NCBI RefSeq assembly: GCF_041260155.1
Contig: NC_091938.1
Location: 13,421,428-13,485,427, forward strand
DNA length: 64,000 nucleotides
Direction: 5' to 3'
DNA from: Ptychodera flava
Lineage: Eukaryota; Hemichordata; Enteropneusta; Ptychoderidae
Positions 1-64,000 of this stretch are shown here, piece after piece. The first letter of the stretch is position 1, and the number at the start of each line of letters is the position of its first letter. Under the pieces are notes generated by a model. The model was not told the DNA's origin. It did no database searches and saw only the letters and a list, made by a program, of their open reading frames with translations. The position numbers and the translations under genes are program-made.

Positions 1-832
1 TCGATTGTCCATGGACTCATGATGTTTATAAATAACGTAATTTTTCATGTGTCGTATACTTTCACTACGCTCTTGTCGATGTCGCTTGCAGTACCAGTAA
101 CTCCACGGTTTTATTTTCAAAATTAACTGACTGTATCCTGATGGACAATTTACGGTCAAGGGCAGCTCGACATGGCGTATCACGATCACAAAGTTGGCGT
201 CATCCTCATCCTCCTCCTCTTGGGTCACGCGATAATGAGGATAAGGATGACACTACAGCGTCAGCTTCACCGGTGTCAGATCCGATGATTCCCGACTGCA
301 TCCGGTAGAATGAAAAGTGTAAAAACGATTGTAAAAATGTGCTCCAAGTTTCACATCACTTTAAATGTTAATCAAAACACCATGGCATTTGCATTTCATA
401 ATAATAGTAACCTCTCATCTTAAAGGTACATGGTCACCGTAAATTTGCATATTCCATATACGGTAAAGGGGCGTGGCTTAGCGTATTACCCTGTGACACC
501 TGTAGCTGTCGGTCCTCCATTATTGATACGTCAAAGGACAAGCAGATGACGCTGCTGAGTATGCCATAGTTGGTCGTGTGGGGCGCCCCTTTTTAAAAAG
601 CGGCCACCCGTGTAAAATCTTTGATTGGCTAATAAAAACCAGGTGACCGAATACCTTTAATATCCGTTTCTCACGATGTAGTAACATTACAAAATTCTTA
701 GCCCTAAGTTCGAATGCAACATATGTAATACGTCTACTTTTCAGGCCTCAAGTCATACATATACAAGTTCATTGTTTCATATGCTCTCTAAATAATGAGG
801 GCTTTCATATCACCTCTCATTGGTGGCCATTT
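1..832. other. Non-genic start of window
   Basis: I find no supported gene here. A 55-codon open frame (141-308, +) contains a His/Pro and Ser-rich stretch, but nothing identifies it. The part around 165-300 resembles, in inverted orientation, the sequence at about 2705-2820, including a Ser-run coding-like segment that ends in a stop at the same place. The first ALDH coding exon expected upstream of 5267 was not recognised here. Confidence 0.4.
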
Positions 833-1915
833 TTAGCTCGCATTTGGTATATGTATGTATACCAAAGAGGTTATCATATAAGGTGAATCAGTTCATTTGC
901 GCCATTTGCATGTCTGTATGTATGTATGTATATATGTATCATATGTATGTATGTCCGTCCACGTCAAAAACTCCTAAAGCACAGCACCTACTGTCTTAGT
1001 ATTTGGCATACAGGTGCACCTAGGGGTGGAGATGTGAATTTGTTCAAATGAACTTGTCAGTGTCAAAAATATGCAAATGAGGGGGAAAAAGGAAAAACCC
1101 TTCAAATTGCTAAAACTCTAACCATTGGTCAGATTGGGTTGAAACAATGGCATTCAGGTTCCCTTAGGTATTCTAAATAAGGTGTGTACAAATGGGGGTA
1201 AAATTTGCATGTTTCTATTTTTGGTGTAATTTTTTCAGTCAAAAAATCTTTCTCTGAGACCGCTAGTCTGATTGCTTTTAAAGTTAATATATACATGTTC
1301 CTCAGAATGACCTCAATCAAGTTGATACAAATTGAATTGAAATTTTCATATTTGTAATTTTGGGGCAATTTTCCCAATTTTTGGTCGAAAATTCTTTTAT
1401 CCAAAAACTTCTGATCTGATAGCTTTGATATTTGGTATAAAGGTTCCTAAGGTTGATCAAAATCTGATGTTTTCAAATTTCGATGAAATCTACAATTTTG
1501 TATTTTATGGGCTATTTTTCTCAGATACGGTGAAAAAAATTTTTTCTCACAAATTACTTGTCTGATTGTCTGATTGCTTTTATATTTGGTGTACAGGTTC
1601 CTAAGGTTAATCTCCATATGATACATTGAAATTAGGTTGAAATCAGCAATTTTGTATTTTGGGGCAATTTTTGCCATTTTTAGTTAATAAATTTGTTTCT
1701 TAAAAACTTGTCTGATACATTTAGTATTTGGTAGATATGTTCCTGCAGATGATTTCAGTTAAATATGTTCAAATTATGGTAAAATCTTTAATTACCGTAT
1801 GTATTTTTGCAGCTATTTTTTCCATTTTGATAAGGCTTACCTGAAGTGGCCTATCAAAGATTTCCTCCTTCAGCAACACATGTGTCACAAAAAATTATTC
1901 TTTACATAACACAAA
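833..1915 (-). repeat. Hairpin-CTAA tandem-repeat element, copy 1
   Basis: On the minus strand this element ends in a hairpin followed by CTAA (TTAG on + at 833-836). The hairpin has a perfect 9-bp stem (843-851 with 858-866) and a 6-nt loop. A TGTATG/GTCCGTCC-rich leader follows on the plus strand, then degenerate tandem units of about 120-145 bp (1090-1830) containing a TTTTTGGTCAAAAAAT core. A tail at about 1830-1910 (CTATCAAAGAT, ACATGTGTCACAAA) recurs at 19548-19630 and 20310-20370. Short open frames here are by-products of the repeats. The outer boundary near 1915 is approximate. The Helitron-like interpretation is an inference. Confidence 0.6.
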
Positions 1916-3056
1916 GGAGCATTTTCAGCTGCTAGGTCACTAATTTTAAATTTTCAGAGAAATACCTTCAATTTTGTGTTTTGGTAAAGTTATTTCCTAA
2001 TTATTGACAAAAAAAATACAGAAATACATGTAGTCTGCTGTACAGTATTGATTTGAAATTTGGTTTGTAAATCCCTACAAATGTTCTCATACATGTATTA
2101 CCATGTCAGAATGAGATGAACAATTGCAATATTTTTTTTATTTTACTTTGTTGTTGTTGGTAAAATATATCTTTATCAAAAAACCACATCCAATGCTGGG
2201 TTTGAAATTTAGCATGAAGGTTTCAGTGAGTGATAGTACCATAACTTATTCAGATTGTGTTGATATGAACAATTTGATAAATTTTGAGGAGAGGTTTTCG
2301 TAATTTTGCCGAGTTTATACCTATACAGGAACTTAGAGTACATAATGTAGTGATTCAATTAGTAGGTAAACTGTATTTGGAGTTGTAATGCAGTAAAAAA
2401 TTCACTGGAAAGCAAAGGTGAAGGTGATTTTAGCTGGTTTGGTCTCCAACAAATATAGTCCATAATTTTTTTTCAATATTGAAGAGTATCAAGGTTGTAA
2501 ATAGTCACCTCCTGCCATCTGGCCATGGAGGAAAACAATGTTTACTTTTCCCTGTAGGATTTCTGAGTTAATGGTTGTATCTTGAAATATCTCCATATAT
2601 CTGGTGAAAAGAAAGCTGTGAAAGAACAGAGTTGTTATTTTCTTAATTTGTGGGTGAATTTTATCATTTATCTGTCATCTGGTAGCACCACTTCAGCAAT
2701 CTTCGGATATGACGCTGAAGCTGACACTGAGTAGTGTCGTTTTCAGCGTTAGCTAGAAAGGTCTCCTGAGGATGAGGATGACCATGCAACTTTATGCTCA
2801 TGAGCTGGATGTGGCGTGTCTATCGTGCTACAAGTAGAGTGCAAGGGATGGATTTCAAGAGGAATGGTACTGTTACTCAGGGTTGCTTGTTTACAGCCAT
2901 CCAATAATGTGTCCACAGAATTGTTGGTGCCTATCTGAGATATGACACCATAGTTTTTACATGTAATATGCCGATGCAAGGCAAGGTGTGTCAGGTTGAC
3001 ACTGAATAAATGCAGGTACAATACCCAGCACAGAAACACCATAAACAATCCTTTTT
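1916..3056. other. Non-genic stretch
   Basis: AT-rich sequence continuing repeat-like material. The segment at 2493-2527 (GGTTGTAAATA, then a CTGCCATCTGGC-like run) matches 18533-18570, so the family seen at 833-1915 probably extends this far in degraded form. About 2705-2820 resembles 165-300 in inverted orientation. A 99-codon minus-strand frame (2749-3048) ends in a Ser-rich tail. It has no recognisable domain and I do not call it a gene. Confidence 0.4.
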
Positions 3057-3206
3057 TTAAAGGGGCAATTTTTAATCCCTGGTTCTTGCATGAGTGGTTG
3101 TTGAATTTGACTGTTTATGTGATAAGTCCTTTGTTCTCCTTTGAAAGCTGTGCACAGTCAGTCAGTTTGTTCAGAGATAAAGCTGATAAAAAACCTGCCC
3201 CTTTAA
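3057..3206. mobile_element. Short TTAA-flanked MITE (GGGGC termini)
   Basis: A 150-bp segment bounded by TTAAAGGGGCA at 3057-3067 and its exact inverse TGCCCCTTTAA at 3196-3206. TTAA at both ends fits the target-site duplication of piggyBac-type insertion. It is too short to code for a transposase. A further AAAGGGGCC-type end lies at about 3295, so a second degraded copy may be adjacent. Confidence 0.55.
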
Positions 3207-4494
3207 GATCATAGACTATTAAAAGAGAACTCAAACAGGAAGGTATCTTGCAGAGGTCCACTACCTCAGCGCACATTTGTGCATGATTCTTCTTTAAAGG
3301 GGCCTCACAGAATTAAAACTTACAACAAATGAAAAATTGCTTTTAGGGATTGAATACTTGTGATTACGGCACATATTTAATTTTGCACACTTTTGTAGAT
3401 CAATTTCAGTGTCCATTCATATTCAGTTTTGAGTGTGATATACACTTGATAAAACCAAATGCTGGCTCAAGAAACAGCAGTTTGGACCCAGTGTCAGTGG
3501 AATTTCACTGTATTTCTTGGATCTTTATGTATAAACAGAGCTGAAAGCACAGACACAGGGAGCCCTGCTAGCCACCACTGACTTTGAAAGAACTCTTTTG
3601 TCCAAAGAAACTAAGTATATAGTGAATGCACTGGCACAGTGCTGACTCAAAGAAAGTTTGAGAATTCTTAAATGGAATCAAAAGGTTCTGAAAATATTAA
3701 TTGTGCTGTTTGGGACACACTGCAGGTACACATAGATGTGTATAGCAATGAGAATTATAGATTCTATGATTTTTAAACTGTGATGTGCTTTCTTTTGTCC
3801 ATATTAGTTTTAAATGGTGGAGGAATGTACCTTCATGCCCCTGAAAAGAAGTCTTTTCACTGCCATATAGAACGAACTGGTCACGGACTTCCTGTAGATG
3901 ACCCATGCTTTCATGTACATCACCAATTCATATGTTAAAAATAACATCAAGGTTACAATACCTTTCACCTTTAGAGAAATCCACAGTAGGGGCATTTCTG
4001 TAGATGGTACTCTGAACTTTACTATAGGTTTACAAAAGGGCTCTGTCTGAACAATTTCAACTCTTTGTTAGGGGCATTGACTGAGAAATCCGTTGCTGGT
4101 TTATGTTGAAACCCAAAGCACATTTTCTGTACATGTATAATTTCTCATATTCATATACCAAAGTTGTGTGTATCACTCAAGACATGCATATCAGAAAAAC
4201 AGTGGCACTTGAATCCAATTGAACCAAGCTACATTGTGGCTAATATATTCATGCCAAGAGGGTATGGTTGAATAAACATTCTTTTTGTAATATTCTCTTT
4301 TTGTACGTGGACTTTCGGATAAACTTTTAGAGCTTAGAAAGGAGTGGTCGGCATGTGAAGGTGAAAATTTTTCAGGCAAATATGCCCGATTTGGTCAAAA
4401 CATTTCGATAACAAGTTGTCTGACTTTTTCAAATTTCATTTCTTGCTTCCCAAGGATTACCTCTTCAAAAAGGTGTTTATTGACAGTGTAATTT
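3207..4494. other. Non-genic stretch
   Basis: No gene is supported here. Several short open frames exist on both strands (for example 3350-3544 + and 4191-4379 -), but none shows a recognisable motif or convincing splice signals. Confidence 0.4.
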
Positions 4495-4630
4495 ATTTAT
4501 TTCTCTATTTATTTGGATAACCAAGAGGAGTAAATTTCTAATTACAGGCTCCGCAAAACAGAGAAAATACATAAAATTACACACAAACATACAATTGACG
4601 GAAAACAAGTTACAATGAATATACGAATCA
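4495..4630 (-). mobile_element. Possible LINE 3' tail
   Basis: On the minus strand this segment runs through a GGAGCCTGTAATTAG-containing UTR-like stretch into AAATAAATAGAGAAATAAATAAATT. This is the kind of short A-rich simple repeat that ends many non-LTR retrotransposons. No coding sequence is attached here, but a degraded LINE C-terminal coding fragment lies on the same strand at about 7440-7700. Confidence 0.35.
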
Positions 4631-4806
4631 TGAATGAAAATAATTCATTATACTTGTTTTACAAAGACTAAATCTGTTAAAAATGTTAATGCTGGAGCTT
4701 AAATTTGCATATCACAGTAAATGAATGCCCATACATGCCATGGTTTTGATTGTTGATCTAACAGTAAAGAGACAGTATGGGGCAACTGAATACCCTGTAT
4801 CTGCAC

Positions 4807-5180
4807 TTAAGGTAGTGTACCAGTAGTATGTACCTCAAAAGTGAAAGACTTAAACTTTCGCTCAAACTTTCATCAAGAAATCTTTCAACCATTCTCATTC
4901 AAAATCAAGAATAAAAATCTGGGGTCACCGTGCAAATTTCGGTACTAGGGTATCAAATTACCCAAGATTTACAGATATTGAAATTCAAAATGGCCACCAT
5001 CCCTGTGTAAACTCAATGGGGAAAAATACAATTTTCGATTTCCGAAAATCTATGACGGTGGAAACTTTTTGTGCGCCAGAGCTTTAAAATGAACCACACA
5101 ATTGGTAGTTCAATATAGAATCGATGAAGTTTGAATGCCCGAATATCTGTCCCCAAGGCGCGACGTTCTAGCTACCTGAA
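4807..5180. mobile_element. MITE of the TTAA-GGTAG family, copy 1
   Basis: About 370 bp starting TTAAGGTAGTG and ending GCTACCTGAA, so the termini are inverted GGTAG with TTAA (one side mutated to TGAA) outside. A second copy lies at 62127-62489. The two share long blocks such as AGTGAAAGACTTAAACTTT and AATTCAAAATGGCC. The large element at 36949-40183 has the same GGTAG terminus. No coding capacity. It ends about 90 bp before an ALDH exon. Confidence 0.65.
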
Positions 5181-5266
5181 GAGAACACTGTATATGTAGG
5201 TTTGAACAGTGATACAAAGGGAGGATATTTCATTTTTGTTGTTTTTATACAATTTTATCTTCCCAG

Positions 5267-5371
5267 ATCTTCATCAACAATGAATGGCATGATTCTGTCA
5301 GTGGGAAAACTTTCCCAACTATTAATCCTGCCACTGGGGAAAAGATCTGTGATGTTGCTGAGGGAGATAAG
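5267..5371 (+). CDS. ALDH2-like: ALDH exon a (FINNEW ... VAEGDK)
   Basis: This 105-bp exon has 35 codons and is phase 0 at both ends. It is preceded by a pyrimidine-rich tract ending TTCCCAG and followed by GTAAGTG. It encodes the start of the mature ALDH fold ([17 protein letters not shown], then [16 protein letters not shown]). The size and end residues are those of exon 2 in vertebrate ALDH1A/ALDH2 genes. Confidence 0.9.
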
Positions 5372-8300
5372 GTAAGTGACTCGACAACATTAGATCATGA
5401 AAGTCATGTTTTTCCTTCCCAAGACCATGTGAAATTTCTGTCCCTTCAGATATTTCCAAGGTGTTTTTCATCAAAGGGGAAAATCATCTGATTTGGGGAA
5501 GTGCGGGTTGGAGGGTAATTTTAGAAAAAATATTTATTGGGTGCAAACCTTTTAAAGGAACAAAATCTGCCACTTTTCATATCGAATTTTGTTTGATACG
5601 AGATACCGGTACTACTTATATTGTTTGATATGTTGAAAGACAATGAATGGGTGACCATGCACATATTCGACCCCGGTTTTAGAGACGATAATCGAAACCA
5701 TTGCGAAAATCACGGTCCCTCTATCACCGGTCTTGCAACGGCAGGTTTCCTATTGTCCCTATCCGCGTTGACGGCAAACAAACCATTCACACTTGATATC
5801 GATACCCAACAGGTCAGTTGCCGTCCTATGAATATTCAGAAAAATTCAGAAATTCAGAAAAATCACCAGCATGTAATGCAGTTTGGAGTTTTGCCCTTAC
5901 GCACTGCGCATTTGTGTACACTCGAGGTAATAACAAATGCAACATGACTTCCTCGGTCTGAGCAGAACATGTGGAAATGACATGGAGATTTTCTCGATTT
6001 ACACAATCAAAATATTGTTTGGAATTTCATTCTCGAAGAAACTGTCGACACGGAATGCCAAATTTGAAATGTCAATGGTGATGAGGTGAACGCAAGGATT
6101 AAACAGCAGCCCGGAGCCAACGTCACGTAAGACAGCTGCAGAATGAGCGATCCGATTGCAGCAGAGTGGAACGTAAACAAATCATGTAAACAAAATAAAG
6201 GCTACGAAATTTCCAAACTCAGAAGGAAACAAGAATGTTAAAGTACCTCACCAATTTATAAAAGACATGTTTTGTCCATTTAGTTCAAAATGAATACACT
6301 GCATTTGACTTTCAAGTTGTAAAAGAGTCTAAACTTCACATTAGCTGGTGGTCGTTGCGAACTAAGGATCGTCCATTATTACGCATTCATCGGATCGTAC
6401 CTATCGAAAACGACTATCAGTGTCTCATTTCGTGTAACATTTAGATCGCTCAAAATCAAGAAACCACACTTTTGTGACCGATTTCAAACAACTGTCACAA
6501 GTTTGCGTACTTATTTAACTATAGGACATTTATCGACGAGGTTAAGTTCAGGAGGTACTGCTCACGATAGCCGCCATCTTGACTCAAAACATCAATTACT
6601 AGTTCGAAAAAACACTCGATATTTCAAGCGGCATTATGATATGTAGTCGCCAAAAACCTGCCCACCAATTAAAAGCAGGTTTAAGCCGTACGATGAGGAT
6701 AGTAGTAATTTTAGTCTTTAAACGTACACCAAGAAAAGGAGTCTAAAAATCGAATACTTTCCGATCACCATACGGGCAAAGGAGATCAAACACGAACACA
6801 AAAATCATTGCAAATGTTACAAGGAAATGCTGCTAACTACGGTATACATATAAGGCAACCTGAGACAATGAACATTTCTGCTCACGGTAAGATGATTTGG
6901 ACTCAAAAGGTTTGCTGATTTTACAAGAAAATGGCTATAAACTGGCTATAAACACAGAGCACTGCTTTCGAAAATGGCGCCAAACGCTCAGCTGATCGCG
7001 TCGCTACGGACTGACCCAATCGTCACGGTGATTCACACCTTTGACAATGGAAATTAATCTGCGTCGCCAGACCGGTGATAGAGGGACCGTGCGAAAATGA
7101 ATTAATGGTCATGACCAATTATTCATTTTCACAATGGTTTCATTTAATTTGTCTGAAACCAGGGTCGAACATTTGCATGATCACCCATTCATTCATTATC
7201 TTTCAACATGTCAAACAACATAAGTAGTATCTCGTATCAAACAAAAATGGCCGACTTTGTCCTTTTAAAGCAAAGGCTCACTAAAAACTACAGGAGCAGC
7301 AAATTGGTCATTGGAAATGCAAATAAAAAGTTACAGAAGAGCTAGCTGAAAAAATCTAACAAAGAAAACAAGCCATTATTATCAATCAAACCATATTGTT
7401 AGAGATTAAACTTGAAAGGAAATGTTTAAATTAAAAAATTCTTCCTACTATCTACCATATCTGTTAAGAAATGTCTGAAAAAGTTGTCAATTTCTTTGTA
7501 CAGATCATTCTTGTAATTCTTTGTAGAATCACCCAGGAAAAAACATATCAACTCCTTTCTTTCTCTGGAATCCTTGAGTAAGTTCATCACTATTATTCAA
7601 CAGCATTTCTTCAGTATCAGTCATTAATTGTTGTCTTTCCGTTAAGAACTGATTACATTTGAAAAGAAAATGTTCCAGTGTCTTATCTTCATCTTAAAAC
7701 AATATCAGAATATGCCTGAAACCATTATGGAAAATTACAGAAATCTGATTCTCACATATTCTCTGGAAGTATGATTCTCTTCTTAATGCTACTTTACACA
7801 GAATGCTATTGTGAAACAGTGACACGTATCAAAAAAATCAAAAATCGGTAATTGAGAAAAAATTGTGTTGTTTCTGGATATATGAAAAAAACCCAGTGCG
7901 ATACCATACTTAACAACAGAAAAACAAGTGGTGCCATATATTATAGTTACACACAAAAAAATTGCTGCCACATGCACGTCCTCTACCCCACCCTGCGTAA
8001 CCTCAGAAATCAAATGGTGATCCCCTAAGAGCAGGACCTTATACACTTTACTGGGTTATGCTGTGTCAAGTTCCTGGAGACCCCATAGTATATAAATGCA
8101 ACCATATTAGGGCAGAAAAGACATGGCATACTGGTTTTCCCAAAACTTAGCACAGACACTCAGTACAACAAGAAAGGGTATGCCAATACACCAAGAAAAG
8201 GTAGGCCAATACACCAAAAAAGGATATACGTAGGCCAAACTATAAAGCATGATTTCAGGCCTTTGAATAAATTCCAAGCATAATGACTCAACCTGATAAG

Positions 8301-11300
8301 AAGTTGATAATAAAATACTCTTTGTATAAATGGATATGTTTATTCATAAAATCAAGCACGAAGTTGGACCAAATATATGCCTGCAGGATTAATTATAATT
8401 GTATCATGATTTGTCCCGTCAGATTACAGATCATAACACTGTATGCATAAACAGTCAAGGCACATCTCAGTAAGGGGGGGTTGACTTTTTTACAGAGAAA
8501 AAACTTATATTGACTGATGTGCAATATGTCAACTGTTTGTTCATGTACAAAAATGTTAATTGTGCTATTTGAGCAGTAAGACATTTTGAAAGTCTTCTTT
8601 TTATATGATCTCTGTGGGCAAACTACAACGTGTCTCTTTTAAAATCAGCACAACACATTGTGGTCAACCAGGGTTTCCACCCATATATACCCAACGTTTG
8701 TCCTCAGTGTGTGTCAAGTATGTAGGTCGATCACCCTATCACCTTTGGTGACCCTGCTATTTCATATTGGTATGGAAAAAAACACATGTGCCTATTAATC
8801 AGAATGATAAACTTGCGTGCAGTGGCTTCTCCAGTTGCCAAGAAAGTGGGGAATGCAAGATGTGAACAGCAACAGCTGTGTTATGTTCATCAAAATAATT
8901 GCAAAGAAGGGACGCTGACCAAATTTCTAGCGATAGAGTTGTGTTGGGAAGTGAGCAGAGTGAGACCGTGGGAAATGCCCAGGGGGGGGGGGGGAATGGC
9001 ATCAGCCAATCAGCAGACAGCGTTTTAGTCAGGCTGAAAAAAAAAATCATACTGTCCCAATAACTGACCTACCCTACAATGTATATTTTACCTGTCAACC
9101 CTAAGCTACGTAAACACAGAAGTAAAAAAAGAAAAACCCGTAAAATCACTCGTTCGTTACTTGGCATTTGGTTGTTGCTTTAATGAGGATGTCTTTTATG
9201 TCTTTTTTCCTTTTATGATGCATTTTTCTGGAAATGCCTTTTTTTATGTATGATACATTTTTCTGGAAATGTTATAGCCAGTGTTTGACTGCCCTGAACC
9301 CCTGAAAAATGCATATTTAAAATAAATATTTTGGGGAAAAAAAATCCCTGCCAACCTACCTACCCTATTTTTGAAAACCATGTTATCAGAACAGCACAAT
9401 TTATTTTTTTGGCTTTACCAGGTTTGTCTACAAGTGGAATGATTTGAACAACCATAAATGTGATAATTTATGCCACATCTTGCAGTTTCACTAATGCTTT
9501 CACCTTTAAACTTTCATCGACATCAGCATTCTCCGCCTCTCTAATTATGCTTGGCCCTGCCCTTACGGAAAACCTATGTCCACAGTAGATGAGAGTAGAT
9601 CTACGGACCGTCTGCAGTAGACTTTATGTAGATCTACATGAGGGTTTTGTAGATGAACAGCCACAGCAGTTTGTCTACATGAAGCTTTGTCTACAGATAT
9701 TGTCCACACCAGACATGACTATGTCTACATTTTGCACTAACTTCGTCTACGCTTGATCTACACTGATCTACCATATAATCTAAGGGAGTTTCATCTACAA
9801 AATTCACTTAGGCAAACAAAGACTCATCTACTTCTAATTCAAAAATCACCATCTTGTCTACATTTAATCTAATGTATTGTTTCTTGCTGTATACTATGTC
9901 CAACAATCCAATCTCTTCAAATTCTATGATTGGCAAACTGCAGGCTCCATGCGAGAAGGCATGAGTAAAAGACAAGACATTTTACCTTACATTTGAATAT
10001 ATACTGTACAACAATAGAGAGAAGAAATTAGTGAATTCATTTTCATTTCATCCTAAGGCACTCCTGTTTAACTCGAGAAACACAAATGCAAAATATCACA
10101 GGGATCAAACTACAATTTTGTGGTAAAGTTAAAAATGCAAAGATTATCCAGTAATTAATTTTTGAAAAAGTGACTTTAAAGTGAATCACAATAAAAAGAA
10201 TAAAAAAAATCAATGTTTTCATTGATACTTTCTTCAGATTGGTCAATACAGTAGCATCTAACCACGGGCCGGACACTGATCTAATTCATAAGTTGTTTTT
10301 TTTTAGTTATGTGACTATTACAAAACTTCATAAATATGCAAGTGAGCTATTTGTTAACTGCAACCACAGGGGCTCACAAATGGCTATATAAGTCAATATT
10401 ACAGCGTTTTTCTTTCTTTTTCAATGTTACAAATAAACTAGCTGAGCCTGAAGAGCACAACACTTGTGTAGCTGTCTTTTGTGTAGCTTGTATTGGCATG
10501 TATAGTGCGCCCTCAATAGGGAGTGTGATCATATGTAAATGCGACCTTTGGTTCCGTGACCTCTAGCCATGCCTACTTCCCTCTCCATATGGCCGGCCAT
10601 GTGTACAGACGTCGCTGTGTTTACTGACGTCGCTGTGTTCACCGGGCTCACAAATGGCTATATAAGTCAATATTACAGCGTTTTTCTTTCTTTTTCAATG
10701 TTACAAATAAACTAGCTGAGCCTGAAGAGCACAACACTTGTGTAGCTGTCTTTTGTGTAGCTTGTATTGGCATGTATAGTGCGCCCTCAATAGGGAGTGT
10801 GATCATATGTAAATGCGACCTTTAGTTCCGTGACCTCTAGCCATTCCTACTTCCTGTCCTCGCTATGCTTACTGTACTAATTTAGTACGGTGAACACAGC
10901 GACGTCAGTAAACACAGCGACGTCTGTACGCATGGCCGGCCATATGGAGAGGGAAGTAGGCATGGCTAGAGGTCACGGAACCAAAGGTCGCATTTACATA
11001 TGATCACACTCCCTATTGAGGGCGCACTATACATGCCAATACTAGTCTGGTTCCCTGACCCATTTCCCCAGTAGAGGGCGTGGGGAAATATAGGGTCAGG
11101 TACCGGCTAATGTAAACATGGACGCTATTGGGTTAAAATAAAACAGGCTGTGATTGGATGAAAGTAACACTTGTAACTTTTTCTCATGTTTCTTGGGTTT
11201 TGCACTTTCAGGCTCACTTGACACCAACTTCTTGTTTGTACCACAAAGCCGTGGAGGTAGAAAGAAAGACTTTTTACCTCCATGATTTAGCCACTGTGAT

Positions 11301-14300
11301 TTAGCACACCTCTTGATACTTTTAGAACGTCGACATGATGCCTGGCATTTTTCACGAAATTCGGACACCATTCTATCCATCGAAACCAATCGTCGTTCAC
11401 AGTTCCAACAAAGTTTACTTTCAATTAGCTGTGATATCGCAGCAGTACTTGTGGCGTGTATCGAACGTGCTCTGGTCATGGGGTCACGCAACAGTCGGCG
11501 ATGACCTCAATGACCCTAGCGCGATCGATACACGCCACAAGTACTGATACTGCTGCGATATCACAGCCACCCTTCAATCACCTCCATTTCCCTGTACTTC
11601 TAGATTAATCCTTTCAGTTTATTTTTCCCGTCTCGTGTGCCAATGTTTTTGGTTCGGATACCAGTGTTCGAACATAATTCTGATCCAGTCGAATTTTGAC
11701 CGGCGTTTTCATGGTAGCAGCCATATTATTTGTAGCATGTTCTGTCAGGTGACTAACCTCCGCCATCTTGAACAAAATTCTGTTCAAGATGGCTACCCGG
11801 TACCTGACCCTATATTTCCCCACGCCCTCTACCGGGGAAATGGGTCAGGGAACCAGACTATGCCAATACAAGCTACACAAAAGACAGCTACACAAGTGTT
11901 GTGCTCTTCAGGCTCAGCTAGTTTATTTGTAACATTGAAAACGAAAGAAAAACGCTGTAATATTGACTTATATAGCCATTTGTGAGCCCCTGTGCTGCAA
12001 CTTTATTTCCTCGGCTTCATATCCAACAAACAATCAAACGAACCTGTTTGATATCCCAGCTGCTTTTAATTGTAAAAAATAAAATCAAAACTATCCTCGT
12101 ATAAAACTTTCTGAGTATCATTAAGTCACTGCTGAATCGTGTGAAAATCAGCAGCCACGGCCCTATCTCTCGGTCAACTTACAAATAATTGTATTGACAT
12201 TGTTATCATTGCCACGTAACAGATAAGACTACGTTACAGTGTTATTTTGGCAATGGCATTTCAGTACACATGCATAACACGAGTCAGCTTTAAAATTACC
12301 AGTACTGCTTTAAGTAATTTCTTCACCTGAGCGACGTATTTTCTTGCATTTTCATGAAGAGTTCGCGCATGACTGATCTCCCCACCACCTTTCAGCCTCC
12401 ACCTCTTGCTCTTTTAGAGCAAATGACCTTGTAACTGGCTTCGATTTCCGGGTCAACTGTGAGAGTTGACCTTATGCGCATGCGCAATCAGAAGGCGCCA
12501 TGTTTTCAACGGTTCATCATATCAATGCATATCGGGGAGAGAAGCCAGCCTGCTCACCATTCGTACTTCAACAAATCTTATTTTTCAAGCACATTTTCGT
12601 CATCTGTACACCTTGGAAACAATGTGACATCAATTCTGATATGCATAGAAAGTGTTCCGATCGAGAATTACATCGGGTTGAGACATAGGTTTGCATAGAT
12701 AACTTGACGATGGCAGTGCCTCTACACTGCCAGCTGTACTGGTACAGCGGTAATTGTAATGCAACTTGTAAGGTAGGCCCGTGAGCTTGAGGTAGGCAAG
12801 GTTTGTTGATCGCCTGTTTTAATACCACGACCATATGAATTTGATTGTGTAACATGTAGAATATTTCAGTTCTAAATTTTTTAATAAAGCGTCGTTGAAT
12901 GTACTGAAATGCTTTGTATGCAGTTTATTCTGTTAATCATGTAATGATGTATGTACAGTTGAGAAAGATTTTGAAAAATTTGAGTAGGCCTAAGCATGCA
13001 CAATGTTCTACTCTCTATTTCGACCTGAATACCACTCATGATCGGTCATTGAATGATTGATTTTTCCAGCGTGAGATATCTTATGCAAAGGTCCATCGAT
13101 ACCATGGTGCTCAGTGAAGTTGCCACCAAATTACATCAAGAGGATGTTGTTGTGATATGCAATATTGTGATACTCATCATGAACTGCAGCCCTAGCCTGT
13201 GCTACACCATGACCATTGGTCAATTCTTAAAGTCTAAAAATTGATTGACATGTTAACATACTTACATTTTCATTTTCAACACTTTTGCAAGATCTCCATG
13301 CCTCACTAATTTCTAGTTCTTTGTCTTAGCTACATCTTATACGTAATTTATTCCATCTACATCTTGTCTGCCTTTCATCTACATTTTATCTACTCTCTAA
13401 ACTATGACCTGATGATTAATATGCACAAAAGTAGACGAAGCAATAGATCTACATCTTGTCTACATGTCATCTACCTGAGATCTACATTTCATCTAATTTT
13501 TCATCCACATTTTGTCTACATTTCATCTACTCTCTGAACTATGACCTCATTAGTATGCACAAAAGTAGATGAAGCAGTTCATCTACTGCCCAATTAAAAT
13601 AAAGTCTACTGTAGATCTAATGTGGACTAGATGTAGATCTCAATTTTCCGTAAGGGTGGGGCTTTTAAGTCAGGGTTTGTGCTGTAGTTTAATTGTCTGT
13701 CTTGACAAGTTAGCCAAGTTTGTTGGTGTATATGGTTCTAAAACTATGATTTTAATTCCTTAATTTGGGTATCTTGCACTGATTGGCGGGAACTTTGATA
13801 ACGATGACTTGGTGTACATCTACAAGCGTATATACTGTCCTTTATACACCGATTAACGGTAACTCAAATGGTCAAGTTGTTCAAAATCAGCAGAAATGTC
13901 AATCCACATCACAGTCATGTATTATTATGATTGTTAGTTTGCCTTTATTTAAAGTCGACAAACTGTTCAACCAATGGCTTTTCTCACACTGTGTCAAATA
14001 ATACAAACTTTACTCTATGTACATTAAAAAATAAAAGAAAAAAAAACATTGATAACAGATAACCCATGCTACAACTGTGACACAATTGCTACCAGGTCTA
14101 GCAAAGAAATTGCCCTAAAGCAAGACAAATGAAAATGACCGTGCATTTGTACTGATGTTCCAAGGTCAAGTGCATCGCAGTACAATTTACATTGTGTGGG
14201 ACATGTCAGCTCAGTCAAAATATTAAAGCATTGGAATAGTGCTCTACTGTATTGCAATGAACTTGATCCTCATAGGGTTATATAAAATAAAGAAAACCGT

Positions 14301-17300
14301 TTGATTACGTTGTGATATGCATACCACAAATGCTTAATCACCCCTGTTAAAAGTTACTGTGTAAGTGGGAGACAATGTCACTAAAATTATGTTATTTTCA
14401 AAAGGATATAAAGGTACAATATGTCTTTCATCGTAAATAATATTTTGTAACAAAATGCATGTGTAACCTTTGCCAAAGGCAAAATACAAATTATATTGTG
14501 AGTTGTTTTGCTTTTTAGCTCATATTTGGCATATGTATAAATACCAAAAAGAGCTTATATGGTGAGTCGGTGGTGTCTGTATGTTAGTATGTGCGGATGT
14601 ATGTCCGCCCAACTCAAAAACTCCCAAACCGCCGCACCTACCATCTTAGTATTTGGTGAACAGGTAGACCAAGGGGTTGAGATGTGAATTTGTATTTATA
14701 CTTGCTTATTTTTAACAGGCTGATGTGGACAAGGCAGTTGTTGCGGCTCAAGAGGCATTCCAGTTAGGATCAGCCTGGAGAACTATGGATGCTTCGGATC
14801 GCGGAGTCTTAATCAATAAGCTAGCAGATCTTATGGAAAGAGACATAGATTTATCTTGCTGTAGTGTTTGATATACACACCAACTGTTGAGCCATGAAGT
14901 TGTGAATTAGTGTGCAGAGATCTGTGAGCAAGCTTGCCTGCAGAAATTTTCTTTGGCAACAAATGATATGAATGAAATAATTTAAATGTAAGAAGCCTTC
15001 GTTGGAGACAAATGCCCATGGAATTATTAATTAGGAAGAATAACAAAATTTATTATTTGACGCCAAGAGCAATGTATATCAACATAATAAATGTGTGATC
15101 GGAAATTGCTCTAAAAACGGACTGAACATTACTTGTAATAAATACATATATCCACATTCATGCATACTGTGATGTTAGTTGATGCAAATTCAAGTGAAAA
15201 TAAATGTAAGACATACTTACTTACACTGGTAACTTTTGATGCAGGAGTTGTTACCATGGGCACATGTATATCACAAATAATGTCACACCTTGATGATGTA
15301 TAAATACAATGACATTTGAAGTCCTAGCTTTTTTGAGCTGAGCTCCGGAGCTTACACATGTATGATAGGTGGATGTGTAGCAGCGTCCAGTGTCTGTCAT
15401 CCATCATCCAGACTTCTGCAACCATGCAGCCTTCGGCATCTGTCAACTTTTTACATTCAAAGCTTCTTCTTCAAAACAGCTAGTGCGATTTCTTTATCCC
15501 TTTTCCTGCCGAGCGCCCTTGTCCGTTATTCTCCCAAGTCAGTAGAAAACCGCCCCATAATATGTGCCTGCAAAAGATTGGCTCTCCTGCATGTTATCCT
15601 GCCAGGCATTTTTGCAGAAATCGCCCATTTTCAGGGTAGTTTTAGCCGTACTTATACGTGTTAGACTTCGATAATTTCTACATGCCCGTAGACAGGGGAA
15701 GGAGCTCAAGGGTTGCTGCAGAAAAAAATTGAGGTCACCGGCTTTGTTTGCCCCTGGGAGTGCGTCAATTTATTGCCGTTTCATGTTTATTTTTTCGGAA
15801 ATAAACTCCTTCAGTATTACGTACGTCCGCTAGGCACAAACATCACCTCACTCGTCTGTTAGTCAGAGACCCTGAGGGTCGTGCTAGGGTGCAGCAGCAC
15901 CGTCAAACCTGTCCTGTTTCCCCAGGGTAGGGTCAATTGAATACGTACCTCCAACGACTTGGCAGTGTAGCACAAAAACTACGTTTTTGCCGTTGTATTA
16001 ACGACATGGCTGAGCCATTGAAGCACAGCTTACGTAGTTTTGCCAGCTCAGTTGGGAGTTGGCTTACGAGTGTTTACCGTTCATTACTGACTTAATCGAG
16101 TGGTCCTCAGTCAGGTACGGGTTTGTACCGACATGGCTTGGGCTGCAGCTAACCAGTGATAACCAGTCACTACCCCCAAGTCTTCAGTTCACTTTTGCGA
16201 TGCACGGGTGCAACGCAATATGCTTCCATTGTTCTAGCCATCGACGTGTCCACATGCTGGCAGCCATATTGTACTGCTAGCTGGTTTGCATAACAAAAGC
16301 AGTCCCTGCTAAATGCAGACGGTATCCCCGTACATGTAGCATATTGACCTCATGTGCCCTTTTGAATTCTCTGTACGCAAACAGCGTACGTAGTTACCAA
16401 TGCATCGGCAAGAGGATACGTTTGCCTGCAAACCAGAGCCAGTACTTCGGACGGTGGAATAAATAAAAAATCCAAAGCTACGTCCATTGAATGGCACGGC
16501 CAAGGCAGTGAAGGACGTTGCCTGGCTTGAACTTGCAGAGCTGAAGCCCAGCTTAGTACGTCGGACACCAGTTTGTAATGGTATTTCCGAGTCGTTCATA
16601 TCCGTTCCATGGGAGGAACAAGTCGAGCCGTCCCGTCAAAAATACGTTCTCATTTTCAGTCACGCACAACTGAATAAGTGACTTTCGTCTCGCACCATCG
16701 GCATATCTGCCAAGTCGTTTGCAAGAGGTAGCCTTCTAGATTAGCATTGCCGAGTTGGTCAAGTTCGGCAGCAATCTGTATAGTGCCAGGCAGCCAAGTA
16801 CGTCCAACTCCGCCAGAAAACGTCACCATGCTATCCTGCCAAGTCCGCTAAAAAGCGGTAAAAAAAAACCAGCCCCCCTCGGGTGTGGGGGACTGGCGGA
16901 CAGGTTTCTGCACCTTTCCCTGTCCTTGGACTCCCTGTGAACCCATTTCGAGAGCAAACGCCGTTCCTCGCCCAAAACCTGTCCTCGAACGACCCCTAGC
17001 GTGAGCAAGGGTTTGCTACACGTAGTTCCGTCGACTAGGCAGGAAAGGGGGTACCAAAAAGGAGCCCGATTTCCACCGCCTTAGGAGGATAACGGCCGTG
17101 GCTGCTCAGCTTCTAGCTACACCGAATTTCAAGCGGATTTTCACCGACTTGGCAGGAAAAGGGTTATATTTGCAGTACAGGTACCAGGGACGACCTGAAT
17201 CAGATTTGATGAAATATGCAATTTTTGTATATTAAGGCAATTTTTATCATTTTCGGTCAAAAAATCTTTAAAAATCTTCTTCAAAAGTACTGGTCAGACA

Positions 17301-20300
17301 GCTTGATAGTTTGGATATAGGTCATTTTTAGCTCACATTTGGTATACCAATGTGAGGTTATCGTATAAGCTGAAGTCGGTGGCGTCTGTATATATGTATA
17401 TGTGTGTGTATGTACATGTATGTATGTACCGGTATGTATGTATGTGCGTACGTACAGTATGTCCGTCAACATCAAAAACATGCGAACCGCTGCACATTTC
17501 AGCTTGGTATTTGGTGTGTGAATGCATCCTGGGCTATAGATGGGATTTTGTTTAAATGAAGTCTGCATTGCCAAAATTATGCAAATGAGCTTACAAAATG
17601 TGAAAATGGTCAAGAATTAATATCTCAAGAACCGCTGTTTTGATTGATTTGAAAATTTGTGTGCAAGTACCTTAGGTGAACCTAATACAGTTTTATGAAT
17701 ATTGTGAAGATCTCTTTAATTTTGTATTTTTGCTGAATTTTTTGGTAATTTTTCTCATTTTCAGTAAAAATTATTCTTCTCTGAAACCGCCAGCCCAATC
17801 GCTCTCAAATTTGGGTTAGATCTTTGTGAGGGTGTTACTTTTCTAATTTGTTGAAATTATGACAAAATTGGGAAAATTACTATTTTGGAGCAATTTTGTC
17901 ATTTTTGGTCAAAAAATCTTAAACGGTATTTTCTTTTTAAAACCCCTGGACAGACAGCTTTTATATTTGGTACACAGACGTACAGAGATGACAATAGATA
18001 GATATGTGGAAATTGTCCTGAAATATACAAATTTGTATTTTTAAGACAATATTGTCATTTTTGGTCAAGAAAACTTGTTCTCAAAATTACTTGTTTGATA
18101 GCTTTGTAATTTGGTATAAAAGTCCCGAGGGATGTTATTAGATAAATTTTCTGTTCAAAGCGTTTGGAAACCCCCAAATTTGTATATTTTAGGTAATTTT
18201 CTCAGTTTCTGACCTTAAATTACCTACACCAGCCCAGGATATGTTGTGAGACAGTTTCGAAGGCTGTGAACAAAATTTTGTCATATTTGGTATCAATTTG
18301 TAGGAAAATTTGATCCAGAAAACAAAGCTGAGGTGTATTTTTTCATCGCAGACCAATTTTTGCAACTTTTCTATGTAAGACATACAAGAACTGATGAGAA
18401 ATTTGGATCCAGGATAATTCCAGATGTTGTAATCACCGCCCACAGCGGAAGGCATTTCACTATCTGTAACTAACTTAAGTGCTGTTTACACTAGCATGAT
18501 AACACTCATAGCATTAATTAAAAATTTCCCAAGGTTGTAAATACATTTCCTGTCATCTGGCGTTATGTAATACCAAGGGATGGAACATTTGATATTCAGG
18601 AGGGGGTAGGGTCTAGAAGATTGATGAGGTAGCATTACTTTTTACCAGATCCCTTGTACATTTTTTTACCCACTCCCACCTTTTCTTTTTATCAAGCCTT
18701 CTCTGTCTATTTTTTGTTGTTGACATTTGGTTATGTATTTAGGATCTGCTTATCCCATTGCTATAGAAGTTGATATGCATGTTCCTAAAAATGACCTCCA
18801 GTACCTAAGTTGGAGACCTTATTTGCTTTTGTCATTCTTGTTTTTCCTGGTTTAAAGATTTCTCGAATGGACCAATTCAAACCGAATGTGAGCACACTGT
18901 CCTTGACGGTATTTTTTGATAATGAAATTGTTTGAAATATGCAAATTAGCTCCAAAAAAGGCGTTTTTGGTAAAAAATCTTCTTCTTCATAACCGCTGGT
19001 CAGACAGCTTTGTTATTTGGTATACAGGTCCCTAGGGATAAGCCAACTTAGATTTGTTCAAATTTTGATGAAATATGCAAATCTGTATTTTTAAGGAATT
19101 TTTTGGTCATTTTTGGTCAAAACTTTATTTCATCAAATCGCTCGTCTGACAGCTTTGATATTTGGTATACAGATTCCTACAGATGAACTAAATATGATAT
19201 ATTGAATATATGACAAAATCTGCAATTTTGTATTTTTGGTGCAATTTTTGCCATTTTTGGTCAAAAAATGTGTTACTCAAAAATTACTTGTCTGATGCCT
19301 TTGATATTTGGTATACAGGTTCCTAGGGGTTGTCTTAATGTGATATATTGAAATTTAATGAAATCTTCAATTTTTGTATTTTTGGGTCAATTTTTGCCAT
19401 TTTTGGTCAAAATATTTGTTTCTCAAAAGTTACTCATCTGATAGCTTTGATATTTGGTAGACAGGTTCCGAGGCATTATCTTAATGTTGAAATTATGATG
19501 AAATCATCAATTTTGTATTTTTGCAGCTAATTTTGCCATTTTTGGTCAGGCCATCCTGAAATGAGCTATCAAAGATATCCACCTTCTTCATCAATACATG
19601 TGTCACTAAAAGTTATTCTACATAACACAGCAGACCTCTGTCAACTGTTGGGTCGCTTATTTTTTCAAAACCGCTGGTCAGACAGCTTTAATATTGGTTT
19701 ACAGGTCCTCAGGATGACCTTAGTGAGATAATTTCATACAGTTAGGAAATACTTAATTTTGTATCCATGTCTATAGTAGCTTCAGGGACTTTGGCCCTAT
19801 GTTTTTTCTGGTTGTACTGTGTAGAAATCATTGTCATAATATCAATGTAGAATTTTGCTGCACTGAACAGATAGAAATAACATTCATCATTGTTGGTACC
19901 AATACTACTATTATGTTTGTCATTTTTGGTCAAATGTTTTTCACCCAAACCACCTGTATGGTAGCTTTGATACAGGTTCATAGGGATGATGAAAATATGA
20001 TACATTCAAATTGTAATGAAATCTAAAGTTTTGTACTTTTGGAGCAATTTTTGCCATTTTGGTCAAAAAATTTGTTTCTCAAAAACTACTCGTATGCAAG
20101 TTCCGAGGGATTAATCTTATTGTGATATATTGAAATTATGTTGAAATCTGCAATTTTGTATTTTAGGGACAATTTTTGCCATTTTTGGTCAAAAAAATTG
20201 TTTCTTAAAAAAATACTCATCTGATAGCTGTGATATTTTGTTGACATGTTCTTAGGGATAATCTTAATATGAGATTGTGTATTTTTGCAGCTCTTTTTGC

Positions 20301-23056
20301 CATTTTTTGTCAGGCCATCCTGAAATGAGATGTCAACGAATTGTCTACCTTCATCAGCACATGTGTCACAAATAGTTATATTTTTATTAGTCCCCGCGGA
20401 CGAAGTCCGGCGGGGACTTATAGATTGGGTCCCGTCCGTGTGTCCGTCCTTCCGTCCGTCCGTCATCAACAGTTTCTCAGACACTGCTAAACCAATTTTG
20501 TTCAAACTTGGCACAAAGGCATAGCACTATGACCTACAGATGCACGTCGATTTATTTTGTGATACGATCCAATATGGGCACGAGATGGCCATTTTATTGC
20601 GATTTTTCATGTCTTTGGACCATAACTCAGACATCCTTGAGCACATTCTGCTCAAACTTAGCACAAAGGCATAACACTATGGCTTTCATATCCATGTCAA
20701 ATTATTTCGCGATATGTTTCAACATGGGCGTGTGGCGGCCATTTTGTTGCGATTTTTCATGTCTTTGGACCATAACTCAGACATCCTTGAACAGATTCTG
20801 TTCAAACTTGCCACAAAGGTATAACACTATGGCCTAAATATGCATGTCAAATTATTTTGTGATACAATCCAATATGGCCACGAGGCGGCCATTTTGTTTG
20901 CGATTTTTCGTGTCTTTGAACCATAACTCAGACATCCTTGAACCGATTCTGTTCAAATTTGGCACAAAAGCAAAACATCATGTCCTTCATATGAACACCA
21001 ATTTACTTCATGATATGATCCAATATGGCCGACAGGCGGCCATTTTTTTGCGATTTTTTCATGTCTTTGAACCATAACTCAAACATCCTTGAACCGATTT
21101 GGTTCAAACTTGGCACAAAGGCAAAGCACAATGGCATACATATGCATGTATCAATTAACCTTGCGATAGGATCCAATATGGCTGCAGAACTGCCATTTTG
21201 TTGGAATTTTGCATGTCTTTGAATCGTAATTCAAAGGTCATTACACCCATTTTGTCCAAACTTGGCACAAAGATCAAGCACTATGGCATACATGTACATG
21301 TCAATTTACTTCGTGACATGTTCCAATATGGCTGCCAGATTGTCATTTTTTTCCAATATTGCTGTCAGATGGTCATTTTTGGATTTTTTCATGTCTTTGA
21401 GGCTTAATCATATGCAAATATTCTTTAACCAATGTTGTTGAGACTTGGTACAAAGATAAAGTACTATGGCATACATATGCATGTCTACTAATTTTGTGCT
21501 ATGATCCATATGGCCAATAGACAGCCATTTGATTAAAATTTTGGTGTGATTTTTTTATGTCTTTGAAACATACACATAGGTCACTGTCCCTTGATGGACT
21601 GATTTTGTTCAAACGTGATACGAAGATAAAATACTATGGCTGCATTCTTGTGCACATTAATTTGTTTCATTACATGATCCGAAATGGCTGATTACAACAA
21701 CATACCCGATCCCATACCATTTCAAAAATTCCACCAAACCTTGTGTATAATATGTGCCATCATGACACTGGAGGCAGTAAGGGCATCGTTGTGTGTGATG
21801 TAATCAAAAGTTCCTTGAGTGGTCATTACCGGCAGAGATGAGTCATTTATTGAACGTTCCTCAGATTACTTTATTATGCAAGTCACAGGCCTGATGTACC
21901 CGTTGCATCAATGTCATTCCACAGCTACCTAGACCACAGCTACCTAGACACCAAAGATTATAACAAAATGGACAAGCGGGGACTGTGTCATCAACGATGA
22001 CTTGTAAGACAACTGAGCTCTGTCGGCCATTGGATTGCTTGTAATGTTCAATTTCTTTGGTTCAGGTCAAAGTCTAATATAACAATTGAGTTTCCAGGAT
22101 GAAACAAGTTTGTGAAAATATCAGCACTATGATTTTACTCGCTAGTATTTACATGAAATTTTTACTTTCAACGCTCAAATTTCAAAGACAATTACACCAG
22201 TAATGTTCCACAGTTTGGTTCAGAAGTGGCTTAAGGCATCTCTGTCATATGTCATTTATGCTTTATACACTTGCTCTTTTTTATAGATCGAAAGATTAGT
22301 ATACTGTGATATCTAGTAAGTTTTGTATGCTCAAACTGTGTGGTTATTGTAGCGTAAATATTTAGCAGAAATTCGTTTATTGCAATAAATTTCATGCAGT
22401 ACTTTTTATCAGAATATAAACACTTCAGATTATGACAGAGGAAAACAATATTGTTTTATTGTTTTTTTTTCAGAGTCTGGAAACACTCGATAATGGTAAA
22501 CCATTTCATGTTGCCCATGCTGCTGATCTAAGCCTGTCAATTAAATGTCTGAGGTAAGATGAAATGTGCCATAGTTTGAAGATACAAAAGAGAATGAAAT
22601 CAATACCTTTTTTCACAAAGTTGAATTTTGTGTAAATCTTGTTTGTGCTCATGACATCACCAAAGATACGAGACATTCAAGTTCAAAACGAGCCCAAGTT
22701 CAGAATAGTTATCAATAGCTGAATGTAATCTTTAGTATTTTAAGAATAAATGTTCCCATATTCATGCAATTGATTTTCATGTACAAGATGATAAATCTAT
22801 TTGATTTTGTGAAAGGTGCTTTGATATTGCGACTGTACGAAAACCTGTCGAAAACCTATGTAACTGATGTAACAACAGACTTATATGGTTTGTGTTGAGT
22901 GTATGGTTTGTATTGTATGCTTACTGGTGAGTACATTATTGAGAGCAAAAAGACAAGATTGGGACACACATTTTCTTCTTTCAATAATTGTTTGTTTTCT
23001 TTACAGGTATTACGCTGGTTGGACTGATAAGATTCACGGCAAAACAATTCCAATTG
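5267..23056 (+). CDS. ALDH2-like: ALDH2-like aldehyde dehydrogenase, N-terminal exons only
   Basis: The gene spans four + strand exons: 5267-5371, 14719-14860, 22474-22553 and 23007-23056. ALDH1/ALDH2 enzymes oxidise aldehydes (acetaldehyde, retinal) with NAD+ as tetramers, ALDH2 in mitochondria and ALDH1A in cytosol. The peptides [49 protein letters not shown] and [17 protein letters not shown] are family hallmarks of the N-terminal NAD-binding region and resemble ALDH2 more than ALDH1A1. Exon lengths of 105 bp, 141 bp (with one extra base here) and 80+50=130 bp match the conserved layout, the last being split by an additional intron at LR/YY. The start exon is not seen. All exons after TIPID, including those for the Glu and Cys catalytic residues, are missing before the gap at 25692. 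It may be a truncated copy, or a real gene broken by misassembly. Confidence 0.85.
5552..7268. mobile_element. TTAA-flanked inverted-repeat transposon, about 1.7 kb
   Basis: The termini are TTAAAGGAACAAA at 5552 and, inverted, TTAAAAGGACAAA ending at 7268. Imperfect inverted arms of about 190-210 bp continue inward; both contain GTTTGATACGAGATAC, ATGTTGAAAGA and GGTCCCTCTATCACCGGTC. The interior (about 5760-7050) shows no transposase-like frame. The open frame 5621-5947 lies mostly inside the left arm and is not a gene. It sits in an ALDH intron. Confidence 0.65.
7440..7700 (-). pseudogene. LINE reverse-transcriptase C-terminal remnant
   Basis: The minus strand around 7690-7500 translates to a stretch containing [16 protein letters not shown], followed by TERQQLM. 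This matches the E-x-HFL-x-C-x-x-(F/Y)-x-x-R signature that closes the reverse transcriptase ORF of many CR1/RTE/L1-type LINEs. Upstream and downstream frames are broken by stops, so this is a fossil. The exact clade cannot be told. Confidence 0.45.
7701..9553. other. ALDH intron sequence
   Basis: No gene supported. It contains a poly-G run of about 13 bases near 8981-8993 and AT-rich low-complexity tracts near 9225-9345. Open frames at 7789-8046 (-), 8393-8584 (-) and 8786-9050 (both strands) have no recognisable motifs. Confidence 0.4.
11043..11860. mobile_element. Foldback-type transposon with 9-bp TSD
   Basis: An 818-bp element with near-perfect inverted termini of about 64 bp starting TAGTCTGGTTCCCTGACCC. 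TGCCAATAC (11034-11042 and 11861-11869) flanks both sides; the same sequence occurs once in the uninterrupted arm of the host element, which proves the insertion and gives a 9-bp duplication. Nine base pairs and long inverted repeats suit Mutator-like or foldback elements. A second inverted pair lies at the centre (11429-11463 with 11525-11566). No transposase is encoded. Confidence 0.8.
11763..11792. repeat. Perfect 12-bp stem-loop
   Basis: CCATCTTGAACA (11763-11774) pairs exactly with TGTTCAAGATGG (11781-11792) across a 6-nt loop. It lies just inside the right terminal repeat of the foldback element, and the left arm lacks it. Confidence 0.7.
12002..13320. other. Interior of the 4.1-kb element
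   Basis: Unique-looking sequence between the nested transposons and the right TCTAC array. Small open frames at 12459-12855 and 13053-13244 carry no recognisable motif. Confidence 0.35.
13663..14514. other. ALDH intron sequence
   Basis: AT-rich sequence without a supported gene or repeat boundary. Confidence 0.35.
14515..14700 (-). repeat. Hairpin-CTAA element fragment, copy 2
   Basis: TTAG at 14515-14518 (CTAA on minus) is followed by a TTTGG ... ACCAAA inverted pair and by the same leader as copy 1 (GTATGTCCGCCCAACTCAAAAACTCC, in pieces). Only the leader and the first part of a repeat unit remain. The next ALDH exon starts 19 bases later, so this copy abuts the splice acceptor. Confidence 0.55.
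14719..14860 (+). CDS. ALDH2-like: ALDH exon b (ADVDKA ... LADLMERD), one base out of frame
   Basis: The exon is preceded by TTTTTAACAG and encodes a continuation of the ALDH fold ([36 protein letters not shown]). Family members have a 141-bp exon ending in a Leu-Ala codon pair just before a GT donor. Here the frame stays open after ERD but shifts: the four bases at about 14844-14847 are one too many, after which Ile-Tyr-Leu-Ala codons lead directly to GTAGTG at 14861. The exon is therefore 142 bp and would frameshift the message. A sequencing indel or a pseudogene lesion are both possible. Confidence 0.82.
14861..17327. other. ALDH intron with GC-richer segment
   Basis: About 15340-17170 is visibly richer in GC and in ACGT/TACGT words than its surroundings. 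It repeats variants of GACTTGGCAGGA on both strands (for example 15956, 16834 inverted, 17149). A perfect 12-bp palindrome AGCTCCGGAGCT lies near 15342. Open frames (15362-15664, 16059-16280, 16309-16599) have no recognisable domains. From about 17200 the tandem-repeat family begins. Confidence 0.4.
17328..20386 (-). repeat. Hairpin-CTAA tandem-repeat element, copy 3 (long)
   Basis: On minus this ends in a near-perfect 25-bp palindrome (17332-17356) and CTAA (17328-17331). A GTATGTATGT/GTCCGTC leader follows on plus, then roughly 15-20 degenerate units of about 130-145 bp. The recurring words are TTTTTGGTCAAAAAAT, CTGATAGCTTTGATATTTGGTATACAGG (in parts) and AATCTGCAATTTTGTATTTTTGGG. The tail segment seen in copy 1 appears at 19548-19630 and again at 20310-20386. 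Apparent small proteins arise from repeat units and are not genes. Confidence 0.65.
20387..21984 (-). repeat. Hairpin-CTAA tandem-repeat element, GC-hairpin family
   Basis: TTAG at 20387-20390 leads into a strong GC hairpin, AGTCCCCGCGGAC ... GTCCGGCGGGGACT (20389-20418), then CCGTCCGT-rich leader sequence. About eight degenerate units of about 150 bp follow, each with AAACTTGGCACAAAGGC, a CCAATATGG segment and TCATGTCTTTG. Unit starts are near 20503, 20655, 20803, 20955, 21107, 21259, 21441 and 21614. The far end carries GCGGGGACT (21976-21984), the inverse of the first nine bases. Because units are near multiples of three, they create repeated open frames (20508-20837 and others) that look like proteins but are not. 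Confidence 0.7.
21985..22473. other. ALDH intron sequence
   Basis: AT-rich intron ending in a polypyrimidine tract (T-run at 22460-22470) and CAG. Nothing else seen. Confidence 0.5.
22474..22553 (+). CDS. ALDH2-like: ALDH exon c ([11 protein letters not shown] ... KCL)
   Basis: An 80-bp exon between TTTTTTTTTCAG and GTAAGA. It starts in phase 0 and ends with two bases of the next codon. It encodes [20 protein letters not shown] and SIKCL; the ETLDNGKP motif is typical of ALDH2/ALDH1B. In vertebrates this exon and the next form one 130-bp exon. Confidence 0.88.
23007..23056 (+). CDS. ALDH2-like: ALDH exon d ([17 protein letters not shown])
   Basis: A 50-bp exon between TTTCTTTACAG and GTATGG. 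Its first base completes the Arg codon begun in the previous exon. It encodes [16 protein letters not shown] and the first base of the following Asp codon, the usual ALDH1/2 junction. The expected next exon (the cofactor-binding PWNFP region) is not found in the 2.6 kb before the gap. Confidence 0.88.
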
Positions 23057-23945
23057 GTATGGATCATATTTGAATTTTGACTACATGTATTTGTGACTTC
23101 CTAGTTTTAGCTCAAAACATGAAATCTTTTAATTCCAGAAGTGATAGTCTGTAATATGGATTGTGATTACTTATGAAATCTGACATGTGCATAAAAGTAA
23201 TGATCGAATTACAGACAAAGGTAGCCTTTCGATTAGTTTTCTGTTCCATGAATTTTGAAAATTCTGAGAATGAATCATCAACTCACATAATAATCTTCAT
23301 GACAAAATGAGTGTGCAAGCCAAACTGTAAACACAGCTCAAAGCAGCATCAGATCAATAAGGTGAATTTTCTTAAAACTTTGAGTGAGTTTATACAAATT
23401 AAATGTGGACCAAGATATAAGGGAGTGTCTTTTTATGGCTGGCTTAGTATGAGTCTCATCCTGGTCGTAAAGCAACCGATAGTGGGAATTTCAAGTTAAC
23501 TTTAAAATGTTTCTGGCTAGATGCAGTGATTTCTGTTGTAGCATGTATACTTTGTACTTCTTAGGGACAGTCTCAGATTGTTGCATAAGTTCAAGAAACG
23601 AAATTCCTTGGTTTATATCAAAACCCCCTCCCCCTAAATGAAAGTTCAAATGAGAGTACAATGTAGCATTTTGCTATTTAGCTACTGAAGAATATCTTTC
23701 CCCTGACCACATTACATCGTCAAGTAATCGATCAAATTTGAGTACTAACCGACATAAGTGTATCGCGAACGGGTTGGAAATACTAAGTTACAACAAAATT
23801 TGCTCATACGAGTGTGCAGTTTTTGTTAATTTTTACACACAATGTAAAGAGAACTTGTAACAAAAAAATAAAAGAGCAAAAGTGAAGTTCACTAATTGAA
23901 TGGAGGTCAAACCCCCTCCCCCTGTAAACAAATAAATTTTGCTTT
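23057..23945. other. Sequence after last visible ALDH exon
   Basis: No ALDH exon or other gene is recognisable here on either strand. AT-rich, with two CCCCCTCCCCC-type runs near 23625 and 23915. Confidence 0.5.
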
Positions 23946-24903
23946 TTAGCTCCTCTGTCAGCGACGCGGAGCTTATCAAATAGGTTGATTATCCGTCGTC
24001 GTCCGGCGTCCGGCGTCATCCGTCAACAATTGCCTTCTCCTCTGAAACCACGAGTCCAATTGCTTTGAAATTTTATATGCAGTTCACTTGGGGTGACCTC
24101 ATTTCAGTTTGTTCAAATCATGGTGAAATTTGCATATTTGTATTTTTGGGGCATTTTTTAGTGTTTTTGGTAAAAAAATCTTCTTCTCTGAAACCGCTCG
24201 TCCGATTGCTTTGAAATTTGATATGCAGTTTGCTTAGGGTGACTTAAATCAGATTTCTTCAAATGGTAGTGAAATTTGCATATTTGTATTTTAAAGACAA
24301 TTTTTGTCATTTTTGGTGAAAAAATCTTTAAAAATCTTCTTCTTCAATACTACTGGTCAGATAGCTTTTATATTTGGTACATATGTCCCTAGGGATGACC
24401 TATTTCAGATTTGTTCAAATTGTACAGAAATATGCAAATTTGCATTTTTAAGGCAATTTTTGCCGTTTTGGTCAAAAAATGTATTTCTCAAAAAGTACTG
24501 GTCTGATAGTTTTGAAATTTGGTATATACAGGTTTCTATAGATGAACTAAGTAATATATATTGAATTTCTGATGAAATCTGTAATTTTGTATTTTTGGGG
24601 CAATTTTTGCCATTTTTGGTCAAAAAATGTGTATTTCCAAAACTACTCATCTGATAGCTTTGAAATTTGGTATAGAGGTTTCTACAGATGAACTAAATGA
24701 TATTTATGGAAATAATGATGAAATCTGCAATTTTGTAATTTTGGGGCAATTTTTGCCATTTTTGGTCAAAAAATGTGTTTCTCATAAAGTACTGGTCTGA
24801 TAGCTTTGAAATTGGTTACAGGTTTCTACAGATAAGCTTAGTATATATTATTGAATTTCTGATGAAATCTGTAATTTTGTATTTTTTGGGGCAATTTTTG
24901 CCA
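23946..24903 (-). repeat. Hairpin-CTAA tandem-repeat element, copy 4
   Basis: TTAG at 23946-23949, then the inverted pair AGCTCC (23948-23953) and GGAGCT (23968-23973), then a GTCGTCCGGCGTCCGGCGTC leader. Units of about 130-140 bp like those of copy 3 follow (TTTTTGGTCAAAAAATCTTCTTC, CTGATAGCTTTGAAATTTGG) until the poly-T tract. This head differs in sequence from copies 1-3 but has the same plan. Confidence 0.62.
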
Positions 24904-25691
<788 letters not shown>

Positions 25692-25791
25692 NNNNNNNNN
25701 NNNNNNNNNNNNNNNNNNNNNNNNNNNNNNNNNNNNNNNNNNNNNNNNNNNNNNNNNNNNNNNNNNNNNNNNNNNNNNNNNNNNNNNNNNN
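25692..25791. other. Assembly gap (100 N)
   Basis: Exactly 100 Ns, the usual placeholder for a gap of unknown size. The missing ALDH exons and the terminal exons of the MyRIP-like gene could lie here, or the two sides may not be true neighbours. Confidence 0.95.
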
Positions 25792-27043
25792 CCTGGTTCA
25801 GCATACTAGTTTTTTCAAACGAATCAGATATCCATTCTCGTAGCAGTTCGAAAGTAAAATACTCTCAGACTTGAGAAATATGTGCATTTTTTTAGACTTC
25901 CAATACATTTGCTTTACGCTTGAAGTTTAGCAAGCGAAGCTCGGCCCTCGGACAGCGCACAGCGTATCAATGGCGCTCGGGTCAGGGGTCATCATCAAAG
26001 ACGTCAGTGTGTATTCACAGCAAGCTTGCCATGGATCGCGGAAATCACGGATCATAAATCCAAATGTTCACGTCTCTATTTAATGTAAACAGAACCGTAA
26101 AATATCAAATGTATACCATTTTGATATGGAGAAACATCTTTTTGTTTCACTGACGATCAAGTTAAATGCTCAAATATCGCGACAAGACTTAGCGTATTTG
26201 CACGATGTGAATGCGGAACTAGGCGACTCAGCGGACGAGCGAGCGCCTTCTCTGAAAGTCCGATGTCACGTTACAATACACCACGGTCCGTGATACACTG
26301 AAAATTGTCGCGAATTTATATTTAAGGAAGCCAATTCACACAAGTTTCTAACGCCAGTAAAGGTATTTTCTTGTTGGCAGCAATACACCACGAACAGTTT
26401 CGCTATTCAGGTGTGCCTTACCATGGATGTAAAAAATAGATAATCCATGGCCTTACTCGCTCTACGTTCTAAAAAATGCCATGTGTATGCATGCCGCTAC
26501 CTTCCTTTCCAAAATAATCTTTCTTTCCATTTCATAGCTTTACTTGCGCGTAGAATGTGTGTTGTAGGGGTGGTTCCCCCCATATTGGTGGAGCAGCCAA
26601 AGTCAAAAAGGAAAGTTTGCCGTTTTTGCTTAGTTTCACAGTCACTACGATCCTTCAGTGTTGACGATGATATGGCTGTCACTGCACGGAGTTATCACAC
26701 ATTGCGCGTAGTCAAACCCAAAACTTCGCAACATTTTAGTCAACTAGTCATGATATACATGCGGTACTATTAATTTGTGAGTTATTTCGTTACAATTTAT
26801 TCATACTGTATGTGTTACAAATAGGATCTCCTGACGCATAAGGTCGGGAATGTAGAGAGATAAAGCATGACGTCTCAAGTTGAATGCAGGACATCGATGT
26901 GCGCGCGGACAGACAAAGTGATGACGTCATAGTGCAATTTTCGATTCGCAAGTTTGGCTAACTTTTGCCAAAATCTTCTCGCCAAACGCTACTTTTTTCT
27001 CGCATTTGCGATTGGCGATGGCGAGCGGGCAGCGGAAACACTG
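25792..27043. other. Non-genic stretch after the gap
   Basis: GC is higher than on the left side of the gap, with words such as AGCGAAGCTCGGCCCTCGG and GACGTCA. No ALDH exon and no convincing exon of the minus-strand gene was found. The frame 26447-26773 (+) has no recognisable domain. Confidence 0.4.
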
Positions 27044-27224
<181 letters not shown>

Positions 27225-27620
27225 GCATACATGAGACAACCAGAGTGGAAAAGAAAAATATGCTTGAACTTGACCAAACCATGGTCTCTATGTCTTTGAA
27301 AGCCTTAAATATAATTCTTTGAAGTACAATTGTATCTCAAACTGTTTACCATTAAACTCAATTGTGACAACAGTCTACAAATTTCAGACTTTGTTTACAA
27401 TTTGTCTAGTTTACATTACATAAACTTTTTCTCATCATGTGTATATTTTATTCGTCATCCCGTGAGGCATATACACAAGTCTGAACAAAATCAGAGAAAG
27501 AAAGAAATTATCTAAGATTTGCATCACAAGCAAACGTATGCTTGCAGGCTTCATTTAGATCTGACATTTTAAAAACACATCGATACCTTGACCCCTTGAC
27601 CTTTCACCCTTGACACTTAC

Positions 27621-27695
27621 TTCATTTTCTCTGTTGTCTACAGTAGCTTCGAGTAGTTCCTCTTCCAGTGCTTGTACATCATCTACAAGCTGCTC
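27621..27695 (-). CDS. MYRIP-like: MyRIP-like exon, coiled coil (EQLVDDVQALEEELL)
   Basis: A 75-bp exon (25 codons, phase 0 at both ends) between GTTAG and GTAAGTG. It encodes EQLVDDVQALEEELLEATVD and NRENE, an acidic heptad-like helix. It is assigned to the MyRIP-like gene by strand, phase and style. It is the most 3' exon I can find. Confidence 0.65.
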
Positions 27696-30600
27696 CTAAC
27701 ATCGAAAAGAAAGAAAAAATTGCTGAAGCTTAAAACAACAGAACTTAAATATTATCTAAAATCTTTTTTGCTTCATTTCTTACTCCATATACAGTATTAT
27801 ACTTAATCTATCATAGATTTTGTGAACTGTGATACATTCATTAATTTCCGGTTAGATATTTGATTGCCTATTTATCACTGAGTTAGGGGGTCTGAACTGA
27901 AGCAGCAGACGACCAATATTCAAATTTAATTTTCAGTCTCGTTTCTCTAAACACCCTTAAGGTCATAAAACTCATCAAATTTCTGTTACAGTCTTAATGT
28001 CATGTCTTAATATCTCAAAGAATTGATAATTCTCAAGGAGACAATCATTCCATTTAAGTTCATCACGTCTAAAGGAGAACACCACAAAATTCATGGACCA
28101 TGTTTATTGTTTTCGCATATCGACACTTAAAATGTTGATGGCCATACAGGCTGTGTGTGCTGATATATACTGGACACTCAGGTGCAGCAAAGAGAAAAAT
28201 TCAAAAATTGCCCTTTTTTTCACTTATAATAGTTCTACTTTTCAAGCTTATCTGCTTAATTGAAATTAGGTTTTAAAATGGAGCCATTCAAAGTCTGGGA
28301 ATAATACTAAAATAAAATATGCTGATTTTAAAAAGTTCTAATTATGAAGATTTGTCAAAAGAGAAAGATCTGGTTTAATTTCTGTTGTTTTCTTGGAATA
28401 AAAATAAACTTGAATATTTCTTGGCGACACAGTATTTACACGTAATGAAAGTTTCTATTTTTAAAAAAACAATTTTTTCACTTTTTTTCCAGTATTTTAC
28501 ACAGCGAATGTAATTAATTATCTCTAAGGTGGCTACTTAGACCCGGTTTACGAAGAATGAGTTCAGTAAAGGTGAAAACAAATGTGAATACTCTAATGAC
28601 AATATATGAGATTTAGAATATAGAGATATTACTAATTGAAGAACTGAAAATGTAATACTTATTCATTGAAAAGTAAGGTCATTTCAAAATTTTTCAACGA
28701 CTAAATATGATATTTTTATATCCCTATTTATTATGAAATAAAGAATACATTATTTGAAAAAAATTTTTACAAGATTTAGGTACAATGTAGCATTTCTGTT
28801 GCGCCAACAATTACAGGCAAATAAATATTATATACATAATCTAAAGGTTACCTGTGGCCTTTTGGCAGGTTTTTCTGGTTCGCTTTCCGCACCACTCTCC
28901 ATGCTCGTCTGGAAGTCAGAATCAGAAACTGAATCACAATGAAGAACCTATCTTCTTTTCTTTGACAAAGCACAGTGAGTCATTAATACCTGTCCATCGT
29001 AAAATTGTTATGGCCGACGGACAAAATTTTAGGATGTATAATATATGTCTGGAGGACAATGTTGTCATCATAAATATGGAAACTAAATCTGCCAGTCAAG
29101 ATTAGTCACACTGGAGCAAAAAATAAAATCCTCCCAACACAGGAATGGGAGGCTTGGCATGAACAACTTTGTTTAACGTGCCCATCTGGTTTTATTGCTG
29201 AACGACAACTGAGCAATTTGTGCTGGAATCAATACTAAGAGACAGGCATTAACTTGGATAATTTCGCACACTGCACTACCTGAGACAATGTTTTTTTTGA
29301 ATAGCATCCTCACTAACAGGTTAACTGAGAATTATAGAAAAATCTATACTAGGATCTGTGAGCTGATTGAATTCTAAATGACTTAATATTTAAAGCCTTA
29401 TATCACTCCGCTCAAGGATATGCCTATTGTTAGGTTTGGGTAAAAGTGTTGGGTGGCGTATCCTCAGCGAAGCACAAGCCAGTCGTACATGTTGGGAAGG
29501 GTGGGTGGGTAAGGGCCAGTTTACTGGTTAGCCGGCACAAACACACCCTATAGTCCTGCATATAGTATGGCCATACGTAACCTTAAGTTGGTCAATTGCA
29601 AAGGAGGGAGAACATGCGGCTGTGTTGCTTCCTATTTATACCTACTAATTTGCATGTTGCGCATTGATATCGCTGCGTGATGCGGCTTTGAATAACTTAA
29701 TATTTAAAGCCTTATCACTCCGCTCAAGGATATGCCTATTGTTAGGTTTGGGTAAAAGTGTTGGGTGGCTAACCTGTCGTCAAGCACTTTACCCTATCGT
29801 ATATGCATATACGTATGTACAATATATATGTATTTATAGAGAGGACTATATGAACTTTGCCTTTACGAACTAGCTTATCCTCCCATGCCTTAAAGACACC
29901 ATTATCACCACACATAACACAGTCAGGAGACAAAGAGATGCTTTTACATATGCATTTATTCGCTTCCTTAGAATTGTTCTTCAGAATTGGTTTCCACGTA
30001 CAGCCTAAGAAATCATACAATCCGTCGACTGCCTATGTAGTGTAATACGTCCCTCCCAAATAGAAAGCAAGATTATTAAAGTCCTACGTGAACTTCATCT
30101 TACAATCAAATCGCATATTTCAAATATTATCATTTCCAAACGCTCTAGTGAAACCAACCAGGTTATTCATTGAGTGATATGCCTCTATATTATTATAATC
30201 TGGCGCATCAACCATTTTCGCTAGATTATCTGCTGGTGCCCCAACTTTTGTAACTTTTGCCAGTTGCATGTAGTAGAGCGCCGTGTCCTCTGCTCGCCAA
30301 CCTACATGGCTCATCAAGGATTGGATGTCCGAGCCAGCCATAGACAAAGAGATTGCACAGGCACTCCTACACCCATGTGGGGTTTCGCCGGAATCTATTC
30401 CAGTCTCTTGCAGGTATGTCTTAAGGCGATGATATACTAATTGGGACGATACGGGTTTTGCTCGACGGTGCCCTGGGCGTGGGTGGGCCGAAATAAATAT
30501 CCCGTTATTAGATTAACCCGATAGCCATACTCAAATCGAAGTATGCCTCCACTGTAGTGACTGGGCACATGAGAGCATCCGCACACCTTTTGATTGCAAA

Positions 30601-33600
30601 CATATTTGTAGATGACCCCCTCAGCGTCTTACCGAACGTATGGTTAAACAAAAAGCCAGAATTGTCTGGGAAACGCATTATTTCTTGGGTCTTGACGTGA
30701 CCAAGGTCGTGTGCCCTATCCCCTGAAAATGCGAGAACTTTAAAGAAGGCCAAGTCCCTTGCTAACACATAGATCTGTGATGGGCGCCTGCATACTTTTA
30801 TCTGCTCGATTATATACTCAAAGACCCGTCTCATTTTATTCAGAAATAATGGGGTTGCCTGCTTTGGGGTTATCATGGACCTCGCTTGTTCTTCGGCTGA
30901 CTTTTAAGATATCTATGAACTAATACTGAATCGACGGGTTTGGTCGGGGGAAACCAACTTGTGTCGCCACAGCTTTGTAAAAGGTGCTTAATTTAGAGGT
31001 CATATTTTTGGCTGTGGTGACCCGGATTCTCTTGGGGCAGTGACATGGTTGGTGAGACCCAGACTGGCCTAAATAAGGACATGTTACTTCGTGTACTCTT
31101 GTCTTAGCGTCCTTGTCTTTATAAATCAAAAATCTGACGATGTCTTGGGATGTAGCCGTCCACACGGTTTTGGGTTCACTCAAACTCGCTAAAAATGTTT
31201 CAAATTGTTGGACCAAACGATCCTTTTGCACATCATATGGGGAGCGTTTGCCCAGCACTTCTTCCATGCGTCGATCTATTGTCGCTAGATCAACACAGTG
31301 AGCTTTAGTGGCTGCGGGACTCAGCTGCGGCGGTTGAGGCATTTTGGAATCACATAACTTGCAGATCGGGGGATCCTGATTGTAACTTCCGCACATCCAA
31401 CATGCCTGTGGTGATAGAAGAGCAATATGCGTTTAAAAGCGGATAAACATGGACTTAATGTTATATAGCTTGTGAATGGTTGTTAAATTTTCAAACAGCG
31501 GTTTCACTGTTTTAATTCATCACATTCATCTCCGCTTGAGGTTGCCGGTGCCACGAATCTTGCTGCAAAGAGTTCACACGGAGTACTGCATGGTTTATAA
31601 CCGTCTGTAGAGGGCGCTAATATAACGCCTGAATCTCCACGATTGGCCAACTTAAGTATTCGTACTGCCAAATGTGCTACCATTGGCCAGAAAGCGGGGT
31701 AACTGTTGTCTTTGTGTATAACGACTGTTGCGTTGAGGGAGTTGTTGACAATGTGTTTTACGACTGGATGCGTAAGCGAGAACGGCGGGTACAGGTAAAT
31801 GTTATCGTCGCGGGAGAAATGGTGATGGAAGAAATCTACACCTGCACTGTTATGCTGAGGGAAGGGTGAAATAAAGTCCTTTAGCCTTGCATTTGAGTAT
31901 GTAGCCATACCGTCAAGAGTGTGGGGCCCGAATTCTCTTTCTAATTTATTCCACGTTTGGTCGGACAGCTTCGCGTTCATCATAGATAGTTCCCTTGACG
32001 CTCTGTCGGCTAAGTTTTGTTGGGAGCGAACATGAGCGATGTTTAATTGGGTGTTGTGCTCGATACAGAAACTAAATATTTTCTTAAGCAAATCGTTGAG
32101 GCTGATAGATTTAGATCCTGGGAAACCTGCATTCCAGGCGTGTACAAGAACGGCTGAATCGGAAAAGACGTTAAGTCGGGTGTTTGTAACTTGTGGTCCA
32201 ACAGCAATCAGAGCTCTAGCAAGGGCTTCAGTTTCTTTTTCATTAATTGATTTTTTTCTCCATTCGTCTTCCCAGCTGTCGCTAAATGTAAGCGATTTTG
32301 TAGAATTTGGTTTGAATACTGCCCCCCACTTATGTGAACTCGAATCTGTATACAGTTGCAGGGTGGTGTGTCTCTCCTCTAACCATTTGAAGTGGGATGC
32401 AGTTTGAACGATCTTTATCCACCACTTTAGCTCCTCCCTAAGGGGATTATTGACGCGGACAAGGTTTTGTGCTGACGTCTGGGCTTTAGACAGAGCGTGG
32501 GCCATTTGTCTGATGTAAATCCGAGCACATGGAATTGCGAGGGAGAATGAGATGCACTTAACTTTCTGCAGCGTCGTGATCAAGATAGCATGTTTAGCTA
32601 AGGCGGACTCCACTAATTCGACAAATCGCGCTTTCTTACTATCGGGAATGATAAAGGCCTGCAAGGTCGTGTCGACTGTCATCCCTAAGAGAACAAGCGA
32701 TCTGACCGGTAAGAGGATGCTTTTATCTAAGGCTATGAAGTAGCCAGTGGAGACGCATAAATGCAACAGAATGTATGCGGCTGCCTCGGACAGCTCCCGA
32801 TTTGACCAGCTATTTATTTGGGAAGCAGTTGAGAGGGCGGCGACCCGCAATGGCCCAACGTGCCTGTCATCGATGTATTGCAAACAGGGTACGCCAAGCA
32901 TTCGGGCATAACTGGTGATTGTATAGCCCAATGTGTGATAAACATATGCAGAGGATTTCCACCCAAACGGGAGTGTATTATTGACGTACCATATCCCAGC
33001 CCATTGAAAACCAAAATAAATTCGATCTTCGTTTTTAATTAAGACATGGTCGTAGCCGCTCTTGTCATCGCATTTACAATGATAATCATATCTATCTAAG
33101 TATCGAGACACCTCGACCAACTTGTCTAATCTAAATGGCTTGTCTGCAATCCACAGGTTTAAAAACCGCATGTCTATGCACATGCGAGGCTTTTGGGCTC
33201 TATAGTGATTGGCATAACGATATGTGGCGGTGGATCAATCCCTACCGAACCATACACAGAAATAGCACCAGTTCTTATCCTATCGCGGATAGTTTGAGAA
33301 ATGAAATCTACGTAATTTTTACACAGTGGGTTGTTTGAAAAGACCTTTGGAGGTGGCTTTGGGGAATCATAGAAAGCGCCCTTAAAAGTCCCTTTGAAAT
33401 GTGTGAAGTAGCTGGAGACACTCGCTCCATTCTTGACCCAGTCCATAATTTGGTCGTGGTTACTTGCGCACGTGGCTATGTCGGACCATGCCGTCTGGTG
33501 TGTTTGTGTATTTCGCCGGCTACAAATTCGTTTGGGTTCCGGAATGACAACAGGCGTGGGGAAGCTTTTTGGAGCCCTGCTGCCACTGTTCGTACGTCAG

Positions 33601-33965
33601 GGAGATGTTGGTCCTGCCCGGGGGCGCCCTCAAGAGTTACCCATGTGTAGTCAGTTCTACGGGGAGGCCGGTTTCCAGCAGTGTAGGATTCCCATGGTTG
33701 TGGTATCGGCTGAAATGAAGGGAACGGGAGGCGGATAAATTTGGTGAAGGAGAGGGAAACCAGCTTTTACACAAGGAAAACCAAAGGAAACGAGGTCTTG
33801 AGGGAGCCCCCTAGACAGGACCCTGCAAATGCCGGGCTGCATAAAATGCAAAGGGTCACGTGGACCCTCCCTGCTTTCGGGGGTCGGGCGGGTTGGGTTT
33901 ACATGAAATCGGATGGAGAGAGAAACTAAGGCTGTATTCCTACATATATACCGACGCAGGTGGAC

Positions 33966-33996
<31 letters not shown>

Positions 33997-34982
33997 GAAC
34001 GACGAGGTAACGCTCTATAAAGTGCTAGGACACATACATGTAAATTTTTTAAGTTTTAATGGCGATTGGTAAATATACGAAGGTACACATCATAGCCTTG
34101 ACAGCATTCCTATACATCTGTGCTAATGATGGTGAGTATGTATGTATCGGTGTTTACTGGTATGGCTGGGGATATGGGTGTAACGTGTGTGCGCTTGTCA
34201 GTGGAATGCGTGGGGTAAAAGTACTTGTGGGATATGAATGCATGTATACATAAACACTGTCAGGGCAGGAGTTGGAGGAATATCGCCAAGGTCATCAAAA
34301 TGTCATGCCTTAGGTAGGCAAATTATGTCTTCTTGTTAGGGCAGGCTCTGGCCATATGACCAGTTTCTCCACATACAAAACATGCAAACGAATCTGCGTT
34401 TCTCTTCTGGCGGGCGTAGGGCTCGTATCTCTGGTTGGAGGAGCGGAACTGGCGAGGGGTTCCCTGCACATTACGCATGAATTTTGTGACTTTGGCTGCA
34501 ATCTCCTCTTCCTCCTTGTTACCAAGTAGCAGGACTAGTAAGCGGCCGGCGTCCTTCCCAAAATCGTTGGACTCGAACTGTGCGAGAACCGCTCGGTAGC
34601 GGGATAGCTTCGGGTGTGCTGCTACCGTAGCTCTGTCGACCAACGCTCTGAGGGCGCTAATCAGCTGTGGTCGGGTCGTCAGGGAAGGCGTGTGGGCCAT
34701 CTCCATCACCTTAGCTAAGGCATCGTCTACAGAGGCCGTTTCGGCTTTGTCCTGCAGTTTCTTGAGTTGTTGCCTGAGTGTTTCCAACTCATCAACCTGT
34801 AAAACGAAAACGCAAACAGTCAAGGCAACAGGCACGCCCTTTTATCCCAACGCTAAACACCATTGGGCACTTTGCCGAACCACCACAGTGGTCTATCCTT
34901 TGGTCGTGAGATTTTGAGAAAAGTAGCCGAAAAAGGAAACTATGGAGCGAAACATAAACATGTGTTGTCACGTAGCAATGTA

Positions 34983-35017
<35 letters not shown>

Positions 35018-38000
35018 AATGTCTTTTTTTTTTTTTTTTTTTTTTTTTTTTAGGCCGAAAAAGTAAATGACTGCTTGTTTTGTTGTTGTTTGTTTGTTTG
35101 TTTGTTGGTTTGTCTTGTTTTATATTTATTTTTTGGAAGCCTCCGTAAGAGACGCTGTGAATTATTGTTGTAAGGCCCTGCTCGGCCACCAGATCAAAAG
35201 GAAACGAACCTCTGTGACTAGCAGGTTCGGCATGTCAGAGGTTTCCCTCGCAGCGAACCCCTTAGCGGGTAAGGCTGCTTGGCACAGTCTATTGGCCACC
35301 CTCGCAGGCACTCGCCTACCTGGGCCTTCAGCAATACACATACAGTTTATCGGCAACACTCGCAACGAACCCCTCTGCGGGTCCGACTGCCTGGCCGGAT
35401 TACTGGCCACCCTCGTAGGCACTCGCCTACCTGGGCCTGAACCTGACGGATGTACGCGCGACAGGAAAGCATGGGAAAAGAGGTAAATGAAAAAATGGAG
35501 AAATTTTGCGAATATGGCTACCCCCTCCCAAAAAGTTATTTTGTAGTGAAAAAAGGGAAACGGCGGTCGACCGCACGAGTTTTTTTAAGGCGTGCCAGTG
35601 AAGAAAAAAAAAATGGTAATGGGGATGGTGCTTGGCAAGCCTTTGCAAGAAAGATTCTACGGCAAATCAAACGAGAGCATTCAGCTGCCGGGAAGGAAAC
35701 CCGGTGACCAAACTTTTGAGTGTTTACAGTGAGAGAAAAGGTATTGGCAGAGGGATGTGCAAAAAATTTGTCAAAAAGCCAAAGTGAAGGGCTGTTACCC
35801 TCAATTCCAGACTCTGACGTGGTCGCAACGTTAACAGAAGCAGAATTTGGCGCGGGCCATTGCGCGTACATCCTTAACAGCAATATGCGTATTTATGGAA
35901 GTGGCAAGTACAAAAAGACATACAAAGAACGGACTGCCACACTGGGCCAGAAAATCAAGACGACACTGAGCCAGGTGTGGGTTCAGGTTTAGCTACGAAC
36001 AAAGCTTAAACCATACCAGAAGGCGGCACTACGACACGAGACAAAGGGAAGCTCAACAGGTGGCCGTAAGGAGCAGCAAAAGTACACGGTGACAGGCGAC
36101 ATAGATAACGACATGTAAACGAGCAAGATAGAAAAAAAAAACAACTAGACACCGCACAGAAAGTACACACAGCGAAGTCGCTACTCACCTGCCCAGCATT
36201 TTGTATGGTTGGTTGCTCTCCTCCGGCTGCTCCTGGGCCTGTAGTAGATTGGGTGGCAGTCGTAGTTTGGTGCGCTACACTGGCTGACTGAGCGACACGG
36301 GTTTGGGATTGTTGGCCAGTAGGTGGACGTTGGCCGGCATGCGCTGTGACGAAGGCTTGAGTAGCGGTGGTAGGAGCTTGAGAAGGAGCTTGAGTCGCCA
36401 TGACGTGCCACCGTTGGTCAATTGCAAAGGAGGGAGAACATGCGGCTGTGTTGCTTCCTATTTATACCTACTAATTTGCATGTTGCGCATTGATATCGCT
36501 GCGTGATGCGGCTTTGAATATGCGTCAGACTACCGGTATGGCGTGGCAGCCATTTTGATTATTGATTACACGTGTCAAAGGTCACATCGAATTAAATCGA
36601 AAGTAGCATTGATTATGTCTAGCTCAACTTAATTGAAGTCTTCACTGACTGATTTAATGGAGGCTACTGTAATTTCAGAGTTTTATTAGATCATGTCTCC
36701 ACTTTGTAGCCCAGAGCCAATCGTAAAATGAACAGGCTATTTTGTCTTTCTGATCTGTGCCGCATATACAACACTGTGGCAAAAAGGTGCAAAACGGTTC
36801 ATGCTGTATATTTGTAATGATTCTGGTATTGTTCAACACAATATCTTCTTTTATCAGAGAGATGTTATAACCTTATGTTTATTCCATTGTGTGGACACAC
36901 CCCATATGTAAGACAGTGGGTGACAGAAAAGATGACTACCCAGCTTGCTTAAGGTAGCTTTCCGCCTTTGCGACGACCTATTTTCAAACGTGAATTTTGC
37001 CATCAAGATGTGTACTTTTACCCAAGTATTATATATCACCTGAAAGCTATTTCTATGAATTTTTTTGTTTTATCGAGAAAATTAGTGTGCGATGAATTTT
37101 TTTGAAGATCTTAGTGAAAGTGTAAAGAAAATGGGTGATCTCACGTAAAACAGTTTAAGTCTGAGCGGAGAGGGGCTATTGTTTAGGTGTTAACGGGCAA
37201 TTGGTCTTCAGAATACTGGCTACAAAACCGTGTCTCAGATTTTTGAAAAAGGCCTTAGTTTTTTCACATCGTTGAGTCAAAGTTTATCCACCGATTAGTC
37301 TTACAATGCCGCCTAATTAAGCAGCAATAACTCGACTTTAAAAATCTTCATAAAAAAACTGAGACACGGTTTTGGAGACAGCCTACTTGACAAACGTCTG
37401 TGAAAATCTGGTGAACTTCCGTTCTTGCGTTCTCGAGTTAAACTCTTTTGAACGTGCTGCAATGTGACAAAATGCCGAACTGAGAAAAAGGCGATTTAGT
37501 AAATTGGTTCGGGTTTTTCCTTTTGAATGGCAATAAACAATGTACTCAACCGACAAAACACTAAAACCAGATAGTGAAATCAAAGTGTTCAACTTCAACA
37601 GTATATTCACTCATTGAAATCAGTGTCAACGGTCGAAATGAGGCTAAAAAGGGTGAATTTTGGGATCGTTGTACTCTTTTTAGAGCGCAATCTACACAGT
37701 AGCTGATGAGTAAATAAACTTGGGGAGTGCCAGGGAAGGGATTATGCATAATCTGTTGACTGATTAGTTGTAAGGTTTAAATAGAGTATTAACTGTTCGA
37801 CCTAACTGTCGGAACTGCTACGGCACCTCGATGCCGTCTACACGAGCGCTCGGACTTATTACCTCCATGACAAGCGTACACTACAGTGTAAGTTTATGGC
37901 AGCATTCGATTCGACCTCGGAAACGACTCACGGCTGCGGAATGAAAGCGAGCCCGATGAGTGATATAGAGAAAACAATATTGGCTGACAACAAAAATATC

Positions 38001-41000
38001 TGCGTTTGTATGTGGATGTACATTTGCGGTGTCTGTGATCATGGAGATAAAAAGAACAGCTCCATGCTGTGATCCATTACGGTTAGAGTAACCGAGGATT
38101 CTAGCGAGAAGCCATTTTTTAGATCTTCACGCGCCTTGAAAACCGATTAACACTTATCAAACTACGAGCATTTCTGAGACAATAGTTCGTCCTCACTCTG
38201 TACAGCATTTCTGTGGGTGAAGACCGTTTCTGGAGTCATTTATGCTAAAATGAGCCAATCGCCTGTCGGCGGCATAAAAGACAAAGGAGAGAAGTTGAGA
38301 AAACATGAACATAGAGAAAAGTACGTCATTTCATCAAGCGCAAGTTGCATGCGATAGACCGCTCGTCAAGCGTCATACGTCACAGATAGATAACTCTCTG
38401 CTGTCGTTCGTATCCAACATGAGTACCATCGATTCCAGGCGAATATGATATCAGACCCGTCTTCATTACATGTAAATTTCAGGATTAGGATGGTGTTTTG
38501 CACTGTATTCAAGTAGTTAGCCGTAAGCGTCGCATTCAATGGTTTACCGACCAATGATGACATGTTGATGAAAACTCAGGGCGATTAAGTTATTACGTTG
38601 TGACGGTCAAATTCATATTGAAATTTGTCTTCGGTCCTGCAGCATTTTGGCTACTGCCATGATAACTGATAACAATGTTGTCGTGTCCATTCCCATAAAA
38701 TCATTTGATTCACATGCATTCGTCCTGTGTACGATGAACATTTGTTAGTCGACGTATGTTTTTACCTTGTCAAGGTCGGTAACGAAATGGGACAAGGAAA
38801 AACGGGACCGCGGGATTGAAACGACTTCGACATTATCAGTTCACTGCCATTGTGCCAAAACGTCTGCAAACCAAAGCAGCTATTGTTTTGTGGCGTGTGA
38901 TTTCTGCATCGCTACGTATTTTGCCTTGGGAAAATTTCCTGTCGATGTCTTGAAGCCCATGCAATTTATTTCCACCTTGTATTTTCTAATCCCAAGTAGT
39001 TCAAGTGCCTCGGTTTCTGATATTTCATTTTTATTCATAAATTGTTCAACTCACTCAGTATTCTCATCGAACGGACAATGTCGGGTTTCTAGACCTTTTG
39101 GCGCAAAGTCATTTCGGCCGCACAATTTCCGACGCCAAGACGTTTAGGCAACGCGACCAAAGTCGTTTCGGCACTACCTGGTTGGGGGAACTTGGCCAAA
39201 TGTTACAAATCAAAACACTGAGAATATAGTGTCAGCATTCACATGCTTTAAAGTTTGTGAGAACATGGTGAAAAACCGTGAGGAAAGAGTTTCATATCAT
39301 TTTCAATAGCAATAGCCGCCGACACTGTCAAAGTTTGAAAAGCGGCGCCTAAACGGCACTGTAAAAGTCATACTGGTCAGAACGCAAAGGTCACGCTTAT
39401 GAATATGACTGGTCTGTCAGTTACTTATAAGTTTGAAGGGAAAAAAATAAATCGTAACGGGGGTGTCGAAATGTCTTGGGGCCAAAAGAAGCCGAAACTT
39501 CGGCCGAAAGAGGCCGAATGTTGCTTGAATGTTGAGATGTGAAGGGTGTCTGTTGCGGTATTCAAGTGTTCCCGCTGTCACTGAGGCCGCCAATGGAACG
39601 TACCATTTATGTATACGGGACAGCCTCTTCAAAGATGTTTAACATTACGAAACTTATCCACCACTCCTGGTGCTTTTACAAAAGCACAAAAATGTCCCAG
39701 ATAAAACATTTAGTGTGTGGGCCATTTTTGTAATCTGAAATTGTACCGTCAACAATGTCATAAGTCTGACCTTGTCCGATTGTGTCGATAAATTATGATC
39801 TTTTGGGAGCGGCCACCCCTATGAGAAAAACGGTAAGACCCACCTTTCGCCAGGTACACTCTATGGTCTTGACCCAAGCAGTGAACTGTAGGTGTTAATG
39901 GGATTTTCACAGCGGATGTTGTCTAAGTGCATGTGAATACTGTGACGCTGCTTGCTTAGCGTAATCCCCTTGTCAATCAAGACTTAACGGTAGTCTCAAA
40001 CGCCAAAATGTACACCTGTGCCTCTCGTACATTTTATTCCAAATTTTACCCAAAAACAGGAACTTCACGACCAAGATATTCTACACACAAGGAAGATCAA
40101 TATTATAGGAATACTTTTCAGGGATAAAAGAAAAATCGTGTTTTTATCTCAAATACCAAAACAAAGGCGGAAAGCTACCTTAATTATGACAAATCACCGA
40201 AACAGAATAATAGGGCAATAAAATGAATCATACATCCTACTTTCCCTCAGAGCCCTTTTATGTTTACATCCCTTATATGTCTACCTGACTATTATCAAGA
40301 AACATTTGGTGTGGGCCAACTGCTACATTGTAACAAAAATATGCAAAGTGAATTAGTTCACTAGAAACCGACATGCTATCTAATGTGCAAAAAAGGAAAA
40401 GGTCAAATTTTACACCTGTCCATACAAAACATGATACCTTATTTCTTCTTTGACTTTCTCATGTTACAACCCTGCTATTGATTTACCTGTCTCTGTGGAT
40501 GTATTGAATACGGTGTATCTGTGTAGCTGACATTGCTTTCTTGTGATGTCTGACGGCCGGTTACTTGCTTTTCCAACTTAGATATGCATGCTTCCAGTTG
40601 GTCAACTTGTTCGTTCAACTCTCGCATCTGTTGGTAAAACAAAAAAAAATAAATATTATATTGCAGATCCAAAATAATCACAGCCACAATCATGAATAGA
40701 TACACGGAAATAAAATTAATAAAAATATACTGAAAATTAAATAAAATATACTGATCAAATGACACTTGGTATTGTTGAATTTCATGAAAATTACCTTAAA
40801 TGGACAATGAATTTTTCATATCTTATAATTTCTGAGGATCTGAACACCTTACAACAGTGGGCGTATGTAAATATAAATTTACAAATTTTATTGTTTTTAC
40901 TTTTTTCTCACCTGATTAGCAGATGTGAGCACATCTTCAGCTGAGTCAAGCACCTCCCCCTGCTTGAGAGACACCTTCTTTGTTAGGTTTGCGATTTCCA

Positions 41001-44000
41001 GACTTTCTTTCTTTTTCGGCAAAGATTTCGGCGATGGCGGTGGGGTGGGTCTGTGCGCCCTCTCCATGTCCCTCATGCTTCCTGAACCTCTCTTGAATGA
41101 TTCCTCATAGACGCTTGCCATGTTGTAAAAGTCGATGTCATCCTCGTCCGATGAGCATCCTTTATTGGACATCTCCTCCTCGTCTTCTTCCGATTCGCCA
41201 TAATCAATATCGGAACCGGAGGCCACCGTAGACGACGCGATTGATCTCACGGAATCAGAGTCTGCCCCAAGGTCATCGTGAAGGGTATGCCGTGGAGAGA
41301 GTCTTTCAACCCGAAAATGGTCCTCTGGCCGGATAATCCCGTACTCTTCATCTTGGCTGTGTTCAGAGAGTCTGCGCAGACTCTCTGACGTTAAAGCACC
41401 GATGCTGACCATTCCTTCCTCCTTTGGCGCAGCAGCTTGAAGGGAACTGTCAACTCTCTTTCCTATGACCTCTTCGGAGATGACCTCACATTTGTCAGCT
41501 GTTTCTTCGTCGAAAACATCATCTCCAAGATCCCTTCTGGTTTCACTCAGATCCTCTGTAGTTTTTGCGACATCTGGAATCTGCCCGGCAGCCTCATCTG
41601 CATAAATCCCATCAACCTCAGTGATGTCCATTTCATATTCTGTTGGAGAGGGAGGGTTTTCCTTCGCAGCAAGCAAAGACCCAATATAGTTTCCGTTTTT
41701 CTCATCACTTGGAGAGTGATACAAGAGATCTCCATAGTCAGCGTACGCGTGCACGGGTCTTTCATATTCAAAGCTTTCTGGGGTTGCTACCTCTTCTACA
41801 GGGCTGCCAGAGGCATTTACAGGCTCCGTGCTCACTTCTGACATATTTTTCTCACGCTTTTCAAGTTCCAGAATCTCAAGTGTTGGTGATCGACTGATTG
41901 AGCTATCAGTCTCCCCTGACAATTCCTCTGCACCGCCATTCTCAACATGATTGGGTTCGACAATGTCTGGTACCTGTTGCTGAACGGTGACTTCTGCTTG
42001 CTTTTCTGGAGGTGGTGACGTTCCTTTCACATCCGGCGACTTCACAGGTTCTGTAATCTCAATGGTTGGTATTCTTCCAAATGATGCTTGTTTGTCTGCA
42101 GCATCAGATTGCACCTCTTCTTCAGCTTCCTCGTTCACGTCTTTCAGATGTTGCCCGGTGATGGCACTCTCATACGACGGCGGTCTCAGGTCCTCGCTCG
42201 TGTCCTCCTCATCACTGTACTCAGGGAGAAGTCTCTGGTCATGGATGTTCAAACGCATTACAGGTTCATTGTCAACGGTCTCTTCCAAAGAGATCTCGTA
42301 GTGGTCACTGATGTCACTATTGGCGTCATTTTCAATGTCCCCGGTGCCTCTGACTCTGGGCAGTATCCCTGGAAGAGGGTCCTGCTGGTATATGATTCTT
42401 GCACGGTGGAGGGCACGATCGTCTCCTCCGATGCAGCGTCACTGTCGCCAGTGATGAAGTACTGTTCAAGCGGGTCAATGGTTTCTTGTGTGATGACTTC
42501 TTCTTCTTCTTCTTGCACGCTGTGCTGATGAACCTGCTCTTTGATGACATCAGGAAGATCATGTGGTACACTCTCCACCTGGGTGATGGTCACTGTCTCG
42601 ATGGGCTCTTCCAGAATCTCCGTTGTTTCCTCAGCCTCCGGAGGAACCTCAACTACTGCAGCCTCAGCTTTGAACTCCTGGGAAATTTCTCCATTGACGA
42701 ACGGCGTGGGAATTTCATCACTCTGAAATGAAACATGCACAGGTGATTTCACATCAGCCTTTGCTGGGCTCGACTTAACGATTGTCTTAGCAACTGTTTC
42801 CATGGCAACTGCATCTAACCTATCACACATGCCGACCACATAGTTAACGAGAGATTCAATCACCTCTTTGACAACTCTATCAATAGCTTCCTTTTCCTCA
42901 AATAATTGGGCCTCGGTGATTTCTTGCAACAACTGTTCCGACTTTGACAGTTCTTCATCAATGCGGGCTTTGGCTTCCCTGTTTTTGTCACGTTCATCAA
43001 GTCCAAAGGGCTCTGTTTCTGATAGCGGGGTCAGGTACTCTAAATTGGAATCTGTGGAATGCTCTGACAAAGCCATGGAACGCCGGTCCCACTCACTTTT
43101 GGACAGGCATTCATCAGAGCTGTCCTGTGTGAATTTTTGCAACTGATGCATGAACTCTGGAGACCTGATGTCCTCCGGAGTAAAATAACCCTCGCTCTTA
43201 ACCGTCTCTGAGCTTGTACTCGTCGACATTGCCAGCCGTTCCATTTCTGCCTCAATGTCATTGTCAAGGTCATTGAGGTTGTTCGACTCCTCTGAGGCCC
43301 TGCTTGGAGGAGGCGTCGCTGGGGTGGACAGATTACTCTGGCTGCTCTCTGAGGGGAAGTGAGTCTCAATTGAGTCCGACAAATCATTGTTTTCCAAACT
43401 GGAACTGGACGCAGATTCTAGGGATTCTGACTTTGATTTCAATGTTTGTGAGGGCTGCTTTTTGCCATTTTCAGATTCTTTTGCACTGATTTCCTCACTC
43501 GGCTGGAAATCACTCATGTTTTTGTGTTGCGTGAACTCTTGCTCTTCCCTCAACACTTCTGTCTGTGTCCCATCGACGTCACCTCGGTCCTCTCCAAGTC
43601 CGCATGCAGCATGCAAAGCAGAGCTGTCAGTCACATCCTCATCAACATCAACCAAACCCTCGGATGCCTGATCCATATCAACACTCCCATTCTCCCCTCC
43701 CTCGGGCACCTCCCCTCTTGGCCACCCTTCATTCCCACTCAGCAAGCCATGCATAAACCTCTCATCCTTCACAAGTTGCTCTTCTGTGTCCAGAGCTGAT
43801 GTGTCTGGTGGCGGAGCGCTGTTCATAATGATATCTTCCTTGATTGGAGATAACTGACTCCCTTCTTCTGGGGAGCTGGGCTCAACATAGGTTGGCGTCT
43901 CACTAAATCTGACCTTTTTGGGGCTCTCCAGCTGCGATGATCTGTCGTCGGCATTCACCAATGGAGTACCAGTATCACTCTCATCCAATCGTGGTAGAGT

Positions 44001-47000
44001 TTCTATTGGAGGCGTGATCTGCTCCTCTATTGGGCTTGGAATGCTTCCCACAATGCCGCTGCCGTCATCTCTGATGAAATGCTTGCGTCTATGATGCTTG
44101 CCCTGTAAGAGAGAAGATAGAGAAAAGTAGTTATCTATCTATAGGAACAAAGCAAAATTGACTAATTGGTCTCCATCAAGACCTTTGGTGTTGCTTGCAT
44201 ACATGAACAGCTCTCTATTCAAGGGCTTTGAGAAAAAAAAAGTGTTCATAATCCTGTGCTCTCATTTCGTCAGAACTCATGGAAGTTTGAATTTCCAATT
44301 TGAAAGCTATTGGACAAGTGGTTTCAGTGATAATGTTAAACTATTAGAAATCAGACAATTGACCCAAAAACTTATATTTGCAAATTTTATCAGTACTGAA
44401 TACATCCGCACACAGTCATCCTGACAAAACTAATTTGAAAGCTTTGTGCAAATGCTCTAGGAGAAAAAAAACTTAATGGAAACAGAAATAATGGCCCCAA
44501 AATATTACATTGGCAAATTTAATCATTTGAATATATCTGAATGAGGTCATCCCTAAACACTGCAAGGCAAATTTAAAAGCAAACAGATTTAGAGAAGAAG
44601 ATTTTTGAAATAAAAAGAAGAATGAGAAAAATTCCTAAAAATTCACACATGAAAATTTTATGCAAATTTTCAAAAATCTGAATTAGGCCTTCCACATAAG
44701 AATATCTTTGTCACACATATAATCAAAGTTCACGGAAATGCACTTTTTATAACCATTTTCATATGTTAACAACAAATATTGAGGTGGTTTTGAGTTTTTA
44801 TGGTGCATGGACAGACATACATACATACAAAAGACATACAAACAACATATACTAATACTTAGTCCTACTACTACATTTATTGCAAATATGAGCTAAAATT
44901 GCCTAAAATGCTTTGTAAATATAGTTAGCCAGGAGAATTGTTTGGTGGCTGTTGTAGGGGTAAGGATGGGATTCCTCATTTATTTGATACTGTAAAGACA
45001 TTCTGATGTCAACCTCACAAGACTATAAATCTATTCAAATCCAAGCAGTTACTTGTTGACAAGAAATAATATCTTTCAAAATTTTGAAAATGTTAAAAAA
45101 AACAGTCCAATGTGTTTAATGTTACTTAGTTGTAAAATAGAGAAAGAAAACTAAATATTGCCTTATCTAATGTTAAAATGATGAAAAACTATCATTCCAA
45201 ACTTTGTATTTTTTTGAATCATGAATTTTAAAGTGATTTAGTCATACACCTGTTCATTGACCTCATTAACATGTGCAATACTAAGAATTATTTATGACCT
45301 AAATTCATGAATATCCATATTACCGCTATCTCACAGAATTCATCTCCATTATTGAAACGGAAAATATGAAAGCATAGAGAGCCGGAATGTTTTACCTATG
45401 ACACGTGAGTACTTACAATCTGTGCATGATGTAATGGCTACACATACCAAATCATGCAAATCCAATTTCTACTAGTATTTCCATATCGGAGATTCATTTA
45501 CAAGCAAATCACTCTCAGTAATAGGCTCTCGAAATTTCCCACTGAGTATATCCATACAGGGACGAATAACATGTTACATCACATGGTGGATCAAATGATG
45601 TAATTTAAGTTCCATTAATACGAGACATGATTCCAATGAGATGTGTTGGAGGTAGACACTGTGCTTGGAAGAACGCTTATCTTGCCACTGAAAATCCAGT
45701 CAACAGAAAGCAGACGATTAACCGCATCAGTACCGACTCTCAACTGAATATCAAAATTTTCAAATTCCCTCGAATTTTTTAATTGTTTTCAGTTATTTTT
45801 TTATCCAAACACACCAAATGAGATCAGACTTCAGAGAAACTGTGCCGAGACTCAAAATTTCATGCATCCGTAGTTTGAATTTGAATAAACTGATGGCTTT
45901 GAAGTGAGAAAAAATTGAAGCACACTAGGGAAATAAGCTTCAGACATGACAAAATTAGCCTAGCAAGTATGAAGATACATGTTATATATTCTACAGATGG
46001 CCTCTGCTTTTGAAGCAAAGAAACACACAGTTCTGGTAAATTCTGAAATGTGAGACAAGTCAGAGACTTGGATCATTTACATACGATTGTTGTACTTACT
46101 GGCATGAGGGAACAGTATTTTTCCTAGGTGAGAGTCGATTTTTGTGGCCGTCAACTACAACAGATCTACACACAGACAGCCAGCGAATTGGCAGACTAGC
46201 ACAGACACAAAGCTCAGCCACAGATCACACCCTTAAAAAAACTAACCCTCAGTGCAGCTGAAACCTACCTACATCACCCGATGGCAGCATCATTTATCAA
46301 ACTGATTCAGACAAGACTGCCGCGACGGCCTAGCTCACACTGACTCATGCGACTGAGTCATCCTGCAATCCGCACTGCGTTTTTTACTACGTTAGCGTTA
46401 ACTTTGACATCATTCAAAGGAAGAAAAAAAATTACCAATTTGAGTACAAAAGAGACAGCCTATCTCATCTGCATACTTCATATGAATGGGATACATGCTC
46501 AGACTGCCAACTGATTTTTTTTTGTCCTCACTTAATTGCGGAAACAGGCAAGGCTACAATTATCTACTGATCACTCTGCATACCAAGTTAATGGCCCGGT
46601 GATGCGAAGTGACTGCTTGTAACCGGCACTTTTACAGAACCATAGACAGTAGAACCAAACAGAACTGAAAAGGCTGGTTTTAAATTTTTTTCAAAAGTGT
46701 TTCACAGCCATTTTCATTGGTGATGTCCATTTTTAATGAAATTTTTCAGAGTACATCAGAAAAGGTGTATACATGCATAAATTATGATATCTAATAGACC
46801 TTACACACCTGAGAACCTAGGCTTGAGATTAAAAAGCAATCTGACAAATTTTCTGCAAAGTCATCCATACATAACCTGCACATTCATAAATTTCATTTAT
46901 TCTCCGGTGTAAAAGTCGTCTGACACACTTTGTAGACTAATCATATACTAAGTCTGAATATTAAATCAAATACTGAAAATTTGGTGACAATTTTATGATA

Positions 47001-50000
47001 CATGTCCATCGCGATAATATACACATGTAACATAATAAACATAATTAGATTTGTCAATGTTTACACAAAGAGTTGATACAGGGTATAAAACCTGGGGAAT
47101 AACACCCAATGTTTTCCAATTATCCCTTTTGCCCAAATGGTTTGGCCTAATTCCATTGTTTTCCACGGTAATGTTGGATGTTGGACGTCTACACGAGGAA
47201 ATTGGGGTGAAAAGGTTGAATAAATTTGGATTGTTTCTGTGTCATGTATTTTTCTAATGAATGATTTAATTGACATCTTTTCAATTAAAATTATTTTCCT
47301 GCAATATATATAACAGTTTGAACAAAATCATGAGTTCTGATGCATTTGTCTTTTCAAAATATGTAACAAATCTAATAGAAAGTCAATGTATATTGTATAA
47401 TTGGGAGTGTCTGCCTGGTCCTTTTAAAACTGTTACAGAGAAATGTATTAAGGAATTTTATTTTCTTTTTCTGTTAGTTTTATATTCTTTTTGTTTCTTG
47501 GCTGTATTTGTTGATTGTGCTATTGTTTAAATAAATGAATATAAATAAATACATGTATAATAGCACTGTGTACACCAAATCTATCCGTCATGTTTCATAT
47601 GATGATAAGCTATTGTAAAACGTCTTTCCACTAGCATCTCATTATTCAAATTTAGCTGAGTCTGTAAATTTACTACTTTAAACTTTTCCCAATATTTACT
47701 ATGATTGGCATGACCTTTTAGCTAAAATAAAAACCTACTGATTGCAAAGAAAGTCCAAAAATGCTCAAAAAACATGTAGCTACAGTGTGATTCAAGATGT
47801 CGTACAGTATATTCTGTTTCTTCCAATTTCCAGATATACAAAAGATAAAAATACTTTAAATTTGTACATACAGTACAATCGCACATCGGCTGAAAATACA
47901 TTAATGGGAATTGTTCATTTTTGAAGTCATTTTTTCTATCACACTGAATTACATTTAATATGCTTGGAACCAATGATGTGTGAAAATGGTTTTCACATTT
48001 TGACATTGAACTTGTAAGTTGTCACACAAAATGGACAAATTTCATGGCAATTTATCAAAACAACCCGACCGCTAATAATGTAGAGTTTAATATGTCTGGT
48101 ATTTTAAATCCATTCAATCTCTTGTTACAAAACAAAAGATGCAAAAGAAACTGAACCATTCTAAACATTTTAGAATGTACCGACCAACACACAAAAACCG
48201 AACAGGTGTACAGACTGAAATCATAGAGCTGGAGCTGTCACAGGTCATTTGCATATGAATAAGAAAAGTGTCTGGCGGAATAGGTCGCAGGTCACTTATC
48301 ATGATCACATCTTTTACGTTTTCAGAGTCTGAAAAATTCATAAGTGGGGCCCTCAGTTTACAGGAAATACAAGAGGGACAAGGGGGATATGGAGAATATT
48401 CGGCAGTCTTTAACCCTTTGAGCGCCAAAGTCAATTTTTGTCACCCTTAAACAATATCCCTAGGTCAATTTTTTTCACAATTTTGCCAAAATTTTGCTAA
48501 AAAACTGTGGCCAATGAAATGTTGAGTTCATTTGATCCAAAATTATGACAAAAATTACAGAAAAGTTCATAAAAAATTGGTAAAATATTGCACTAAAATT
48601 TTGGTGGGAAAAATACAGCAATCAAAGGGTTAATACTTTATAAATTTAAAATTTCAACTTTTTTATATCTGGGTTATTTTTTTTTGTACAATTTTCAAAA
48701 CCAAATGCTCACAATTGTATGAAGAGGGAGTGAAATTCAAAAACTACAAGATACACTGTGCTGAAAGTCATTACTTTTTATAGGAAGAAAAAATTTCACT
48801 CACAGATCTTTCTCCGGTCATTGAACCTAGGCTGATCATAATGCTCATTGTTATGATCTGTTGAAAAGCATGGAACTGAAAATACATACCCGACGTCTCG
48901 AGTGGCTCCTTCCAGACCCATCCGTGGCATCCAGCACTAAGCCCTCCACTTCTCTCACAGCATCTTTGGGAACCTGCACGCCGATGGAAAATTTGGCAAT
49001 GGCTTCCCCGATATCCTCCGCTGATCAATGAATGGGGGAGAACAAAGAGAAATATTGTTCCTCAATGGCAAGCCTTCAGTTCAGCAAATAATATTGCTGC
49101 AAGCTTCAGACCTACTGTATCATATGCAATTCAGACTGCATTTAGTATTCAGTTCAGAAAACTGGATACTCGATTTGGTAGCAAATTCAAGGAAAAAAAA
49201 TTGTCATGCTCAAAATAGTCGGATACAATCTTCATTACTGGGTCAATTCATGCTCCGCTGGCACTAAAATTCAACTGTATCAACATAATTAGCCATAAAT
49301 TAACCACATAGGAAGAGTGTATCAACATTGAGAACGTATTTCACATCAATGAGATATCTAAGCTGCAATAGCTATTGATATTTTAATGAGCATTCATATG
49401 CAAATACCATTATAATGCTAATATAATTTTTGGCAGTGTAATAAATGGAAATGTCCTTGAAATTTGACAGAACAGCTTACAGTCTGTCATTTTTCCAAAA
49501 TTTTCCTTGACAATTGCTACCATTTAAATAAACACACGCATGATATTCTGTTCATTTTTTTTTGAAAAGATTTTTTCATTCCCACTTGTAGGCACAGTGG
49601 TTGAAAGAAAAATTATTGGTGAATGACAAATCTGATGAGGAAAATTCCCATCGAAAATGAAACCATTTGGTCTGTGGTTCTGTCGTGTGGTTAGTGGGCG
49701 ACATGCTTGGCTTGGAGGTGTACTACACTGGGTCGTATGAGCAAACAGCTACGAGGGAAAAAACACTAATTGTATACAGTGCATTTCCATGCTCTTTGGT
49801 AACAGCCAAGACATATACCAGTAACACACGGTAGAAAGAAAACATTAATAAAATGTTAATATTGTGATGCTAACAGTGTTTAACCCTTTGAGCGCCAAAG
49901 TCAATCTTTGTCGCCTTGATAGAATATTCCCCAGTCAATTTTTCTCAGATTTTCGCCAAAATTTCGATAAAAACTGTAGCCAATGAAATTTTATGTCCAT

Positions 50001-53000
50001 TTGCTCCAAAATTATAAAAAAAATACAGAAAAATTCATAAGAATTGGTAAAGGATGGACTGAAATTTTGGCGGGAAAATTGCAGCTCTCAAAGGGTTAAA
50101 ATCTGCTCAAAGCTGCAAAGGTTGAGAATAAAAGCTGCCTTCATCACCTGAAAAAAATTTAAATTTTAAAATCTCCCTGATTCAAAAACCCGACCAACAC
50201 ATGGAATCCTGATCTCTCTACCGTCAGTTCCAATGATCACATAATTTTGACAGGTTGAACGGACTTGTAGGAGTGTGAAACTACTCTCTACAATTACGCC
50301 TCAATCCCTGTCTCTGAGTGAATGAAGCTGGCCTACTATTATAGTACACAAAGGAACTGTCAATAATGTAGGATTCTACAGGGGTGTACAGGTCTGACTG
50401 AGGGACTCTGGTGCTCTTGTAAAGGATGTGTGAGGTACAATCTAGTGTACTTTCCTTTCTCTCTACCAGGTGTCTCCTACTTTCCCTCCCATATAAGGAA
50501 TTGGGCCTCGCCTCACTTACGTTGTCGCAATTGGACTACCATTCGTTCTAGATCCTGGCAGACCGTATGGAAACTTGGGGACTCGGGATCGGAATCGGTT
50601 TCAGAGGCGGAATCAGAATCAGAATCAGAATCTGCAAAAACAAGGCATGCAATGAACGAAAGTGCGGGAAATAAATGAATAAGGGAAAGACAAACGATGA
50701 AATGATAAAATCGAACATTCAACATTCAAGGTGCAGAATGAAATGAGTTCTTTTATGTGAATGAGTTGGAATACTGTGGAGAAAACTTGTTCACAAAAGC
50801 AAAAATTAAAATAAGATGGCATGTAGAGAGAATATCTCATTTCAAAATTCTGAAAAATACCAGAGTAAAAAAACTCACAGCAAAGAAAAATGAAACTGAA
50901 CATTCATTAGATATTACTGTATAAAAAACAAAAAAGAACAAAAACAACAGTTTGAGGTTTGTTAGTAAATGTTAAAAAAAATGCAATCATGTAACAAAAA
51001 CTGAAATGGCAGATCATGCAATGTAGATAAAACTTTTCAGTATTAAAAGTTGCATGAATGCATTAAAAGCAATGTGGCAAACAAAAGAAAGCAAGTTTGG
51101 ATTTACAAAAATAAGTTGCAGCTTTCAAAAATTGTAATTTTGAGGGAAGAGGGTCAAAATTGAATACTTAGTTTTCTTTCTGGAGACTCAGAAGTTTTGA
51201 ATAATTTGTTCTAAACGGCTGAAAGGGTAACAAAGAGGGAATCGATTATTTGTCAATCAAAACCATGGAGGTGTGGCTTCGTGAAATAGTACTGTCTGTT
51301 TCAAAGTGTAGTTGTATATGTTGATGGGTGTGTATGTGTATGCATGTATTGCATTTGTGCACATCTGGGACTGTCACAATAAAAAAACTGATTCATAACA
51401 ACTATCTTTGCGTGGGTTTAACATTGCACGAAAAGACAAAACTACGAACAGCTATCCCATAATGCTTTGTAAAATATCAACACCCCCTATTCAAAGACAC
51501 GGGAATGAAAATTCTGTTCAGTTTACAACAAATGGAAAACACCTACAGCAGTCACTGTTAACATAGATCATAGATGATAAAAGTAGGGTTTTCACACTCA
51601 AATTTCTATTCCATATCACACACACAAAATGTTTCTTTTGTGTCTGAAAACTTTAAAGTTTATTTCATTTTCCCTTATTTCCAGTATCAAATTTGAAACA
51701 GACACCATATTAACATACATATATTGTCATATTTGAAATAGACACAATTATTCAGGCATATGATATATTGTCAAACTTGAAATCTACACCATCATACACA
51801 CATACTGTCAAATTTGAAATACATGTGGACACCATCATACACACATATATTGTCAAATTATGAATAAAGTATGAAAAATAATAACCATAATATTTATGAT
51901 CAATGATTAGGAAATTCTGATTTGAGTCTGGAGAATTGAAATTCTTGAATGAGCAAGAGTTCCACCACATAATATGCTTGAGAAGTCAGTAAAAACAGTC
52001 ACTTGATCACAGATTCAGTGGAACGTAACCCCTGGACTATTCCGCCTCCATGCTCAGAAGGCCAGATGGGTACAAATGTAGATCTGTACATTTGATAAAT
52101 TTTATTTTGTTTTTCTGTGACAAGTTGATCAATCACTTGGTGTTCACTGCCTTATTTGTAAATTCACTGAATTCTTGCCGAAAGGCAAAAAAAAATTAGG
52201 AAAAGGCACATACGGATTCAATACAAACATACTCTCACTGCGAGCAGCAGAAAGCATGGGCTTGATTCGCACATGAGCAGAAACATGAATAAAAGGTGAC
52301 TTTCACTGCCACTGGCCAAATTGAAAGATCACAACATTTTCAAAAGCAGTCAGAGTTGTGCCTTTCCAATTTTCCATGAGAGAGTGATCGTCTTTTACTA
52401 TGATAATAAACAGGTATGGAAAAAATTGCAGGTCACGGCACTTACAGTGTAGGCTTCTAAATTATATAATGTATTTGAGTTGGGAGTGTGTTGGAGACAG
52501 TGAAACCCATTTGCAACTAGCTGCACCAAAATTGAATTGTGAAACGCAAATTTTACATTTGAACTCCAGGGTGTGTACACTGCAAAAGACAAAGGCGACT
52601 AAATATCCGAAATAGTATAAGTCTGTTGTCCTTGACATTGGATAACTCATGAAAATTTCATGAGAAAGATCAATATGACCTTCATGGATATTTTATAATT
52701 TTGGCCGTTGGGATCAACATGCGAGTTTTGGTGTGTCTAGTTTCATGCCTTTGTTGCAAAACAGAACTAGGGAATCAATATATCAATGCCAAACTACATG
52801 TAAACATTTACAGTTACTTTACGGTTACGATGCAAGACTGACGGCTATTTGAATGTTTACCACATTTTGATGAAAGCTGACTGGTATTATAATGGATAAT
52901 TTTTACAGCAATAGGCTTGATGGATTATTATCACTGAGGTTCAAAGGTTATATTTGAACCCAAACGCTATAGTTGAACAATTTATTGTAGACATAGGATT

Positions 53001-56000
53001 TTAATTCTCATTCTTTTTTTAAATTCAATTCTTGTTCGCTATTGTTCATGGAACGGCAACTGTAACTTCTGACAAAATTTTAATTACTTCTCTCCTATAC
53101 AGCAAATATATTTTCTTTTTCTCCCTAAGGTATGTTGGAATACCAAGTATCAGGGATGTTGGGCAGCCGGCAAAAAACACCCGGCTGTAAACTACAATTT
53201 GCAGGCTGTGAAAATTTAGTTTTAGTAACAAATCAGGACATTTTGCACAAACTTTATGTGCACATACACTACTTGTAACCACCTGTACTTTTATTGTTGC
53301 CACCTGTAACCAGAATTTTCTAAATCCCTGATAGTATACAACTTTCTGACACATTGCATTGTGAACATACAATGTCCAATATTATCGATGAAAAAATGAG
53401 CTCAGACAGTGGTTCAGACTAAACTGAGTTTTTCACAATAATACTGGACATTACATACATATAGCTGTGCTGACAAGTTGAACACTAGAAATTTTGACAC
53501 AATTTTCGAAAAATAATACCAAATACATCAAAAGTTATACCTTTGAAAAATCTATTTATCAGTTAATAATTTCCACCAGCATCAGTTAACAAACTCTTTA
53601 TTTCTGGTTTTCAGCAACAAATGAGGTCAAAAATTGATCATAATTCTTCAACATTTGTATCTACTGATTGATCTGTCAATCAGTTACTTTTCCACAGTTG
53701 CCATATTGAATGATGCATTTTGGGAAACATACATATACAGAAACACTGCCTCTCTTACCTGATGTGTTGGTGGCGCTATCTTTTGTTTGTACTTGTTCCC
53801 TAGGTAGTGTGACATTACTACCATACATGGAAGATAGCGGACTGATGTTGTTATGGTCGTAGCCTGAATCGGAGTTGCTCTGGTCACTTTCAGCTTGATT
53901 AAAAAAGTGAGAAAACATTACAATATAAGATTGATAAAGAGAGAGTAAAGTCGTAATTTTTTTCCTGACATACTTTTAAAAGTACGATATGAATACCCGA
54001 CGAATACATAGAGATATTCAAACTCTTAAAATTCTACAATGATTTTGAAGTTTATATGTGAACTGATTTCTGCAGGAATAGCTATACTAATGTCAACTCA
54101 ACTATTCGGAAATTCCATTTTGTCCAGCTTCATACACAAAATTAATTTTTAACAGTGCGCCTCATTTTGCAGCTCTCAAGGTAAATGAAGTTTTCTCTGT
54201 AATATTTTTGAGCAAAATTGAAACTTTAATTTATCCCCATAAAGTTAACGCAGGGATGGCACCATTTTCAAGTTCAAGTGTTTGTAAATGCTATAAAAAT
54301 ATATTTCACTAGAACAATGATTTACAAGGCGAACCCTGATATTTTTTCTTGATTTTAAAAGAGAATGGTTTCAAGATTCTCCGATGAATTTGAGCAAAAC
54401 TTTAAGTCTTTTAGTTTTGAGGTGCTCTGATATGTAACAATAATGAACTACTTAATGATGTTTCACATTTGATTCTGAGAAGTTTGGTAAAATTTTACAT
54501 TTTATCTTAAAGTGCAAAATATCAACATGGAATTTACCTTCTGATTTTCTCTTGTACAGTGATCGTACCACCTTTGCACTTCCAAATCTTCTAAATCTTG
54601 TTTTAATTTGTTGTTGTAAAACCATTCACAGGACTGCTCTTTCAAGTTTCTGAAAGGAAAATATGGAAGTATACGTAAAATATTAAAGCTTGTACATCAC
54701 TCAAGCTGACTTGGGTAAAATTTTCGGTACGTTTTACTTTCCACCACAGAGGGCGCCCTCCATCTTGGTTCAGCAAGACACAACTTTAAACTACAGTAAT
54801 AGTACCACGACCAGTTATTGCAATCTTCTTTATCTCCTTACTTGTGATGAGTTTCTCTAAAAAGATGAAATGACCACCTTACATCTGTTAATCATATAAG
54901 TCTTTTAATTATATCGTATTCAGATTGAAGACAGACCGTGTTAATATAGAAAATATTTTCAATGTTCATGAGTGAGTTTTAAGAGGTATTAATATGAACA
55001 TTATTCAAACCATACATTATCAATAAATTAAATTCATTATTTATAGTTTAATTAGAATACATACAATATCAAAATATTGAATCTCATGAAAGTTCCTTAT
55101 AAAAAATTGTAAATATTAAAACCACCATCTCTCGGAGTGATACAAAGATTTATATTTCCTTAAAATATCATCACTGAAACTATAACTAGCAGTGAAACAT
55201 CAATGTGCCAGTGACTCAAACAACCCCTCTCTCATGCAAGAAAATTTGACATATTACATCACTGATACACGGAGAAAAAATGAAGGTTTAACCCTTTCAC
55301 CATCATGGTTTGTCCCAAATCCATTGTTTTCTATGGTAAAGTTGACCTGTATACAGGGAACTGGGGGTGAAAGGGTTAAGAAATTCCTCCACCGCTGAAT
55401 GGGATTCGTATAGACGCTATACCATAAACTCTGCCACAGTCAACCCTGTAACCATTTCAACTTGCTGCCTTTCATTCAAGCTTCACAGTCCGTCGGGTTC
55501 AATATCCAAAGTACACAATTCCCCTTTTAAAACCTTACAAGTCTTTCATTTTTAGTTCATTGATTTCTATTCAAAATTGATGAATGCGACCGTCTTTATT
55601 TGAAACATATACCATGCAATTGGCTAATGCATACTGAAAATGTTTTATTTATGGTTTGCCTTGTCCTTCTGGTGGAGTCCTACCAGAAAAGGAAAAAAAG
55701 GATCTGCATTTGGTAAATGGCAATATCAGCCGGCATTACGATTCCTTTGGGAGGAGGGAAAGTTTCCGGAGTAGAGATAATGCAGATGCTACGTATGCCA
55801 ACCTTTGATGTAGCGTAATTTGTCAATTTGAAGAAACTGACTGGGTAGGTCATGACAACTGCACAGTTCACAATTGTCTGATGTTGCGAACAGTACCAGA
55901 TGCTAACTGAACAAGCTCCTGTATTTTGAATGAAGATGATCGGACATTGAACTCTGAGTCATACAATGCAGATGCCAAATATTTTTGGGTCTGACTCGCT

Positions 56001-58383
56001 AAATATCACAACATAACACATATTCTGTTAAAATGTTTTTCAAATATTATTCAATATCAGAGAGCTCTCATGTTTTTAATTGTTCTTTTAATACTGAAAA
56101 ATTCACAACAATCATGGACTTGTGGGCCATATGAGAGAAACGGCTCAACAGATTATGCAATCACCAGCGATGAATTTTGGAAACAACTGATACAATAGAC
56201 AGAACTGAAGCAAGACGGATGGATAACTTTGGTAGATCCCGTGCTGAAATACTAGGAGCTAAAAAACTTGAAAATTATTAAATTTAAGGAGAATACAAAA
56301 GAAAGGATAAAAAAATGAAATAAAAAAGATTCAATATGTACTGTATTTAACATGTAGTCTGAATCATAGTCAAGAAGGGATAGTGGGAAGACTTGGCAAT
56401 ACTTTCAGTTTTTGGGGCATGTGACTTGTTGTCCAATTCTATTGGATGAAAGTACAGTACATTCCAATGTTGAACTCTGACATACGCAAGTGCATTAGCC
56501 AACCGTTTATGAGTTATTGTCTGCAAAAATGAGTTTATTACATGTAGAAATGCATATTGAGTTACCGTAACTGACTTCAGTTTCCAGCAAATCATATTAA
56601 ATTGTGGACTGAATTTTACTTGCCGATATAGAACCATGCACTGAATATGTACGGCTTACAAGATTACATTCATGCATTCATGAACTGGATACAAAACATT
56701 TCACTTTACAACAAAGTGTCAAAAGTTAATGCAAAACACATCATAGCATTAAAAATTCATCAGATGTTCCTGCCATTAACCTTTTAAACAAAGATGGAAT
56801 CTTGCGGCATTATTTGGCTAATTCTGTAACACATAGAGAATAAATATACCAGCTGCCTTAAACATTGTGACTCTGCCCCCTCAAAGCGTGATTTACCAAA
56901 TGTCAAAATAATTGTGCTGTCATTCGTGAACTTAAATTAATGATCGGTGTCTGATACTCAAAGTCTTGCTGCAAACGACATCAAACTTTAACAGGGAGAT
57001 CGACTCAAACTTCCATTAAAACAACCACCACATCTTCAGCGGCAGTGCAGAGGTGACAAGTCAGCAGAATTGATAAAGTATCTGGTGACTTTTTAGCTAC
57101 AATTTATCATTGTTTTTGGCGCCAGCGTGTCTGTCAGGGGACGTTTAAATTGACAGGGTAATGTCGCTTATGCGATCACCTCTAGAGTGTGTATGTTTGA
57201 CTAGCTGGCCACGTGGGACTACTCAGACCAGTCTTTTGTGTTTTGTTTTGATGGCTTGGATGAATATGAGAAAAAATATTGATGATCACAACAGCAGACT
57301 ACCATATCAATTTTTTGCGGCGAGCCATTTACAATCTATAAGAAATGTCTTATTTGAAAAATAGTTGATTTTGTGAAGCAGGCCATGCACTTTAAACCTG
57401 TGCATGTTTGTCTTCATGTTATGGCATACGCCTTTGATATACCAATCAGACGCTGCCATACAATGGATAAAGACCAACGGAAAATTTTACCAGCTGACAG
57501 TAGAATCACAGATTGAGGTTCAAGGGACTCCGAAAACTTATATGATTAAATGCAAATACAACTTATCAGTGTGCCTCTGGGAACCTAAATAATTCAGGGA
57601 TACGTTGACTGTAGTGTGATTGGTTGTGATTTGTCAATCTTTGCTCATTCTTGTAAGGCGAGCTTTTGCTTGATCTCTCTATAACTCGCAGCTTTTCATA
57701 TTTAAACGTTTTAGCATGTACACTGCAACAAGAGTATTATGCGTGGAGTATGGCCAGAGACATGCTGTTAGTAACTTGACCTGTACCGTGATTTGAAAGT
57801 GTCTTTGAATTTTATTACTCAATGACAGACCTTTTGATTTCCCATGATCATTATTCTGTCACCCTGGAGGCATCATCATCACTTCATATATTACAAGAAA
57901 ATCTGACAGGCTACCAAGCATAGGTGGCAACTATTCTAGCCGACTGATTTAGATTCTGTATCTTTTCACACAGTTTCCTGTTCTTCACCTATTTATCACT
58001 CCATTCAAATTCATTTCTCACTCATTTTCAATCTTGTTTCTTTTTTTGTCAGTTTGGACTTGTAAGTCCTCCCAAAATGATTTCCCTAAAGTCATGTACC
58101 AGTACTTCCCACCATTGAGGTCTCTGACCTTTCTCATTGCTAATGTGACCTTTCTCTGTTGCTTCCGTTATCTTTCAAATCTTTTTGTCTGTGTTTTCAC
58201 TTCATCAAAGCTCACATTGTCACTGTACTGGCCTGCCATTTTCTCTATTTCTCTTCTTCTTCTGGACGTCCTACTCCTCATTAAACCCAACTCTGCCAAT
58301 TTCCCCTCTGCTTCCAAATACCTCCCCACTGATGAGAAATCCCTTCCCTCTATCAATCTCTCTGTACCCTGGTCTGTAGTTTC

Positions 58384-58431
<48 letters not shown>

Positions 58432-58974
58432 ACCTCTGTCTGTCTGTCTGTCAGTCAGTCACTTTGTCTATCTGTCTGTCTGTCTACTGTCTGTCTGTCT
58501 GTCTGTCTTTCGGTTTCCTCTGTCTATCTATGTCTGTCCCTCTCTGTTTTCTGTGTCTACCTGTCTGTCACTTTGTCTATCTGTCTGTCTGTGTGTCTGC
58601 CTCTGTCTGTCTACCTGTTGTCTGTCCATCCGTCTCTATCTCTCTCTCTGTCTCTGTTTCCTGTCTACCTGTCTGTCACTTTGTCTATCTGTCTGTCTGT
58701 CTGTCTATCTATCCTGTCATCTGTCTATCTGTTTCTCTCTCTCCCTCCTCACCTTTCAGTAATACAGGTGGTACACTTCCACTCCTTAGATTTCTCATTC
58801 CACTCAGCGCAGTCCTTACAGACATTGTAGCCACAGTTGATACATTGTATCCTCCGGTTGAAGATGAAGAAGAACGTGGAGAAGCATCTCATACAGTAAC
58901 TCTTGTTGAACTTCTTCTGCTTTGATAGAATTGTGCCTTTTGCATGCTCCTGGTTGATGTCATCCTGAAGTTTT
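27621..58974 (-). CDS. MYRIP-like: MyRIP/melanophilin-like Rab27 effector (Slac2 family), partial
   Basis: Nine minus-strand exons (from 58753-58974 down to 27621-27695). Slac2 proteins bind Rab27-GTP on melanosomes, secretory granules or exosomes through an N-terminal SHD1-zinc finger-SHD2 region and link them to myosin V/VII and actin. Visible here are four CxxC pairs (CMRC, CINC, CKDC, CTTC), then EWFY and RFRRFGSAKVVRSLYKR, the SHD2 signature. Acidic Ser-rich linkers, a large acidic exon and C-terminal coiled-coil segments follow. No C2 domains were seen, which argues against synaptotagmin-like proteins. Splice phases fit at every junction, but two exons each lack one base. The first exon (SHD1 and start) and the final exon or stop were not identified. 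The encoded part is about 1,390 residues, longer than I recall for vertebrate MyRIP or melanophilin. Confidence 0.85.
27696..28851. other. Intron of MyRIP-like gene
   Basis: AT-rich intron; no repeat or second gene recognised. Confidence 0.5.
28852..28908 (-). CDS. MYRIP-like: MyRIP-like exon (TSMESGAESEPEKPAKRPQ)
   Basis: A 57-bp exon (19 codons, phase 0) between TTCTGACTTCCAG and GTAACC. It is Glu/Ser/Pro/Lys-rich, probably a linker between coiled-coil segments. The short size lowers certainty, but both splice sites and phase fit the neighbours. Confidence 0.6.
28909..29380. other. Intron of MyRIP-like gene
   Basis: Intron sequence up to the right end of the Ngaro-like element. Nothing else seen. 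Confidence 0.5.
29381..29457 (-). repeat. Split direct repeat B2
   Basis: Matches B1 (29695-29769) except for a 2-bp insertion (TTATATCAC versus TTATCAC). It forms the right end of the element on the minus strand. Confidence 0.88.
29458..29586 (-). repeat. Spacer between A2 and B2
   Basis: 129 bp separating A2 from B2. In ideal split direct repeats these parts adjoin, so this is either an extension of one repeat not present in the other copy or a later insertion. Its first bases next to B2 retain weak similarity to the sequence beyond B1 (both reach CAAGCAC or GAAGCAC). Confidence 0.55.
29587..29694 (-). repeat. Split direct repeat A2
   Basis: 108 bp, identical by eye to A1 at 36413-36520, and directly abutting B1 at 29694/29695. 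It contains the same TATAAATA box (29633-29640, minus). Confidence 0.92.
29695..29769 (-). repeat. Split direct repeat B1
   Basis: 75-bp copy of B2, immediately next to A2. The B1-A2-B2 cluster is the hallmark of PAT/Ngaro-type termini. Confidence 0.9.
29770..30119 (-). other. 3' untranslated part of the Ngaro-like element
   Basis: Between the recombinase stop and repeat B1. Contains a short TATATGTAT-rich stretch near 29800-29840. No coding sequence recognised. Confidence 0.5.
30120..31405 (-). pseudogene. Tyrosine recombinase (YR) of the Ngaro-like element, frameshifted
   Basis: This enzyme integrates the circular cDNA in DIRS-order elements. It is preceded by a good acceptor (TTCTATCACCACAG), so translation may come from a spliced mRNA. 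The N-terminus has two CxxC pairs (CWMC, CKLC, nine residues apart). A core-binding segment runs to about 30920, followed by the catalytic region: Arg in FSGDRAHDLG (about 30720), His-x-x-Arg in TPHGCRSA (about 30385), the final His in MSHVGW (about 30305) and the nucleophile Tyr in TALYYMQL (about 30275). The reading frame is interrupted near 30915 and near 30515, needing frame changes at both. All catalytic residues remain, so decay is recent. Confidence 0.82.
31504..33597 (-). pseudogene. Reverse transcriptase-RNase H (pol) of the Ngaro-like element, one frameshift
   Basis: Polymerase of the element. One open frame runs from about 33597 to 33174 (no ATG before 33446; it includes ATCASNHDQIMDWVKNG and PPHIVMPITIEPK). 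A second runs from 33183 to the stop at 31504, starting MCIDMRFLNLW. The two join if one base is added in the AAAA run at about 33194-33197, a -1 shift. RT motifs are CDDKSGYDH (motif A), LPFGWKSSAY (B) and YIDDRHVG (C). RNase H follows with YTDSSS, NEKETEALARA, FSDSAVLVHAW and NLADRASREL, that is the D-E-D-D set. The true start of pol upstream of 33597 is unclear; a stop closes that frame. Confidence 0.85.
33598..34322 (-). other. Gag-pol spacer of the element
   Basis: Between gag stop and readable pol. It contains a (CA)n run (33967-33992) and a minus-strand frame (33992-33657) rich in Pro and Arg that may be a shifted remnant of pol N-terminus. Not confidently coding. Confidence 0.4.
34323..34796 (-). 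CDS. Gag exon 2 with CCHC zinc knuckle
   Basis: 157 codons to the stop at 34323, following acceptor TTCGTTTTACAG at 34797. It starts VDELETLRQQLKKLQDKAE, a coiled-coil-like helix, and ends with CFVCGETGHMARACPNKK, a C-x2-C-x4-H-x4-C zinc knuckle that binds nucleic acid in gag proteins. Phase 0 agrees with exon 1, giving a gag of about 228 residues with an intact frame. Confidence 0.82.
   Translation of the reverse strand, partial: VDELETLRQQLKKLQDKAETASVDDALAKVMEMAHTPSLTTRPQLISALRALVDRATVAAHPKLSRYRAVLAQFESNDFGKDAGRLLVLLLGNKEEEEIAAKVTKFMRNVQGTPRQFRSSNQRYEPYARQKRNADSFACFVCGETGHMARACPNKKT
34797..36188 (-). other. Intron inside gag of the element
   Basis: A 1.39-kb GT-AG intron (donor CAG/GTGAGT, acceptor TTTTACAG/G). 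It holds two poly-T runs (about 34987-35051) and two direct copies of an 82-bp segment (35246-35327 and 35357-35438, period 111 bp). Open frames here are not supported as genes. An intron kept in a retroelement implies that unspliced RNA is the replication template. Confidence 0.7.
36189..36401 (-). CDS. Gag exon 1 (start of element coding region)
   Basis: 71 codons from ATG at 36399-36401, beginning MATQAPSQAPTTATQAF. It is low-complexity Ala/Thr/Gln/Ser/Pro, ending at a consensus donor CAG/GTGAGT. The ATG is 11 bases after the end of repeat A1, so A1 supplies promoter and leader. Joined in phase 0 to exon 2. Confidence 0.78.
36413..36520 (-). repeat. Split direct repeat A1 (left terminus, promoter)
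   Basis: 108 bp identical by eye to A2. On minus it begins TATTCAAAGCCGC at the element's left boundary. Confidence 0.92.
36459..36466 (-). promoter_or_regulatory. TATA box of the retrotransposon
   Basis: TATAAATA on the minus strand within A1, about 60 bases upstream of the gag ATG. Transcription would then start about 30 bases downstream, still within A1. The copy in A2 (29633-29640) could drive read-out towards the 3' exons of the host gene. Confidence 0.6.
36521..36948. other. Intron of MyRIP-like gene
   Basis: Flank between the Ngaro-like element and the TTAA-bounded element. No feature seen. Confidence 0.5.
36949..40183. mobile_element. 3.2-kb TTAA-flanked element with 22-bp inverted ends
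   Basis: TTAAGGTAGCTTTCCGCCTTTG at 36949-36970 is matched by its exact inverse at 40162-40183. TTAA lies at both outer edges, leaving GGTAGC termini, the same terminus as the 370-bp MITEs at 4807 and 62127. No transposase domain was found inside. The interior has a hairpin with a 15-bp perfect stem (about 37222-37236 with 37360-37374, CTGAGACACGGTTTT) and a 126-codon frame without recognisable motif at 38767-39147 (+). Probably the long parent of the MITE family, or a hitch-hiking composite. Confidence 0.7.
40184..40486. other. Intron of MyRIP-like gene
   Basis: Short AT-rich intron segment following the donor at 40485-40486. Nothing else seen. Confidence 0.5.
40487..40627 (-). CDS. MYRIP-like: MyRIP-like exon, coiled coil (MRELNEQVDQLEACISKLEKQV)
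   Basis: A 141-bp exon (47 codons, phase 0 at both ends) between TTTTACCAACAG and GTAAATC. The first half has heptads with Leu/Val at a and d positions (RELNEQVDQLEACISKLEKQ). The rest is a polar tail ending HPQRQ. Confidence 0.82.
40912..44102 (-). CDS. MYRIP-like: MyRIP-like giant acidic exon, one base missing
   Basis: A 3,191-bp exon from acceptor TCTTACAG at 44103 to donor CAG/GTGAGA at 40911. It opens with GKHHRRKHFIRDD and is then dominated by Ser, Glu, Asp and Pro, predicted disordered. It contains a PPSY WW-ligand motif (42172-42183), acidic clusters (DEEDTSEDL, SEEDEEE) and a basic stretch SLPKKKESLEIANLTKKVS before SANQ. The frame changes near 42370-42410: upstream and downstream halves are both long and open, and adding one base restores phase 0 to the next exon. 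No intron signals fit the break. The middle and C-terminal parts of vertebrate MyRIP/melanophilin bind myosin and actin; I cannot assign those sites here. Confidence 0.82.
44470..44896 (+). repeat. Hairpin-CTAA family fragment, copy 5 (opposite orientation)
   Basis: This copy runs in the opposite direction to copies 1-4: repeat-unit remnants, then a GGACAGACATACATACATACAAAAGACATAC leader (in parts), then ATATGAGCTAA with CTAA at 44893-44896. The terminal hairpin is decayed (only GCAAATATGAGC remains). Confidence 0.5.
48410..48633. mobile_element. piggyBac-type MITE, copy 1
   Basis: 224 bp from TTAACCCTTTGAGCGCC to TCAAAGGGTTAA, with TTAA at both edges and CCCTTTGA termini, the classical piggyBac end. 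About 75-80% similar by eye to copy 2 at 49880-50099, sharing AGCGCCAAAGTCAAT and GGCCAATGAAAT-type blocks. Confidence 0.8.
48890..49020 (-). CDS. MYRIP-like: MyRIP-like exon (EDIGEAIAKFSIGVQVPKDA)
   Basis: A 131-bp exon between TTGATCAG and GTATGT. It begins with two bases that complete a Pro codon from the previous exon and ends in phase 0. It encodes EDIGEAIAKFSIGVQVPKDA, then VREVEGLVLDATDG and a basic SGRSHSRRR end. Phases match both neighbours. Confidence 0.8.
49021..50520. other. Intron of MyRIP-like gene
   Basis: AT-rich intron containing the second piggyBac-type MITE (49880-50099). Confidence 0.5.
49880..50099. mobile_element. piggyBac-type MITE, copy 2
   Basis: 220 bp from TTAACCCTTTGAGCGCC to CTCAAAGGGTTAA with TTAA on each side. 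Same orientation as copy 1. Confidence 0.8.
50521..50631 (-). CDS. MYRIP-like: MyRIP-like exon, Ser-Asp repeat (SDSDSDSASETDSDPES)
   Basis: A 111-bp exon between TTTTTGCAG and GTAAGTGAG. It starts with two bases finishing an Asp codon and ends with one base of a Pro codon. It encodes an SD repeat followed by a helix FHTVCQDLERMVVQLRQ. The SD run is typical casein-kinase-2-like acidic sequence. Confidence 0.82.
50632..53758. other. Intron of MyRIP-like gene
   Basis: About 3.1 kb, AT-rich. No gene or clear mobile element recognised. A loosely repeated motif (TATTGTCAAATTTGAAAT with ACACCATCATACACACAT) occurs at about 51690-51870. Confidence 0.45.
53759..53893 (-). CDS. MYRIP-like: MyRIP-like exon (ESDQSNSDSGYDHNNISPLSS)
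   Basis: A 135-bp exon between TTTAATCAAG and GTAAGAG. Its first two bases complete an Ala codon and it ends with the first base of an Asp codon. It encodes a Ser/Asn/Asp-rich linker (SDQSNSDSGYDHNNISPLSS, then MYGSNVTLPREQVQTKDSAT) directly after the Rab-binding region. Confidence 0.85.
53894..54537. other. Intron of MyRIP-like gene
   Basis: AT-rich intron without further features. Confidence 0.5.
54538..54649 (-). CDS. MYRIP-like: MyRIP-like SHD2 exon, one base missing
   Basis: Between TTCCTTTCAG and GTAAATT. Two frames carry the two halves of the SHD2 helix: NLKEQSCEWFYNN in the incoming frame, then KTRFRRFGSAKVVRSLYKRK in the outgoing frame. This is the strongest family signature in the window (melanophilin/MyRIP-type RFxRFGSAKV). 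The exon is 112 bp, but the phases of both neighbours require 113, so one base is missing near 54601-54612, inside an AAATTAAAA tract. Either a sequence error or an inactivating deletion. Confidence 0.85.
55288..55379. mobile_element. Tiny TTAA palindromic MITE
   Basis: 92 bp from TTAACCCTTTCACC to GGTGAAAGGGTTAA, perfect 14-bp inverted ends including TTAA. Related decayed copies appear near 47100-47222 and 61325-61415 (ATTGTTTTCYAYGGTAA-like centre, GGGGTGAAA or GGGGTAAAG end). Confidence 0.75.
58392..58745. repeat. Compound (TC)n / (TGTC)n microsatellite
   Basis: About 36 bp of pure TC followed by about 300 bp of interrupted CTGT/TGTC/TATC tetranucleotides. It lies almost directly beside the donor of the zinc-finger exon (58751-58752), on the intron side. 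Confidence 0.93.
58753..58974 (-). CDS. MYRIP-like: MyRIP-like FYVE-type zinc-finger exon
   Basis: A 222-bp exon between TTTTAACAG and GTGAGG. It starts with one base finishing a codon and ends with two bases of an Arg codon. It encodes KLQDDINQEHAKG, then SYCMRCFSTF, RRIQCINCGYNVCKDC and EWKCTTCITER. Eight Cys in four CxxC pairs bind two zincs in the Rab27-binding region of Slac2, Slp and rabphilin proteins. The SHD1 helix expected upstream is cut at this exon edge. Confidence 0.9.
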
Positions 58975-61900
58975 CTGTTAAAAGACAAGAATATTACACT
59001 GTCAACTGAAGGGGTCTTATAGGACATATCACAGGGTGGGCTCTGCTGATGTGCAGTGTGCTCGAAAGGTTACATCTGATTGGTCAATTGTCAATATTCA
59101 CAGCAACTTAGGGAGTCTATTTGTATCATTCAGTTATAACGGTAAGATTCAACCAACCAATTGGATAACAGCTTCCGAGATACTGCACATTAGCCCAGGG
59201 TGGGCACTGGCCATCGTTGATCTATTTGGCTTGCTGTTTTCCCAGCAAAACTGGGAAATGTTTTTGGTATGTATGAACAGATATCCAGCCTTTGTACACT
59301 CTTCCCTTTTGCATGCTGGTTATCAATCAAGATGTGCATGCTATTTGAAAACAGTTTTGAACTCTGTACCAGTTTAAACACTTGTGGGAATGGGTTTTTC
59401 TGCAGGACATCACTAGCAGTATGAATTAGGACAGGGTTAACATTATGGGCAGATGTGGGATTGGGTAAAATTGATTTCAGAAACACAAATATTATCACTT
59501 GTTGACAGTTCATTGTAGCTTTTTTGAAAACAGCTAGCTTGTTTGGCAATTATAGATAGATCATCGATACACAGTTAATTTTCTTACTTACTATAAAACT
59601 CAGGCACTGCTTGAACAAGTGTTACGCGTGAATGCATGTAATCATCGCTGATTTTTTCAAGTATTCTCTAAGGCTATTTTGAGGCTATCATTTCATTATA
59701 ATGTGGATTAGCTACACACAATTATGGCAACTGCTGTGCTGGCATCTCACAACAAAAGTTATAAAAGAAAACTTATCACCTATTACAAATCTGATACAAC
59801 TTTTTGACATATTATATTTCCTACATGTATGTTACATACAATAATCATTGTTATTAATTTTTCCTAAAAATACTCCCCTTCCCCAGAATGAAAATATTGA
59901 TACTGCTATCACACAAAATGATCTTTATCTCTGAGGATATTCAATTGGCGAGGGTTAGCAAATACTGACTTAAATATTCCTATTTTTAGATTATGTGTAG
60001 GTGTTCTCATGTAAATGTCGATTACGTTTCAATTTATCATAAATGCATTGATCTAGAAAGGATTACGCATTTTGAAATATTGATTCAGGATTTGGTAAAT
60101 TTTGTGTGAATAGTTGTAAATATTGAGCCAATTTTGAAAGTTTAACTGATTTGGTGAATTAATGGGATATACAGCTGTATAAATAGGAGCTAAATTTAAA
60201 TAATTATTCAGTATATCAGCCTTCATGATGGTGATGAAATTGGCTTGAAAAACACCTAAACAGTACAACTTTTACAGCTATCTTATCACATTTAGATATA
60301 TCTGGACAGACTTTCTTTTCAGTAGACCTAAAGACATTGATATTTTGTCTGTGAACACAATTTTCAGAGTATGCTTTGTTTTACTGGAAGAGAAAATTGT
60401 TTTATGGTTTGCAAAATGTGACAAGAAAAAACAATGCATTCTGGGTAAAAATGTCAGTAATGGCAATTTTAATCCTTTATGGTAGCAAAGTTGAATGTAA
60501 CTGTTACAGTCGTTTGTCAAATTTTATAATCACTACAAAAAACACAACACGATTTGAACTTATTTGGGATAATTGGATGGTAAAGTAGTGTCAATTTAAT
60601 CTGCAAATGTAAGCTCGTCTGCTTTTCTTTTTCAGTTTACACACTTGTTTTTATGAGTAATTTGTAATATTGCAACATTCAGCTAAGGGGCACCTAACAC
60701 TTTTGATAAATTTGAAAAAATATGAAGATCCAATTATCCCAAAATTAGTTCCAATCGTGTTCACAAAACATGAAAACATATGAACTTGTTTCAAAAGCGC
60801 TACAAATTTATACTGAAAACTTTTATCATACTTTATTGACTGGGAAACGAGTTTAAACTTCATATTCAGAAACCCTTGTCTTACAGCTCAAACTTTGGAG
60901 TCAACACGAGTAAATGCAGATTTGCATGCCGAAGAAAACAGCATCTTATCTGTGCAGTGGGTGTTATTAAGAAGATCAATATTGGAAAAAAAAGGGGGAG
61001 CATCGTACAGTGAGGACATTAACTCTCACCATTAATCATACACTCACAAAGATCGAACCCACAAGACGCTACTAAGATGGAGATTCACTGTCTTAAGGAG
61101 GAAATGGTGCAGACGGACGGCGCCACGGAACTCTGGCTGTTTAGAACCGCTGAAAGGGGAGGCTCCATAGATTTATTGAGATTGTGTGCAACAGACGGGA
61201 ATGAAAAATTGATGATGTCAGTCTTGTTTCCTCTAATTTCACGAGGTCTTGAAAGGAGATTTCTCCTCAGGGTTAGAGAACGTATTTTCGTCAGTTCGAT
61301 GTTGATGTCAGGCAGGTTGAAAGTCTCTTTCACCGCCTAACTTTTGGTACATCCCGTTATTTTCAATAGGTTGAGCTGACCTATATATAGCGAACTGGGG
61401 TAAAGAGTTAGACTCTAGATTCAAGAGTTCATGGTAAAATAGAAAACGAGTCCCCACTTGATATTCAGTTTATCCCAATGCAAAATGGCTGACAAAGCTA
61501 GATTTTTGTTTCCATGGAAACAACTAAGGACACAAGCATCTCTTCCTCCAAATAGCCCACAATAGCCAACCCTGAGAGATAAATAAAAGTGTCTTAAGGA
61601 GCTATTAATTATTATTATCTTAATAGAAACAACAAAATTAATGTCGGAAACACTATCTGATAGCTTTTTGTTTTCTCAGTTTTAAATTTACAAATTTTAT
61701 GCTACATAACGAAATGCCATACAACACATAGTCTAATTTCTGACATCATGTCACTCTGTCCTTATAAAACATCGTAATTATATAATGTGAACAGAAAGAA
61801 TGCGACCGTCTTGTTTTAACATATTTCAATACTTTATACGTTTGCATATTTATTTACATTAGTTCAGTTTTATTAGACTGCTTGAAACAGTAGACTTTAT

Positions 61901-64000
61901 TTAAGTATAAAAAATTGGCATGGATCTAAACAAACAGAGCAAAAAGTTAACAAAAAATTTGTGAAACAAAAATGTTACTCCACAGTGAAATGTTCCTGTA
62001 AGTGCTTGCAAAGTGAATAATGCATTTATAGATGGGTGAACAACATTAATAGCTATAAGATATTATTACTTAGTTGTCAAAAACACAGGATGTATCAAAG
62101 TTATCAAAGACGTTTAATTAAGAGTTTCAAGGTAGTATGCGCTTCAAAGTGAAAGACTTAAACTTTTACTAAAAGTTTCCTAAATGAAAATTTCAATCAT
62201 TCTCTTACTAAATTAAGAATAAAAATCGGGGGTGACTGTAAAAATTTGGGTACTAGAGAAGTAAATTACTCAATATACCAATATTTAAAATTCAAAATGG
62301 CCGCCATCACTGTGTTAGCTCTGTGGAGAAAAATAAAATATTCGATATTCGAAAAAACTGAGATGGTAAAATTTTTTTTTACTCCACAAGCGTTAAAATG
62401 AGCCACCACAACTGGAAGATCAGAAAAAGGTTGTTACAGTAAAAGTTTGAGACTCCAAATGTCTGTCCCCGAGGCAAATTCTACCTTAATGCTGTAAATA
62501 CTTGCTACAATGACACCTTCCACTTTGAGCAACTGTGATACTGTTGACTCTTTGGACAAGTACATATTGTAATATAAAAATTACATTACTTTATCTTTCT
62601 GCTGTAGAAATATTTTGTTTTCAAAAATTACCCTCCGAAGAAACTACATCCACTGTCTTTTGATGGTTGCAAATCCATTTCTGTAAAGTTGACTAGTTAT
62701 ATGTATTTATTAACATTCCAATAGAGTTACATCCAATATAAACTGGTTCAGCTTCTAAAATTATGCCAAATAGTTGGTCCTTGCATTAACGTCGGCCATT
62801 TTGTACTGAATAGCACGTCTAAAAATAGCTCAATTTCTTTCTTTTGATACCAAATTTGTTTACATTTTCAGTGTGTATTAAATATTATAGTAATATTTAA
62901 CAGCTATGTACATCTATAAACTTCAAAATATATTTAAGAAAGTAAGAACTACATATTCCTGTAAGTTCTTCAGACTTCAGTCAGACGAAAAAAAATGAGA
63001 CAAGATGGCTCTGAAACTGCAAACATGCAGCCGGTAAAAGTCTACAGCAGGTTTACTGAATTCACGATGTAGGTATGGCAGAGATGTGAATTAGGCACCT
63101 CATAGTGCTCTCACCTCCCACTCAAAAACCAGCTGAAAATACACACCCTACACGTGAAGAAGTTGTTAAAGAGGTTAGTTGGAGCACGGTAAAAACCATT
63201 TGGCGGACAGTGATTTATGTTTTCAACTGTGAATGCAGCTGAGCCTTGACAGGAAAAAAAAGTACACCATGACTGTACTGCATATATATGTATATAAGTG
63301 TGAATGACACATATGTTCAAAGAGTCTTAGCAGTTAGTTTATTTGTCTTTGTCTGGAATTCATGCAAAAAAAAAAGTACAGATAAGATGACCCTTTGTCT
63401 ATATTTTGATTTCAAAATCCCATAAATGGTAATATTTTATTTCTTTAACACTTGATACCATTGGAAAGGGCAAACTGAATGAAACTAAACACCATAAGAG
63501 TATTGACATGTCACGCTTTTCATAGAAAACCACGGTTTCACGGTATGATGACATTTTCAAAATGGCAAGATACATCAGAACAAATGTTAAAAGCATGCCT
63601 TTTGATTTCAAGTGCACTTTTATTGTGTATCGGTACAGTCATTTGTAGCCCATTTGGGAGGAAAACAACTTTAACGGCCAGGCATTTGTTTTCTCATCTG
63701 CACATTGACACCAGCCTAGGGAGTCTAAGAGAACCACATTTTTCTTTAAACCCTGATCAATTAATTTCAGGTCTGTCACTTAGAATATGCTGAGAACCTG
63801 CCTTAGGGCAATACTGCCACCTTTGTATCCGACAAAAAAATTACATTACTGTCTATTAAAAGCCAGAGTTTCAGTATAATCTCGCGCTCGACACATTTAC
63901 CGTGTGGCTAAGCTGCTCAGCGTAGAATGAAAACTAAGAGGCAATTTCTTTGTGGATTTGGTAGGCGTCAGGTCTTTTTGAATGACATGAGAAACCCAAA
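58975..64000. other. Presumed 5' intron or flank of MyRIP-like gene
   Basis: About 5 kb in which I could not identify the exon carrying SHD1 and the start codon. It contains an inverted pair (about 60544-60585 with 60720-60765, GGGATAATTGGAT core), a decayed mini MITE (about 61325-61415) and a TTAA-GGTAG MITE (62127-62489). Open frames at 59036-59549, 61077-61340 and 63479-63793 show no recognisable motif. Confidence 0.45.
62127..62489. mobile_element. MITE of the TTAA-GGTAG family, copy 2
   Basis: 363 bp from TCAAGGTAGTATG to TTCTACCTTAA, alignable with 4807-5180 along most of its length. One outer TTAA is mutated to TCAA. Confidence 0.65.

Follow-up and report, generated by a model that had tools for sequence, protein, structure and literature searches.

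The window, a stretch of 64,000 nucleotides from the hemichordate Ptychodera flava (contig NC_091938.1, positions 13,421,428 to 13,485,427), holds several tandem-repeat elements that end in a hairpin next to CTAA, and we asked to what kind of mobile element they belong and in which direction they read. The first-pass annotation placed five such ends on the minus strand, at 833, 14515, 17328, 20387 and 23946, and all five are there; the sixth copy that it listed on the other strand (E44896) is there too, and a seventh terminus, at 15329 (E15338), had been missed. Counting all termini, the window most likely contains seven copies or fragments of HINEs. We consider it highly probable that they are non-autonomous Helentrons of the HINE or 'pearl' type, their left ends being of three or more kinds. 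They are new members of a kind already known from oysters and other animals, in which non-autonomous Helentrons carry satellite-like arrays. The earlier proposal of a non-autonomous group of the Helitron superfamily with tandem arrays therefore named the superfamily correctly, and the arrays were confirmed by TRF and profile search. Left ends, microsatellites, arrays, two right ends and one empty-site comparison were seen directly in the window.

One terminus, reading GAGCTAAAA outwards and TTTTAGCTC inwards, recurs at 833, 14515, 17328 and 23946 and on the other strand at 44896; the terminus at 20387 has a different sequence and the same plan. On both strands of the whole window, TTTTAGCTC/GAGCTAAAA occurs seven times against 0.75 expected (200 mononucleotide shuffles), five times at termini (831, 14513, 17326, 23944 and 44890) and twice elsewhere (23105 and 56256). 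In leave-one-out profile searches with E833, E14515, E17328 and E44896, the three members kept in the profile found the fourth each time: E833 with an E value of 8.4e-21 (830-1007), E14515 with 1.7e-20 (14512-14658), E17328 in two pieces with 1.3e-12 and 2.2e-10 (17325-17427 and 17427-17516) and E44896 with 4.9e-6 (44897-44781), the best background match in this search having an E value of 0.007. Because these four of the seven termini are homologous, they are, judged by their sequence, one family (HINE family 1), which does not agree with the earlier view that the plan is conserved more than the bases. In a seven-way alignment, E23946, E15338 and E20387 share little with the rest besides the T-run, an AG start and a GTC-rich leader; AGCTCC-type palindromes stand in the termini of E23946 and E15338, and AGTCCCCGC in that of E20387.

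A hairpin had been claimed for each end. Inverted arms are visible in six of the seven left ends, but the fold differs or is weak in E15338, E23946, E14515 and E44896. DNA folding gave z below -2 in five of the seven termini (E833, E15338, E17328, E20387 and E23946); the terminal hairpin was the minimum-energy fold in E833, E17328 and E20387, but not in E15338 and E23946. E14515 had the terminal hairpin as its minimum-energy fold with a z of only -0.99, and in the decayed E44896 (z +0.33) the terminal hairpin is absent. TTTTTAGCTC was unmatched in literature text alongside molluscs, which does not prove that it is absent there, because the places for such sequences are supplements and Repbase. 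Searches of viral_contigs, a viral collection silent on animals, with exact patterns from both ends of E20387, from the left end of family 1 and from the array gave 0 loci, and a pattern from the E20387 left end gave 0 loci in genome_contigs, a prokaryote collection equally silent on animals. Similar ends presumably occur among bivalve repeats.

The polarity of these termini decides how they are to be read. In the passages on HINE structure in PMC7492417 and PMC4067079, the left end carries a subTIR, an IR and often a GTCY/GTCC microsatellite, the right end carries a subTIR and a palindrome, the central repeats keep a fixed orientation, and the target is T-rich and not duplicated. The left flank of Cg_HINE is given in PMC7492417, in its description of the flanks, as subTIR, complementary IR, microsatellite (GTCY, GTCC or GTCK in several) and array. 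In the window, an element would read from its left end as a T-run, a subterminal repeat with its complement following closely (the hairpin), a microsatellite of the GTCC or ATGT type and a satellite-like array. Since published HINEs have on their left a hairpin beside a T-run, leading through a GTCC/ATGT microsatellite into an array, the strand in the first-pass annotation is most likely reversed: each 'CTAA' terminus is most likely an element's left end, so that, in our analysis, the elements would lie on the plus strand (44896 on the minus strand).

The first-pass annotation had instead taken the elements for canonical non-autonomous Helitrons of the minus strand that end 3' in a hairpin and CTAA and sit between an A and a T. 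This reading, which we regard as improbable, draws on CTAA with a hairpin at six of the seven termini and on the T after CTAA at one of them, at 20387. However, E15338 has no CTAA, and the base after CTAA on that strand is A at the other five of six, as had been reported, so that the A/T target rule is most likely wrong here. In a canonical Helitron 3' end, as outlined in PMC4067079, the palindrome stops about 11 bp short of CTRR, whereas the stems in the window reach up to or into CTAA. According to the same outline, canonical Helitrons belong to the same superfamily and presumably replicate by rolling circle, and it is in the A|T target and the hairpin spacing that the window elements depart from them. 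Taken together with the HINE-like left-end anatomy and the far ends described below, the stem position suggests that identifying CTAA as a Helitron 3' CTRR end is most likely wrong. A Helentron left end read backwards can mimic a hairpin with a CTAA-like end, a trap for anyone who calls Helitrons by the rule of hairpin plus CTRR.

The interiors of the elements are consistent with HINEs as well. Between the flanks lies a microsatellite and, in six of the seven elements, a satellite-like array in fixed orientation. Tandem units had been claimed for all five ends first listed; they were found for 833, 17328, 20387 and 23946, but neither TRF nor the profile search found a unit in 14515. TRF delimited arrays of 146-156 bp at 18964-19548 and 24034-24908 and of 150 bp at 20490-21332. 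A model of the 146-bp unit made from the units at 24034-24908, which therefore matches 24034-24906 by construction, located plus-strand units at 971-1827, 17166-17324, 17622-18204 and 18975-20305, minus-strand units at 44289-44695 and stray units at 2176-2279 and 18746-18800, some single rows of this search being weak (E 0.0033). The 146-bp repeat is common to five of the seven elements, and its orientation to the terminus is constant in all five. The 150-bp unit of E20387 matched no other unit among the matches listed in a self-comparison of the window (at least 110 bits). The arrays are diverged, with about 66-80% identity, and the folds of some hairpins do not exceed those of shuffles, both of which would suit satellite arrays that have decayed, bear hairpins at their edges by chance and were never mobile elements. 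Homologous left modules at four places and on two strands already contradict that explanation, and the constant unit orientation and an insertion with a paralogous empty site speak against it as well, making it extremely unlikely.

If HINE anatomy is read on the plus strand, the far side should carry an inverted arm: the element would end in the left arm repeated in inverted form, then a short palindrome, then T-rich DNA. Such an inverted arm copy with a palindrome was found in two of the seven elements. E20387 has the right subTIR GCGGGGACT (21976-21984) and, two bases on, the palindrome GTCATCAACGATGAC (21987-22001); E17328 has ACCGAATGTGAGC (18881-18893) and, two bases on, an imperfect palindrome (18896-18910) followed by six T's (18912-18917). 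The arms match at 9/9 positions in E20387 and at 12/13 in E17328. Shuffled arms did as well in 5 of 4000 trials over 2 kb for the former and in 2 of 2000 over 1.6 kb for the latter, counts that flatter the right subTIRs because the arm words were picked after the matches had been seen. The first inverted-match search scored E17328 at 11 (next 10) and E20387 at 9 (next 7). On folding, the right palindrome of E20387 had a z of -1.35, with 20 of 200 shuffles as good, and the imperfect one of E17328 a z of 0.14, no better than shuffles.

Among the remaining elements, no right end was found for E833, whose best candidate (3454-3466; two mismatches, next best five) has no palindrome directly after it; none was located for E15338, and E14515 and E23946 are truncated. 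The best inverted match of E44896 falls inside its array (44370; two mismatches, 15 of 1000 shuffles), and its supposed right end gained no support from an inverted arm match with four mismatches, which 728 of 1000 shuffles reached. At 44234-44267, 22 of 34 positions are like the right end of E17328, second in the window after E17328 itself, with a background of up to 21.

Inverted arm copies at far ends, with a palindrome, argue against canonical Helitrons and are as in HINEs. Inverted arms at both ends of E20387 and E17328 would also be expected of MITE-like DNA transposons that enclose satellite arrays, depend on a cut-and-paste transposase and have the subTIRs as their inverted ends, and pearl elements were formerly so classed, as noted in the part of PMC7492417 on their classification. 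But the two ends are unlike in structure, with hairpin and microsatellite on the left and a palindrome on the right, and the best joins of E20387, given below, need no target duplication, so we hold this explanation to be very unlikely.

We compared E20387 with an empty site, since it lies in a repeat that has an uninterrupted paralogue within the window. The tail that forms its left flank recurs at 19560-19660 and 1850-1960, and these two copies are alike beyond the break point. At the point where the left-flank similarity ends, 22005-22040 and 19623-19658 have 26 of 36 positions in common, which none of 1500 random window segments equalled (maximum 23), the comparison being of one element with a diverged paralogue. 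By gapped local alignment, the right flank scored 22 against copy 2 (shuffle maximum 23) and 18 against copy 3 (28), neither beyond shuffles. We scored 540 joins against copy 2, and 31 reached 34 or more. The best, 20386/22005 and 20387/22006 (36), set the left boundary at TTAG itself, and the next, 20379-20383/22000-22001 (35), at the T-run. The strict Helitron join, 20386/22001, which makes E20387 a TC..CTAA element (20387-22000), scores 33, which leaves a 5' TC conceivable, but G, not A, precedes that TC. The TC that the first-pass annotation expected at the other end is thus seen in a lower-scoring join, which starts TCATC, while the best joins start CAAG or ACAAG; in E17328, TC stands just outside the A-run on that strand, a point for the Helitron reading.

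By sequence comparison, the joins of E20387 fit T-rich insertion without target duplication, as in Helentrons, with limits uncertain by some 8 bp. The join limits alone do not separate Helentron from Helitron. The flanks of E17328 fall in a single array unit, of which about 20 bp are missing between them, and this site is not clean.

As non-autonomous Helentrons, the elements would obtain a Rep/helicase/endonuclease from an autonomous Helentron elsewhere in the genome. Rolling-circle replication would copy the element, which would insert at T-rich sites without target duplication; array length may be altered by slippage or recombination, and the arrays would travel with the element. The Rep/helicase element sought in the window did not appear: Pfam scans of nine ORFs plus one exon and of 36 further ORFs, which together cover 45 of the window's 61 ORFs with at least 100 codons, matched no Helitron or Rep/helicase family, the 16 left out being six across a poly-T run, eight overlapping large coding exons at 41-44 kb and two in a TCTG repeat. 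The scan of 36 ORFs gave three weak single matches to unrelated families (E 0.004-0.006), and HxH-like words are many in the window's frames and uninformative. The transposon Pfam matches in the window belong to a DIRS-like retroelement at 29377-36520 on the minus strand, with Phage_integrase (1.1e-9), ALOG (3.2e-18), a CCHC knuckle and weaker matches to reverse transcriptase, RNase H and Dam that lie below the curated cut-offs. Its 108-bp direct repeats (29587-29694 and 36413-36520) share 100% identity, suggesting that the copy is young and has split direct repeats.

E833 (family 1, plus strand, 830-2279) comprises a T-run (830-834), a left hairpin to about 869, an ATGT microsatellite, an array (971-1827), the tail at about 1850-1960 shared with 19560-19660 and the stray unit at 2176-2279. 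E14515 (14512-14703, plus strand) is a left-end fragment of family 1, about 150-190 bp long; the profile match covers 14512-14658, and likeness to E833 reaches, by eye, about 14703. Some 15 bp beyond this truncated left end lies the acceptor of an aldehyde-dehydrogenase exon (14719-14853, plus strand). This Aldedh exon and a FYVE_2 domain, together with the gene structure, agree with an animal host. E23946 (family 2, plus strand, 23942-24908) has an AGCTCC..GGAGCT left end, a GTC-rich leader and the 146-bp array at 24034-24906, and its right end is lost in a poly-T run and gap. This tract (24904-25791), a nearly pure poly-T run of 788 bp followed by 100 N, is probably an artefact of assembly and would conceal where E23946 ends. 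The decayed copy had been given as 44470-44896 in the opposite direction; it exists on the minus strand as a family 1 member, but it begins at 44898 and its units extend down to 44289 (44289-44695), and with the doubtful right-end remnant at 44234-44267 it occupies 44234-44898.

The remaining three elements lie close together on the plus strand. E15338 begins at 15329-15497 with a T-run (15329-15334), the palindrome AGCTCCGGAGCT (15341-15352), a GTCC-like leader and the start of an array, which is broken by a 1,666-bp insert (15498-17163), continues at 17164-17324 and is broken again by E17328. The insert is non-autonomous, with inverted ends CCCTTTTCCTGCC and TTAT, not TTAA, on either side, and we take it to be piggyBac-like from its end motif. 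When it is skipped, a single alignment to the E23946 array, with a score of 143, carries the array on from about 15459 as far as the left flank of E17328. E17328 (family 1, 17325-18917), with both ends found, has a T-run at 17325-17329, a left hairpin at 17332-17356, a microsatellite and an array at 17622-18204. Beyond it, a 146-bp array with two tail copies (about 19560-19660 and 20290-20380) extends over 18963-20380, is probably the continuation of E15338 and hosts the insertion of E20387 (family 3, 20381-22004, both limits uncertain by some 8 bp), which has the hairpin AGTCCCCGC..GCGGGGACT at 20389-20418, a GTCC microsatellite and its own 150-bp array at about 20476-21691. Most simply, E15338 would run through the piggyBac-like insert, E17328, the arrays at 18963-20380 and E20387, with two HINEs and one cut-and-paste element nested in it; no right end of E15338 was found in the window.

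E17328 thus lies within an array and E20387 within the tail of one. On this basis we raise a speculative and rather doubtful reading, that HINEs in this genome insert preferentially, and with matching orientation, into T-rich arrays of other HINEs, that the 146-bp repeat is common to families with different left ends, and that nesting and exchange build compound satellites, an element family seeding its own arrays. The nested copies of the same orientation are a small example of how rolling-circle elements may spread and compound satellite-like repeats, a link already described for oysters.

Cg_HINE of Crassostrea gigas, in the features that PMC7492417 details, resembles the window elements in its left subTIR and IR, often with a GTCC-type microsatellite, its right subTIR and palindrome, its fixed-orientation satellite-like array, its T-rich target without duplication and its groups combining flanks and repeats differently. 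The oyster unit is predominantly 160-180 bp in the account of PMC8268682, compared with 146-150 bp in the window, and the likeness is one of architecture. The sections of PMC4067079 on HINE/DINE-1 and Helentrons likewise list subTIRs, a left IR (DINE-1), a 3' palindrome, a microsatellite and terminal T's, and report no target modification found there. In the mite HINEs of those sections the subTIRs lie 38-60 bp from the 3' end, compared with about 20-25 bp in the window, where the right modules are shorter. Pearl of C. virginica, with short arrays of about 160-bp central repeats, MgE of Mytilus and DTC84 of Donax are comparable in architecture by the account in PMC7492417.

Two further repeats lie in the window. 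Direct and inverted repeats of 97-99% identity occupy 10365-11994, including the inverted pair 10365-10499/11860-11994. At 58388-58732, a TC run and a long TCTG-type repeat adjoin a FYVE_2 exon (58749-59069, minus strand).
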